From NCBI RefSeq assembly GCF_036711975.1, contig NC_091971.1:9741501-9805500 (forward strand): a stretch of DNA of 64,000 nucleotides. The letters are read 5' to 3'. Shown piece by piece: positions 1 through 64,000 of the stretch; the stretch's first letter is position 1; each line of letters opens with the position of its first letter. Under the pieces are notes generated by a model that searched no databases, had not been told where the DNA came from, and saw only the letters and a list, made by a program, of their open reading frames with translations. This DNA is from Onthophagus taurus (Eukaryota > Arthropoda > Insecta > Coleoptera > Scarabaeidae). The translations under genes and the position numbers were made by a program.

Positions 1-1361
1 GTAGAAATGTTTTTTTTGTTTCAAACAATCTTTCATCTTAATTTTAAATATTTTTTTCATTTTTTCTCCCATAAAGACATCGCCGTCGAAATAGAACTCG
101 AAATTCGATTCTCTTAAAAAATAGAATATTTTCGCAAAAAGGTAACTGCAATCTCATTAAATAATAAATTAGCATAAAAAAACAAACAAAACTACTGGTA
201 CGTATATATATAAAATAAAAAATAAACAAACCTTATTATCTAAACAATTTCACACTTTTGGTGCTCTCGTAAAGTCCATTATATAAAAAAAAACAACACT
301 TATTTATTAGGAATAAATTAAAAAATGGCAGTTTTCACTCTTTTCGGGAGTAATTCTTTTAAAAATATTATTATAGCGCGAGCGGAATTATAAATTAACT
401 AATAAATACCTTAAAATTTAACTTATATTTAGATTAACTAGCTGACTGTGAACGGATAATCCGCCCTATAAATTTGTAACGATGAAAATATCAAATTAAA
501 AAAATATAATTGCTATTTTCTAGTTGATCAATTTAATGTAAATTGACTGTAATACAATTTTGATCAACTTGAATTAAAAATTTAGGAAACAAATTTGTTA
601 TTACTTCATGGATAAACGATAAAATAATAGCGTTTATAAGTTCATTGAGACACATTTATTATTATAATTTTTTTTTAGATTTTCTCATCGTTACAGTAAC
701 AAAAATGAATTGAAAAAATTTTCGCTTGGGCCAGGAATCATTCTTTGTACTGTAAATGGTTGTGTTCTTTTTTTTTCTCTTTTTCCTTGGGTAAAATTCT
801 TTACATACAACGAGATCAATATAGGCACTATTGATTGATAATCTATGCATGTACAAAAAGGATTACAACGCTATTGCTAATACTGTTCGATAATAAATAT
901 ACTTTTTAATATATACTTTCTAATACACACCGTTTATTATTAATAGTAATTTATATTATCGTAAAAATTCTCGTGTACTGGTGGTTATCCTTTTTGGTTA
1001 TTTTTGTTTTTCAGGTTCAGCTTTTAGTTGGATAAAAGAATTTTTCGTCGCCGTAAAGGAAACGAGTTCAAAGTGAACAATGAAATTGCATAATATGAGT
1101 GTTGAAGATTAAATAGCAACATTACTTAAACCACCACACTCAACACAACATTCTTAGCCTTACAATTTCAATGTTCCAATGTATCAAATAAGAAGAAGCT
1201 TTACAAAGAAATCGTTATATATACAATTTTATAATATTAATTTTTTAAATTTGCATTCAGACATGTTAATATAAATTTAAATTTTATCATCAAAATGATT
1301 GTTGCTCTTGTATAAAATGACCTTTGTGACTAAGCAGGGATTTTTTAATTTAAAATTATTT
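1..1361. other. Region 3' of Tet, no gene seen
   Basis: Very AT-rich sequence downstream of the Tet stop codon. It must hold the Tet 3' UTR and polyadenylation signals on the minus strand. Open frames here are short and low-complexity, and I see no recognisable protein or RNA gene. Confidence 0.5.
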
Positions 1362-4300
1362 TCACAACCCCAACAGCCCTACTTCCGCTAAACTCTGTCT
1401 TTGTTTTAACCGCGTCTTCTCCTCCCAACGATCGCGACCGTGTTTCGGTTGATTCAAATTTCTGTGTTGATAAAACACTAATGATATTCTGGTGGGTGAC
1501 AATCTATTCGGTTTCTTTAATGCCGTGGTGGCGTGCATTTCATGTTTGGCACATTCGAAAAGCACGCTACCATGAGTTAAAGCGATAGCTACACCACCCA
1601 CCTCCAAATCGGCAAAAGACTCCAAGTTATCTATTACATCCACCACCTTTCCCAAAGTTTCCGGTTGTTGCGGTTGTTGTTGCACCTCAGATACTTGATC
1701 CCAAGTTATTGGATGATGATAATTGTGATCTTGATGATGATAATGGTGGTGGTGGGTGTTGGGGTTAATATTTTGGTTATTATTGAAGTAGTGAATTGGC
1801 GGAAGTGGTTTTGGAGAGTACATAAATGGATGGTGATAATTTTGCGATGAGTTTATATTGACCAGAGGAGAATGAGCTGGTTGATGATGGTTGTATGATG
1901 GATGAATGTGGGGAATTGGTGAGGTGGGTAATTTTATTGGGTAAGGATTCGCTTTGATGGGTGTACTTGTGGAAAAGAGATGGCCATTATAAATACTGCT
2001 GTTGTTTCTATTAGTAGTATTTAAAATCCCTGTACTATAATCGATTATATTATAAGCAGTAGTATTCGTAGAGTTTATTACTGAATGACTGCTCCTAATA
2101 CCTGAGCTATCTTGTACTTTGTGTGAAAAGTTACTTTGTGCTTGGTGATTAATTACGTCAAATCTGTTGAACGTCTCGTTTTTAGGATATGCGATATTCA
2201 AGGCAGTGATCGCGTTATTCGGAATAAATAATACTGGGGCCTTCGCCATGGGCACGATGGGCGAATCTAATCGACTACTAGATACATAGTTGCTTTGCAA
2301 AACCCGATCGTTTTCGTGCTGTTGAGTTTCTGAAAACGATGATACATAACCTGATGAGGACGACGAAGACCTTGAGGTATTGTCTTTTTTAACGGGCGTA
2401 TTAGGATTGTCATCATCCTTCTTTTTACGACGCCGACAAGGCTGAAGGGGAACTGTCCGCATTCTCACTTCACACTGGTATTTATTTAGAATTTCAACAC
2501 TACCATTTTTATATTTAATTTCTTGATCTTCTTTAGAACCAAATTCATCTGTACTATCGATCGTGTATAAAGGCAAAACGTGTAATTGTTCATCTTCTGG
2601 CTTAGCTATACTTCTTTCTTTTGTTAATGTAACAACTGCTGTTAAACCGTTCATCATATTGTGAGTATCCTTGTGGGCGTGAGCACAAAAATCAACGCAC
2701 GCTGTAACACCCGAGAATGGTTTTCCTTCTTGAGAACCCAACCTACAGTCGGAAGCGTTTTGTTCGTGTACACATTGATTTTTAAATGATTCGGGTGCCA
2801 CGGTTTTGTAAAGAGGTGTTAAAGAAGTACTTAATTGTTGTAATTTCATTTCTACGTGTTGTTCTTCGGTTTCTTCCGTTAATCTAAATTTCCTCGCGTT
2901 TTTTGATTTGGCAAATTTACAACCGTTGTAATACATACTCCATGAGCACCCAAAAGAAAAACTAGCACCGCAGGTTTTTGGATCTAAACCTTGGCAACCG
3001 CAATTTCTTTGTCCATTAGTCGCACATCTTCTTGTTGTTGGTAAACCGAATTTATTCAACTTTTCTGTTAATGTCGCATATAAACCATCCGCGTCTACTT
3101 GGGTTACTCCTTCCCAAGCAACGATACATACAATTATAAAAGCTGATTTGCACACATGTCCCTGACGATGTTTTACTACTATTAAATATTTTTCTTCATA
3201 ATTCGATCTTCTAATAATCTGCAAAAAAATAAAAAAGGAAGTCTTAGTAAATTAATTCGAAAATTAACAATGTTATTTCATACCCATTTGGCTAATGGAC
3301 AGCCTTGAGGAGTTTTCCCTTCTTTGCCTGTATATCGGACTTTTTCTATTCTAATCGCTTTTCCATGTACCCCAGCTCTTGTCTCAAAATCTTTTCTTAA
3401 ATTGATTAAACTGTTAGAACATCCTGTACGAAAAAATTAATATATTAATTTACCAAATCTCAAAATTCACCTAAAATATTTTATATACCTAAATGTGTAT
3501 AATAACTTCCTGGTTCTGGAGGTAATTGTCCCGATGGAAAACAATTACACATCGGAATTTCAATTTTAGTTGAATCATCTTCTGATTTATTACGTTGTTG
3601 TACTGGCTGTACAGATTGTTGAAGATGATTAATGTTTGATTGTTGCTGGACCTGATTAAAATGTTGCTGATGTTGGTGACCACCTTGATAACTATTTTGA
3701 TATTGATTGTGTTGTGGAAAACCATATTGTTCATGTTGTAGATGTGGTATTGAATACGCCATATTCGTAGGCGAATAATTTTTTACAAGTAACCTATGCG
3801 TAGTTAATCTATTTGGAGTTACGTTCGGAGGTAGGTAATTTCCAGGGATTTGATTCCCCAGATACGGAACGCCACCACCGTCATCCATTATGTAAGGAAG
3901 ATGACGATGGTGGCTATACCATAAAAAATGACCGGTAGATTTGTTTTCTGTATCACCCATTTGGGCTTCCTCTCCTACTTTTCTTTCTCCTGTGATCTGT
4001 TTATTCAATATCATCGTTTTTATGCGCGAATTCAATTCAACTCTATTATTGGCCTGCGCCGAAGAATAATGATCGTTTAAGTTCTCCGATTGTTCGTGAT
4101 CTGTTTGAGAATGCATTTTACCCGGATCCTGACTGTGATGTTGCTGTATATGCGGTTCCCACATCATATTTTCTGCCCCAAGCGGCCATTCCTGAGTTTG
4201 ATGTTGAATACTTTGAGTATCTCCGCTGAACTGGTTGCCTGGGTACCCACTAGAGTTGTGTGAAGCTAGCTGCGGACTGCTGCTCACTTGTGTGTACCCA

Positions 4301-7300
4301 GGCTTCTCGTTTCCCGAATTCGCATTTACATAAATCGGATTCGCGTTCGAACTCGGACTGTAACAACTTGTAGTTCCGTTCGATTGGAAATTTTGAGTAT
4401 TACTCTGTTGTGGCGCGTTTACAACGCTATTCACCGAACTAGGTCTTGATTGATTGTCCATCGCACCACCCGTTGGTGTTGACGGCGCCACATAAGACTG
4501 ATTACTCATGTATTCCTGATACTGACCCGATATGTTACTTCTTGGAGTTGAAGGCTGTTGAGGAGTTTGCGGCACCGGACTGGGCGTATGCGAATAACTA
4601 CCATTTGTACGCGGTGTTAATTGAGGATGTTCGGTGGCGCTTGGAGGTCTTGGATTAGTTAGAACTTGTACAGCACCAGTGTAAAAAGTATTTGTCTCAA
4701 ATCCCGGTTGTTGATACGTTGTTTGATAGAGACCATTTGGATATTGTTGTCCGTATGGTTCTAAAGTTGGAACTGCAGGTTGAGCAGGTGGTGGTATTTG
4801 CTGTATGAATTGTCCTTGAGGCCAAGCTAATTTAAAAAAAAATTAATTAATTAAAAAATCAAGGGTAACATTTTTGTTATATATATTTTCAACAAAGCAT
4901 TTCATTCTAATGTCTCAATCATATCTGGGGTTTTTGAAACTGTGTTTCAATATAAACTTGAAATCTTATGTGAGTCTTTCAACTCACATAAAAGAACCTG
5001 CGTGGTGAACCTAGAAAGGACCTAGTAAACCTAGTAGAAAGAACTTAGTGTGGATACAAAAGTGGCCGAGATATACAGGATTAAGCTTAATATCACAGTT
5101 ATGCTATGTCAAGAGGACTTTTTGGCGTTCAATATATATAAATATACAAGCAAGCAATAATGCAGAAGTAATAAAAAGGGAAAAATTGACAAGGAAAAGA
5201 TATCGTTGCTCTTTTATGGTAATGCTGATAGCAATCCACTGAAAGATCGCATCTACAACCTCGTAGTACACTATTCATCACAGCAACAATTTTCTCTGAC
5301 ATTTTTATAAGCTTTGCGCCAGAAGAATAAAAATACTATAAAAACATATTGAAGTTGCATATCTATTCTCCTATTAGATAATACGCTTATACATCCAGCT
5401 CCAATCAGCTGATGAATGCTAATGCGCATCATATTTGTAGCTGCATACACTTTTATCACTAGATCTTGAATGATACAATGGATCAAGGCGTAATCAGTGC
5501 CTTTAAAATAAGCTATCGCCGCAGATATTTAATTGACATTATGGTGATTATTGGGAATGAGTAGGATATAAAAAGTGATGACCAGGGCAATATGCAAACT
5601 TCAAAGGTAGATTCCTGAACATGATTTTAGCGATATGAATTAGTGTTAAACCTGCACCGACATGGTATAACAACGCTTCCAGCTCAATCAGGATAGAATT
5701 AAAACCACTCGTTAATTTTACCGAACATCAAATAATTTTCTGCTGTAATCTGTTTTACCGGATTTATTTCGATTAATTTATAAGTTTCAAAATCTTCATG
5801 AATCCCGCATCTTCGGATATTCCATTTTGTGATTATCTCTTTTTTCATTACATACGCCATCTCCACCACAGCTTTAATAAGATAAAAGTTTGTGATTTTT
5901 GTAATAACATAGAATGAAATGCATACTGTTGTGGTACAGTAAGTGTTCTATACGCAATAATACGTGACCATTTCAATGCTTCTTTCCCTGTAGGAAAATA
6001 TATGTATATCCCTATTACTTACTTTGGGTTGTCTCTGCTTGCCAAACTGGGGTTGTAAACCTAGTTGGATCCGCGTAGAAAGGCATTGGGGCCTGAAAAA
6101 AGAAAAAACGTAATAACCGATTATAGGATTAGAGAAGAAAAAATCCGAATAGAGTTTGTGAATAAAATTGCATCATAATAGAAAATCCCGATGTAAGTTT
6201 ACGGTTATGAATGTCATAACAATGAAACAAGTGTTTGTGTGTGTGGAGGCAACGACCCGTATGAAGTGGGAGGGTGACCAAATAAATAAAACAAAGCCAA
6301 AGGTCGCACCCTTGAAAAGTTGCGGGTCCCCGCGGACGGGCCCCCGATTTAACAAACAGCGGGTCGGTCTTTTTCGCCCTTTTACCCTTCTCAGACTGTG
6401 CGGACCTACCCCAATCCGGGGCGTTATCTTCCCCATTCTGGATCCCCCACGAACCCAGACATGACCACACTCCGACTCACCTTCCCTATTTAATCTCAAT
6501 TTGTCAAGTGTCGGAGGGATAACTCGGCATCATTTTAACACTACAATTTAGCCCCCAGTTAATCGGTACCACGCTCCCTTTATTAAAATGACCACCCGGT
6601 ATCTCAACGAACATAAACGTTTATTCTTCTTTTACTGTTTGTTTATTATTTTTAGTTTTATCGGTCAAATCGGAATTAAAACAATTTATCTTCTACAATA
6701 ACACTGATAATAAAAGATAACTTTTTTTTGTTATTAAAGAATGGTGTTGATTTTATGTGTACTTACCATTGGTTGTTGTTGGACGGCTTGTTCTGGTTTT
6801 AGCATATGGACAGGCTGAGGACTTGGTCGAGATGCTGGCACACTGCTCTCTGGAACTGATGTGTTAGAAAGGGCAACAGACGCTGGCTTTCTTCCTCGAT
6901 AGCTCTGAAACGCACCAACAAAAGAATTTGAAAATCATCGTCATTAGGGACTTTCGATAAGTTAAAAAAAAAGACAAGCATATCCCTCTTTACGCCCGGA
7001 AATTATGCTTATTCACGTCCACGATGGTCTCTTGCCCTCATTTCAATTTTTAACACGTGTCACTAAGAATTTTTATTAATACTAACTTTTCCCTGGAGAA
7101 TGAAGTTTATCGGAAGAAGTAATGATCACAACTAAATATTAGGGAAGCTAGTTCAGGTAAAATTTTCCTTGGTTGAACTCAAATTATTAAGATGCTTATG
7201 GTACATGATCTTCATTGACGTTTGAATAGAACAGAAACCCATTCAAGAATGAAATATTATCTCGATCGCAATTCTTTAGGAATTCCCCCTATATAAGTTC

Positions 7301-10300
7301 TTTTACCTGACTCAAAATATTTTTGTATTGAATCACATTTTTTTTTGATAAATGATGATTTAATATTTTTATATTATGGATTATCGGGAAAAAAATAAAT
7401 TATCGTCAGGTTTGTTGATTGAGAGTAAAGCAAATAATGATATCTTTTTGGTCCATATCTACTCTTCATAGAAGATAAAACTTAAATTTCTACCAAAAGT
7501 GGAACCATAAAATAGAAAATAAAATAAAAAAACTTTTGTAATACGAGATTATTAAAATTTAGGTCAATAGCCTGAAGATAAAGATTACCATCACTATATA
7601 AAATATTATGGTAAATATAAAGTAAAAAAAGGTAAATAAAAACTGGTTTTTAATAAATACATAAATAATATAAAAAGTGGTTTGTATTTTAGATTTTGAT
7701 ACGAGATGGAGTCCCAAAAAAATTCTAAAAATAATATGTATAATGCGACCAACGCGTAGCCGAATTTTCAACAAATTCCTTTGGATTCAACATTCCATTC
7801 ATTTTAAATTGTATATAGGTAAACATAACATTGCGACTCCACATCTGAAAACATACATACCAATATCTTCACTTAAAGTTTCGATTTTTATTGAACCGAC
7901 CGCGAAAAAACCTCGTCTGACACAACATATATTACTGTGGCAACTAAAACACAGTAGTGTACGTGCTTTCAACGTAATAAATTAATGTGAATAAAGTGAA
8001 CGCTCGGTCCGGTTTGGCTTTCCCGCTTCCACTGCATAACATTTGTTTTGGACGTACGTCTTTTATACGAATGCACGCCTACGATTTTAAACGAACAACC
8101 GCGAACGACGCCGGCGTTTGTTTTCTTATACTTCTTTTATTATCGACGGCATTTGTTATCGACAAAATTTCATAGGCAACTTTTGTTTCAATCCCTAAAG
8201 CTCTGTATAAGAAGTTGCCTATAACAACCAATTTTTAAACATTTTTTTAAAAAAATAATTTTAATTAAATTAAAATCTGTATAACAAAAATATTTATAAA
8301 AATAATAATTAAATTAAGATTGATTCATTAAATTCGAATTAAAAACGAATTAAAATATATCTAGAGTATTAACGCGAACATAATATTTTGCGCGCGCTGT
8401 ACTCGGGGCAATTGCAAATTTCGCTGGAATTGTGGAGCATGCGCCACTAAAAAATCAATAGGGAGTACATTCATGGCTAAAATTTCAGGTTCTCGTAGTG
8501 GATTCACGTGAATATTTTGAGTTTGGTATTTTCAGCGACACAAAAACCGCAAATAAACACCCCCCACCATACAAAATTAAATTTATGTCCCCAAATACAA
8601 AAAAAATCGGTAAAACCACTCGTATACTATGATTAATTAATAAAAACACAGTGATTAAATGGAATATTCTCAAATAATCAACCCCTTTGTGTTCATTGAT
8701 CACGCTAGTACCCGTTAAAACCGTATGACTCATTAAGATTTAATGAGTCATACTATTATTGTTGACACACAAAAAAATCACACAAAGAATAAATTCTACA
8801 TGAAATTTAGTGCAAAAAAGACTTCCTTTTTTTATAAAGAAGCCAACCTACCCCTGAGCCTCTCCCTTTGCCCCGGCCTCTCCTAGATTCTCCACGTATA
8901 AAACTTTGGTCTCCATAAAGGTTCTAAAACAAAAACAAAAAATAAAAATAAATAAAATCATTTTATAAATTGATCCAAAACTACTTTATTAAAAACTTGA
9001 AATATTAATAGAATTTAAAATCGGTGGCCATTTTAGATAGTAGGCTTTAGGGCCTTAAATTTTTTTTTTGAACCGGAGGTGAGGATAAATTTATTTCCAC
9101 AAGACACGTCGGCACGCAGTTCTTGTTGCGGGCGTTAAAAGTCGTCGGAGTTTTGGACGCGGGGCGTCTAAATTTAGCTGGCAAATAGGAAATTTTGGGG
9201 GGCCGTACGTATTAACGAATAAACGCGCGGCGTCGCCGGCGACGTATTAGTGGACGCCGACCGACGCTGCCCAAAATAGATAAGCCACACTTTAGCGACT
9301 ATGGACGTCCCTCTGCCATTTGTAACCTTGACATTGCATTTGATTTAGAAAAAAAAAAATATATATTATACGAAGGGGAATCGTCGCGGGACAATAAAGG
9401 GATTTATTCTGTCTATTCATTTCCTGGTTTGGTCATAAAAAATTGTACGGATTTTAAGAAGGTTATAAAAGAATCTTTAGGGACAGTTTGAAACCTTTGT
9501 GCGGGTTATAATCAGTTTAAAATATAGTTTATTACAAACATTTTTCATAAAAATTCTTTTAAGATATAAAGATGTTGAAATAAATTCGTGAAGATTATAA
9601 CTATTATAACGTTAAAATCGGTATCTTACAAAAAGACTTACATAAGGAAGATTTTTAATTTATACATATCAAGCCAAGTGCAGAGTTTTGATCCCATCCT
9701 TATAATTAAATGAAGTTGTGATGGCAACACTTATTATTTTGCACAGTCGCGGTTAACTAATCTTGTAGTCTACATGAAAAAACCGAACATGTCATGTTAA
9801 TATGATATTCTCTGTATTGCATATAAAATTGCATAGAAATCAGAGCCTAAATAGAATCCGAACTTCAAATTTGATTGAACTATGACTGAAATCTGTTAAA
9901 AATCCCTTACAACAGCGAACGCAAAAAAATATATTGCTTCTGAAGTTGGCTAAATTATTTAAAAATATGAGATTTTACTTATTTTCGTACTCTGTATTGC
10001 TATAGAATACACAGACACCGATTTATAATGTTTCATTTTAAAGCTAACAGACTCGTAAGATAAACATACTGGCACCATCTTTGTTCGAACGAAGTTGGAA
10101 CAAAGGATATGATAATAATGAATAGAATGGCTCTGGATCTAGATTGGTCTTTTCTCATGATTACTTAAGTGGCCTTTCTTTTTGAAGTTTTTGAAATAAG
10201 TCTAAAAGCATTTTGATATTTTCACAATTTCAGAAAAAATATATGTAGCGGGATTCCTTAAGTCAATGTATGGCAGTTTTAAAAAAACATACAACTTTCT

Positions 10301-13300
10301 CGCCCTGATATAGAAATAACGTTTGTTTTTGTAGTCTGCAAAAGCTAACTTATAAAGGGAGTTGTCGTGGCGTTAACAATGGCCTGATATTTATGTTGAT
10401 TATCACTGTATCAGAAGGTTATTATACAGTGCTTCCCAAAAGTAACAAACAAATTCGTTAAAACAATTAAAAACGGTTTATGGAAAAATCGCTGAGGCGG
10501 GTCTAAGGATTTAAATTTTTTGATATAGATTTTAAATTTTTCGTGCAATCAAAATTAATATTAGCTACATAAGAAAATTTTCGAGAAAAATTGCCTTAGA
10601 TTTATGATTGTCCATTAATTCAAGGTAGAAAAATAGCAGTAACCATGGTAACCAGTTGTTTCAGATATTTTATTAAGGGCCGGTTGTACCAACTCCCGAT
10701 AAATTTATCCGATAGATAAATTGGCGCACTTAGGACCGGTTGTACCACCTCCCGATAAGTTTATCCCATAGATAAATTGGCGCACTTAGGCTCGTTACTA
10801 CCATCTTCTGGTTATGCTATCTAAGGGATTATTACCACAGTTACGGCTATTTTGCGCGTTCTGATTGGCTAGTAGATGGGTTTATCTATAAGATAAATTT
10901 AACTAAAAGATGGTAGTAATGGACCTTAGCCAATGAGAGCGTTTAAAACCGCTGTAACCATGGTAATTATCCGCTAGATAGTTTATCGGGAGGTGGTACA
11001 ACCGGCCCTTAGCCAATGAGAGCGCTTAAAACCGCTGTATCCACGGTAATTATCCGTTAGATAGTTTATCGGGAGGTGGTACAACCGGCCCTTAGACAAT
11101 GATTAATTTTTGATATCTGAAACAGTTTTATAGTTTACTTTAACGGTTTTACCGAATTTATCCGTTACTTTTGGGAAACCTGTATAGCAATGTACTTTAT
11201 ATTAGTATTCATTGTATGCATTGTAGTTACATCAACCAGTTTAGGGCATTGCCAATAGTCAAGATATAGTTCAGAGCTGCCTCCATGATTCCAAACAAGA
11301 TAAAGTTTAAGGACCTTCAAATTAGATCAGTTACAAAAAAAATGTATTTTACTGTTTCATCTTCCATTCAGCTTGGTTAAAAGATCAATAGGCATAAACG
11401 GCTAAGATAAATAGCTGGTAGCACACGGCGTATTGTGTAGATGCTTATTTTTCTCACGGTATTTAATTATGTATCATATGATTAAGTGTATACTATTTCT
11501 TCTAAATCCTATTTAGTCATTTATGTTTCTTCAACCAAGTGATATCTTAAAACTTCATTTGATAACTGCCAACTGTTGTCGCACTTGGGGTGTTTTTTGG
11601 CAAATCATAAGTTAATGAAGTTATTGTTATATTAGTTAACTCAATATGTTAATGACACTGTCAATATCTATAAGACAAGGATCAAGCCGATGATCAAGGT
11701 CATTATTACATTTTTTGCATCCCTACAAATTAAAGGCCATTTATTTATTCCTCTAACTCGTCCCATGCTCAGCTTAGGTCTTATCTCCCTTGTTTTCGCT
11801 TTTTTAATCTTAACGAGTGGTTTCAAAATATTCACTCGAGTATGCAGCAAAAATAATTTTACAAACATCTCTAAATGTGAATTTGATCTCACAAACATCA
11901 GCAAGTGTGCTTGGTTAGGTATACATTGCATATATGATCCATTCTAAATCACCTAATTTGTAAGGAGCAAACTGCTTATGGAAGTAGTAAAGTGCAAAAA
12001 TCTATTGTTGTCTAGTTGTTATCACATGGTACTACCGCATCGGCTATCTACTGCTTCAAGTTTCTACTTTGTATCTTTTTACTATTTTCAGGTTTTATAA
12101 TGTTTTTGTTCGGTCACGTTTTCAGCACTATTCATTATATGGGAATACTAAACCGCATTATTTGTCATCCTAATTAAGCAATGGGAAAATCAACGCCGAT
12201 TCTTAAGTATCTAACGTACAGAGATGGTGTTTATTATCAAATTTGCAGGTAGCTTTAAGTTCCGGTCAGACCTTTCAATCTCGCTTCTATTTTCAAAGTG
12301 CCCAGATTTTTTGATACATTTTCTTATTGGACGCGTTTCCATTCAGTTAACAAAACGGAATAACTTTCTATCAGTTGTTCTATTTTGAATTGGAAATGAT
12401 TGGCTAAAAGTTTTTCTGAAAAGACATTAAGATATTGCCTATTCGTACTTCACTTCGGGTTATGAAGAAATCAATTTCTTCTTCTGACCAAATCTACATA
12501 GAATATTAATGAAAGTAGTAAAAGAGTAGAAAAAGTAAAATTTGCTTTGACGCCTTAAATACTTTTAGTATTTATTTAAATATGCAATAAAATGTTTTTA
12601 TAGAGGTCGATGAACTTTTGATACTAATACCGTTTATTTCTTGAGTAAATGTCACCTTAAATTAGTTTTAAAACCCAAAATTATATTTTAAAATAGAAAT
12701 AAATAAGGGGAAGAACTATTTTTTTTGTATTCTTCCTGACGCCATCAGTCGTTGAGGCGTTTGTCAAATCCAGCAGTAAATTTAAAGCGCCAGCTGTGAT
12801 TTGAAAAATCAGAGTGCACAAAACTAAAAATACCGAACGTGCGACCTCTCTCTCCCTTTTCTTTTTTTTTTTTTCGCATCGTTCTCTCTTGGTTACTTTT
12901 ACTTTGCTGTTTCCGTGCCGTCGCGACGGTTTTTGTACGCCATTTAAGGGAGTTAGCGCCCTGGCGGCCATGTATCCGGTAGCTCAAGACCAGGTGTGCC
13001 TCAGCATCGGGACGTCCTTTGGGAAAGGACGTCCAGCCCATCCCAGAAACACACTCCAATTCCTTCCCATTTTTTTTTATTATAAGGGGTGTGGTTCACG
13101 CGGATTCCTCGACGGTAGTATTTACCATAAATAGATGCATTTGAAAAACACCTCTAAAATGGAGTATGTGTATTAGTGCACACATGTGAGGGATCCTACG
13201 ACAGATGCGAAGACTCCGCCCTAGATGTATCTTTATATCCTAAGATGAAATCTTTGCTTACTTTTAAAAATACTTTTGTAAATACTTTTATAATTATTTT

Positions 13301-16300
13301 TAGAAAGGATTGAATAAAATTGTCAAGATTTAAAAAAAGAATGAAAGGTTTTGGATTAGATATTAGGATAAAGATTTGTGAAATGTGTTTCCTTTCCCCA
13401 AAACAATGTGGTGTTAATAGCGGTTACCTTACGAGGTTTACATCGCACGATGGGGGCCCAAAAACCGAGGGGGGAGAGGAAAAGGAGGAGTTTGAAGGGG
13501 ATCAGACGGCGAGCGGTCGACGACGACAGAGCGAAAACATGACAGTGATCCATTATGGGTTGCGGGGGCGGGTGAAGTTGCGTGAGGTAAGGGCCAACAG
13601 ACGGATAGCCGCCGCAATGGTCAGCCGGGGTCGTTAGGGCGACTAGACGGGGCCCAGACGGGCCCCCAGACACGGGGTCCCAAACGAGCTCTACTACTCC
13701 GGAGGATATCTCAGCGTACTTTTCCCCCGGAAAACACGGCCCCTTCTATTCTTGTTTACCCGCACGATTTCCAAGGGAAAAGGGACCAAAACAATCTTGG
13801 TATATAGGTTACTGGAATTGCATAACATTGATATTCTGTTAACAAAAAAAGGTCTTTGTAATAAAGTTGTTAAGATAAAAACAAAGTTTACGTGATAAAA
13901 TGACGGAGACAAACCGTTTAATTTAGGAAATAGATTGTTAAATCTAACAGAGTTCAACTTGCATCCGACTGGCTACTTCCTCTGTACCGGCATTCTCTCA
14001 TCGTTAAATTGTATAATGTAGCCGATTTAAAAAATTGCCGTGCAATTCAATTTGCGAGCTTCAAACGCGTCGAAGAAAGATTTTTTTCTTGTTGAAAAAT
14101 TCCGAGAGAGAGACGTAAAAAATGTTTACACGTTCAAAAGGGATGGTGGTGTTTTAATGGCTGGCGGATGCAGACACACACATGCCGAAGATCTACATCC
14201 GGTCACCTTTGACCCTGGAAACCTGAGGACGTATAAACCGAACGAACGGCAGCAACAGCAGTCGTCGAGACTATTTACACTGTGCTACCGGCTTCGGGCG
14301 TATAAATACGTATCCGTTTACCTAAACTTTCTGGTAGAAAAAAAAATAAAAATAGAAAAAAAAATCGTTCTTTCGAACCAGTCAACCTCCGGCGAAAATA
14401 ATCCAATCAATTTAAAACAATCGCGAGCGTAATCTGTGCCGCTCAAACCATTCTGCGTCACATCCTTTTTAAAGTCAGTATGCTGGTTATATCAACATTC
14501 ACTTCACACATTTTAAATCTCACTAAAAATCCCCAAATAAAATCATCAAAAATAATACATAAAAAACAACCCCACGATTATCATCATATTTCTTTAAGGG
14601 GGAAGAATAAAAAGAAAACAAATCGATAAAAATACTCTTGTTATGATACTTCCGCTTCGGTAGTATGAAGTAGGTGGTCGCCTTTGTGGATGAGGAGAGT
14701 GAAAAGTGGCCCGTGCTAAAGTTCCCCCAAGGAAAAAGGAGACCCCTCATGGCAAAATTTTTTAAATAGCCACACGCCCGATTCTCACCCCTTTTCGCTT
14801 CTCCTTTCCCACCTGTGAAATGGTCGCGTGCGGCTACTGCGTGGGCGATTAGGTTAGGGTAGGTTCGAAGATGCGGCCCCTGTTTTGTGACAGTGATTTA
14901 ACAATTGGATGCCGACAGGAACCCTGGGGTTCCCCATCCAAGAAGGGGTCCTTGACAAGCCTTATTGTAATAACCCCAAAAAGCGACACTTAATACACTC
15001 GTAAAAGGAAAATATTTAGAAAATTAAACCAGTAAAAAAAAATCGTCAAAAGAATTAAAAATGTATCTTCTTAACAAGACTCTTTAATCTCCGGAATTAC
15101 ACTCTATCCCAAGGGAATCAACCTCTCCGCGTTTCTCCAACAAAGGGAAACAACCATCAGGAGGAGTCATTTACGTTCCCAACTCACGTACACCTTCATC
15201 GCTAACCACGTTTGTTTTCGCACAGTCCTATCGATCTGCTCGAACTTTAAAGCTGCTGCTCATAGTTTTCCTCTCCCTCCGCGACGTCCCTATCCGACAA
15301 ACTTTTCGTTCTCTCAATCCCCTCTTTCTCCTCCTCAAGTTGGAGGTGCGTCGTTGTCGTTCTCGCAGGATTCACTAACCTACGCACCGGTGCTGCCACC
15401 AAAACGCCGCCCTCGTTCAACGACGCTCGCCGACTCCAACTTCATCGTCCGTCCGTCAATCGATAAGAATACGAGCGAGCGGTGCAATGATGAGTCACGC
15501 GGACGCCTCTCCCCGCGTCCCAAACCGTCCCGACGCCACCACCAAAACCCTCCCCGATGCAACGCAGACATTGCTCTTCTTTCAGTTCGTACCAGGATTC
15601 GAAAAAATCAATCGTCGAAGAGAGAGAGAAAAAGAGAACCGTGTTTCGAGAAGGGTGTAAATGTCAAATGTTGCCGAATTTCAATCGGATTTAGTCGTTG
15701 TTTTAAAATCAAGGGGGCTTGAAATGTATTCTTTAAAGAACGAGCATTTTTTTATTTCTTTTTTAAACACTCATTTGTTATTATAGACAAAATTTATCAA
15801 AATATGAAGTTGTGTTGATATCAATCATGTTAAACATTGCTTCATGTTATGTATATTATAAGAAGAACCTTACGAACCTTGAAGATGCACGGCTAAACCC
15901 GAAACTTTCTAGTTTTAGGTCTAGTTTTACTTCAATACAAATTTGCGACAACCTGGCGCTGATTAACAACTAGAATACTAGCACTGTCACTAGAACAAAC
16001 AGTAGACCTAGAACTAGAAACATTCGGGTTTAGCCGAACGTCTCTCAAGACGGCTAAACCCGAATGATTCTAGTTCTAGGTATAGTGTTAGTTCTAGTAA
16101 CAGTGCTAGTGTAAAACTAGAACTAACACTAGACCTAGAACTAGAAACATTCGGGTTTAGCCACACGTCTCTCAAGACGGCTAAACCCAAATGATTCTAG
16201 TTCCAGATATAGTGTTAGTTCCAGTAACATTTGGGTTTAGCCGTCTTGAGAGACGTGTGGCTAAACTTTCTAATTCTAGGTCTAGTGTTAGTTCTAGTTT

Positions 16301-19300
16301 TAGTTCAATGGAAAATATATAATGTAAAGCTGAATAATAACTAAAATTAGAACTAACAGTAGCATTAGAACTAACACTAGACCTAGAAGAACTAGAAACA
16401 TTCGGATTTAGCCATACATCTTTTAAGATGGCTAAACCCGAATGTTTCTAATTCTAGGTCTACTGTTTGTACTAGAGACAGTGCTAGTGTTCAACTTTTA
16501 ATGTCCACTTTTAGTTCAATAAAAATATAGGCTGAATAATAATTAAAACTAGAATTAACACTAGACCTAGAACAAAACTTATCAAAATAATGAATTTCTG
16601 TTGATACAAATCATGTTAAACATTGGTTGATGTTATGTATATTATTAAACCGTCTTGATGTTTGGTAATTGGTGTTCGTAATCTTATAGAAACCACCTAC
16701 AAGCTTCCAAGCACCTATAAGCGTCGTGTTTATTTAATTATGCCAACGACCGTTTACACTCGAAGCTTGAAGATGGCTCGGCAAGCCCGTCCGTTGTTAC
16801 ACGAACGGGCGACAGCTGGTGGCAGCACGCGACTTTATCTATGTCAATTGTGACTTGTTATTTCATCTGCCGCTCCGCGTACTTTGCTTTTTCTTTCTTG
16901 TTTTTTCGATCACAAAGATTGAATGCAACCGCCGCGTCACCGTTCGTTCACCAAAAAAAAAGAAGAAAGAATTCCTCATCATCACGACAGCAAATTAATT
17001 TATTCGCCCTCAATTTCGTTAATGAGGAAATTATCCTATCAAAGTTGTTTTCTCACCCCTTCTTTTTAATAATCCGGGGGACGCGAATTGCCTCTGGTTG
17101 ATATTAAAAAAAAATTATCTTCCCCAATCTCGTTTACCCTCGAAATATCCAATACTGGAGTATAAAGATTGAGAGCAATTCGGGCCAAGTGCGCGATCAA
17201 CTTTCTACCTGTGGTGTGCTCTTTTCCCGTAAGACATATGCCGCAACCCTTTTATGTTTCACGTTTGTTTTTTTGTGCCTTTTCTTTTAGGGTATACGAT
17301 TACATCGGTGAGTGATATATCATCGTTTTAAAAAGACTCCGCCCGACACCCGAACAACACATGTTCCCGGGAACGTGGAATAATATAATAAAGATTAATT
17401 AACCGAGATTAATATTTATTTATAGCAAAAAACGTTTTAGACATTTCCAGGTGGGATAAACAGTTGGGTTGCGCAAAATCCATAGAAAATTGTTTCAATT
17501 TAAAATAATCAACATGTATTAATAACGGTAATAATAAATCCTCTCCATTAACAATACCTGCCATTAAAATTTCCTTAAAACGTTAACGAAGCCCGCATCT
17601 CCATAAATTTACATCGAGACAGCTTGCCTCTAACGGTTTTGCCGACGGATTTGCCCTCTCAAAGGTCTGATTCCGGTATACAAAAAGAAATGACTTTTCT
17701 CATGGTTGGACCAAGGGCTTCGGTTCTCATACTCAGAGCCCGAAACCTACTCAAACAGGTTTTCCTACTCTATTTGACAGATCTCTCTGTTTACGACCAC
17801 TATCCGGCCATTCTATGCTAAACTATGCCGAAGTGCATCTTATTCACCACACTAGTCCCTAGAGAAACGAAGAGACAGATTTGGACCGGTCTATCCTACG
17901 GGGTCATAAGGTCGTTTGAGAATGCCTCGTCATAACAATTCGAACGAAAAGAAAAATTATGGTCGAGTTCGTTAGAACGCAATGTAAAATTACTCAGTTT
18001 TTCACTGCGACGTTATTTCTATATAGCTTCCTGTCTGTCGGGCGACGACTGTTGAAGTTGACCAAATAAGAATAAAAAGTAGTTGGTTTATATCCCAGTT
18101 TTTATTTAAAAATATTTCGTATTGTAATCTATTTATTTTAGTAGATAGTGTTTCATTTTTTTTATTCTTCGTTTTCCGGTTTTATTCGCGGTAAATCGAA
18201 CCTATATTGTCACAAGGGCATAACAAAGCTTCGGTCGCCAAGGGCTGTATTTACTTGGTCCGCTCTACACAAACAGCTGGCAAAAGTTTATTCTCCAGGC
18301 GCAGCTGTTGGATTTGGTTCTTATACCTGGCAGCGCCATATAATATGGCATATGTTATGCCCAGCAAAAGTGGTTGTCAGTTACAGATACTCACAGTTCA
18401 ACTTGAAGCATATAGTTCTTTTCAAAGTAATAAAAATAAAATTATTTTATCATAAAATGTCTATTTTTGTATTATGGTAATTCAAAGAAATTTTTTAAAT
18501 ACTATTTTGTTTCATTATAATTAATTTGCTTGGTGCCTCAATTTTCCTTGTACAATGACCTCGTTTCCCTTAACAAAGATATACTATTATATTTCCTATA
18601 CCGCCATATGTCGCATCAGTTCATTTCTTCGTACAGAGATCGATAATGAACGGTGGTGAAGCCCTAAGCTGGGTTACGTTACGCGGAATTCATTTGCACT
18701 TCCTCTTCGAGGGTAGTAGAATTCAAAGCGAAAATAGAAAACTTAAAAAGAATCCAATGTATCGCGTAATTTAAATAGGAATACATACAAAAATTCTCAT
18801 TCGCAATTCCATTCTTTAAACTTTCTATTCATAAAATTTTACATTCATACAAAATTTTAATTATCTAAATTTATTTTTCCCGTTTGTGAAATTACCTACA
18901 TAAATTTTGTTGCCATCCCGAGAGTCCCTAAAAATCTATTATTCCCATTATATACGGTTAGACGCGGTGCGAATTTATCGGGAGCATTAATCCCGGGGCG
19001 TCTATGGCGGCGCGATGGCGTTGCGACGTTGCCATGTCGTTGTTTATACGCCAACCCTGATCCAACCTACCCTAAGCGCGTACATGGACCGACCCAATTA
19101 CGGCAGCGCCGACGTGTGCGTGTCGCAAGGGGGTAGTGCGGTGTTGTGAGGTGGCGGGGGCGGGGTGAAAAGGGGATTATAAACTGGTACACACACGGAG
19201 AGAACGCGTGCGATGCTGCGGAGAATTAAAAAAAAATTCAAAAGCAACCGAGGAACTAATTCCGTTTTGTTGCCGCCACCGCTTCCACCACCTCCAACAC

Positions 19301-21505
19301 ACACTACCACCGTTGACTCATTGTAATTAAAACGTGTCAGACTTCGCATTTACGAGCGTTAGGTTCTAATTTATAGTAAAATTCCGGTGAATTAATGATT
19401 TCATTCCGGAGGTAGATAATTCGTTCGAAATTATACCCAAGAGATATGCAAAAATCTGTGTCATAACCAAAAATTAATTGTAATATGATAATAAGTTTGC
19501 AGATATGTTATCATTTCTCACGAAAGTATAGTAAAATTTCGATATAACGGTTTGTTATAGCCAAAAGTTAAACGTGGGAACGTCTGAAGATGCACGGCTA
19601 AACCCGAAACTTTCTAGTTCTAGGTCTACTGTTAGTTCTGGTAACAGTGCTAGTGTAAAACTTCTGCCGAACGTCTCCCAAGATAGCTAAATCCAAATGT
19701 TCCTAGTTTTAGGTCTAGTGTTAGTTCTAGTGACAGTGTTAGTGTAAAACTAGAACTAACATTATACCTAGAACTAAAAACATTCGGGTTTAGCCGCACG
19801 TCTCTCAAGACGGCTAAACCCGAATGATTCTAGTTCTATGTATAGTGTTAGTTCCAGTAACAGTGATAGTGTAAACTAGTTTAGTTACTATCTAGCACTG
19901 AGTATCAATTAAAATTAGAATTACCGTCCTTGATTTATACATAGTATAGACATCTCGGGGAATACCCCAAGTTTATCTATGATAGATAATATTAATTAAA
20001 CTTGACTTAAAAAAATTTTGTCCGTCATATCGGAATTTAACTGTATTTATATTTATAATAATAATATAGTTATAGCGGTGCTAAAAATTTAAATCTAATA
20101 ATTTTAATTGAAATAATAGATACAAAATGATAGATTTGAAATGAAGAATTTCGCTTGCTAATAGAGATATAAACGCACTCACCTTTTTTTCGGTTAATTT
20201 TTCACAGCGCCGTTGCTTACAGATCTGATGGCTCTTGTCGTTTCTACAAGGCGCACAATCGCCACAGTTGTCCTTCCGTTGGCATCCGATACACTCGCCA
20301 CACCGTTTCCGTTTCTTCTTCACCTGTTTTCCTTCGTGGACGCCGCCCATGTCCATGTCCACGTCCAGCGCGCTATTCTGCATGGCATGGTGGGCCTTAA
20401 AGTTAGCGGTACTTGAAACGGCGGCTACTTGGCCGGAATTTTCCACCCCCAGGTCCATATTGCTGGAGGCGCCGTCGCTTTCCGCGGAACTTTCGAGGCT
20501 TGAGGCGCGGATTTTTCTTCGCTCCTTTTTTCTGAAGTCGTTTCTCGTCGGCGAGTTCGCGGTGGCATCGATTCCGTTCAATTTCTTGTCGAGTCCGTTG
20601 TAGATGCCGTTATCGAGCATGGTAGGCATGGGGTTTTGGAAGTGATTGGGGTGGAGGTTTTGGATTTTCAGGCCGGTATCCTGCGGGACCAAAGTGGCGA
20701 GGTTGGAGGTGAGCTTTAGTTCCGGTTCGGACTTTATCACAGTGACCACCGTTGGGGATCCGAGGAGTTGGCTATTTTGAATGAGGGCGGTCCCATTTTG
20801 GGGTTGGAAGATACCTCCGGTATTGAGGGTGGTGATGTTTGTGGGGTGTGTATACAGCTGGATGTGACGCTCGTCCAGGAATTGTTGCTGTATCGACGGT
20901 ATTTCCCGGGCCTGGATCGGTGCGGGCACTAAGGGGTAGTTCCTCGGGTTCACAGCACTTAGAGTATGGAAGTTCGAGTTGAGTGTGGTGAGGGTTGGAC
21001 TGGAGGACGACGGTGACAGCGGCGTCAGGTTCGTGAGCGTCGTCAGCGTCGGCTGATCACTGGTGGTTGCGGGTTCGTTATAGCTCTGAAACTGGGACTG
21101 AAACGATGGTAACTTTGAGGGACCATTCTGCGTTAAGGTGTCGGCTATTACCGTTGCAGGTCCGAAGCCGTGTTGACTCGTTGAATCCACCGGTTTTGAC
21201 TCCCACGGACGATATTGTGGTTGCGAGGTTATTATTAGGTGACCGTTTTCGGTGCGGTCCAATAATCGCGTTTCCGTATAATAGTCCCAGTTGGAAATGT
21301 CCAGGAGCCGGGTATCGCCCAGAAATCGGTCCGTGGCGAATCCGGTGGTGTCCATTTCGTTCGAAAACGTGGAGAACGGTGGCAGATTTGATCCTGGAGG
21401 GTCTTGCACCGTGGAACTTGGCGTGGCTGGGGTTGGTGGGTAGTTAGGAGCCAGGCTGTATCCGGAACCCAGCGCTTCCGGATCCTGGCTTAATGTCTCG
21501 CTCAT
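1362..21505 (-). CDS. Tet: TET methylcytosine dioxygenase, CXXC-containing, seven exons
   Basis: Fe(II)/2-oxoglutarate dioxygenase of the TET family, which oxidises 5-methylcytosine in DNA; insect orthologues are also linked to RNA 5-methylcytosine. Exons on the minus strand: 21505-20183, 8923-8852, 6904-6767, 6092-6023, 4826-3489, 3423-3284, 3218-1362. All phases agree and give 1645 aa. The ATG at 21505 has an in-frame TGA a few codons upstream. Exon 1 ends in a CXXC zinc finger (KKKRKRCGECIGCQRK, then CGDCAPC). Exon 5 ends and exons 6-7 carry the Cys-rich region (YYTHLG, KAIRIEKVRYTGKEGK, GCPLAKW). The double-stranded beta-helix has the iron ligands in HAHKDTHNM and AKHEMHATT and the 2OG arginine in PTRISLVFYQH. 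A long Ser/Asn/His-rich insert splits the catalytic core, as is usual for TET. All key residues are intact. Exons hidden in the 11.3-kb first intron are possible but not needed for phase. Confidence 0.95.
4827..6022 (-). other. Tet intron 4, probable decayed repeat
   Basis: Intron between the 70-bp exon and the large Q/N/S-rich exon. It begins with a 10-bp-arm hairpin (TTATGTGAGT at 4966-4975 and ACTCACATAA at 4982-4991). A short run of AACCTAG-like repeats follows near 5000-5050. Plus-strand fragments at about 5050-5250 loosely recall a piggyBac transposase (LSLISQ, then NPLKDRIYNL), but too many stops intervene for a firm call. No exon seen. Confidence 0.4.
6093..6766 (-). other. Tet intron 3, no gene seen
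   Basis: A locally GC-rich block (about 6290-6480) with overlapping open frames on both strands lies within AT-rich flanks. None shows family similarity or usable splice phase. I read it as ordinary intron. Confidence 0.5.
6905..8851 (-). other. Tet intron 2, with two inverted repeats
   Basis: No exon recognised. It contains an 11-bp inverted repeat (8172-8182 with 8212-8222) and a perfect 14-bp-arm hairpin at 8723-8753 carrying two AP-1-type TGACTCA sites, about 100 bp upstream of the exon in genomic coordinates. Confidence 0.5.
8723..8753. promoter_or_regulatory. Perfect hairpin with paired AP-1-like TGACTCA sites
   Basis: Arms GTATGACTCATTAA and TTAATGAGTCATAC are separated by GAT. Each arm carries TGACTCA/TGAGTCA, the consensus for AP-1/CNC bZIP factors. 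It lies about 100 bp from Tet exon 2. Regulatory use is inference. Confidence 0.5.
10425..11184. mobile_element. Outer MITE with TA target and TTCCCAAAAGTAAC ends
   Basis: The left end (TACAGTGCTTCCCAAAAGTA) and the reverse complement of the right end (TACAGGTTTCCCAAAAGTA) match for about 40 bp, continuing as AAATTCGKTAAAAC. TA duplications flank both ends, as in Tc1/mariner-type non-autonomous elements. A second inverted pair (TGTTTCAGATAT) lies inside the ends. There is no coding capacity. A different MITE occupies its centre. Confidence 0.75.
10674..11094. mobile_element. Inner MITE with duplicated AAGGGCCGGTTGTACC termini
   Basis: The ends are inverted repeats of the form TAAGGGCCGGTTGTACCA, followed by CTCCCGATAAA. 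Each terminal module occurs twice in tandem: left at about 10674 and 10730, right at about 10985-11015 and 11075-11094. The whole is a stepwise palindrome that would fold into one long hairpin. It lies inside the outer MITE, so it inserted later or the two grew together. Confidence 0.75.
11668..11960 (-). pseudogene. Possible piggyBac-type transposase remnant
   Basis: A minus-strand frame contains KAKTREIRPKLSMGRVRGI followed by KWPLICRDAKNVIM. This recalls the stretch of piggyBac transposases in which a KKGEI motif precedes a K-W-x-D-K/R-x-V block. The flanks are broken by stops. The assignment rests on one short motif. Confidence 0.3.
13010..13034. repeat. Perfect hairpin GGACGTCCTTT/AAAGGACGTCC
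   Basis: Eleven-base arms are separated by GGG, and each arm contains the GACGTC palindrome (CRE-like core). It lies in the large Tet intron within a locally CpG-rich stretch. Confidence 0.8.
15791..15859 (+). repeat. Left direct repeat flanking fold-back copy 1
   Basis: It shares almost its full length with 16576-16645 in the same orientation, including the identical stretch CATGTTAAACATTG, with a handful of substitutions and one indel. The two copies bracket the array. Confidence 0.8.
15881..16575. mobile_element. CTAG fold-back element, copy 1
   Basis: An array of six-base steps (CTAGTT, CTAGGT, CTAGTG, TTAGTT and variants) alternates in orientation. It is punctuated by GGGTTTAGCC or its complement and by the small hairpin CGTCTCTCAAGACG. 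Long inverted repeats result. This copy lacks clear TIRs but is bracketed by direct repeats at 15791-15859 and 16576-16645. Confidence 0.8.
16576..16645 (+). repeat. Right direct repeat flanking fold-back copy 1
   Basis: Partner of 15791-15859. At about 70 bp it is much longer than any DNA-transposon target duplication, so it probably reflects a local duplication or capture of flanking DNA. Confidence 0.8.
19529..20045. mobile_element. CTAG fold-back element, copy 2, with TIRs
   Basis: The left end is TAGTAAAATTTCGATATAAC. The right end is a decayed inverse (ATATCGGAATTTAACTGTA). The core holds the CTAG hexamer arrays and the GGGTTTAGCC/CTAAACCC hairpins. It lies in Tet intron 1, just outside the CXXC exon. 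Confidence 0.75.
20183..21505 (-). other. Tet: Tet first coding exon with CXXC DNA-binding finger
   Basis: This 441-codon exon is phase 0 at its donor (AAG followed by GTGAGT). Its first 370 or so residues are Pro/Ser/Thr-rich and look disordered. The last 50 residues hold the CXXC domain with eight spaced cysteines (CGECIGC, CGDCAPC, then two later Cys) and a basic KKKRKR lead-in. In this family the domain binds CpG-containing DNA and recruits the long isoform. The next exon is 11 kb away, so a shorter isoform without this exon would need an internal promoter. Confidence 0.85.
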
Positions 21506-24500
21506 AGTGTCATCGCCTGCGGCCGCTCATCTTCCACCAGGCCATCTTGTCCCGATGATACACTATAGCTTTAAATTTTCTCAATTTATTGTCATCTTCA
21601 CTTCCTCTCGTACACTTATTTTCATTCGTATATTGTTCGTTCGGTTTATGTGCCAAGCGTTCAAAGGTTTGCGTTTTGTACTCTGCGGAATTTGTACTAT
21701 TGGGTTGCTTTGTATAAAAAATAATCGCGACGTTTCTTTTATAGGTTTAGTTTATTTGATAGTTTCTATTTTTTGTTTTGTTTGCGCTTTATAGAATCTT
21801 CTCTTACGCTATTCGTACGTTTTGTTTTATTTTTACAAAAATATCTGAAACGGAACGAAATACAAAACGGTCAGGAAGTTTTATCCTTTCATACTTGCAA
21901 TGCCATGCACTAATTCTCTATATCACTTTAACGCTTCAGTGGCCATAATTGTTGATTTTAGTTATTTTAAAAAATATGATCACTGTAATTCAAAAATACT
22001 ACACACAGCAAAATAACTTTAAATCTACTACGCTACAAACATTACAAGCTAAATGAATTTTGCATACATTGTCTTTGAAAGTACTACATTTTCTACTTCA
22101 TGCAATTTGATTCTAAACTCTAAAATGTTTCCTTTTATCGCTAAGAAACTGATAATATTTTAGTTTAATATTTTAGCATCATAAAATTATTATAATAATG
22201 TTTATTTGTCCTTTCCGTATTCAACAACACGTCCCCAAACAATAACAATAACAATAGATCAAAATTAGAGCTCCTACATTACTCCAGGGGCATAACTAAA
22301 GCACGGAACCAACTTTGTCCCGCAGTTTCGTCATCATTATAACAACCATTATCGCTCTTACACGTGAGTAAGTTTGTCGCCACAGGAAGAAGAAGAAATC
22401 TTCTTCCGGCCTTTACGTACGTGCGAGTTCGGTTCGTACAGAAGTTCGAGCGAACGTTATTGGAGCGCCGGAGCTTTCAGCGAAAGCTCGAATCGACCGG
22501 GAAGGCGCGCTTGCGCCTTATCACCTCCGGGACATGACCGTGACCTTTCAGCTAACTAGGAAATGCGTTACGCAGAATTCGAGTTTTCACCCGAAAGCTC
22601 TACCCCCTCGGCGGTGAGCTTTCGCACCTTCGACCCGAACCCAATGAATTATCGATGCAAGAAACCCTCAGACACGCGAGTTTACAAAGAATTCTTAAAT
22701 TATTACTTATTTAGAAACAAATTAATAATATTTAAATATTTTATAATTATTTTTGGAACATTATTCTTTTTATACATATAACTTTGATTTCGATTCGGCT
22801 TTATATACACACACATGCGTATTGCCGGGTGCAATGTGTATGCAGTAAGGGATGCGATGAGTCATTCACTCGGGGTTAGATACAGTGCCGCCAATAGATT
22901 TTACACACGGCACTTTTATACGTGCAAGTTTTATGTCCCTGCGTGAATGCGCTCCGCAGCTTTTGCGAACTCGGTGACCACATTATACAAAATCGATTTC
23001 ATTGTGTTCAAGAAAAATATTGTAATTTTATCGCTCATATATTGAATAATAAAATAACAATTTAAAGCATCAAAATCTATAAATTATTTGTTAATATTGT
23101 TAAAATTTGTTTATGCACGAATCATATTAATAAATTAATGAAGTTATTCGTTAAATTTCAGATCAAATTAAAAGTTAAAGGTTAAAAGGAAACAGTTTTT
23201 CTAAAATACATTAAAGTTTAAATTAAACAATATTAATTTTGTTATTTCTACAAGCATCTACAAAGCAGTACTAATTAATTTCTGAAAATCATCAATAATA
23301 AAGATAATAATATTAAAGATTCATGCAAGAAAAAGCTGCAAATTAGAAATAAAAATAAAGCTGAAAACTAAAGAAGAAAAGGAAAGCTTTTGTTTGGATC
23401 TCATCATCTTAAAAGCTCCTCACGTACGGTAAAAGTTCAGTGCACGTCGGTGTTGGGATACGATTCAATTCGTCAACACGGAACAATCGCGAACGAAATG
23501 GAAATTTCATCCCGCCACCAGCGAAAAGCTCCGAGCTTTTGGTAAACAAATATTCGGGCGTTCGATTAATGAAAGTGAAACTATCGCTCTCGCTGGCCCC
23601 GAAGCCCGCGGGGTGCGAAAAGCTTTCGGGATTCACTTTCAATTTCAATCGGGTTAATTTCGAATTATCATCGTTTCGAAAACGTAAACAATTTTTTTTC
23701 TTCAATGAAAATCTTTATGATGATGAGATCGAAAGCTTTCCTTTTTCATTTGGACCCGATGAATAAATATTATTTTTTTGACGTGGTGGTTATTTCTACT
23801 AAAAGCTCAAGACAAGCAATATTTTCGCTTTTTAATGAATCATAATTTATTTACCTTGATTTTCTTCGTATTGGCGAACGTATACCGGGAGTGTCGTCGT
23901 ATGTACGGTCGTCGGTGGGTGAGGAAGAGTCGGTTCGAACAAAACGTGCACTTCAAAAATAAAAAAACACGCACACCACCGCACGCATAAAGTATTTTAG
24001 AGACTGACTGACGCTACGCACCGAGTTTCTTTCGTGCATAGCGGCTCCAGCTGCCGAGCTTTGCGCCAATCAGCAACTTGCATTCGATTCAGCTTTCGGG
24101 CCTGGAAGGGAGACCATTTCGAATTGCACAACTACCGTACGGCCGAGGAAGAGGCAGCGCTTGACGCTATTCTCCTTTAGAAAAGGACATAAGAAGCCAC
24201 GTTAAAAGGCACTGTGTAACACGGGAAGCCTTCTTCGCGCCACCATAACGCACCTAGCCATTTATATACTTCTGCTTATTTAGTTATAACATCTTTTAAA
24301 TTTCTACAAAAAAAATTGTGTTATTAATTCTAATTCAATATTATTCTTATAATTCTAATTAAGACTCCAACAAATTTATCCCAGTTAATTTTTGTTTTAA
24401 CATCTCTTCCAAGAAACAAATCAATCCATTCATTCTTTATAGTTTAAAAGGACTTCTTCGCACGTGCCCAAAACGTACCATTCTTTCATCTTCAACCCCT

Positions 24501-25434
24501 CCAAGAAAAAAAATCCACCCTCTTAGTTTTTAATCTTCCTTCCATGGAGATTGTCCAAGATCCGATCAGCTGTCGTCATAACCAAAATGATGGTCACCAC
24601 GGTAACATTTCTTTTTCTGGCATTTTTCTAAGGCGCGCTTAAGAAATGGCCGTTACGAACGCGAAAAGGGCCCAAGGGCGCAAAACCTCTCGGGTCGTCG
24701 GTTCAAGGTTTAATGACCTTATTGTAATTTTGTTCCTTTTTTTGTACCTACCTAAGGCCCTTTGTCAATCAGACGTTGCTGCCTCGCCAGGAAAGAACAG
24801 CTGTGTGATAGCAGCGTCTGGCTTGTGCCATCACTTTAATTCTGAAAAGTGTGTCTGTATATTCATTCGATTCGATCAAAAGGGCACAAAAAATTATTCT
24901 TATAACTGGAAAAGGTGGTGAATAGAAGAATGGATGAGTTATGTATAAATATTGGCCGAGGAAAAATAATTAAATCTCCATGTTTATTTATCCTCTTACT
25001 TATGTGCGAAGTACATAAAGATAATGATTTAAAAATTGTTAGAGCTAAAAAAGAAGGAAAAAAGGGGTTAATTCAAAAATTTTTAGGTTAATTTTTTAAA
25101 TTTAAATATATAAAAATAAATAAGTCTTATCACATACAAAAACGATAATAAATCTATTTCTACTTACATTCTGAGATAAAATCAGATAAATATTATAAAA
25201 CAATAACTTTTAATCTTAAAACTCTTCAAATTGTCATTAACGCCAAATAAATTGAAATAATTTAAATTTCAGAACTACCAACCTTTAGTGATAAAACTAA
25301 AACTTGCGTTAAAACTTCCTACGCTACCTTTAGCATTGTTTTGACATTTGTGTTTTTTAGGATTAAATACCTTTAGAAACTAATTGCATAAGTGTATATT
25401 TTTAACTGTAGATTGATAATTCACTTACACCAAT
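21506..25434. other. Intergenic region between divergent Tet and MARCH genes
   Basis: This head-to-head spacer must hold the 5' UTR and promoter of both genes. I found no coding exon. From about 22470 to 24100 there is a cluster of GAAAGCT/AGCTTTC motifs, including the inverted repeat GAGCTTTC-AGC-GAAAGCTC at 22471-22489 and AAAAGCT-CCG-AGCTTTT near 23524. The stretch around 22370-22640 and 23400-24200 is richer in GC than the flanks. Confidence 0.5.
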
Positions 25435-27017
25435 GTGTGGGCCACGGTTTCGCGACTTTTGCGCCGTGCGAAGTGTGGAATTAGACAGAGATTGGTACAC
25501 TTAAACGTTTTTTTTCCTCGTATGTACTTAGAACCAACAACAAAAACAAATCAAAATACAGCAATGCCCGAACATTTCATAAATGTTAAACAAAGCGAAA
25601 TGCAACAACAACAACAACAACCGCCGCCACCACCTGGGTTAATGTACGATCAAGGGAAGATTGTCGATTATACACGTTTTGGGTCCAGTTCGAACATCTC
25701 GAACGCTAACAGTGATATTTGTCGGATATGCCATTGCGAGGCCGACAGTGGAAATCCTTTATTATCGCCGTGTTATTGTGCTGGTAGTCTTAAATATGTC
25801 CATCAAGCTTGTCTCCAACAGTGGTTAGCTGCTTCCGATACCAGGTCTTGTGAATTGTGTAAATTTAATTTTATTTTACATACGAAAATAAAACCAATTG
25901 CAGAAGTAAGTATTAATAAGATTAAATGCGAATTCAGGGTGTGGCTAATTCTTGTTTTATTTTAGTGGAGAAGACTTGAGATGACTGGAGTTGAAAAACG
26001 TAGATTACTCTGTGCCATCTTATTTCATTTTGTAGCAGCTGTTTGTGTTATTTGGTCTCTTTTTGTACTTATAGACAGAGCTGCAGAAGAAGTTCAAAAA
26101 GGTGTAATAGGTAAAAGTCGCTTAAATAAGTTATTTTATAAAGATTTTTTTATTTATTTGTAATTAAGGTGTATTGTTAAAGCAAAATGAAATTATTTTA
26201 AAACTCAAGGTTAAATTTTTTGTTAACTAATCAGTACAAGAATACTTGACGGGTACTTGTTAAATTCTTTAAATATTTTTAATGATAACAAAATTATCAT
26301 ACAAAAAGTAGATATTATTTTAATTCCTAAAATTATATTTTTAATTTTAGCTTGGCCTTTTTGGACGAAATTAGTAGTAGTGGGTGTTGGTTTTACAGGA
26401 GGAGCTGTATTTATGTATATACAATGCAGACAGTACTTACAATTATTTTCAAGGTGGAAAGCTCATAATAGGTAAAAAAGAATTTCGTTTATATAAATTA
26501 ATTTTATTACAATGTTTTTTAAAGAATTATTTTGGTACAAAACGCTCCAGAGAAAGTCATATCTCCGCCATCGCCAAATTTTAACGTTACCATTAATCCA
26601 AATCGCGTTGAACCTTCTTCACAAGTTATTGCAAACGTTGAATGCAACGTACCGCCACCGAGAGTTAGCAATCCGGTTGAATCGAGTTACATGTTTGATG
26701 GTGGCTCAAAAATGTACGTTCAAACGATTAGTTCAAATTCGAGTTTAAGCAACTCGGATAGTAGCAAGAGGTCCTCTAAAAAATCCGGACTGTTTGTTAA
26801 AGACAAAATGGATTCGGTTAGTATAGGTCGAAATTCGTGTGATGCACTCGAATTAAACATACAGGAAATTTTGGCTCTCGACATTGAGTACAGCAAAAGG
26901 CACTCGTCCGTGTCGGGTTTAGCTCATTGTTCGAAAGATATCGAAAAAATTAAGAATAAAGGGGTGTTCAAGTCGTTGCCTAATTTAAGTGCCAGCAGTG
27001 AAAACTTATTAGTATAA
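25435..27017 (+). CDS. MARCH8: MARCH1/8-type membrane RING-CH E3 ubiquitin ligase
   Basis: Exons 25435-25905, 25966-26110, 26351-26471 and 26525-27017 join in phase to give 409 aa. The RING-CH (C4HC3) domain starts at [15 protein letters not shown] and ends at CELCKFNF, with cysteines and histidine in order. [16 protein letters not shown] leads into a first membrane helix ([19 protein letters not shown]). [17 protein letters not shown] opens a second helix ending at [19 protein letters not shown] after the helices matches vertebrate MARCH1/8. The C-terminal 130 residues are Ser-rich and presumably cytosolic. Family members sit in endosomal and plasma membranes and ubiquitinate membrane proteins for internalisation. 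The start at 25435 is the first ATG of the frame; 25519 and 25564 are alternatives, and an upstream non-coding exon is possible. An AATAAA lies shortly after the stop, near 27177. Confidence 0.9.
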
Positions 27018-27234
27018 GTAATATCTACATAACAACATGGTCTTCATTAAATATTTCTTATTAAATGTTATATTCATTGTGATTTATTTATTTTATGTTT
27101 CTATTTGTATAATTATATGCTTTGTTGTGTTTATTAATGTACTGAGTATTAATTTAGTGATGTTTTAAAATTTATCAATAAATAATTTTGTTATAAATCT
27201 ATTTAGTTTATCAAAAATTCCCCCACACTAGTGT

Positions 27235-27282
27235 ATTTATACCAAGGACTGTAGAATCAAAGGCCCGTTCGTGACGTCACGC
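27235..27282. repeat. Short dispersed repeat shared with 53833-53895
   Basis: The segment from TATTTATACCAAGGAC to CCGTTCGTGACGTCAC is the reverse complement of 53895-53833. The other copy has an extra 16-20 bp in the middle. It is probably an end of an unclassified mobile element. Confidence 0.6.
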
Positions 27283-27299
27283 ATAAACACTAGAAACTA

Positions 27300-30240
27300 G
27301 GGTTGTAACGAATGTTTGCATTCCCAACTTTGAATGCGAAAGATTTGATGAAATATATAAGTTCACACATGTTCATGCGACTGAGAGACGCCATTGTCCG
27401 AACGATCGTGTTTAGTAGTAGAGATTAGAGAGATACCAGAACAGTATTTAGTATTTTGAGTGTTCTCTATTGCTTCTATTCTATACTCGTTTGGAGATTA
27501 ATTGTATGACAATTTGATCAAATTGTGATAAACATGAGGCCAATGTCGAGTGGTATATGGAACTACTTTAATCCCAGAATAATAACCCACGTAAAATGTA
27601 CGTATTAATAATCCCCAAACCATTGTTTCATTTAAGAAGTTAGCACCTAGCGCTTTGTCGCGTTAGAAGTGCTTTCCCCCAGTCTTCCTTTACTACGGAA
27701 ATGTGCCGACAATTTGCTTTGATTTCGCATCTAGCTTTTGTAGGTGCGAGATTAGAGCACTGTACGTAAAATTTACGTGTACTTAGTAATTACGTTTGTA
27801 CATGAGACGTATATTTGACATGGCGTTAATAATAAGCAGACGGATATAACGGAGCAATTTTGAGAGGTGTTGGTTTGTATGTCCCTGCATATTCTGGTCG
27901 CCCTAAGGCTTTGTTTAATATAAAGCGTTTCTCTACAGAACTGAGAAGAACCATTAAATAAAATGATAACCTGAACACCAATATTCTCTGTATTATACAA
28001 GGAGTTCAGAACTAAATATTTTATGGCGCTCAACTGATTAAGTGTTGGTTGTTAATCACTATTTTATATTTTGGCGTGATTTTCGTAGATATTTTATCTA
28101 TTTTAGTGATGTGAGTGACAATAAAGAAGATAAAGTAACCCGCAACAACACAATGGATAACTGTTTTACCAGTATTCTTTGGCCATGAAACTACTAAATA
28201 AACTATACAATCTAACAATAGTTGTCACCCTTCGTAAAAGTATAAGTCAGAAATACCGATGGAGTTACTGGAGAGTATGTGCCTCAATAGAAAGACCAGG
28301 AGATGGCCTCTTTGTGTTTGCTACAATAGTCTCAACATTGTAGCAGTTGATTCCTATGCTGTATATAACCGTAATGCAATAAAAAAGGACAGAAACCATT
28401 ATCAAGGCAAGAAATTGTTCTGAAACTTTAAGAACAACTTACTTCACCATGGCAACAAGAAAGGCTACAAAATTGCCCCTCCCTGTCATGGAAATTGAAT
28501 TTTTACAAGATGAGCCTATTGAGAATCACAGGAAAACCATTAAGGGAAAGAGAAAAGAAATTACTGCAGTTTATGTCCTACAGTGAAGAAGAGAATGACC
28601 ACAACAATTTGTTATTTATTGTGTGGTGAACATCAAATAAAAATATGTATGAGTTGTAGCCAAGGAAATAAATGATTTATCTTCATTTATTTGCTTGTTC
28701 TTGGACGTTTAATAAAAAAGTCTTAACGCTATCGAAAAACGCTTCGGTTAAGACAATTTTGGGATTCGTCTGATAAAAAACCAATAGAACTTGATAAATT
28801 GGTTGCAGAGATGATTATTGGTCAAAATTTACCCTTTAATTTTGCGGAAGGTGTGTTTTTTAAACGTTTACAGCAGGCAACGTCACCCAAGTATAAATTA
28901 AGACGTCGCCAATTTTGTATGGACCTTGTGTATGATGAATTTGAAAAGCTAACATTCACTCCAGATATTTGGTCTGATCCCAGCGCAGGCGTTTCACTTC
29001 TAAGCCTAGCTCATGGAATAACAGAAGATTTAAAAAAGTTGACACGGTAATATAATGTGAACCGATGCACGGCAGTCACACAGGTGATGTTATACTTGAT
29101 GAAAAGGTTTAATGTTTTATTCACGATAGAGAATCAAACATGATTAGAGCTATAAATCTGTCTCACATTGCTCAATTCACCAACTTCAATTATACATCAA
29201 ATCAGGTTTATTCGAAAATGCAACCCATTTTAATCATTCTATACTGGAGAAAGAAACTACATAAAATTCAAACCAAAAGACTTGGCCGATACTCCACACT
29301 AGCGTATATTCAAGACCGTCCAATGAGGTATGTATTAGTATGTATTACTATTTTTATTAGTTAGGGTATATTTTTGTCAGATTTCTCGAAAATAAAAGAT
29401 TCTATTGTTTTTTATTTAAGTACTAACAATAGAATATCAGTATTGGTATCTTCTGAAGACTGGGAAATTATGAAAAAATATATAAATATATTGAAACCAG
29501 TTGAAGAACTAACTAAAGAATTAAATAATGCCAATTCCAACATTTCATCCATCATCCCTCTAATATACGTAATTAAATCATCACTACAAGAGTAAGAGCA
29601 AAGACACGAAATTGCTCAAATCAAGGAAATCGACAGAAAGTTAATTTCAGAAGTAAACTTAAAGTTTGCGCATATAGTAAATAATAACTTATTCTCAGTT
29701 GCTACATATATGGATCCTTGTTACAAATATACATTTTTTAATGAAATAGTTCAGGAACAAATCGAAATTATTACTATTTTAGCCAATTACTATGACTTAC
29801 GTTCATCAGAATTTAGTAATGAGAATGAACCGCCTTTGAAAAAAATTAAAAATTATGATACATCAACTGCCACTTCAAAATCAGATCATTTCCATATTCA
29901 GAACGTTTTGAAAAATTTATTGGGCTCAAGTAGTGAGGAAAACGATGAAGAGGAAATGATTATGAATGCTACAAAGTTGAAGTCTCTTTTAGTCGACTAT
30001 AATAAGCAGAAAAATCTACAGCTTTCAGAAAATCCCTTGTTATGGTGGTACAACAATAGATTAAAGTACAAAGAGCTTATTCCTATAGTTTATCAATTTT
30101 TGTTGGCTCCTCCAGCAACTGTAGCTAGTGAATAACTGTTTAGTGATATAGTTTGACTATTAATTTGTTAAGTAGCAAAGTTAGTTACCTACAAAACATT
30201 TAATAAAATACTATATGAAGTAAAACTTATCTTTTGTTTT
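27300..30240 (+). pseudogene. Decayed hAT transposon (BED finger to C-terminal dimerisation domain)
   Basis: Near 27300 the sequence GGGTTGTAACGAAT resembles a hAT terminus. A short frame at 27534 reads SSGIWNYF and then HVKCTY, as in a BED zinc finger, then stops. At about 28790-29050 there are LPFNF, FFKRLQQA and FTPDIWSDPSAGVSLLSLAH. At 29370-29600 a helical region contains PVEELTKELNNANS. At 29710-30150 it ends with NPLLWWYNNRLKYKELIP and APPATVASE, the hAT C-terminal dimerisation signature. Several frameshifts and stops break the gene, and a piggyBac fragment interrupts it. It is a relic between the MARCH and CHMP1 genes. Confidence 0.75.
28240..28690 (+). pseudogene. piggyBac transposase C-terminal fragment inside the hAT relic
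   Basis: In a plus-strand frame, MCLNRKTRRWPLCVCYNSLN and then AVDSYAVYNRN match the piggyBac block near the last catalytic region (RKTRRWP, YN-LN). After a frameshift, KRNYCSLCPTVKKRMTTTIC and CGEHQIKICMSC give the C-terminal Cys-rich finger. Stops interrupt both. It presumably inserted into the hAT element, since hAT similarity resumes right after it. Confidence 0.55.
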
Positions 30241-30583
30241 TGAATTTTGTTAAATGTTTCTCTCACTTCTTTTTAATAATCATTTAAATAAAAAAATCAT
30301 ATTGATTTAAAAAGCTTTAATCAAAAAATGTTTACTTATACAGAAAAATACAAGATTTTGTTAATATTACAAAATAATCCATAATATATTTAAAACTTAA
30401 AATTAATACATTTTTAAAATCATTAATAACATTTTAACATCTTTTTGATTCCATTATTTACATCTACTACCATAGATTGACACGTTCTATTAAAGCCTCA
30501 AGCTGTTTTCTTGGCTTTTTAACATTTTTTGTGTTCCTATTTATAGCCTTACACATAACATTTTGCTGAAACTGATTAAATTA

Positions 30584-31325
30584 CTATTCGGCTTGTCTCA
30601 ATCGTGCTAATCTTTGTGTTAATTCATCTTGTTCCTGAGACATAGCCGTAGCACTGCTTACACTTGATGCTGGTAAACCTTGAGGTAATTCCAAATTCAA
30701 TTCCAAACTAAAAAAAAGTATGATTATTATTAAAATTAAACAATTTTTTTTAATTATAATTACCCAGCTTCATCAGCAACTTCTTGCATTAAGCTATCAA
30801 CTTCATTTTGAGGAATCGTTGTTGTAGTGGTTTGAGACATAGCATTCTCCATAACACCAGATTGAACATCAAGATCTTCAAACTGTTGTTCAAATTTATC
30901 CATTAAACTAGATACTTTTTCTAGATTCATACTGTTCATTGCAGCATCCATTGCTTTAACCACACCGGCCATTGAACTGGTGACTTTTCGTGTTGTTAAA
31001 GCTGATTGTACTCTACTAGCCACAGCATCAACTCTAGCCGACATTCTTAAGTAATTAATAGATTGATTTTTTTGTCGAATAGCGTTTTCAGCGTGTATTC
31101 GCGCGACTTCATGGTTTCCTTTCTGTATAGCCTGTTTTGTTTTCGCTTTCTCTTGCTTCTCCTCTTTGACACATCGTTTTGAGTTTCTTTCCAACTCTTT
31201 CACGGCGAATTTTAAATTGAAAAGGTGTTCTAATACAATATTAAGGAATGACTCATCTTTCTTTCTAAATTGTTTCGTACGATTTTACAATAAAAAAGGA
31301 TACTTTCCATGGCCGAGGCTGACAT
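30584..31325 (-). CDS. Chmp1: Charged multivesicular body protein 1 (ESCRT-III)
   Basis: Exons 31325-31304, 31229-30764 and 30707-30584 join in phase to give 203 aa, the family's usual length. The short first exon encodes MSASAMEK and the next continues HLFNLKFAVKELERNSKRC. The basic N-terminal helical core (KAKTKQAIQKGN, ARIHAENAIRQKNQ) and acidic C-terminal half are typical. The last exon ends DELTQRLARLRQ, a MIM1 motif that binds the MIT domains of Vps4 and similar proteins. The protein acts late in endosomal sorting and membrane scission on the cytosolic face of endosomes. Nothing is missing or unusual. Confidence 0.95.
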
Positions 31326-32362
31326 TTCGTTACCCGTCTTGACCTCTTATCCTTCAATATTATTGAAGGCCCCACTGCAACTAAAGAAAAAGGTCACAAT
31401 TTTTGTGACAATTTTAATAAAAAAATTTTAACACACTTCTTTACAGTGTTTAACACAAACTGTCAAATTTGACAGAACCAGAACGTCGTCCTTCTAAGTG
31501 GTGTGGTTAGAAAACTATAACGTTATTAATGAACTAGTTTTAGAAGATGTTTTGTCGTCACTTTAATCTGAAGCTTTTAATTATTACTCATTTTAATGAT
31601 AATAACTCAGATAAGGATTATGATTCATTTCATTTTTAATCCTTAAATAAAATTAATTTGTTTTTTGTTTTCGATTATAGATGGCAGCAAAATGATGAAT
31701 CGCCTTATTTTAAAGAATAATTTAAAAATGGTATTATTTCTTAATATTTTAAAGTCAATAAATTAAAGAAGAATTTTGATTCATCGTTTTCATTATTTTT
31801 AAACAGTTTTTAATAAAACTAAATCTTTTTCATTGTAATGTGGTGTTGTTATAGTAGATGGCAGTAGTTACCGGCTGTTAAGTGTCAAATTTTATTATTT
31901 ATTTATAGTAAGTAATTTTCTTTAATATTATTAATAAATATATAGATGTGTTATTCTTAATAATAAACTCATAGTTATAAATATATTAATTATTAAATTA
32001 ACATATTTCATAAGTTAATATCGCTTTTATTTTTTAGAAATGTTTTAGGTTAAAAGCAATGAAGATGTTTTTATTATCAAAGTGATTTATTTATTTACAT
32101 TAAAATAAACAAAGAGAAATTATTAAGATACATTACGTATATAATTATGTAAAAATTAAAAAATATATATATTAATATAATATAAAACCTTATAAAAGTA
32201 ACAACAACAAAGAACTAACAACAGGGAGGATAATATAAAAGGATTTTCTTAAAAAAGAGTATATAAATACAAATTGGGACTTTGTTAACAATCTCAAAAC
32301 GTAAATATTTGGCACCTACTTTGTACAAATACAAAAATTTTATTACAAATAAGATTTAATCA
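31326..32362. other. Intergenic region between CHMP1 and CPR genes
   Basis: AT-rich spacer. It contains the CHMP1 promoter side and the 3' flank of the cuticular protein gene. No further gene or clear repeat seen. Confidence 0.5.
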
Positions 32363-35300
32363 TTATTTTCTATCCTCTGTTGTATGTTTCTTTGATGTGT
32401 ATCCTCCTTTAGGGTCTGAAAAATAATCAAACATGTGCAGCTTGCCCTTTTTATCAAGATATCCATATTGGCCTGTCACATATCCGTTTTGGTCGCGCTC
32501 TTCTACTCTAAATTGACGATTGTGCCTATAAAAAGTAATATTGGGATGTTTTAAAATTGTTATATAACACCTACATAAAAATTACATAACAAGATGAAAG
32601 TAAATTTTACCTGATATTTGAGATATCCAGAAAATGTATATTTATAAAAAGTTGTAATATTTTATGATGATATTGAGACTTAGTGAAAGTTTAATTTCAT
32701 CAGTTGTGTGAGTTTTACACCTTTCATTTTCAATAGGTGCAGTTATTGATACGTATGTAATTACAGCTCGTGCAAACCTGTTAGTATAAGCAATTGACTG
32801 TGAGATTGATGATTAAAGAAAAATATAAAAAATTGTGTGTTGGTTTTAAATCAACCAACCGCAACTAATTTAATTTCAATTACTTCCTATTAGCAAAAAA
32901 ACAATTTAAATACCTCCTTTTACATTCCAATGAAATTCCAATTCTTCACATTTTCTGAGTGAAATTCTTAGTCATCACCTCACACCAATTTCTTTTTGTT
33001 AATACGTAATTTAATTAATAAATGATAATGGTTGTTAACAAAGAACATAAATGATTACCCTTTTCCTGTATCATAACCAAACTTGTAACTGTTTGGACCT
33101 TTGTGACCGTGCATATGAAATTGTACCCTTTCACCGGGAAATCGAACCCCCAATGAATGTGTAAATGACGTCGTTATATCTTCGACGTCATCAAAATGAT
33201 CACTAGCCTCCGCAATCGGTTCTTGCGGAGATTCGTTTTTATCATTTTTTTCATCGTTTATGTCAACTACCTTTTCCTCCTCGATTTGTTTCTTATTCTC
33301 CGCTTTTGAGAATCTCTCGAACGTTTTTCTTCTTTGTTCCAAGTCATCGAAATTATTCGTTCTGGATAATTCTGGTCCTTTTGGATTTGAAAGTTTTAGT
33401 TTTTCGTGAACGTCTTTGTTGTATTTTTTCGGATGACTATTAGTTGGTTGTTCGACATCTAAATCAGATGGATAATAATAGGTTTCTTCGTTGTTTGGGT
33501 TCCATAATTCTGGGTTTGGAGGTTGTAATTCTTGGGAAGGTGTAGGATATTCATAAAACACAACAGGAACGTTATTGTAATTATTTGGAGGTTGCAAATT
33601 TGAAGAAATTTCCGGGTTATAAAACGGTACAGGATCTTGTAACTTTGGAAGCTGTAATGTGTAATAAATTGGGATTGGTTGTGGGCGATCTCGGTTTTGT
33701 TGTTGATTTTGAGCGGTTGCTGTTGAGAGAACTGCAACTAAAGTTAACTGAAATAAAAAAAATTAACATAAATTATGAAGTACTCGGTATAATTTAAATT
33801 TAATTAAGAGTCTGTACAATTTATTATACACTACAATTACCATATTAAATCGAGATTATTTATGACCAGCTGAAGATAATCGCGATTAAATGCAAGATTA
33901 AATCGAGAAAAAATAAAGAAAAGATCGAACTTCCTCAAGTTAACCTGAATATTACGTAATTTCCGGAAGGAAGTGAGAAATGCGGTGAAAGTCACAAAGA
34001 GTTTTGAGCCGGATTCGGCAAGTTCAGTGCTAAAAGGAAATGTTGTACGCTCGCTTATTTTTCAAACCAGTGAAAGTGAATGGATTCGTTAATCTCAAGT
34101 TTTTAACGTTAATCTTGAACTATTATGACACAACCGAGTTGGCATTTTATCAAATTACGAGTTAAAGAACATAAAAGCGAATAATGTTACTTATATTAGC
34201 AACATTTTTTATTTTATAAATTATTTATTAGGGATAAGTAGACATGATTGCACCTGTTGGTTTGTCATTGTCCTCTGGACAATGATCGTAAATGTAATTT
34301 GCAATTTTTTTAGTCGTCTCGTGACCTTAGGACGTCTTTGTGTTATAATCTACGTTTTGTTCGTTTACAAATTATCCTAACGCGCAGATTCTAAACAAAT
34401 TGCATTGATTATTATTGAAAAACGTGGCAAGTACGAAAGGTGATTATTAAAGATTTACGTGTTTTCTAAAATAATTGTTCAAACTACGTTTAAAATCTCT
34501 GTTAATTTTTTTAAATTATACTTTATAATTTATGTATTTTTGGTTCAATATAAACTGTTTTTATACATAATGTTTTCTCTGTTGGTTTTGATTTTTGAGT
34601 TGTGATATCAAATATAGAAATCGCTTATTTTGTCATTGTATTGGTTTATGTATTAGTATATTTGGACTATTATGAACAATTTTTATGGATAATGTGTCTT
34701 CCATCAGTTTTAATATTTCAGTTATCATCGATATTATAGATCAAAATCACCTATTTTGTAGTTTTGAAGATTTTTCCTTTATATATTATGGAAAATAGGC
34801 ATACCAAGGTTTGAAATGGTAATGGATTATGTATTTCCGATTTATTATGAACAACTTTTATGTGCAGCTTTATCTTCATCAGTTGTAGTTTTTAAATTAT
34901 GAATGATGTTAAATACAAAAATCGTCCATTTCGTAGTTTTTGCAAATGTTGAGGTATACTTGTTTAGGTATGTATTGGTTTATGTATTGGATTTTGTATA
35001 TTTCGGCTATTATAAACAATTTTTATGGATAACGTGTCTTCCATCTGCTTTAACATTTGAGTTATCAACGATATTAATGATCAAAATCACCTATGTCGTA
35101 GTTTTGAAGATTTTTCCTTTATATTTGGAAAATAGGCATACCAAAGTTTGAAATAGTAATGGATTATGTATTTTTGATTTATTATGAACAACTTTTATAT
35201 GCAACCTTATCTCCATCAGTTGTAATTTTTAAATTATGATTGATGTTAAATACAAAAATCGTCAATTTTGTTATTTTTGCAATTCTTGAATCACACTTAA

Positions 35301-36495
35301 AGAATGGCTATACTTATACATGTATTGGTTATAGATTTTGCATATTTGCTGTGTTATGAACAATTTTTATGTATAACGTGTTTTCCATCGGTTTTAAATT
35401 TAGAGTTAGAACCGTTATTAATAATAGCCTATTTTGGCATATTAAGGTTTTTTACTGATATTTGGGAAATGATATTTATGATCTTTTATGAACAACTTTT
35501 ATGTACAACCTTGATTCCATTACTTGTAATTTTTAAGTTGCATAAATGCAAAAAACATCCATTTTGAGGTTTAGGTAATTTTTGCTTTGTACCTGAAATA
35601 TGGCTACACCTACGTTAGAATTTTCTCCATCGATTTTGAAGTAATGCTTTCAAATAAGGAATGATGTTAAACATAAAAATCGTGCATTTGGGAAATTTTT
35701 CCTTTATACCCAAAAACTATCACAGCTGGGTTCTAAGTACAAATGAATTAAGTAACTTCGAAGCTTTATGAATCATTTTTATGTATAATTTTTGCTTCCA
35801 TCTGATTTAATTTTTGCCTTGCAATTAAATCAATGTTAGAAGCAAAGATTTATTTTGCAGATTTTTCATTTTAACATGGAAAATGTGCATATCAGGCATA
35901 TGTGGGTTTGAAATGTTAATGGATTATGTATTTTTACTTTATTATGAACAATTTTTATGCATAACATTTTCTCAACATTTCTTAAAATTTTCTTCAAAGC
36001 TTTATAATTAATGTTAACCACAAAAATCAGATATCTTCGCAATTTTTGCATTATACTTAGAAAATGGTTACAACTAGTTTTGAATTGATTATGGAATTAA
36101 CCTCCTTTATGTATAATCTGTATTAATTTTTGAGATATGATAAATATTAAAAAAATTTTATCATTTTTGTCAATTTGGCTATCTTAGCTTTGTTTATGTA
36201 AAATTAATTAAATCAATAAAATCTTGATGCAAAACATTAACATCTAAAAACAACTCTTTAGATACTTTTTACAAAAACACACCCATTTACAATGATCATT
36301 ATCCTTGTATTTGATGGTAAAAACATAATTCCCATTAGAAAGAACCAAGGATAAGCCTCAATACTAATACAATAAATTACTATTCGACGTTTACTTGTAG
36401 TAATCAAGAAAATGTTTACAACCATACATTAAATAACTTTTATGATACAAGAAAAAAAAGTTACTAATTCAACTTACATATCCAATTGCTGTCAT
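32363..36495 (-). CDS. Secreted CPR-family cuticular protein (Rebers-Riddiford chitin-binding)
   Basis: Exons 36495-36478 (six codons), 33747-33059 and 32525-32363 join in phase to give 289 aa. The N-terminus MTAIGYLTLVAVLSTATA is a signal peptide split by the first intron, the classic arthropod cuticle-gene layout. The middle is rich in Pro, Asn, Tyr and charged residues with a Glu/Lys/Asp-rich stretch. The C-terminus carries the R&R consensus: NSYKFGYDTGKG, FRVEERDQNGYVTGQYGY, then DYFSDPKGGY. Such proteins are secreted by epidermis and bind chitin in cuticle. The extended core and final SKKHTTEDRK do not fit RR-1 or RR-2 neatly. A TATA box lies just upstream. Confidence 0.88.
34540..36120. 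repeat. Satellite-like array, about 172-bp monomer, in the CPR intron 1
   Basis: The motif TATGAACAATTTTTATG or a close variant recurs at about 34671, 34846, 35011, 35183, 35355, 35487, 35767 and 35943. The steps are mostly 165-176 bp, with one of 132 and one of 280 where a unit is shortened or diverged. Two alternating types are visible: one ends GGATAAYGTGTCTTCCATC and the other has TTATSTCCATCAGTTGTA. They form a dimer of about 340 bp. No open frame of interest. Confidence 0.85.
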
Positions 36496-36496
36496 C

Positions 36497-38004
36497 TTAA
36501 ACAAAAATCTTCAGCAAAACCACTTTATTCAAACTTCTCTTTTCGAGATAAACTTGCAAGTGTACCGGTGGCAGGTGTGTAACACAATCTTATATACTCG
36601 GATTCATTTCTCCCGCGGTTAAAATACGTCATCTCAAGTTCAATAGACAACAGTTACCACCACTACTGGTATAATAACGATTTACCATAGTAGTGCGGCA
36701 ATTGATTTATTCGAGATTTAATTGAGTGTATTTGATCTGAAGATTATTTGAGAAATTGTTACGTAATCGCGAAACACGTAAGAAAAGTGATTACATTAAC
36801 TTTTTTTATTAAAGACAATAACAATATCGTAAATAAATGAAAAGCGTGGGATTAATGGCGATAATATGACTTGATTTCCTTTGATTTTCTTTGACAATGA
36901 AAAATGAAAGGATTCATCCAGTTTTGAAATTGTTATTGAAAGGATGATATGTTTCGAATTGGATAAAAGAACCGATTGTTACTCGGCTTTCTAAAAAGTG
37001 TAGAAACACTTTCTTTTTTTTTTACTCTTATTTTGGAAAATGTTAATGACAAATTTATTATTTTACATAACGATTTTATTTTTAAAAGTAATTTCTTACG
37101 ACTTAAAGGTCAAAAGATGTTTTCGTACAACATATTTTTTTTTTAGTGCGGGTAAATTGAAAAATAATTATGGCATTCCTACTAACTATAAATTTATCCT
37201 TGAGGAATAAATCTTAAATTAATAATCGTTGATTGATTCCTGTTTACATATCTATAAGATTCTGTGCGCGTTTCTTGAATAAACGACGTTGTGATGAGTG
37301 GCAAAGCAAATTTGGTAGCCTGAACCTTGAAATTGTCGTTCATTGTTCACTTATAATTAAAGTTAAAAGTTTAAATACGCAATTGTATTTTATAAGTGGG
37401 ATTTTAATCATTACATTCTATATCTAGACATAAAAAGGAAATTATTTAAAAATAAAGAGTTTTTTTGTTATCCAAACGCCAGCAAAATCCAAGATAATTT
37501 TTTAATCCCTTCACAGCTAAATGAAATTAAAAAAAATTGTAAATATATAAATTACAATGAAAGTGACGTCTTTCAATAGAATGAGATAACCTTTTTATGA
37601 CTTTAAATTCTCTAGATTAGATCTTAATGATAATATTCTTATGATTTAAAAAAAACTTAGAATTTGGGTAATTAATAAAAATAAAGTACCACTTGAATAT
37701 TAAAGAAAAACAAATCTTTTTGCGTATTATATAAACGTGTTTATGAAATAACTTGTATGGCTTTTCCTTTATAGAATAGAACCTTGTTTGTTGCGCTTAT
37801 TTTGATCATAACGGGCTGCCGTAGTATTCACAAGAACATGTCAAACGCACCTGTGTAAGTGTGTGGGTTTGATGCAAGGTTATACCAATTTTACAGGTGA
37901 AAAGACTTCTTATGCAATCAGCTACATAATTGTATTAATTTTGCTATTAAATGAAACAAAAAAATAAAATTTCCTGATTTTAATTTATTTATAAAAAAAA
38001 ACGA
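36497..38004. other. Intergenic region upstream of the CPR gene
   Basis: AT-rich sequence with the CPR promoter at its left end. No gene or distinct repeat recognised up to the fold-back element at 38005. Confidence 0.5.
36589..36596 (-). promoter_or_regulatory. TATA box of the cuticular protein gene
   Basis: TATATAAG on the minus strand lies about 95 bp upstream of the start codon, leaving room for a 5' UTR of about 65 bp. TATA-type promoters are common in cuticle genes, which are switched on in strong, stage-specific bursts. Confidence 0.55.
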
Positions 38005-38750
38005 TACAGTAAAACTTCGATATATAGCCAAAACTTCGTTATATGAAAAATTTGCACTTTAAAGTGTTTGAATGAATAATTAGAACTAACAGTAGACCTA
38101 GAAAATATATACAAGGTAGTTAATATACAACAATCTAGCGCTGAATAACAATTAACGCTAGAAGACGCACGGCTAAACCCGAAACTTTTTAGTTCTAGGT
38201 ATAGTGTTAGTTCTAGTATTAGTTCTAGTTCTACACTAGCACTGTTACTAGAACTAGCACTATACCTAGAACTAGAATCATTCGGGTTTAGCCGTCTTGA
38301 GAGACGTTCGGCTAAACCTGAACGTTTCTAGCTAGGTCTACTGTTTGTTCTAGTGACAATACTAGTGTTAGATCTAGTTGTTGATCTGCGCCAGGTTGTT
38401 GCAAATTTGTATTGTACAAAAACTAGAAGTAACACTAGAGCTAGAACTAGAAATATTTGGCTCGGCTAAACCCGAAACTTTCTAGTTCTAGATCTAGAAG
38501 CCGTCTTGAGAGACGTGCGGCTAAACCCGAATGTTTCTAGTTCTAGGTATAGTGTTAGTTCTAATTCCGCACTAGCACTGTTACTCCTACTAAAACTCTA
38601 TCTAGAACTAGAATCATTCGGGTTTAGCCGTCTTGAGAGACATTTGGCTAAACCCGATTGTTTCTAGTTCTATTTTTAGTGTTAGTTTTCCTTTTAATAA
38701 CAATATCATGACTTAAAAATGTTTTGTTCATTATATCGAGTTTTTACTAT
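38005..38750. mobile_element. CTAG fold-back element, copy 3, with TIRs
   Basis: The left end is TACAGTAAAACTTCGATATA and the right end is the inverse TATATCGAGTTTTTACTAT. The core has at least four CTAG-hexamer arms alternating in direction, with GGGTTTAGCCGTCTTGAGAG hairpins between them. It lies immediately 3' of the PKG-like kinase gene. Confidence 0.85.
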
Positions 38751-38769
38751 AATAACAAACTTTTAAATA

Positions 38770-40778
38770 TTAAAAGTTTTCGGCCCAATCACCATTTTCA
38801 TCCGGAGGAACATAACTATCTTTACAAACATCAAAGTTTCTTACATCTAAGCTATGAGTTAATTGCGGTACAAATGGCGCTCTCATCTTCTCACTATGTA
38901 AATTAATCCAACTAAATCCGGCGAAAAATCGTTGCGTTTTAATTTCATCTGGTGAAGATAATCTTTCGATGGGTTTCTGGGCGCATAAATTTTTGATAAC
39001 ATCGACGCTTTCAATGGAAAAGTATTTTGGGAAATCAATCGATTTAATGCCTTTTAAAATCGCCTCGTAAGTTTTTAAATGGGTCGAATCGTTCGTTTCA
39101 AACGGAGTTTTTCCGGATAATAATTCGAAAATTAAAACTCCGAGTGCCCAGAAATCAATTGATTTGTCGTGGCCTGTGTTTAAAATGATTTCCGGCGCTA
39201 AATATTCCGGCGTTCCGGCGAAAGTGAATGTTTTAGACATGGTTAATTTCTTGCTAAAACCAAAGTCGGTTAATTTTACGTAACCTTTTGTATCGATGAG
39301 TAAATTTTCAGGTTTTAAATCTCTATAAATGCAATTTCTTTTATGTAAATAATCGAAAGCTTCGATAACGCATGCTGTGTAAAATTTTACTGAACTTTCC
39401 GGAAATTGTTTATTTTTTTGTTTTTGAAGTAGCGTATACAAATCACCTCCCATACAAGGTTCCAATAAAAAGTAAAGATATTTTTTGTCTTTAAATGTTT
39501 TTAACATTCGCACAATAAAATTATTTTTAAGACTAAGTTGTATGTTTTTTTCGTTAAAAACATTTTCGAATTGTTGAAATTCAACAACATCGGCTTTATT
39601 AATATATTTTAAAGCAAAAAATTCTTTTTTATTGTTTTTGTTAAAAACGATATCGACTTTTCCAAATCCACCTTTTCCAATTGTTTCAACTTTCTCGAAA
39701 TCATTCAGCGTTAAATTTCGAACTTTTTCTTCGATGGGTAAATTTTCTAATGTTAAAGAAGATGAATTTTGATTCCCACCTGAATTATTTGCAAAATATT
39801 TTTGGAAAATTGCTTTTGTTAGAGTGTAAAATTCAGCTCCGTTATCTTTAGCTGTTATGGTATTCGAAATAATTTCTTTTTGTATTAAACTTTTTTCGCC
39901 GAAAAAATCGCCGCGGTGATAATCACGAATTTTTCCAAGTTTATTTTTCGTTGAAACTGCCCAACCATGATTTAACATGTAAAACTTTTTTATTTCATTT
40001 TCTTCGTCTACGATAACCGTATCGGGGAGAATACTTTCTTTCTCAAAAAGTGTCATCAATTTTATTAAGTTCTCAATTGAAAGGTTGTTAAATTCGGGCA
40101 CTTTTTGTAAATATGTTAACATCTCGTTTTCTTGGCCGGAAGAATGATGGACTAAAATTGTTTGGAACGTAAATCGATCGATAACCCAAACGGAAGATTT
40201 CCCAACGCTTCTTATAGTAAATGGTCGCTTTGATTTATAAAACATTGCTAATTCTCCGATTACTCTCTGATCGCTAAATATGCCGATCTTTTTTCCATTT
40301 TGAATCACGTTGTAGATTCCTTTTGAAGAAATAAACATTTCGTTGCCTTCGGCGCGCTCAAAAAATAAATTTTCTTGGTCGTTTAATTCTTTTGAATGCA
40401 TTGAATCGATTATTGTGTCTAAAACTTGCGGGTGGTGAGCAAATAAAACCGTTTTTAGGAGGTTATTATTAGAAAAAGCACTTTTTATGTTTTTGATTTC
40501 CCTAAAAAAATTTATTAAATTATTAACTAAAATTAGTTATGGCAAAAAGACTTACTCTTCAGTTTTTTCATGTTTTTGAATATTATCAAAATCACTTAAA
40601 TTAACCATTTTTGTTCCAGTATAAATCCCTTCACGTCTCCCATTTGTTTCTATAATTTAAATTTATACAATATAAGCCTCGATATAATTACAAAATTAAA
40701 TTAAAATTTTTTACCATCATTTCGATTATTTTCCCCGGTTTCATTTAAATTATAACTTGGACTTTTAAAGCACGGCAT
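38770..40778 (-). CDS. PKG-like kinase with two cyclic-nucleotide-binding domains, divergent
   Basis: Exons 40778-40715, 40649-40556 and 40501-38770 join in phase to give 629 aa. Two CNB folds come first (roughly residues 65-185 and 190-300), then an AGC kinase domain (about 320-575) and an AGC tail ending PPDENGDWAENF. Kinase motifs are intact: glycine loop IGKGGFGKV, FALKYINK lysine, YRDLKPEN, DFGFSKKL, AGTPEYLAPE. This is the PKG architecture, normally activated by cGMP. CNB-A keeps GELA and an arginine but reads KRPFTI instead of RTAT. CNB-B reads FFGEKSLIQKEIISNTI, with no arginine where the phosphate ligand is expected. No N-terminal leucine zipper is visible. It may be a fast-evolving PKG paralogue with weakened cGMP control. 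Confidence 0.88.
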
Positions 40779-42404
40779 TTTATCTGAGCAAATTGCACAA
40801 TGAAACTATGTTTAATTTGCACTTTGCAAAACAGAAAAAGGTTAAGAAAATATTTGTTATCAGGTATCTGATAATAGTAATCTTCACGATATTCCTCTTC
40901 GAATCTAAATAATACTACCGTAATCTCAAAAAAAGTCAGATACATTTTAAATTTAACGTAGGTTTTATGATAGTTTAAATTAGCCTGATATATAGGGGGT
41001 CTCAAAAAAATGTTGTTTAAACATTAACATTTTAAATAAATTTCAAAAGTAAATCGGAAAGACAAAAAGGGGTTTGGACAGAGAGCAAGGAGGTTGGAAA
41101 AAGACCAAAAAAGGAGAAAGAGACTGGATAGAAATTGGAAAAAGAAGAATAAGACTGTGCAGAAAGACTGGGAGAAAGAACTAGAAGAAATTGGAAGAAG
41201 TAAACTGAACAAAGTCTGGAAAGAGAAAATAAAATAGACATTGGAAATATAGAAAGGAGATTTGGCAGATAAGATGGACACTGAAAGGAGACCAGAAATG
41301 GAAGAAACAGACTGGAAGAATTAGAAATGAAGCAAACTAGAAGAAATTACTAGTCATTTTTCTAGACATTGAAAAAATAGGAAGAAAACTGGACAGAAAG
41401 GATGGAGACTGGAACATTTTCGTTAAAGTACGCCTGACACCTAGTGTCATTCTAGACTTTTTCATCAAATCTAGAGTTGGGGCAGTGTAATTCCAGACTT
41501 GTTCTTCTTATTGAGACTTTTCTAACTGTGATGCCAGGCAGGTTTTTGAACTTTAAATTTTTTGTAGTATAATTCCAGAAAGTTTCTTGCAATTTAGAGT
41601 TAGGCCAGTGTATCTTCAGACATTTTCCTGCAGTTTAAACCTTTACCAGTGTAATTCCAGACTTTTTCTTCAAATCTAGAGTTTGGCCACTGTAATTCCG
41701 TACTAATTCTTGAAGTTTAGAGTTTTGCCAGTATGTTTCCAGATATTTTCTTGCAATTTAGAACTTGATCAGTATCATACCACGCTTATTCTTGTAATTT
41801 AGACTTTTATCAGTGTGATGCCAGACAGGTTCCTGAGCTTTAGCAGTATAATTCCAGCTAGTTTCTTGCAATTCAGACATTTTTTTGTACTTTAAAGCTT
41901 TGCCAATGTAATTCGAAACGTTTTCTTTAAATCTAGAGTTTGGCCAGTGTAATTCCATACTAATTCTTGCCGTTTAGAGTTGTTCCTTTCAAATCATGTA
42001 AATGAATCTGTACAAATGTGATGATCTAAGACTAATACTAAAATTGCTAAAATATTAGTTAAAAATATAATATATAACATAACAGAAAAAAAATGTCTCT
42101 AAAATAATACAACTAAATAAGCGACATAATTCTGAACACCTGTATTTTAAAATTTTTATTAGATATAAAAAACGATTGACCTTCAATTCAAAACATTAGC
42201 TTTTAATCTTTTTATTGTATTATTAAATGTAAAATTTTTATTAATCTGTTTTAAAAAAAACATTCAACTTTCCAAACGAAATTAGTTTTAGGTTATTTAA
42301 ACAGGAAAATTACAAATTTAAATCAAACAAACCATACAAATTTATTCTTTATAATTAAATTAAATCAAATATAATTTCCATATAATTTTATTTTTACAAA
42401 AAAA
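40779..42404. other. Intergenic region between kinase and TSR1, two low-complexity tracts
   Basis: From about 41040 to 41430 the plus strand is strongly purine-rich with recurring GACTGGA and AGAAATTGGA words. A degenerate tandem repeat then follows (41430-41990). After 42000 the sequence is plain AT-rich DNA containing the TSR1 3' flank. No gene seen. Confidence 0.6.
41430..41990. repeat. Degenerate minisatellite, about 45-60 bp unit
   Basis: Variants of GCCAGTGTAATTCCAGACTT followed by TTCTTG(C/A)AATTTAGAG recur at least ten times with small indels. Two copies of the longer form GTGATGCCAGRCAGGTT also appear. The array looks old and unevenly eroded. Confidence 0.75.
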
Positions 42405-46849
<4,445 letters not shown>

Positions 46850-47241
46850 TTAAAGAAATTCGAAAATTATACATTGAAAATACCGCACGTGGATCAATCT
46901 TAACTTGCCTATTAAAAGTGAGGTTATGTTTTAGTAATAAATATTTGAAAGTAAAAGTCCCTAAATTTTATTTACTTTTATATGCGATAAACGAGAGAGT
47001 ACTTTAAATTTAATTATTAAAAATATGTAGTTTTGTATAAAAATGTTTTTTATATGATATACGTAAAAATTATGGATAAAATATGTTTGGTTTTGTAAAA
47101 ATTATAATTTGTTATTTTTTGTTGAGTTGGTTGACATGATTAAAAACAAACCTAACCTATCTTTTATCAATATTCAATACGGCGCTGGACATGTGGTTAT
47201 TAAGTTTATTTGTGTTAATATGTGATGACAACTTGTAAATT
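46850..47241. promoter_or_regulatory. Divergent promoter region of TSR1 and MDN1
   Basis: Only 392 bp separate the two start codons. A canonical E-box CACGTG lies at 46886-46891, 37 bp upstream of the TSR1 ATG; in animals this is the Myc/Max site often found at ribosome-biogenesis genes. No TATA box is placed convincingly. Shared control of a 40S and a 60S assembly factor is inferred. Confidence 0.6.
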
Positions 47242-50200
47242 ATGGATAATAAAGTAATGGACTGCTTTGCCGAGAATTGTGGCAAATTTGCCACGTTAAA
47301 TAGGAAATTTGGTGAAGTTTTGAACAAATTTGATTTGAAGGTAGGTTTTGTGTTAAAAATGGAACTAAAACTTAATATAAATTGTACAAAATTGTTATTA
47401 TTACCGAATAATTATGATAAAAGATATTAATTTGTTTATAATAACTTTTTGTACAATTTATTGGTGTATATTGGGTTGTATATACGGATGAAACCCAACA
47501 TACATCTTTTTTGATATTTTAGAATTTGTCCAAGCATGAAATAAATCATATTAAACAAATACTTCTAAAGTATTTATTACACCCTGATGCAACAATTTTT
47601 GTGGCGAAAAATTTTCCGCAAGATCTTCCAGATTTGCTTACAAAAGCTATAAACATTGAGGAGGTTCAATTAAACAATGAAAATCATATTAGAAATTGTT
47701 TAATTCTTTCAAAATTACTCGATGTACACCCTGATGTTGAGAGGTTTGTTTCACATCAAAAATAAGAATTATTTAATTAATTATGATTGTTTTAGTTTTG
47801 TTATAAAATATTTTGAAAAAAATCCATCACCTTTTATTTCTTTAAACAATACACAACAACCAAAAAAACAAAGAACTAATAAAGAATTTATTGTTCTTAA
47901 TGATAAAGAAATAATTTGCATGGTTTATAGTTTTTTGAAAAAGATGCCTGATTATTTTAAGAGAAAATGGTGTTGGTCTGAGTTTATAGAAAAATATGAA
48001 AATAATGTTGATGAAACAGTAAAATGGTGAGATTATTTTCATTATTTAATTATTAATATTTAGAAGTTTTATTTGTTTTAGGATTTTTTGTAATTGTTTA
48101 GCAATTATAACAAATATGACAGAAATCACATTAAGAAAGTTTATTTTGACTAAATTAACAGAAACTCAAGCTAATCAATGTTCAATTAAATATCTAACTA
48201 ATAACTCGTTAGAGAAAGATATAACTTCAATAACTTTTAATAATTTTGATGATTTTATAACACCTAAAGTAACATCATTAACTAATATAAACGGTATATA
48301 TTTACCAGTTATTGGAGAACCAATTGAAAGTGTACAAAAAATCGTTGAAGTTGATTCAACTAACGACAATTTAAAAAAAATTGCTTTGGGAATTGTTTCC
48401 AATAAACGCATTAACTTAATTGGACCCGTTGGATCGGGAAAAACGGCATTAATTGAATATTTAGCGTCGAAAACTGGAAGAATTTTAGGCGAAAGTTTTA
48501 TTAAAATACAACTTGGAGATCAATCAGATAGCAAAATGTTATTGGGAACTTATAGATGTACAGATATTCCTGGGGAATTTATTTGGCAACCTGGCGTGTT
48601 AACACAAGTAATGTTATATTATGTAAAACTATTTTTCCTGAAACTATTATGTAATCATCAAATTAAAATTTGACACCATGACAATCGATAACAACGCGTT
48701 GTGGTTTTTTGAATAATTCTTTTTTAATCAAATTGTCATTATATTTAGTGGTTCTTTAACTTTTCAATACACGCGCTCAAACTATGAGTGTTACACATTA
48801 GCACTGTCACTAAAAGTATTACTAGACCTAGAACTAGAAATATATAGTGGCTTCTTACTAAAAAATATTCAAACTAAAACACCTAGGAAAAAGAGTAAAT
48901 TGATTTTTAGTAATCTGTTAATTGCATATTCAAAAAATAAACACAAAATACAAAAATTTATTCACTGTAATAAAAAAATATATAAAAATAAACTAAAAGA
49001 GTACAAAAACTATGGCACAAGCCAAAAAATTGGAAACAATTTCGTGTAGATGCTTTTACAATAGATAAGGGGGAATTCCCTATTAATTTTTTTGTATTAT
49101 TCCCGTGGAAATCTAGCTTTTTATTCGAAATGTCTAGACAAAAAGGCCAAACAACTATTGAAATTAGAAAATTAGTTCAAACATTTCCAGGAAGGAAAAT
49201 CAGTACAAGAAATTGCAAAAATTATAGACAGAAGCCATTCTACGGTGCACAATATAATAAAGCGTTTCATTATCCACAATCGGGTGGCAAACAAGCGAAA
49301 GGGCGCTCATAATAAAATTTTTATTGAATTGATTGAACGATATTTAATAAGAAAAATGAAAGCGGATCCATTTCTTAGCGCACCAAAGCTGGCCATTATT
49401 GCTGAGAATGAACTAGGGAAAAAAGCTAGTGGATCAGCCATCAGAAACATGCTCCATAATGCTAATTTACACGGTAGAAAGGCGAGAAGAAAACCGTTCA
49501 AAATGCGTATCTCAATGTTTTAAAAACCAGTTTACCTCATAACGTGGCTAAACTATCTCTTGGAAGCGACTAACGATTCTACCAAGACAATGATCCAAAA
49601 CGCAAGGCGTACAAAGTACGTTCTTGGCTCTTATATAATTGTCTTCATGTAATCACTAGAAACAATACTAGGCCTAGAACTAGAAACATTCAGATTTAGA
49701 CGTCTTGAGAAATGTTCTGCTAAACCCGAATGTTTCTAATTCTAGGTTTAATGTTTTTTCTAGTGATTTAATACAAAAACAGTAAATAATGTAAATAAAT
49801 AATGGAAGGTTAAACAACAATTTTAATAGTTTCAGGAAAAATTTAATACTATCCACATCTGCAAAGTTGACTTGTTAGACTCAGAATTTAAGAAAAAACT
49901 CATTGTTCCTCGTCTACAATTAACAACTTTCCAGATTTTGATGTAACAAACGATTTTTTATTATTTTTTTATTTATTTAGGCCGTTATGGACGGTAGTTG
50001 GTTATTATTAGAAGACATTGATTCCGCTAGTATCGATATAGCATCATTGTTAAGCGGTTTGTTAGAGAATGGTTACTTAACAGTACCCGGGTACAGAGAT
50101 TATGTACCAATTAAGCAAGGATTTCAATTATTTGTCACTCAACGATTACTACCAAGCGTTTCCGGTTACCAACGAATAACAACACCATCAACAGTTTTAT

Positions 50201-53200
50201 TAGAAAAACATTTATTAAACATAAATATCCAACCTTTAAGTTTAGAGGAATTAGAATACATCATAAAAACTTTGCATCCAACCTTAAAAACAATTTCAAC
50301 TAGAATTATTAATATTTTTAAATATTTAAACGATAACGTTAATTTGAATTCAACCGATAGAAATTGTCGCTGTATAACAACGAGAGATTTATTTAAATGG
50401 TGTTCGAGAGCTGTTGTTAATTTTGATGTAACGAGCCCAACCAGCGGTTTAAAACTACTTCAAGATGCTTTAGACGTGTTTTGTTATTCATATTCCAACA
50501 TTGACGATAGAAATAAATTGGCTCAATCGATTTGTTCTGAATTAGGAATTATAACAGAGAAAGTTAATTATTTTTTTAATCAATACAAACCGAATTTAAA
50601 CGTTTCAACAAAATCGATTAATTGCGGGCGAGCAAAGCTTAAAGTCATCAATAACTTAACCGAACGAAAAGTTAATTTTTGTTTCACAAGAATGGCATCG
50701 TGCTTATTAGAACGAATAATGTGTTGTATATCAGCAAACGAACCAGTTTTATTAGTAGGAGAAACCGGAACCGGTAAAACATCAACCGTTCAATATTTAG
50801 CACGAATGTTAGGTCAAAAATTAATTGTAATTAACATGAATCAACAATCGGATTCGTCAGATTTATTCGGTGGGTTTAAACCGACGGAAATTAAATTTAT
50901 AATTGGACCGGTAAAGAGTGAATTTGAAAATTTATTTCATTCCTTTTACAACGCGAATGAAAATGAAAAGTTTTTGGGTCATATTAATCACTGTTTTAGC
51001 AAAGAACGCTATAACGATTTAGTTGTTTTAATGAAAACTTGTTGTAAATCAGCGCTAAAAAAGTTTGAAAACGGCGAACAAATAAATACGGGGTCTAAAA
51101 GAAAACACACAAAAAAGAATAAGAAATCGAATTTAAACGATGATATTAAAATAAAATGGGACAATTTTATGAAAAAAATTGAAAAATTAGAACAACAACT
51201 TAAACATAAAAACGCTTTAGCGTTTACTTTCGTTGAAGGTAGTTTAGTGAAAGCTATAGAAAATGGTTATTGGGTGTTATTAGACGAAATTAATTTAGCT
51301 TCCGTTGAAACGTTGGATTGTTTGTCGGGTCTTTTAGAAGGAAAACATAGCTCGATTAGTTTATTAGAGAGGGGCGATAAAAAACCAATTAAACGACATG
51401 ATAATTTCACTTTATTCGCATGTATGAATCCGTCAACTGATGTGGGGAAAAAAAATTTACCCGCCGGATTAAGAAATCGATTTACCGAACTATTCGTCGA
51501 TGAATTAACTGACGAAAAAGATCTTCTTATGTTAGTAAATAGTTACTTAGAAACTTTATCAACAAGTACTAAAACCGAAAATATCGTTAAATTTTATTCG
51601 AAAGTTCGTAAAGAAGCTCAAATGATTTTATGCGATGGATTAGGACATAAACCACATTTTTCTTTACGTTCCCTTTGCAGAGCTTTAATGATAGGCTCTA
51701 AAAATCCGTGTGGGACCGTTTTAAGAAGTCTCTACGAAGCTTTTTGTTTAAGTTTTTTGACCCAACTCGATTTATCTTCTTACAAAATCGTCGAAAGAAT
51801 GATCTCCAAGTACATCGTGGGCTCAGAAAATCAATTAAAAAGCGTTATAAAACAACCAATTCCAAAACCGATTTCACAAAGAGAAACTTACAATTTTTTA
51901 CAATTTGAGGGATATTGGATAAGTCAAGGGGATTTAGAAGTGGAAGTCCCCGAAAATTACATTTTAACACCATCAGTTAGAAAAAATTTAAAAGATTTAA
52001 CTCGAATTGTTTCAATCGGGCAACTCCCCATTTTATTACAAGGTGATACATCGGTTGGTAAAACTAGTTTAATCGGGTATTTAGCGAAATCAAGCGGAAA
52101 TAAATGCGTTAGAATCAACAACCACGAACACACCGACTTGCAAGAGTATATCGGTTCGTATGTTGCGGATGTTTCCGGTAAATTGGTGTTCAGAGAGGGT
52201 GTTTTGGTAGAGGCGATGCGAAACGGTCACTGGATAATACTAGACGAGTTAAATTTAGCCCCTTCAGATGTCCTGGAAGCTTTAAATCGGGTTTTAGACG
52301 ACAACCGTGAACTATTTATACCCGAAACCCAACAAGTTGTAAAAGCTCACCATAAATTTATGCTATTTGCAACACAAAATCCACCAGGTACTTACGGCGG
52401 AAGGAAAATGTTATCACGAGCTTTCAGAAATAGATTCGTCGAATTACATTTTAATGAGATTCCCGCCGCCGAATTAGAAACGATTTTACAACAACGTTGT
52501 TCTTTAGCTCCATCTTACGCTAAAAAGATAATAAATGTTATGAAAGATTTACAAACAAGAAGAAGAGGTTCGGCTGCTTTCGCTGGAAAATATGGTTTTA
52601 TAACGTTAAGAGATTTATTTAGGTGGGGTGAGCGGTATAGATTGGCCGAAAAATCGGATAAATTATACGATTGGGATCAACATTTAGCTGATGAAGGTTA
52701 TTTAGTACTAGCTGGAAAAGTGAGAAAATTAGAGGAAAAATTAGAAATTATTGAGGTGTTAAAAAAGTATTTAAAACGAGATGTTATCCCAAATAATTTA
52801 TTCACATTATCAGATAAAACTTCAACTGTAACGAAAGAAATCTTAAAAAAGCTTTACGAAAATAACGAAAAATACAATAACATAGTTTGGACGTATAATA
52901 TGCGTCAAATGGCAGTTTTAGTTTCAAAAGCTTTACAATTTTATGAACCCGTTTTAATAGTCGGAGAAACCGGATGTGGAAAAACGACCATTTGCGATGT
53001 AATCGCCCGAATTAACAACCAAAAATTAATGACAATAAATTGCCATATGCACACGGAAAGTAGTGATTTTATCGGCGGATTAAGACCAGTAAGAGATCAC
53101 ACCGACGATGTTAATAAATTATTCGAATGGATCGACGGACCCTTAATCGAAGCAATGAAAGAAGGATGTTTATTTTTAACGGACGAAATATCTTTAGCCG

Positions 53201-56200
53201 ATGATAGCGTTTTAGAACGATTAAATTCGCTTCTAGAACCAGAAAGATCGCTGCTATTAGCCGAAAAGGGAATCGATATCAACAATCAAGCCAATTCCGA
53301 ATTGATAATTGCCCATCGCGATTTCTATTTCATCGGAACGATGAATCCGGGCGGTGATTATGGAAAGAAGGAACTTTCCCCGGCTTTACGAAATCGATTC
53401 ACCGAAATTTGGAGCGAACCCTGCTCAAATCGGCAAGATTTTATTAACATAATCAATCATAATGTGAAAACCAACGTTTTAGAAACTTATAATATTGGTT
53501 TTGGAGAGCTAATCATGGATTTTATTGATTGGTTTCAAAAAGAAGATATAGGAAAACAGTTCGTATTTTTATTAATATAGTATAACCTTGATATAGCAGA
53601 TCTCGTTATAACGAACTTCGGATATAACGTACAAAATATTTTTAAGTCACTATTAATATTATCTATCCTACTAACAGTGCTAGTGTAAAACTAGAACTAA
53701 CACTAGACATAGAACTAGAAATATTCAGGTTTAGCCCAACGTCTCTCAAGACTGCTAAACCCCTCTCAAACTAACAACACGAATTGAATAAACTAAGCAT
53801 TTGCTAATTCAAAGCGTGAAATAGTAGTATATGTGACGTCACGAACGGGCCTTTGAGCGGTGCACCTCTTAGATTCTACCGTCCTTGGTATAAATATCCG
53901 AATTGATGTGCATTAAAATTATTTATATTATATTCTGTTATATCGAGGTTTTACTACACCCAAATTATTTTTTTTATTTCTTTTAATACCTTTATTATTT
54001 TTTTTTAGATTTTCATTAACAATTCGTGACGTTTTAACCTGGGTGAACTTTATAAACGCTTGTTCAAATAAAATATCGATTAAAGATTTATATTTAAATG
54101 GAGCTTACATAACAATTTTAGATAGTATAGGTTCAGGTGTTCTTAATATTGAAAACAAAGATGTTATTGCAAATATTAAATCAAAATCACGACAATTTTT
54201 ATTAAACACATTAAAAAAATATAATATTAAACCTGACTTAAAAACTAATGTAAATATCAACGATGATGATCAATTTAAAATTGGCCCATTTTCGATTCAA
54301 ATCGGATTCGCTGAAACTCCGGAAACATATTTTTCTTTTCAAGCACCAACAACGTTTTATAACGCGTTAAGAGTTGTTAGAGGGATGCAATTAAATAAAC
54401 CGATATTATTGGAAGGTAGTCCCGGTGTTGGAAAAACTAGTTTAGTAACAGCTTTAGCAAATGCAACACAAAATAAACTTTATCGAGTTAATTTATCAGA
54501 TCAAACTGACATTTCTGATTTATTTGGTGCTGATTTACCCGTGGAAGGTGGAAAAAGTGGCCAATTTTCTTGGAGAGATGGACCCTTACTTCAAGCTTTA
54601 AAGAAAGGTCATTGGGTTTTATTGGACGAATTAAATTTGGCTTCCCAATCAGTACTGGAAGGTTTAAATGCTTGTTTAGATCATAGAGGAGAGATTTTTA
54701 TCCCCGAATTAGGAAAAACTTTTGTTGTAAAAGAAGGAACGAAATTTTTTGGATGTCAAAATCCAATAAGACAAGGTGGATCTAGAAGAGGTCTCCCAAA
54801 ATCATTTTTGAATCGTTTTACACAAGTTTACGTTGAATCGCTCACTTTAAATGATTATCAAATAATTCTAAAATCGCAATTTCCCCAAATTGAGGAAATA
54901 TTAATAGAAACCATGGTTAGGTTTAATACTGAATTAGCAAAAGTATTAAACAGACATTTATTTGGACACTTAGGCGGCCCTTGGGAATATAACTTAAGGG
55001 ATTTAACTAGATGGTGCGAAATTATAACTGAAGATTTTAAAGAAACCGGAAAATTCGAACCCGAGAAATTTATTAATTTGATTTACGCGAATAGATTACG
55101 AAAAGAAGAAGATAGAAATTTAATGAGAGAGTTATTCCAATCTTTTTTTAAAACAAATCCAAATTTAGAACATGGAATTGTTTATGTTACCTTTGATAAG
55201 ATTTTTATTGGTGATACATGGATGAACCGCGAAATTTTCAATTTTAATTTATCTGAAAAAGATTCGAATTTATTGGTGTTGAGAGGTCAAATGAAAAATT
55301 TGAGGGATTTATGTTATTGTGTTAAAATGAATTGGCTAGCTATTCTGGTAAGTTTTATTTCACCATACATTCAGCCATAGATTTAAGAATGAAAAATAAA
55401 AGTGAAAATTTTCTTAATCTTTTTATGTGAAATGTCTCCAAAAAATGTAATGACAATGCAATTTTACTGTACCAAACTAGGAATAATTATTTCATGCCAA
55501 AAAGAATGTTTTATTACAAACTAGTGTCGCAATGCGAACACGAAAACTTTAGTTTAGCTAATTACGTCAGAGTTGCTGAGGTATTCCCCGAAGATCGGAA
55601 GCGCGGAACTTGAGGAATAATTTGTCTGTCAATTATTTATACCCGATAACCTAAATTTCCATGTTAACAGAAATAATGAGTCTTCAAATGGATTATGACA
55701 TTAATTAAAAGGAAATTGAAAAGTTGAGAAGGAGGTTATTACAAAAGCTGGGTAATTTTCTTATTTGTGTCATATTTGTGATGCTGGGCTAAGAAGTAAA
55801 CCCTTATTTAATACTGTGTCTCCAAGGTTAATTCGGACACCACTACTTTTGGATTGGTTAGGTATTGACTACCCCAATTTCTTACAAATACTAGGCGGAT
55901 TTTTGTCTCTTCCAGCAAAGCGCCCTTAATCTCAGGTTTTACTGGAAATTTCATGTTTCCTAACCTTGGCATGTAAATAGTTCCACAATATTTGGGTGGG
56001 ATTTATGTCTAGGGTTTGGAGGTTTGAGATTCTCACTACATAAGAATAATTATACATTATTTTGGATCGTTATCTTGATAGAGTCTGAAAAATAGTTTAT
56101 CCATTATTCCTTCAATCAAGTGTAAAGATCTTAGTCGAGCAACTAAATACAACCCCGACACCATCACATGATCTACCATTATGCTTTACAGTTCTTTATA

Positions 56201-56933
56201 GGTCTCAGTTTTTTTAGATGCAGCTTTCTCTTTAACCATACATATGGCTTACCGTCTCACAAGTAAAGATACCTTACCACCTGACCAGTCTGTAGAGATG
56301 TTAGGGTGTCTAAACATTGCGCGAAAATTTAATCCGATGTTCTGGTTCCTTTTACTAATCAGTGGTTTTCCTCTTCCTTCCTACCTTCCTACCATTTAAA
56401 TCTCAATCATGAAGCATATTTCTGATGGTTGGTATCCTGATTTTTTTCCTAATGAGTACATGAGAAGTGTTGCAGTTGCTGTTCATCGATTGTCTGTACT
56501 GCCGTTATCATTTTTGCCCACCAATTTGTAATTCTGTGTTCCATGATACGTGACAGATACTTCGCGCAGCTTGGATCAGGTTATGATCACTTCATTGCTA
56601 TTAATATTCGAGCTACATCTATACCTGAGGTTACCCCTAACCGCCTATTATTGTTGATTATTGATTTTTAATAAATCTAACGAACCCAAAAGCCGTACAG
56701 ATTAATTCATTACATTATAGAAAATGATTAAGAAAATTTTTCATTTCCAAATCTATGGTTAACTTCACACACGTTCGATTTTTTTATAATAAAGTTTTAT
56801 TCAGGTTGGAGGTACTGGAAGTGGAAAATCAAGTCTCGTGCGAACTTTAGCTGGATTGGCTGGAAAAACATTACTCACTTTACCTGTTACGTCAGCTATG
56901 GACACTTCGGATCTACTAGGCGGCTTCGAACAG
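47242..56933 (+). CDS. Mdn1: MDN1 midasin, 60S assembly AAA+ ATPase, 5' part only
   Basis: Exons 47242-47340, 47523-47743, 47796-48026, 48082-48607, 49981-53558, 54009-55347 and 56805-56933 join in phase to give 2041 codons with no stop. Midasin (Rea1) is a dynein-like ring ATPase of about 5000 residues that strips assembly factors from pre-60S particles. Six P-loops are visible: GPVGSGKT (about residue 298), GETGTGKT (619), GDTSVGKT (1047), GETGCGKT (1354), GSPGVGKT (1687) and GGTGSGKS (2000). Walker B motifs such as LLDEINLA, ILDELNLA and LLDELNLA follow the P-loops. The AAA6 domain is cut after its P-loop; the linker, D/E-rich and MIDAS regions are absent from the window. The donor at 53558 (ACA then GTTCGT) is weak but is the one that keeps phase. 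Three introns carry transposons. There is no sign of pseudogene decay. Confidence 0.92.
48785..49765. mobile_element. CTAG fold-back element, copy 5, split by a Tc1
   Basis: Fold-back sequence at about 48785-48845 and again at 49655-49765 (GGCCTAGAACTAGAAACATT, hairpin, then TTTCTAATTCTAGG) flanks a Tc1 relic. Clear outer TIRs are not seen. It sits in MDN1 intron 4. Confidence 0.65.
49130..49655 (+). pseudogene. Tc1 transposase, frameshifted and internally deleted
   Basis: The N-terminal HTH region starts MSRQKGQTTIEIRKL and needs a frame change near 49190-49245 to continue as HNIIKRFIIHNRVANKRKG. It then reads LSAPKLAIIAENELGKKASG and ARRKPF. The catalytic middle is missing. Sequence resumes at about 49580 with YQDNDPKRKAYKVRSWLLYN, which holds the last part of the DDE core. 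A non-functional relic. Confidence 0.75.
53578..53956. mobile_element. CTAG fold-back element, copy 6, with TIRs
   Basis: The left end is TAGTATAACCTTGATATAGC, continuing as CGTTATAACGAACTTCGGATA. The right end is TATATCGAGGTTTTACTA. One CTAG arm and one GGTTTAGC hairpin remain. It also contains the short repeat shared with 27235-27282. It fills most of MDN1 intron 5. Confidence 0.8.
53833..53895. repeat. Short dispersed repeat shared with 27235-27282
   Basis: GTGACGTCACGAACGGGCCT and then ATTCTACCGTCCTTGGTATA are the reverse complement of the copy 26 kb away. Here it lies inside a fold-back element. Confidence 0.6.
55840..56480 (-). pseudogene. Tc1/mariner transposase relic in MDN1 intron 6
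   Basis: Minus-strand frames give, with many stops and shifts, GRGKPLISKRNQ, a KPYVWLKRKLHLKK-like stretch, IEGIMDKLF, LYQDNDPK and a PRHKSHPNIVELF-like stretch corresponding to the SPDLNPIE-LW motif. The order fits a Tc1 transposase from the DDE core to the C-terminus. It is heavily decayed. Confidence 0.6.
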
Positions 56934-58133
56934 GTATGATTTTTTATCTTTTAATAAATTAGGTGTAACATATAAAAAACAGAATCTGATTTATGCTGAA
57001 TTCTTTATTATTCTACAAAATAATCTCTCAGTACATTTCCATATAAGTATTCATTTTTTGTACACGTTCATAATTATCTATACAAAATTAGATACATTTA
57101 ATACATACTTAATATTTTATTATATCAGATCAGTTCTTTAGCATCACAAAAAGAAAAGAAATTAAAATTATTTTAGACGAACAATTATTATTATTTAGGT
57201 ACATATAGTCAATTCCTATTTCCATTTCGCTGGGTGTCTCGTTACAATACTTGTATTTTTAGGAACGTTCCAATTTTATTTACGATTCATAGATTTTAAG
57301 ATTTTTTAAGTACTATATTAGTTTTAGTGGACACTTCTTAAGTTACCCTTCTTATTCGTTTAGGCAGTGATTTAAAAAATTTATCTTAGTCTTTTTAAAC
57401 ATGTTTTTTTAACTATCATTTTGAGCAATCTTTCACGTTTATTTCTTTTTAACCCACTATTACTCCTACCTCAGATTTTCTTTCGCTAATTTATACACAA
57501 ATTTGTGCGATTAGCTAATGATATCAATACGTGTAATTCAAATGTGACTTTTTGTATCTACTCAACTTTTAATTTATAATTCCCTTGATTGGTCGATATT
57601 TTTAAAAAATATTTCTTCCTTTTTTTTAAAAAGATTTATTTATAGAAGCCAATTCGTTACTTCATTTCAGGATCGAATTTGAACTATAACATATGATTTT
57701 CATGCACTACTTTTAAGATAGAGACAAATGGACACTAGGAGAAGGTGTTATTATGCTTAAATGACTACGTGTTGTTGGTGCTTCCTCGTTTCGGGCTCAT
57801 GTTGTCTCGTGTCGGTTTGATCCACCTCTTAGATTAAAGTGGACTTGTCCCAATCGGGCTACCCATTATCACTGGGTGATCCCAAATCTGGGCTTGAATA
57901 ATGGACTGTTGGCGTTGGCAACAATGTACCATTTATCGGTTCTATTGTCCATGGACTCAAATCGGTGTCTCCCTAAAATAAGGAATGAAAAGAAATTATT
58001 GGTTTGATCTATGATATTCTTTGTAGTATGTGCTAGTTTTTAGCAGTTTTGGATTTTTAAATAAATTCATTGTTTGAATGTTGTGGATTTTAAAATGTAC
58101 AAAATAAAGAATAATGTGTCATGCTCACACCAC
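56934..58133. other. Non-coding DNA between the last MDN1 exon and the GPCR stop
   Basis: I looked for the AAA6 Walker B exon of MDN1 on the plus strand and found nothing compatible. The stretch is AT-rich and probably includes the 3' UTR of the GPCR gene on the minus strand. Confidence 0.5.
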
Positions 58134-61100
58134 TTACATATAATATTTAATTACCATAGAGCTATCGGGGTGGGCGGGAATCGGAAGGGGCGTCTTGAGG
58201 AGCGATATGTCGGCTTGTCTGGGGGGATCAGGCGGCGGGGGGACGTTTGAATTGCCCAGCCAGTGGGGTAGCCATCCGCAGCAAAGGTCCAGGGCTGCCC
58301 TTCGAAGTCCCCTATGTAGAACCAGGAAGAGTGTAGGGTTCACGATGGCGTGAACGTATGATATGTGCAGCGTTATCTGAAACAACGGAACGAAAAGGGT
58401 GGTCGTACGTTATCTTTCTGGGCTTCTTTTATTCCACATCGTAAAGGATCCTCTCCCTGCAGGTACAGGATCCGGGCGGATCGTTCTTAGGACGACGCGT
58501 TTATCCGATTACTGTCACTATTGGCCTACTCTTAACGGGTTTTACCAACAACGGGATTTTTTCGGACCCTCGTAAAATTAACGAGTTTTTTTCTTTTTGT
58601 GATGATAAAGAATAAATGACTTTTTGTTTTTATGGTACTTAAGTACTATTTATTCATTTTAAGATTTATTTAAATATTTTCTTGTATAAGTAAATGCTTT
58701 TTTATCGATCGTAGCATCTAGAAGCCGAAAACCCTAAGGCTGATATACTAAACCGCTACTATCTATTTAAATGAGAATGACTTTTTATAGCAAAGTCTAC
58801 TAAGATAGGTTTTGCAGAAAAAAAATAATATGCCCCAGGATAGTTTATTTTATATTGTGCAACGTGTCTACTTCAATTTACCGAGTGTTGCCGAAGGCTT
58901 GGTGATAGTCGTTCTTTTCAAACGCCCATTACGTACGCAAACATCCTCGCGACCCAAATGCTCGACTCATCCAGACGAAGGCGACTATGGGCCCCCCCAT
59001 TAAAATTTATGGCTCAGATTACGGCATTAGCCCGCTAGAAAGTATCGGCATAAATCATTTTCTGGACGAGTTAAGATCGTGCGTTTACCCTCAAAATCCG
59101 AAATGACGCTCTTAAAAGGGTTGTCGGTTTCACCCTCGAATATGTCATCGGCCACGTATTCATTTGTTTGCGACTAGGCACCAGGGATTGCTCGTTTTTT
59201 TATAACGGCTTGACTCTCTTGAACTTGTGCGCGTGGAATAAAAAATACAGGGAGCGGCGGCGTTGGGTATGGAACGTGACCGGTTTTCATGAATATGGAA
59301 ATACGGCCTGGATGTACGTTTTTAACATTTGAGTTCGCTTTTATTTGTTTTTCTGGATGATTCTTTGAAATATGTATTGAACGTTTATATTAAATTAAAA
59401 TGAAACTTATCATATGAGTTGCCAATTCGTTTCGGGTGGTTCATAATTTCATGTTCGGGAGGTCTTAGTGAGAGCATAAACACTTGGAATCAAACTTCGA
59501 TCGTCGTTTCCGAGTTCAGGTGTTTTCCAGGAGAATTTAATAAGTTCTATAGCGCCATTGTGTCTGTGGAGTTTTAGGGTACCGCGAGGGTGGCTTCGTA
59601 AATCGAAATTTCGTCTCTGATCGGCAGATGTTATAAATGGTGTTTTGGAGATTTGACAAATTTTACCCTTGGGCGTTCGATGATGAATATAGGAACTTTT
59701 TTGTGGTATCGTTTTTGGACCGATTTCTTACCTCGTGTCCTAATGGGTTTCCAAGGACCGGGTGGTTTACTAACGTGACGAAAAACAGTGGTCCCCAAAA
59801 TAATACGTAAGCAGCCGTTATAATAACGAACATTTTCACTCGTTGGACTCCGTCTCTTTCCATTCTGTCTAAATATTCGCGCATTTTTCTGTGTTCTTCT
59901 AAAGCACCTGATACCTGTAAGGAACAGAGAAGAGAAATGTATAAATCTGGAATGATATGTTGTTTGATAAAAATATTTCTGCTTTGGTGTACTTTTTCCT
60001 TATAAATTTAAAGCTATCTCACGGACGGTTTTTGTTCCCTACTTTTCCCCTTTAAATTTATGCTGTAATTTCGCATAATTTATGCGATAGGGGAATGAAA
60101 TATCCTGCGAAATTTGTTTTGGAACTTTTCCTACTTATAAGTCTTGAAATCTGAGCTGAGCGCGGACGGCACAATTGAACCGTTGCGTTCAACTGTCAAC
60201 TGTTTCGATACTAAATTTACATTCGAACAAAGCGGACCCGTGTTACACGTTTCGCGCGTCCGCTCGGAAACCGCCTTCGTTCCTTGCCTTTTAGACGATA
60301 CGGACGTGGTGATTTAAATCGATTTCGGGTACGAACCCGATTAATTCTCTTACACGCGAATCGGAGGCGGCCGCCTCCTGTACCGGAATCAATATGGGAT
60401 GAAATACGTTCATTCGGGCCTTGGATGAGCATATGATTTACGCGATTTATCCCCGGTTTGCGCTCTAAATGTTCGTAGCTTACACTCGAATCGTAAACGT
60501 TGATGGTTTGATATATTGGTGATTTACCAGTCCTTTCAAAAGTTACAACCGATTTATTACTTTTTTCCAAACATCAAATATTAACTCAATGATTGATGTG
60601 TTTTGATTTAAAATGTCCTAGTAACGGTGCTTGTGTAAAACTAACACTATACCTAGAACTAGGAACATTCGGGTTTAGCCAAGCGTCTCTTAAGACGGCT
60701 AAACCCGAATGATTCTAGTTCTAGGTATAGTGTTAGTTTTAGTAACAGTGCCAGTGTAAAACTAGAACTAACACTAGACCTAGAACTAGAAACATTCGGG
60801 TTTAGTGTTAGTTCTAGTTGTTATTTAGCGTTAGATTTTAGTATATTTTTCTTGAACTAAATGTAGAACTAACATTAGACTTATAACTAGAAATATTCGG
60901 GTTTCGCCGTCTTAAGGGACGCTTGGCTAAACCCGAATGTTTCAAGTTCTGGGTCTTGTATTAGTTGTAGTGCTAATGTTAGTTCTAGTTTTATTTATTA
61001 TTCACCGTTAGATTGTTGTATACTTTTCATTGTACTAATAACTAGAGCTAACACTAGAACTAGACAGTTTCGTGTTTAGCGGTGCATCTTCAGATTATGA

Positions 61101-63433
61101 ATAAAATTTTGCAGATTATTAATTAAAAATTTTGCATACAACGAACACTCCCTTCCCTGTATTAATCTATGTTTTACTGTATTTTTGTTTAGCGAGGTTT
61201 ATAACTTAGGATGAAGTGTTAAGCAAGGTTCTCCCCGATGTAATTAAGTACGTAGTCATCATACCTGTTCACCTGACAGAAGTTACGTGAAATATTTTAA
61301 TATTATGCAGGTTTAATCGTCCACCCTCCGGTTCTGCCACCCCGTATTAAGTTCCTGCAGGCCTCTAAATTATGTTTCATTCATTAAGTAAAGTGGAAGG
61401 GGTCTTGGAGCTCTGGTTTACGCCCCGCCGACGTCGACGCCGTTTACGTTTACACTTTACACGTTTAACCAACTGAACGACTTGGTCCACGTCGGACCGT
61501 TTAGTGTTTTACCCTGTATTGCGGGTTTTAGTTTCTAGAAAAGAGAGAAACTCAACGCGCCACTAAAACGCTTTTCTTTTTAAAATTTAATTAAAACGTG
61601 GTTAATAACAGTTAGCTTGTAAAAGGTTTTTTTGATAAAAATCTTGTAACCTGGTTCTATTTTTAGTTACTATTTTTGAGAAATCAATCAATAACGTATC
61701 AATAGTATTTTTTTATTGCATTTTGCTTACCCGTTCACCGTTGACGTTGGTCTGGTGAGATGCACTAGTGTCGTTTCCGATGGGTCCCCCGGGTATAGTG
61801 GGGACTCTTCCACCACCCGTCACGTTAACGAGCGTAGTAACCAGGCCTGCGACCCGTACGGCCTCCACGTTCGCTTTCGTCAAGTCCCTGTGGAGCTTTC
61901 GCAAGTGGAATAGCGTCAAGAGGACACACACTATATTTACGGCGATCCAGAGCGCGTTCAGGATGTAGTGTCGCAGAGGGCCGTGAATCAAAGGGCAAGA
62001 GGGTGCTCTGTGACCCGGTTCGCCCGGCGCGGCCAAAGCACCTAAGACACAAAAAAAGAAAGGTGAGAGAATCCCTAATAAGTTTCACAATTTCGTCGCG
62101 AGAATAGAGATGAGAACGGAAGGAACAAAAGGTGCAAGTGTTATAACGGGGAAAATTTTTACGTACGGTCTTTTTAAAAGACTGAAAAAAACATGCGGAA
62201 TAATTCACGGCTGACAAGCTAAAATTCCGCTGGATTCTCGTGCCAAAAACAAGAAATCCAATTTGTGACAACCGCGTAATCCTCGGACGCTTCCATTAAA
62301 ACAAAATGAAAATAAGGGCGCGTCGCGGGTTTCAGGATTTTCGCTCCCATTGCTGATTGTATCAGTTAACAAACTTATTAACTCTGTAGTTTAATTTTGG
62401 ACCGAGTTTCGAGTTTTGCTTTTTCGTGCGGGAAAACGTCAACTTTTTCAGAGCTCGGGTCGTTTAAGCACTTGAGGCGTTTCAATTAAGCCCGCGGAGG
62501 GTTTAAAGCGGCCTCACGACGACCACTCACCTCGTCAGGGCAATTGTGCCGTTGGCTGTTTGCTAACACGCGAAGTCGGCTCGTGTCCTTCCCCAAAAAA
62601 GCCCTCCAGAAATCCTCAAGTTTGATTTTAAACCCCACATCGTTAAAACGAAACGCTTTACAACTTCGTTATCGCCGTGAAATTGGATTATTTACAAGTT
62701 TGTTAGAATCTCGTGGCTTTCGCATTTATAATTTAATATTTTGAAAGTTTAAAAAACTGAAACACTTTGAAAGCTCGCGATTTTAACTTTGATACATTTG
62801 TAGAAGTTCAGTTGTGTGTGGAGATCGGTTTTGCGATAAAGTCCACCGCAGGTTCCTGGCATCGAATCCGGTTGAAAATTTATACCATCCGGACCAGTAA
62901 ATTTCAAAACGATCCTTGGCATTCATCCGCAGATATATAATAAAATACCTGTGTTACTCGACCTTACCCAGTAAATTCGCACTATGTCTACCTAGTTGAA
63001 ATGATAGATTCCCGACAACAATCTAGCATTCCTTAAGCACTCTCGACCTTATTAGCATTCGACAAGCCCTAAGTGCACATGCTCTTCGTTGCCACACGTA
63101 CCCGATAGGAACGTCGGACCTAAATTGATGGTAATAGAGGCGAACCAAATCATGAAGGTGCCGAATAGAACACACTGCGGCGAATCCATCAAGAGAGGCG
63201 CCTCCGCATATTCGGAATCGTCGCTTTCGTCGTCTGGAAATATCGGGGAGTCGTTCAAGACTGTCGTCAACATGTTAACTGTGGCGACGGTCACTAACAG
63301 TAGAAATGCTGTCTCAACCAGCGAGCACTTGTGCACTGGTTGACAGTGCAATATAGACATTCCTAAGGGTAATAATAGGGCGGCCCTCGCACAGTCCACA
63401 ACTCCCTGATGAAACAGTAACCCTTGGGACCAC
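58134..63433 (-). CDS. Orphan class A (rhodopsin-like) GPCR, 5' end missing
   Basis: Exons 63433-63102, 62041-61731, 59914-59732 and 58376-58134 join in phase. They encode helices 2 to 7. TM2-TM3: CARAALLLPLGMSILHC, VETAFLLLVTVATVNMLTTV. TM4: VLFGTFMIWFASITINLG. TM5: YILNALWIAVNIVCVLLTLF. TM6: MFVIITAAYVLFWGPLFFVT. TM7: ISYVHAIVNPTLFLVLHRG, an NPxxF variant of NPxxY. A CC pair in the tail (ALDLCCGW) may be palmitoylated. The third intracellular loop is long and partly basic. The start codon, N-terminus and TM1 are not in the window. I place it among insect orphan receptors without a known ligand and would not assign a symbol. It lies antisense to MDN1, possibly within its intron. Confidence 0.85.
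60617..61182. mobile_element. CTAG fold-back element, copy 7
   Basis: A long CTAG-hexamer core with several inverted arms and GGGTTTAGCC hairpins. The right end (CGAACACTCCCTTCCCTGTA, then TTTTACTGTA) matches the right flank of copy 4 (AACACTCCCTTCCCCATATT). The left TIR seems lost. It lies in the GPCR intron between the TM5 and TM6 exons. Confidence 0.75.
62042..63101 (-). other. GPCR intron, no gene seen
   Basis: Intron between the TM4 and TM5 exons. Several overlapping open frames on both strands have no family similarity. A CpG-richer stretch lies at about 62270-62560. Confidence 0.5.
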
Positions 63434-64000
63434 CTGGAACAAAACGAAAAAGAAATATTTTCTAGGTAGTTTTGTACAAACAGAAAAGAATAAAAAGTAA
63501 AGAAAACTGGAGTTGAAAAATAATCCCTGTACTGGATTATTATCCCGGTTAACAATAAACCAGCATTATCATCAGCTGGGACCAGTGATTAGTAGCTTAC
63601 GAGTTATCTGCGAGTAATTACGAATGCCCCACCCCCCCGTAGTTCTGTTTATGGCTACGGTACGCGATTACATATGTAACGGGAACACATAACGTTTCCA
63701 TCGCACAATTTCTCTATCCCTATGTTATTCTTCAATCTATAGGTGCAACTTTCCGTTGTGATTAAAGACTCTCGAGCGTTGTACGGACGCAAAATTCGGC
63801 GGCGTTTCTCTAGGATTTTGTATAATTGAGCAAGTCATGAATATGCATAGCACGCTCATCGTACCAAGCTACGTCCGACCCGGATTTACTCGACATCGGA
63901 CGATGTTTCCCGGGCGTACAAGGGATATAAACGATGATTGAAGATTGAAAAACATGAGATACTTTAATCAACAAGCTGCATTATTATCCAACAACTTAGG
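63434..64000. other. Upstream intron or flank of the GPCR
   Basis: The exon at 63433 begins in mid-codon, so at least one more coding exon lies upstream. No TM1-like hydrophobic exon is seen before the window edge. Confidence 0.5.

What the first reader, a model, noticed from the sequence alone, without database searches (positions are those of the whole stretch)
15881..61182. Seven copies of a CTAG-hexamer fold-back element, possibly an undescribed family
Copies at about 15881, 19529, 38005, 43245, 48785, 53578 and 60617 share a core of six-base steps (CTAGTT, CTAGGT, CTAGTG, TTAGTT) arranged as inverted arms. The arms are joined by GGGTTTAGCC plus the mini-hairpin CGTCTCTCAAGACG. Single strands or transcripts would fold into chained hairpins. 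Six copies are in introns, in both orientations. The mixture of a simple six-base periodicity with precise long inverted repeats is unlike an ordinary MITE and resembles Foldback elements. Transcribed hairpins could feed small-RNA pathways.
Basis: partly seen in the sequence, partly recalled or inferred. Interest (0 to 1): 0.8.

Follow-up and report, generated by a model that had tools for sequence, protein, structure and literature searches.

The report
Hairpin satellite carried by transposon-like elements
The seven repeats are real and belong to a large family in what looks like an insect genome, in which a 127-base hairpin unit rides partly inside small transposon-like elements and partly as free short tandem arrays; it looks like a new example of a known pattern rather than a new kind of element.

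Summary
Observation confirmed: a profile built without window units finds the repeat at all seven loci and not in 10 randomised windows or the reversed window. It is not local: 5,213 exact hairpins genome-wide (control 0) and 34,978 single arms at up to 2 mismatches (control 17) in 291 Mb.

The unit is a 108-bp near-perfect palindrome plus about 19 bp of spacer (127-bp step), with six-base steps around a G+C-rich stem.

Four of seven copies carry it at both ends; a fifth has one degenerate end. Of 30 genomic copies of this terminus, the core lies inside in 27 and outside in 0. The genome holds at least 150 pogo-type transposase matches; one of 9 inspected has a related terminus.

Best reading: non-autonomous pogo/Tc1-mariner-type elements whose hairpin repeats also occur as dispersed satellite arrays. 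Published parallels: TCAST transposon-like elements and Tetris. Results against: most sampled termini lack a partner within 1.5 kb, most long arrays lack the terminus, and no transposase with the identical terminus was found. Small-RNA roles are untested.

The parts
15876..16575 (.). E1: core array without the terminus (profile hits 15880-16475), flanked by a 73-79 bp direct repeat of host sequence (15781-15859 and about 16568-16645); putative Tet intron
   Evidence: best terminus match 11 and 12 mismatches of 23, i.e. none
19527..20045 (.). E2: element with the terminus at both ends, core at 19583-19856; putative Tet intron
   Evidence: 3 and 5 mismatches of 23; core
38005..38751 (.). E3: element with the terminus at both ends, core at 38161-38688; 18 bp from a kinase ORF stop codon
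   Evidence: 3 and 3 mismatches of 23; core; fold
43243..45033 (.). E4: element with the terminus at both ends, core at 44642-44899, split by a nested insertion; Tsr1 intron
   Evidence: 2 and 4 mismatches of 23; core; exons
43313..44568 (.). Nested insertion inside E4 with CAGTG...CACTG ends and an 8-bp near-duplication ATCTATAC/GTCTATAC (hAT-like by recall)
   Evidence: read from the sequence printed
48790..48839 (.). E5a: core fragment of about 50 bp in a midasin intron
   Evidence: family D8; not found at E 0.01
49651..49785 (.). E5b: single hairpin unit in the same midasin intron; a Tc1/Tc3-type transposase fragment (49176-49523) lies between E5a and E5b
   Evidence: no terminus (11 and 11 mismatches)
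53576..53958 (.). E6: element with the terminus at both ends, core at 53691-53762; midasin intron
   Evidence: 5 and 3 mismatches of 23; core; exons
60611..61181 (.). E7: core at 60636-61093 and a degenerate right terminus ending at 61181; no left terminus found
   Evidence: right end 7 mismatches of 23, a level reached by 2 of 578 control scores, but its first 11 bases TACAGTAAAAC are exact; left 10 = none; core

Best explanation
A modular repeat family. Small DNA elements of pogo/Tc1-mariner type (terminus TA|CAGTAAAACYTCGATATAACG, TA flanks) carry a 127-bp, self-palindromic tandem unit. Shown: the unit and its palindrome, its genome-wide spread, the short terminal inverted repeat, the one-sided association of terminus and core, and the presence of many pogo-type transposases, one of them in an element with a related terminus. 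Inferred: that a pogo-type transposase acting in trans moved the two-ended copies into introns; that array length changes by unequal exchange or slippage at the hairpins; and that free arrays arose by loss of the ends, local amplification or capture by other transposons. No cellular function is indicated; the copies look like decaying selfish DNA.
For: Terminus pattern at up to 2 mismatches: 864 + 859 places, reversed control 0 + 0. Homology among 30 terminus loci starts sharply at TA|CAG, except in 8 that share an outer flank. Core inside in 27 of 30, outside in 0 of 30, first unit 35-288 bp from the terminus; again 27 and 0 when the profile excludes units from those loci. Window copies: terminus at both ends in 4 of 7 with 2-5 mismatches of 23; in control stretches of 120 bp the best match was 7 or more in all 578 scores. 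Ends agree in 16-18 of the first 20 bases, near chance beyond. At 8 of 11 second ends the flank is TA. At least 150 DDE_1 matches. L081: 22-bp TA-bounded perfect inverted ends TACAGTAGAGCCCCGATTATCC around an open 535-aa frame with CENP-B_N, HTH_Tnp_Tc5 and DDE_1; its end matches the family terminus in register (P 0.008 by shuffling, not corrected for choosing the best of five transposon ends found).
Against: Only 6 of 30 terminus loci had a credible second end within 1.5 kb by pattern, 5 of 30 by profile. Of 19 core regions not chosen by terminus, 16 have none at 5 mismatches or fewer (these were top matches to the window cores, so biased to long arrays). No transposase with the same terminus was found among 9 inspected of at least 150; L081's end differs from it at 7 of 23 bases, a level also reached by chance places in L082, L084 and L087, so the case rests on its position at the inverted ends. 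Ends beginning TACAGT were seen in 3 of 9 (L081, L082, L083), other TA-bounded ends in 2, none in 4. Eight of 30 terminus loci share a further outer flank, so for them the true border may lie further out. The pattern contains TA, which biases the TA count.
Confidence: 0.65

Rival explanations
1. A Foldback-type element (one mobile unit whose own ends are the hexamer arrays that fold back).
For: Strong folding, internal tandem repeats of variable number, a described precedent in which Foldback repeats become satellites, and the statement there that the foldback form may arise in different lineages (PMC4079207).
Against: The dyad lies within each unit, and the inverted ends that flank 4 of 7 window copies are about 20 bp, outside the array. 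Tetris has 8-10 bp duplications; here 8 of 11 second ends are TA.
Confidence: 0.14
2. A dispersed satellite whose spread does not depend on transposons; the association with the terminus is later hitch-hiking.
For: Arrays without the terminus in 16 of 19 regions not chosen by it. E1 (one of the 16) has a unique 73-79 bp flanking duplication instead of a TA (2 matches of 2 candidates).
Against: The one-sided association, 27 of 30 inside and 0 of 30 outside, is far from random.
Confidence: 0.16
3. Hairpins are kept by selection as a source of small RNA or as a chromatin or cruciform element.
For: Own arms match slightly better than arms shuffled within loci: 7.55 against 7.70 mismatches of 46 (P 0.015, 2,000 shuffles); 106 compensatory cells against 93.9 +- 6.5. 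The central stem diverges less (about 5-6%) than the outer arms (about 11%).
Against: The effect is tiny and the compensatory count lies within the shuffles' maximum of 115. The stem figure is biased, because units were collected by a stem pattern. Copies diverge about 9% from the unit consensus. No expression data.
Confidence: 0.03

Closest known systems
TCAST transposon-like elements of Tribolium castaneum (PMC3411249; outline with abstract and section 8 read)
   Same: Beetle satellite monomers both as short arrays and inside a hairpin-forming non-autonomous element linked to mariner/Tc1; many copies lack one or both TIRs; many lie in introns.
   Different: There the satellite is part of TIRs of about 269 bp, the duplication is ACT, and 34 elements near genes are described; here the inverted ends are about 20 bp with TA flanks, each unit is itself a palindrome, and the unit is far more numerous.
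Tetris / TIR-220 of Drosophila virilis (PMC4079207; abstract, section 10 and part 1 of section 16 read)
   Same: Non-autonomous element whose internal tandem repeats vary in number and also form satellite arrays; no transposase copy with its ends found.
   Different: Long TIRs, 8-10 bp duplications, suggested Mutator; about 220-bp repeats not described as palindromes in the parts read.
pogo/Tigger-like Tc1-mariner elements (PMC7325037, passages only)
   Same: TA duplications in Tc1/mariner; DDE_1 + CENP-B_N transposases in the same genome with ends beginning TACAGT.
   Different: No transposase copy with the identical terminus was found; the hairpin-array cargo is unusual. That pogo ends typically begin CAG is recalled.
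Satellite-like arrays carried by Helentrons in Crassostrea gigas (PMC7492417, title and start of abstract in the search listing only)
   Same: Short satellite-like arrays dispersed by a non-autonomous mobile element.
   Different: Another class of carrier.

Membership tests
Non-autonomous pogo/Tc1-mariner element (MITE-like) | TA target-site duplication | tested here: inconclusive
   TA at 8 of 11 second ends; the pattern contained TA; no empty site compared
Non-autonomous pogo/Tc1-mariner element (MITE-like) | Terminal inverted repeats at both ends | tested here: inconclusive
   Both ends in 4 of 7 window copies but in only 5-6 of 30 genomic loci within 1.5 kb
Non-autonomous pogo/Tc1-mariner element (MITE-like) | Terminus shared with an autonomous pogo element | tested here: inconclusive
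   Related and in register with L081 (7 of 23 differ; P 0.008 uncorrected); no identical one among 9 inspected of at least 150
Non-autonomous pogo/Tc1-mariner element (MITE-like) | No transposase gene of its own | tested here: inconclusive
   Three open frames made of core sequence (L031, L039, window 37989-38327) match no Pfam family; a DDE_Tnp_1_7 (piggyBac-type) fragment adjoins the core in L044. The other frames of the 30 loci were listed only
Foldback element (FB/Tetris-type) | Long terminal inverted repeats that contain the tandem repeats | tested here: not met
   In the 4 two-ended window copies the inverted ends agree in 16-18 of the first 20 bases and near chance over the next 100; palindromic units still make every array fold back
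Foldback element (FB/Tetris-type) | Duplication of 8-10 bp (as in Tetris; not necessarily defining for all Foldbacks) | tested here: not met
   TA at 8 of 11 second ends; of 24 regions only E1 shows a clear longer flanking repeat
Satellite-like tandem repeat | Head-to-tail arrays of a constant unit | tested here: met
   Steps mostly 126-131 bp, with exceptions, in 7 fetched array stretches holding 7 to 33 arm matches each
Catalogued Repbase/Dfam family | Match to a deposited consensus | not testable with these tools
   No such library here

The most novel reading that the evidence does not exclude
The palindromic 127-bp unit is itself a mobile module: hairpin-driven breakage, replication or capture lets it pass between unrelated transposons (a pogo-type element, a flank with a second CAGTGAATTTCACTTAAG-like end, a piggyBac-type copy) and into bare DNA without any terminus, leaving one-ended copies and, in E1, a unique 73-79 bp flanking duplication.
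Probability: 0.1. Interest if true: 0.6.

Novelty: new variant of a known kind. Interest (0 to 1): 0.33.

Why it matters
It adds an abundant case of a satellite unit carried by a DNA transposon and scattered through gene introns. Because two-ended, one-ended and free copies sit side by side in one genome, it would allow a direct test of how transposon cargo turns into satellite arrays and whether hairpin units cause the loss of one end. As a family it is mainly a gain for repeat annotation; no cellular function is indicated.

Tried and rejected
Rfam: no match at gathering scores in the window. Telomere-derived origin: contigs C1 and C11 start with (CCCAA)n, i.e. (TTGGG)n, not TAG-type hexamers, so no support. 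Hairpin arms derived from the terminus, as in Tetris: local alignment of the family terminus to the unit is not above shuffles (P 0.21 and 0.64); for two other pogo ends P was 0.59, 0.84, 0.04 and 0.40, the 0.04 (L082, 8 bases) being one of six uncorrected tests. Flanking duplications as general borders: of 24 regions only E1 clearly exceeds its shuffled control (31 against 12); L014 (15 against 11; 12 against 10) and L052 (14 against 13) exceed slightly, with A+T-rich or distant words, and were not taken as real. A run of + strand arms along C1 in the listing was put down to how the list is cut. Species: (TTGGG)n is reported for scarabaeoid beetles including Onthophagus taurus (PMC8233369, two passages) and for a lacewing (PMC12564400, listing only); this suggests a beetle but does not prove it. 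The SSU rRNA search did not complete.

An autonomous element with the same terminus was sought by comparing, by eye, the listed terminus places (100 of 1,723; 40) with the 150 listed DDE_1 places: no pair within about 3 kb was seen. This is not exhaustive.

Rows dropped: 7 of 242 hairpins with another loop length; second-end candidates in L024, L032 and L034 (5-6 mismatches of 20), the first two lying in hexamer runs and the third being doubtful; L039 at 5 mismatches was kept because the profile supports it.
Full report
What was checked. The window is G000:C6:9741501-9805500 of a 290.8-Mb genome in 33 contigs. A profile of 231 hairpin units, none from the window, gives 44 hits in the window at the seven loci and none in 10 second-order randomised windows or in the reversed window.

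Anatomy of the unit. 242 distinct hairpins were collected from the fetched loci and the window by a stem pattern; 235 with a 16-base loop were used. Their consensus is a 108-bp palindrome with 45 of 46 arm positions complementary; by its loop it occurs in both orientations (129 and 106). With about 19 bp of spacer it gives the 127-bp step seen in arrays. Arm and spacer carry a six-base step. Folding is far beyond shuffles.

Spread. The exact double-arm pattern has 5,213 places (it is its own complement, so both strands give the same number; control 0). One arm at up to 2 mismatches has 17,458 + 17,520 places (control 9 + 8). The listed hits lie on contigs C1, C2, C3, C6, C7, C8 and C11.

Termini. 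Mismatches of 23 at left/right: E2 3/5, E3 3/3, E4 2/4, E6 5/3; E7 10/7; E1 11/12 and E5 11/11. Of 578 control scores in 120-bp stretches the best was 7 (2 cases), so E7's right end is only suggestive. The inverted ends agree over about 20 bp (16-18 of 20) and near chance beyond. Genome-wide the pattern has 1,723 places at up to 2 mismatches against 0 for the reversed control.

Association. The tool cut out the first 30 exact places, all on C1. Homology among them begins at the terminus, except in 8 that share an outer flank. The core lies inside in 27 of 30 and outside in 0 of 30, also when units from these loci are left out of the profile. L025, L028 and L037 lack it.

What does not fit. A second end within 1.5 kb was credible in 6 of 30 by pattern: L029, L038, L039, L046, L047, L050; by profile in 5 of 30, without L047. 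In 24 core regions examined for borders, 5 had been chosen by terminus; of the other 19 (one is E1 itself), one has both ends (L067), two have one (L052, L004) and 16 none at 5 mismatches or fewer. These were top matches to the window cores, so long arrays are over-represented. Eight terminus loci share an outer flank, and three of them (L027, L035, L043) show a second TACAGTGAATTTCACTTAAG-like end further out. In L044 a piggyBac-type transposase fragment (PF13843, 3.5e-20) follows the core. E1 has no terminus and is flanked by a 73-79 bp direct repeat that has only these two matches in the genome.

Carrier. The genome has at least 150 DDE_1 matches, many in long open frames (150 of 1,691 candidates were scored). 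Nine were fetched. L081 has perfect 22-bp TA-bounded inverted ends around a 535-aa frame with DDE_1, HTH_Tnp_Tc5 and CENP-B_N. Its end TACAGTAGAGCCCCGATTATCCG matches the family terminus in register (P 0.008, uncorrected), though 7 of 23 bases differ and that level also occurs at chance places in other loci. L082 and L083 also have ends beginning TACAGT, L085 and L089 other ends, and in L084, L086, L087 and L088 no TA-bounded pair was found. None of the nine has the family terminus. I therefore call the carrier pogo-type by resemblance, not by proof.

Selection on the hairpin. If hairpins mattered individually, arms of one unit should match each other better than arms shuffled among units of the same locus. 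The excess is very small (7.55 against 7.70 mismatches of 46, P 0.015; 106 compensatory cells against 93.9 +- 6.5, maximum 115; 225 units in 34 loci). Identical units were merged beforehand; units of one array may be split over overlapping loci. Weak and inconclusive. The lower divergence of the central stem is partly an effect of collecting units by that stem.

Gene context. Tet_JBP and CXXC exons flank E1 and E2; E4 lies between two consecutive pieces of the Tsr1 C-terminal domain (profile 1-59 and 68-160); E5 and E6 lie between midasin exons; E3 follows a kinase ORF; E7 lies near a weak 7-transmembrane match. Enrichment in introns was not tested.

Compared with what is known. TCAST transposon-like elements (section 8) and Tetris (section 10 and part 1 of section 16) show the same pattern of satellite units inside a non-autonomous DNA element and as free arrays. 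Passages of a Tc1/mariner review give TA duplications. Text searches for the terminus and core sequences found no relevant paper. Whether the family is catalogued in Repbase or Dfam is unknown.

Verdict. A real, abundant, modular family; a new variant of a known kind. The most open points are the missing second ends, the cognate transposase and the E1 flanking duplication.

Noticed in passing
window 15781-15859 and about 16568-16645: A 73-79 bp direct repeat (89% identical) flanks the terminus-less E1 array and occurs nowhere else in the genome at that sensitivity; too long for an ordinary target-site duplication.
   Followed up: partly
L010 (C1:1-3000), L013 (C11:1-3000): Contig starts carry (CCCAA)n, i.e. 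(TTGGG)n telomere-type repeats, reported for some beetles and a lacewing.
   Followed up: partly
window 43313-44568: Insertion nested in E4 with CAGTG..CACTG ends and an 8-bp near-duplication; hAT-like by recall, Pfam gives nothing for its ORF 44188-44520.
   Followed up: partly
window 49176-49523: Tc1/Tc3-type transposase DNA-binding fragment (PF01498, 1.1e-14) between the two pieces of E5.
   Followed up: partly
window 34515-35995: Degenerate tandem repeats of about 172 bp (337-bp dimer).
   Followed up: no
window 41410-41986: Degenerate 41-bp tandem array, about 12 copies.
   Followed up: no
window 10676-10803 and 10924-11102: Two short tandem repeats with 56-bp and 83-bp units.
   Followed up: no
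L044 2148-2543: A piggyBac-type transposase fragment (PF13843 DDE_Tnp_1_7, 3.5e-20) directly after the hairpin core.
   Followed up: partly
L021, L022, L023, L027, L029, L035, L040, L043, upstream of the terminus: These eight of 30 loci share an outer flank, in most ending ATGTCAATATAATTTGACAT|TACAG; three (L027, L035, L043) show a second TACAGTGAATTTCACTTAAG-like end further out.
   Followed up: partly
L053 and L056 left flanks, L016 right flank: Core regions without the terminus share another flank (GTTTTGC.. GAAAA..TTTTGCTTGGAAAA-like), suggesting a further carrier (read by eye).
   Followed up: no
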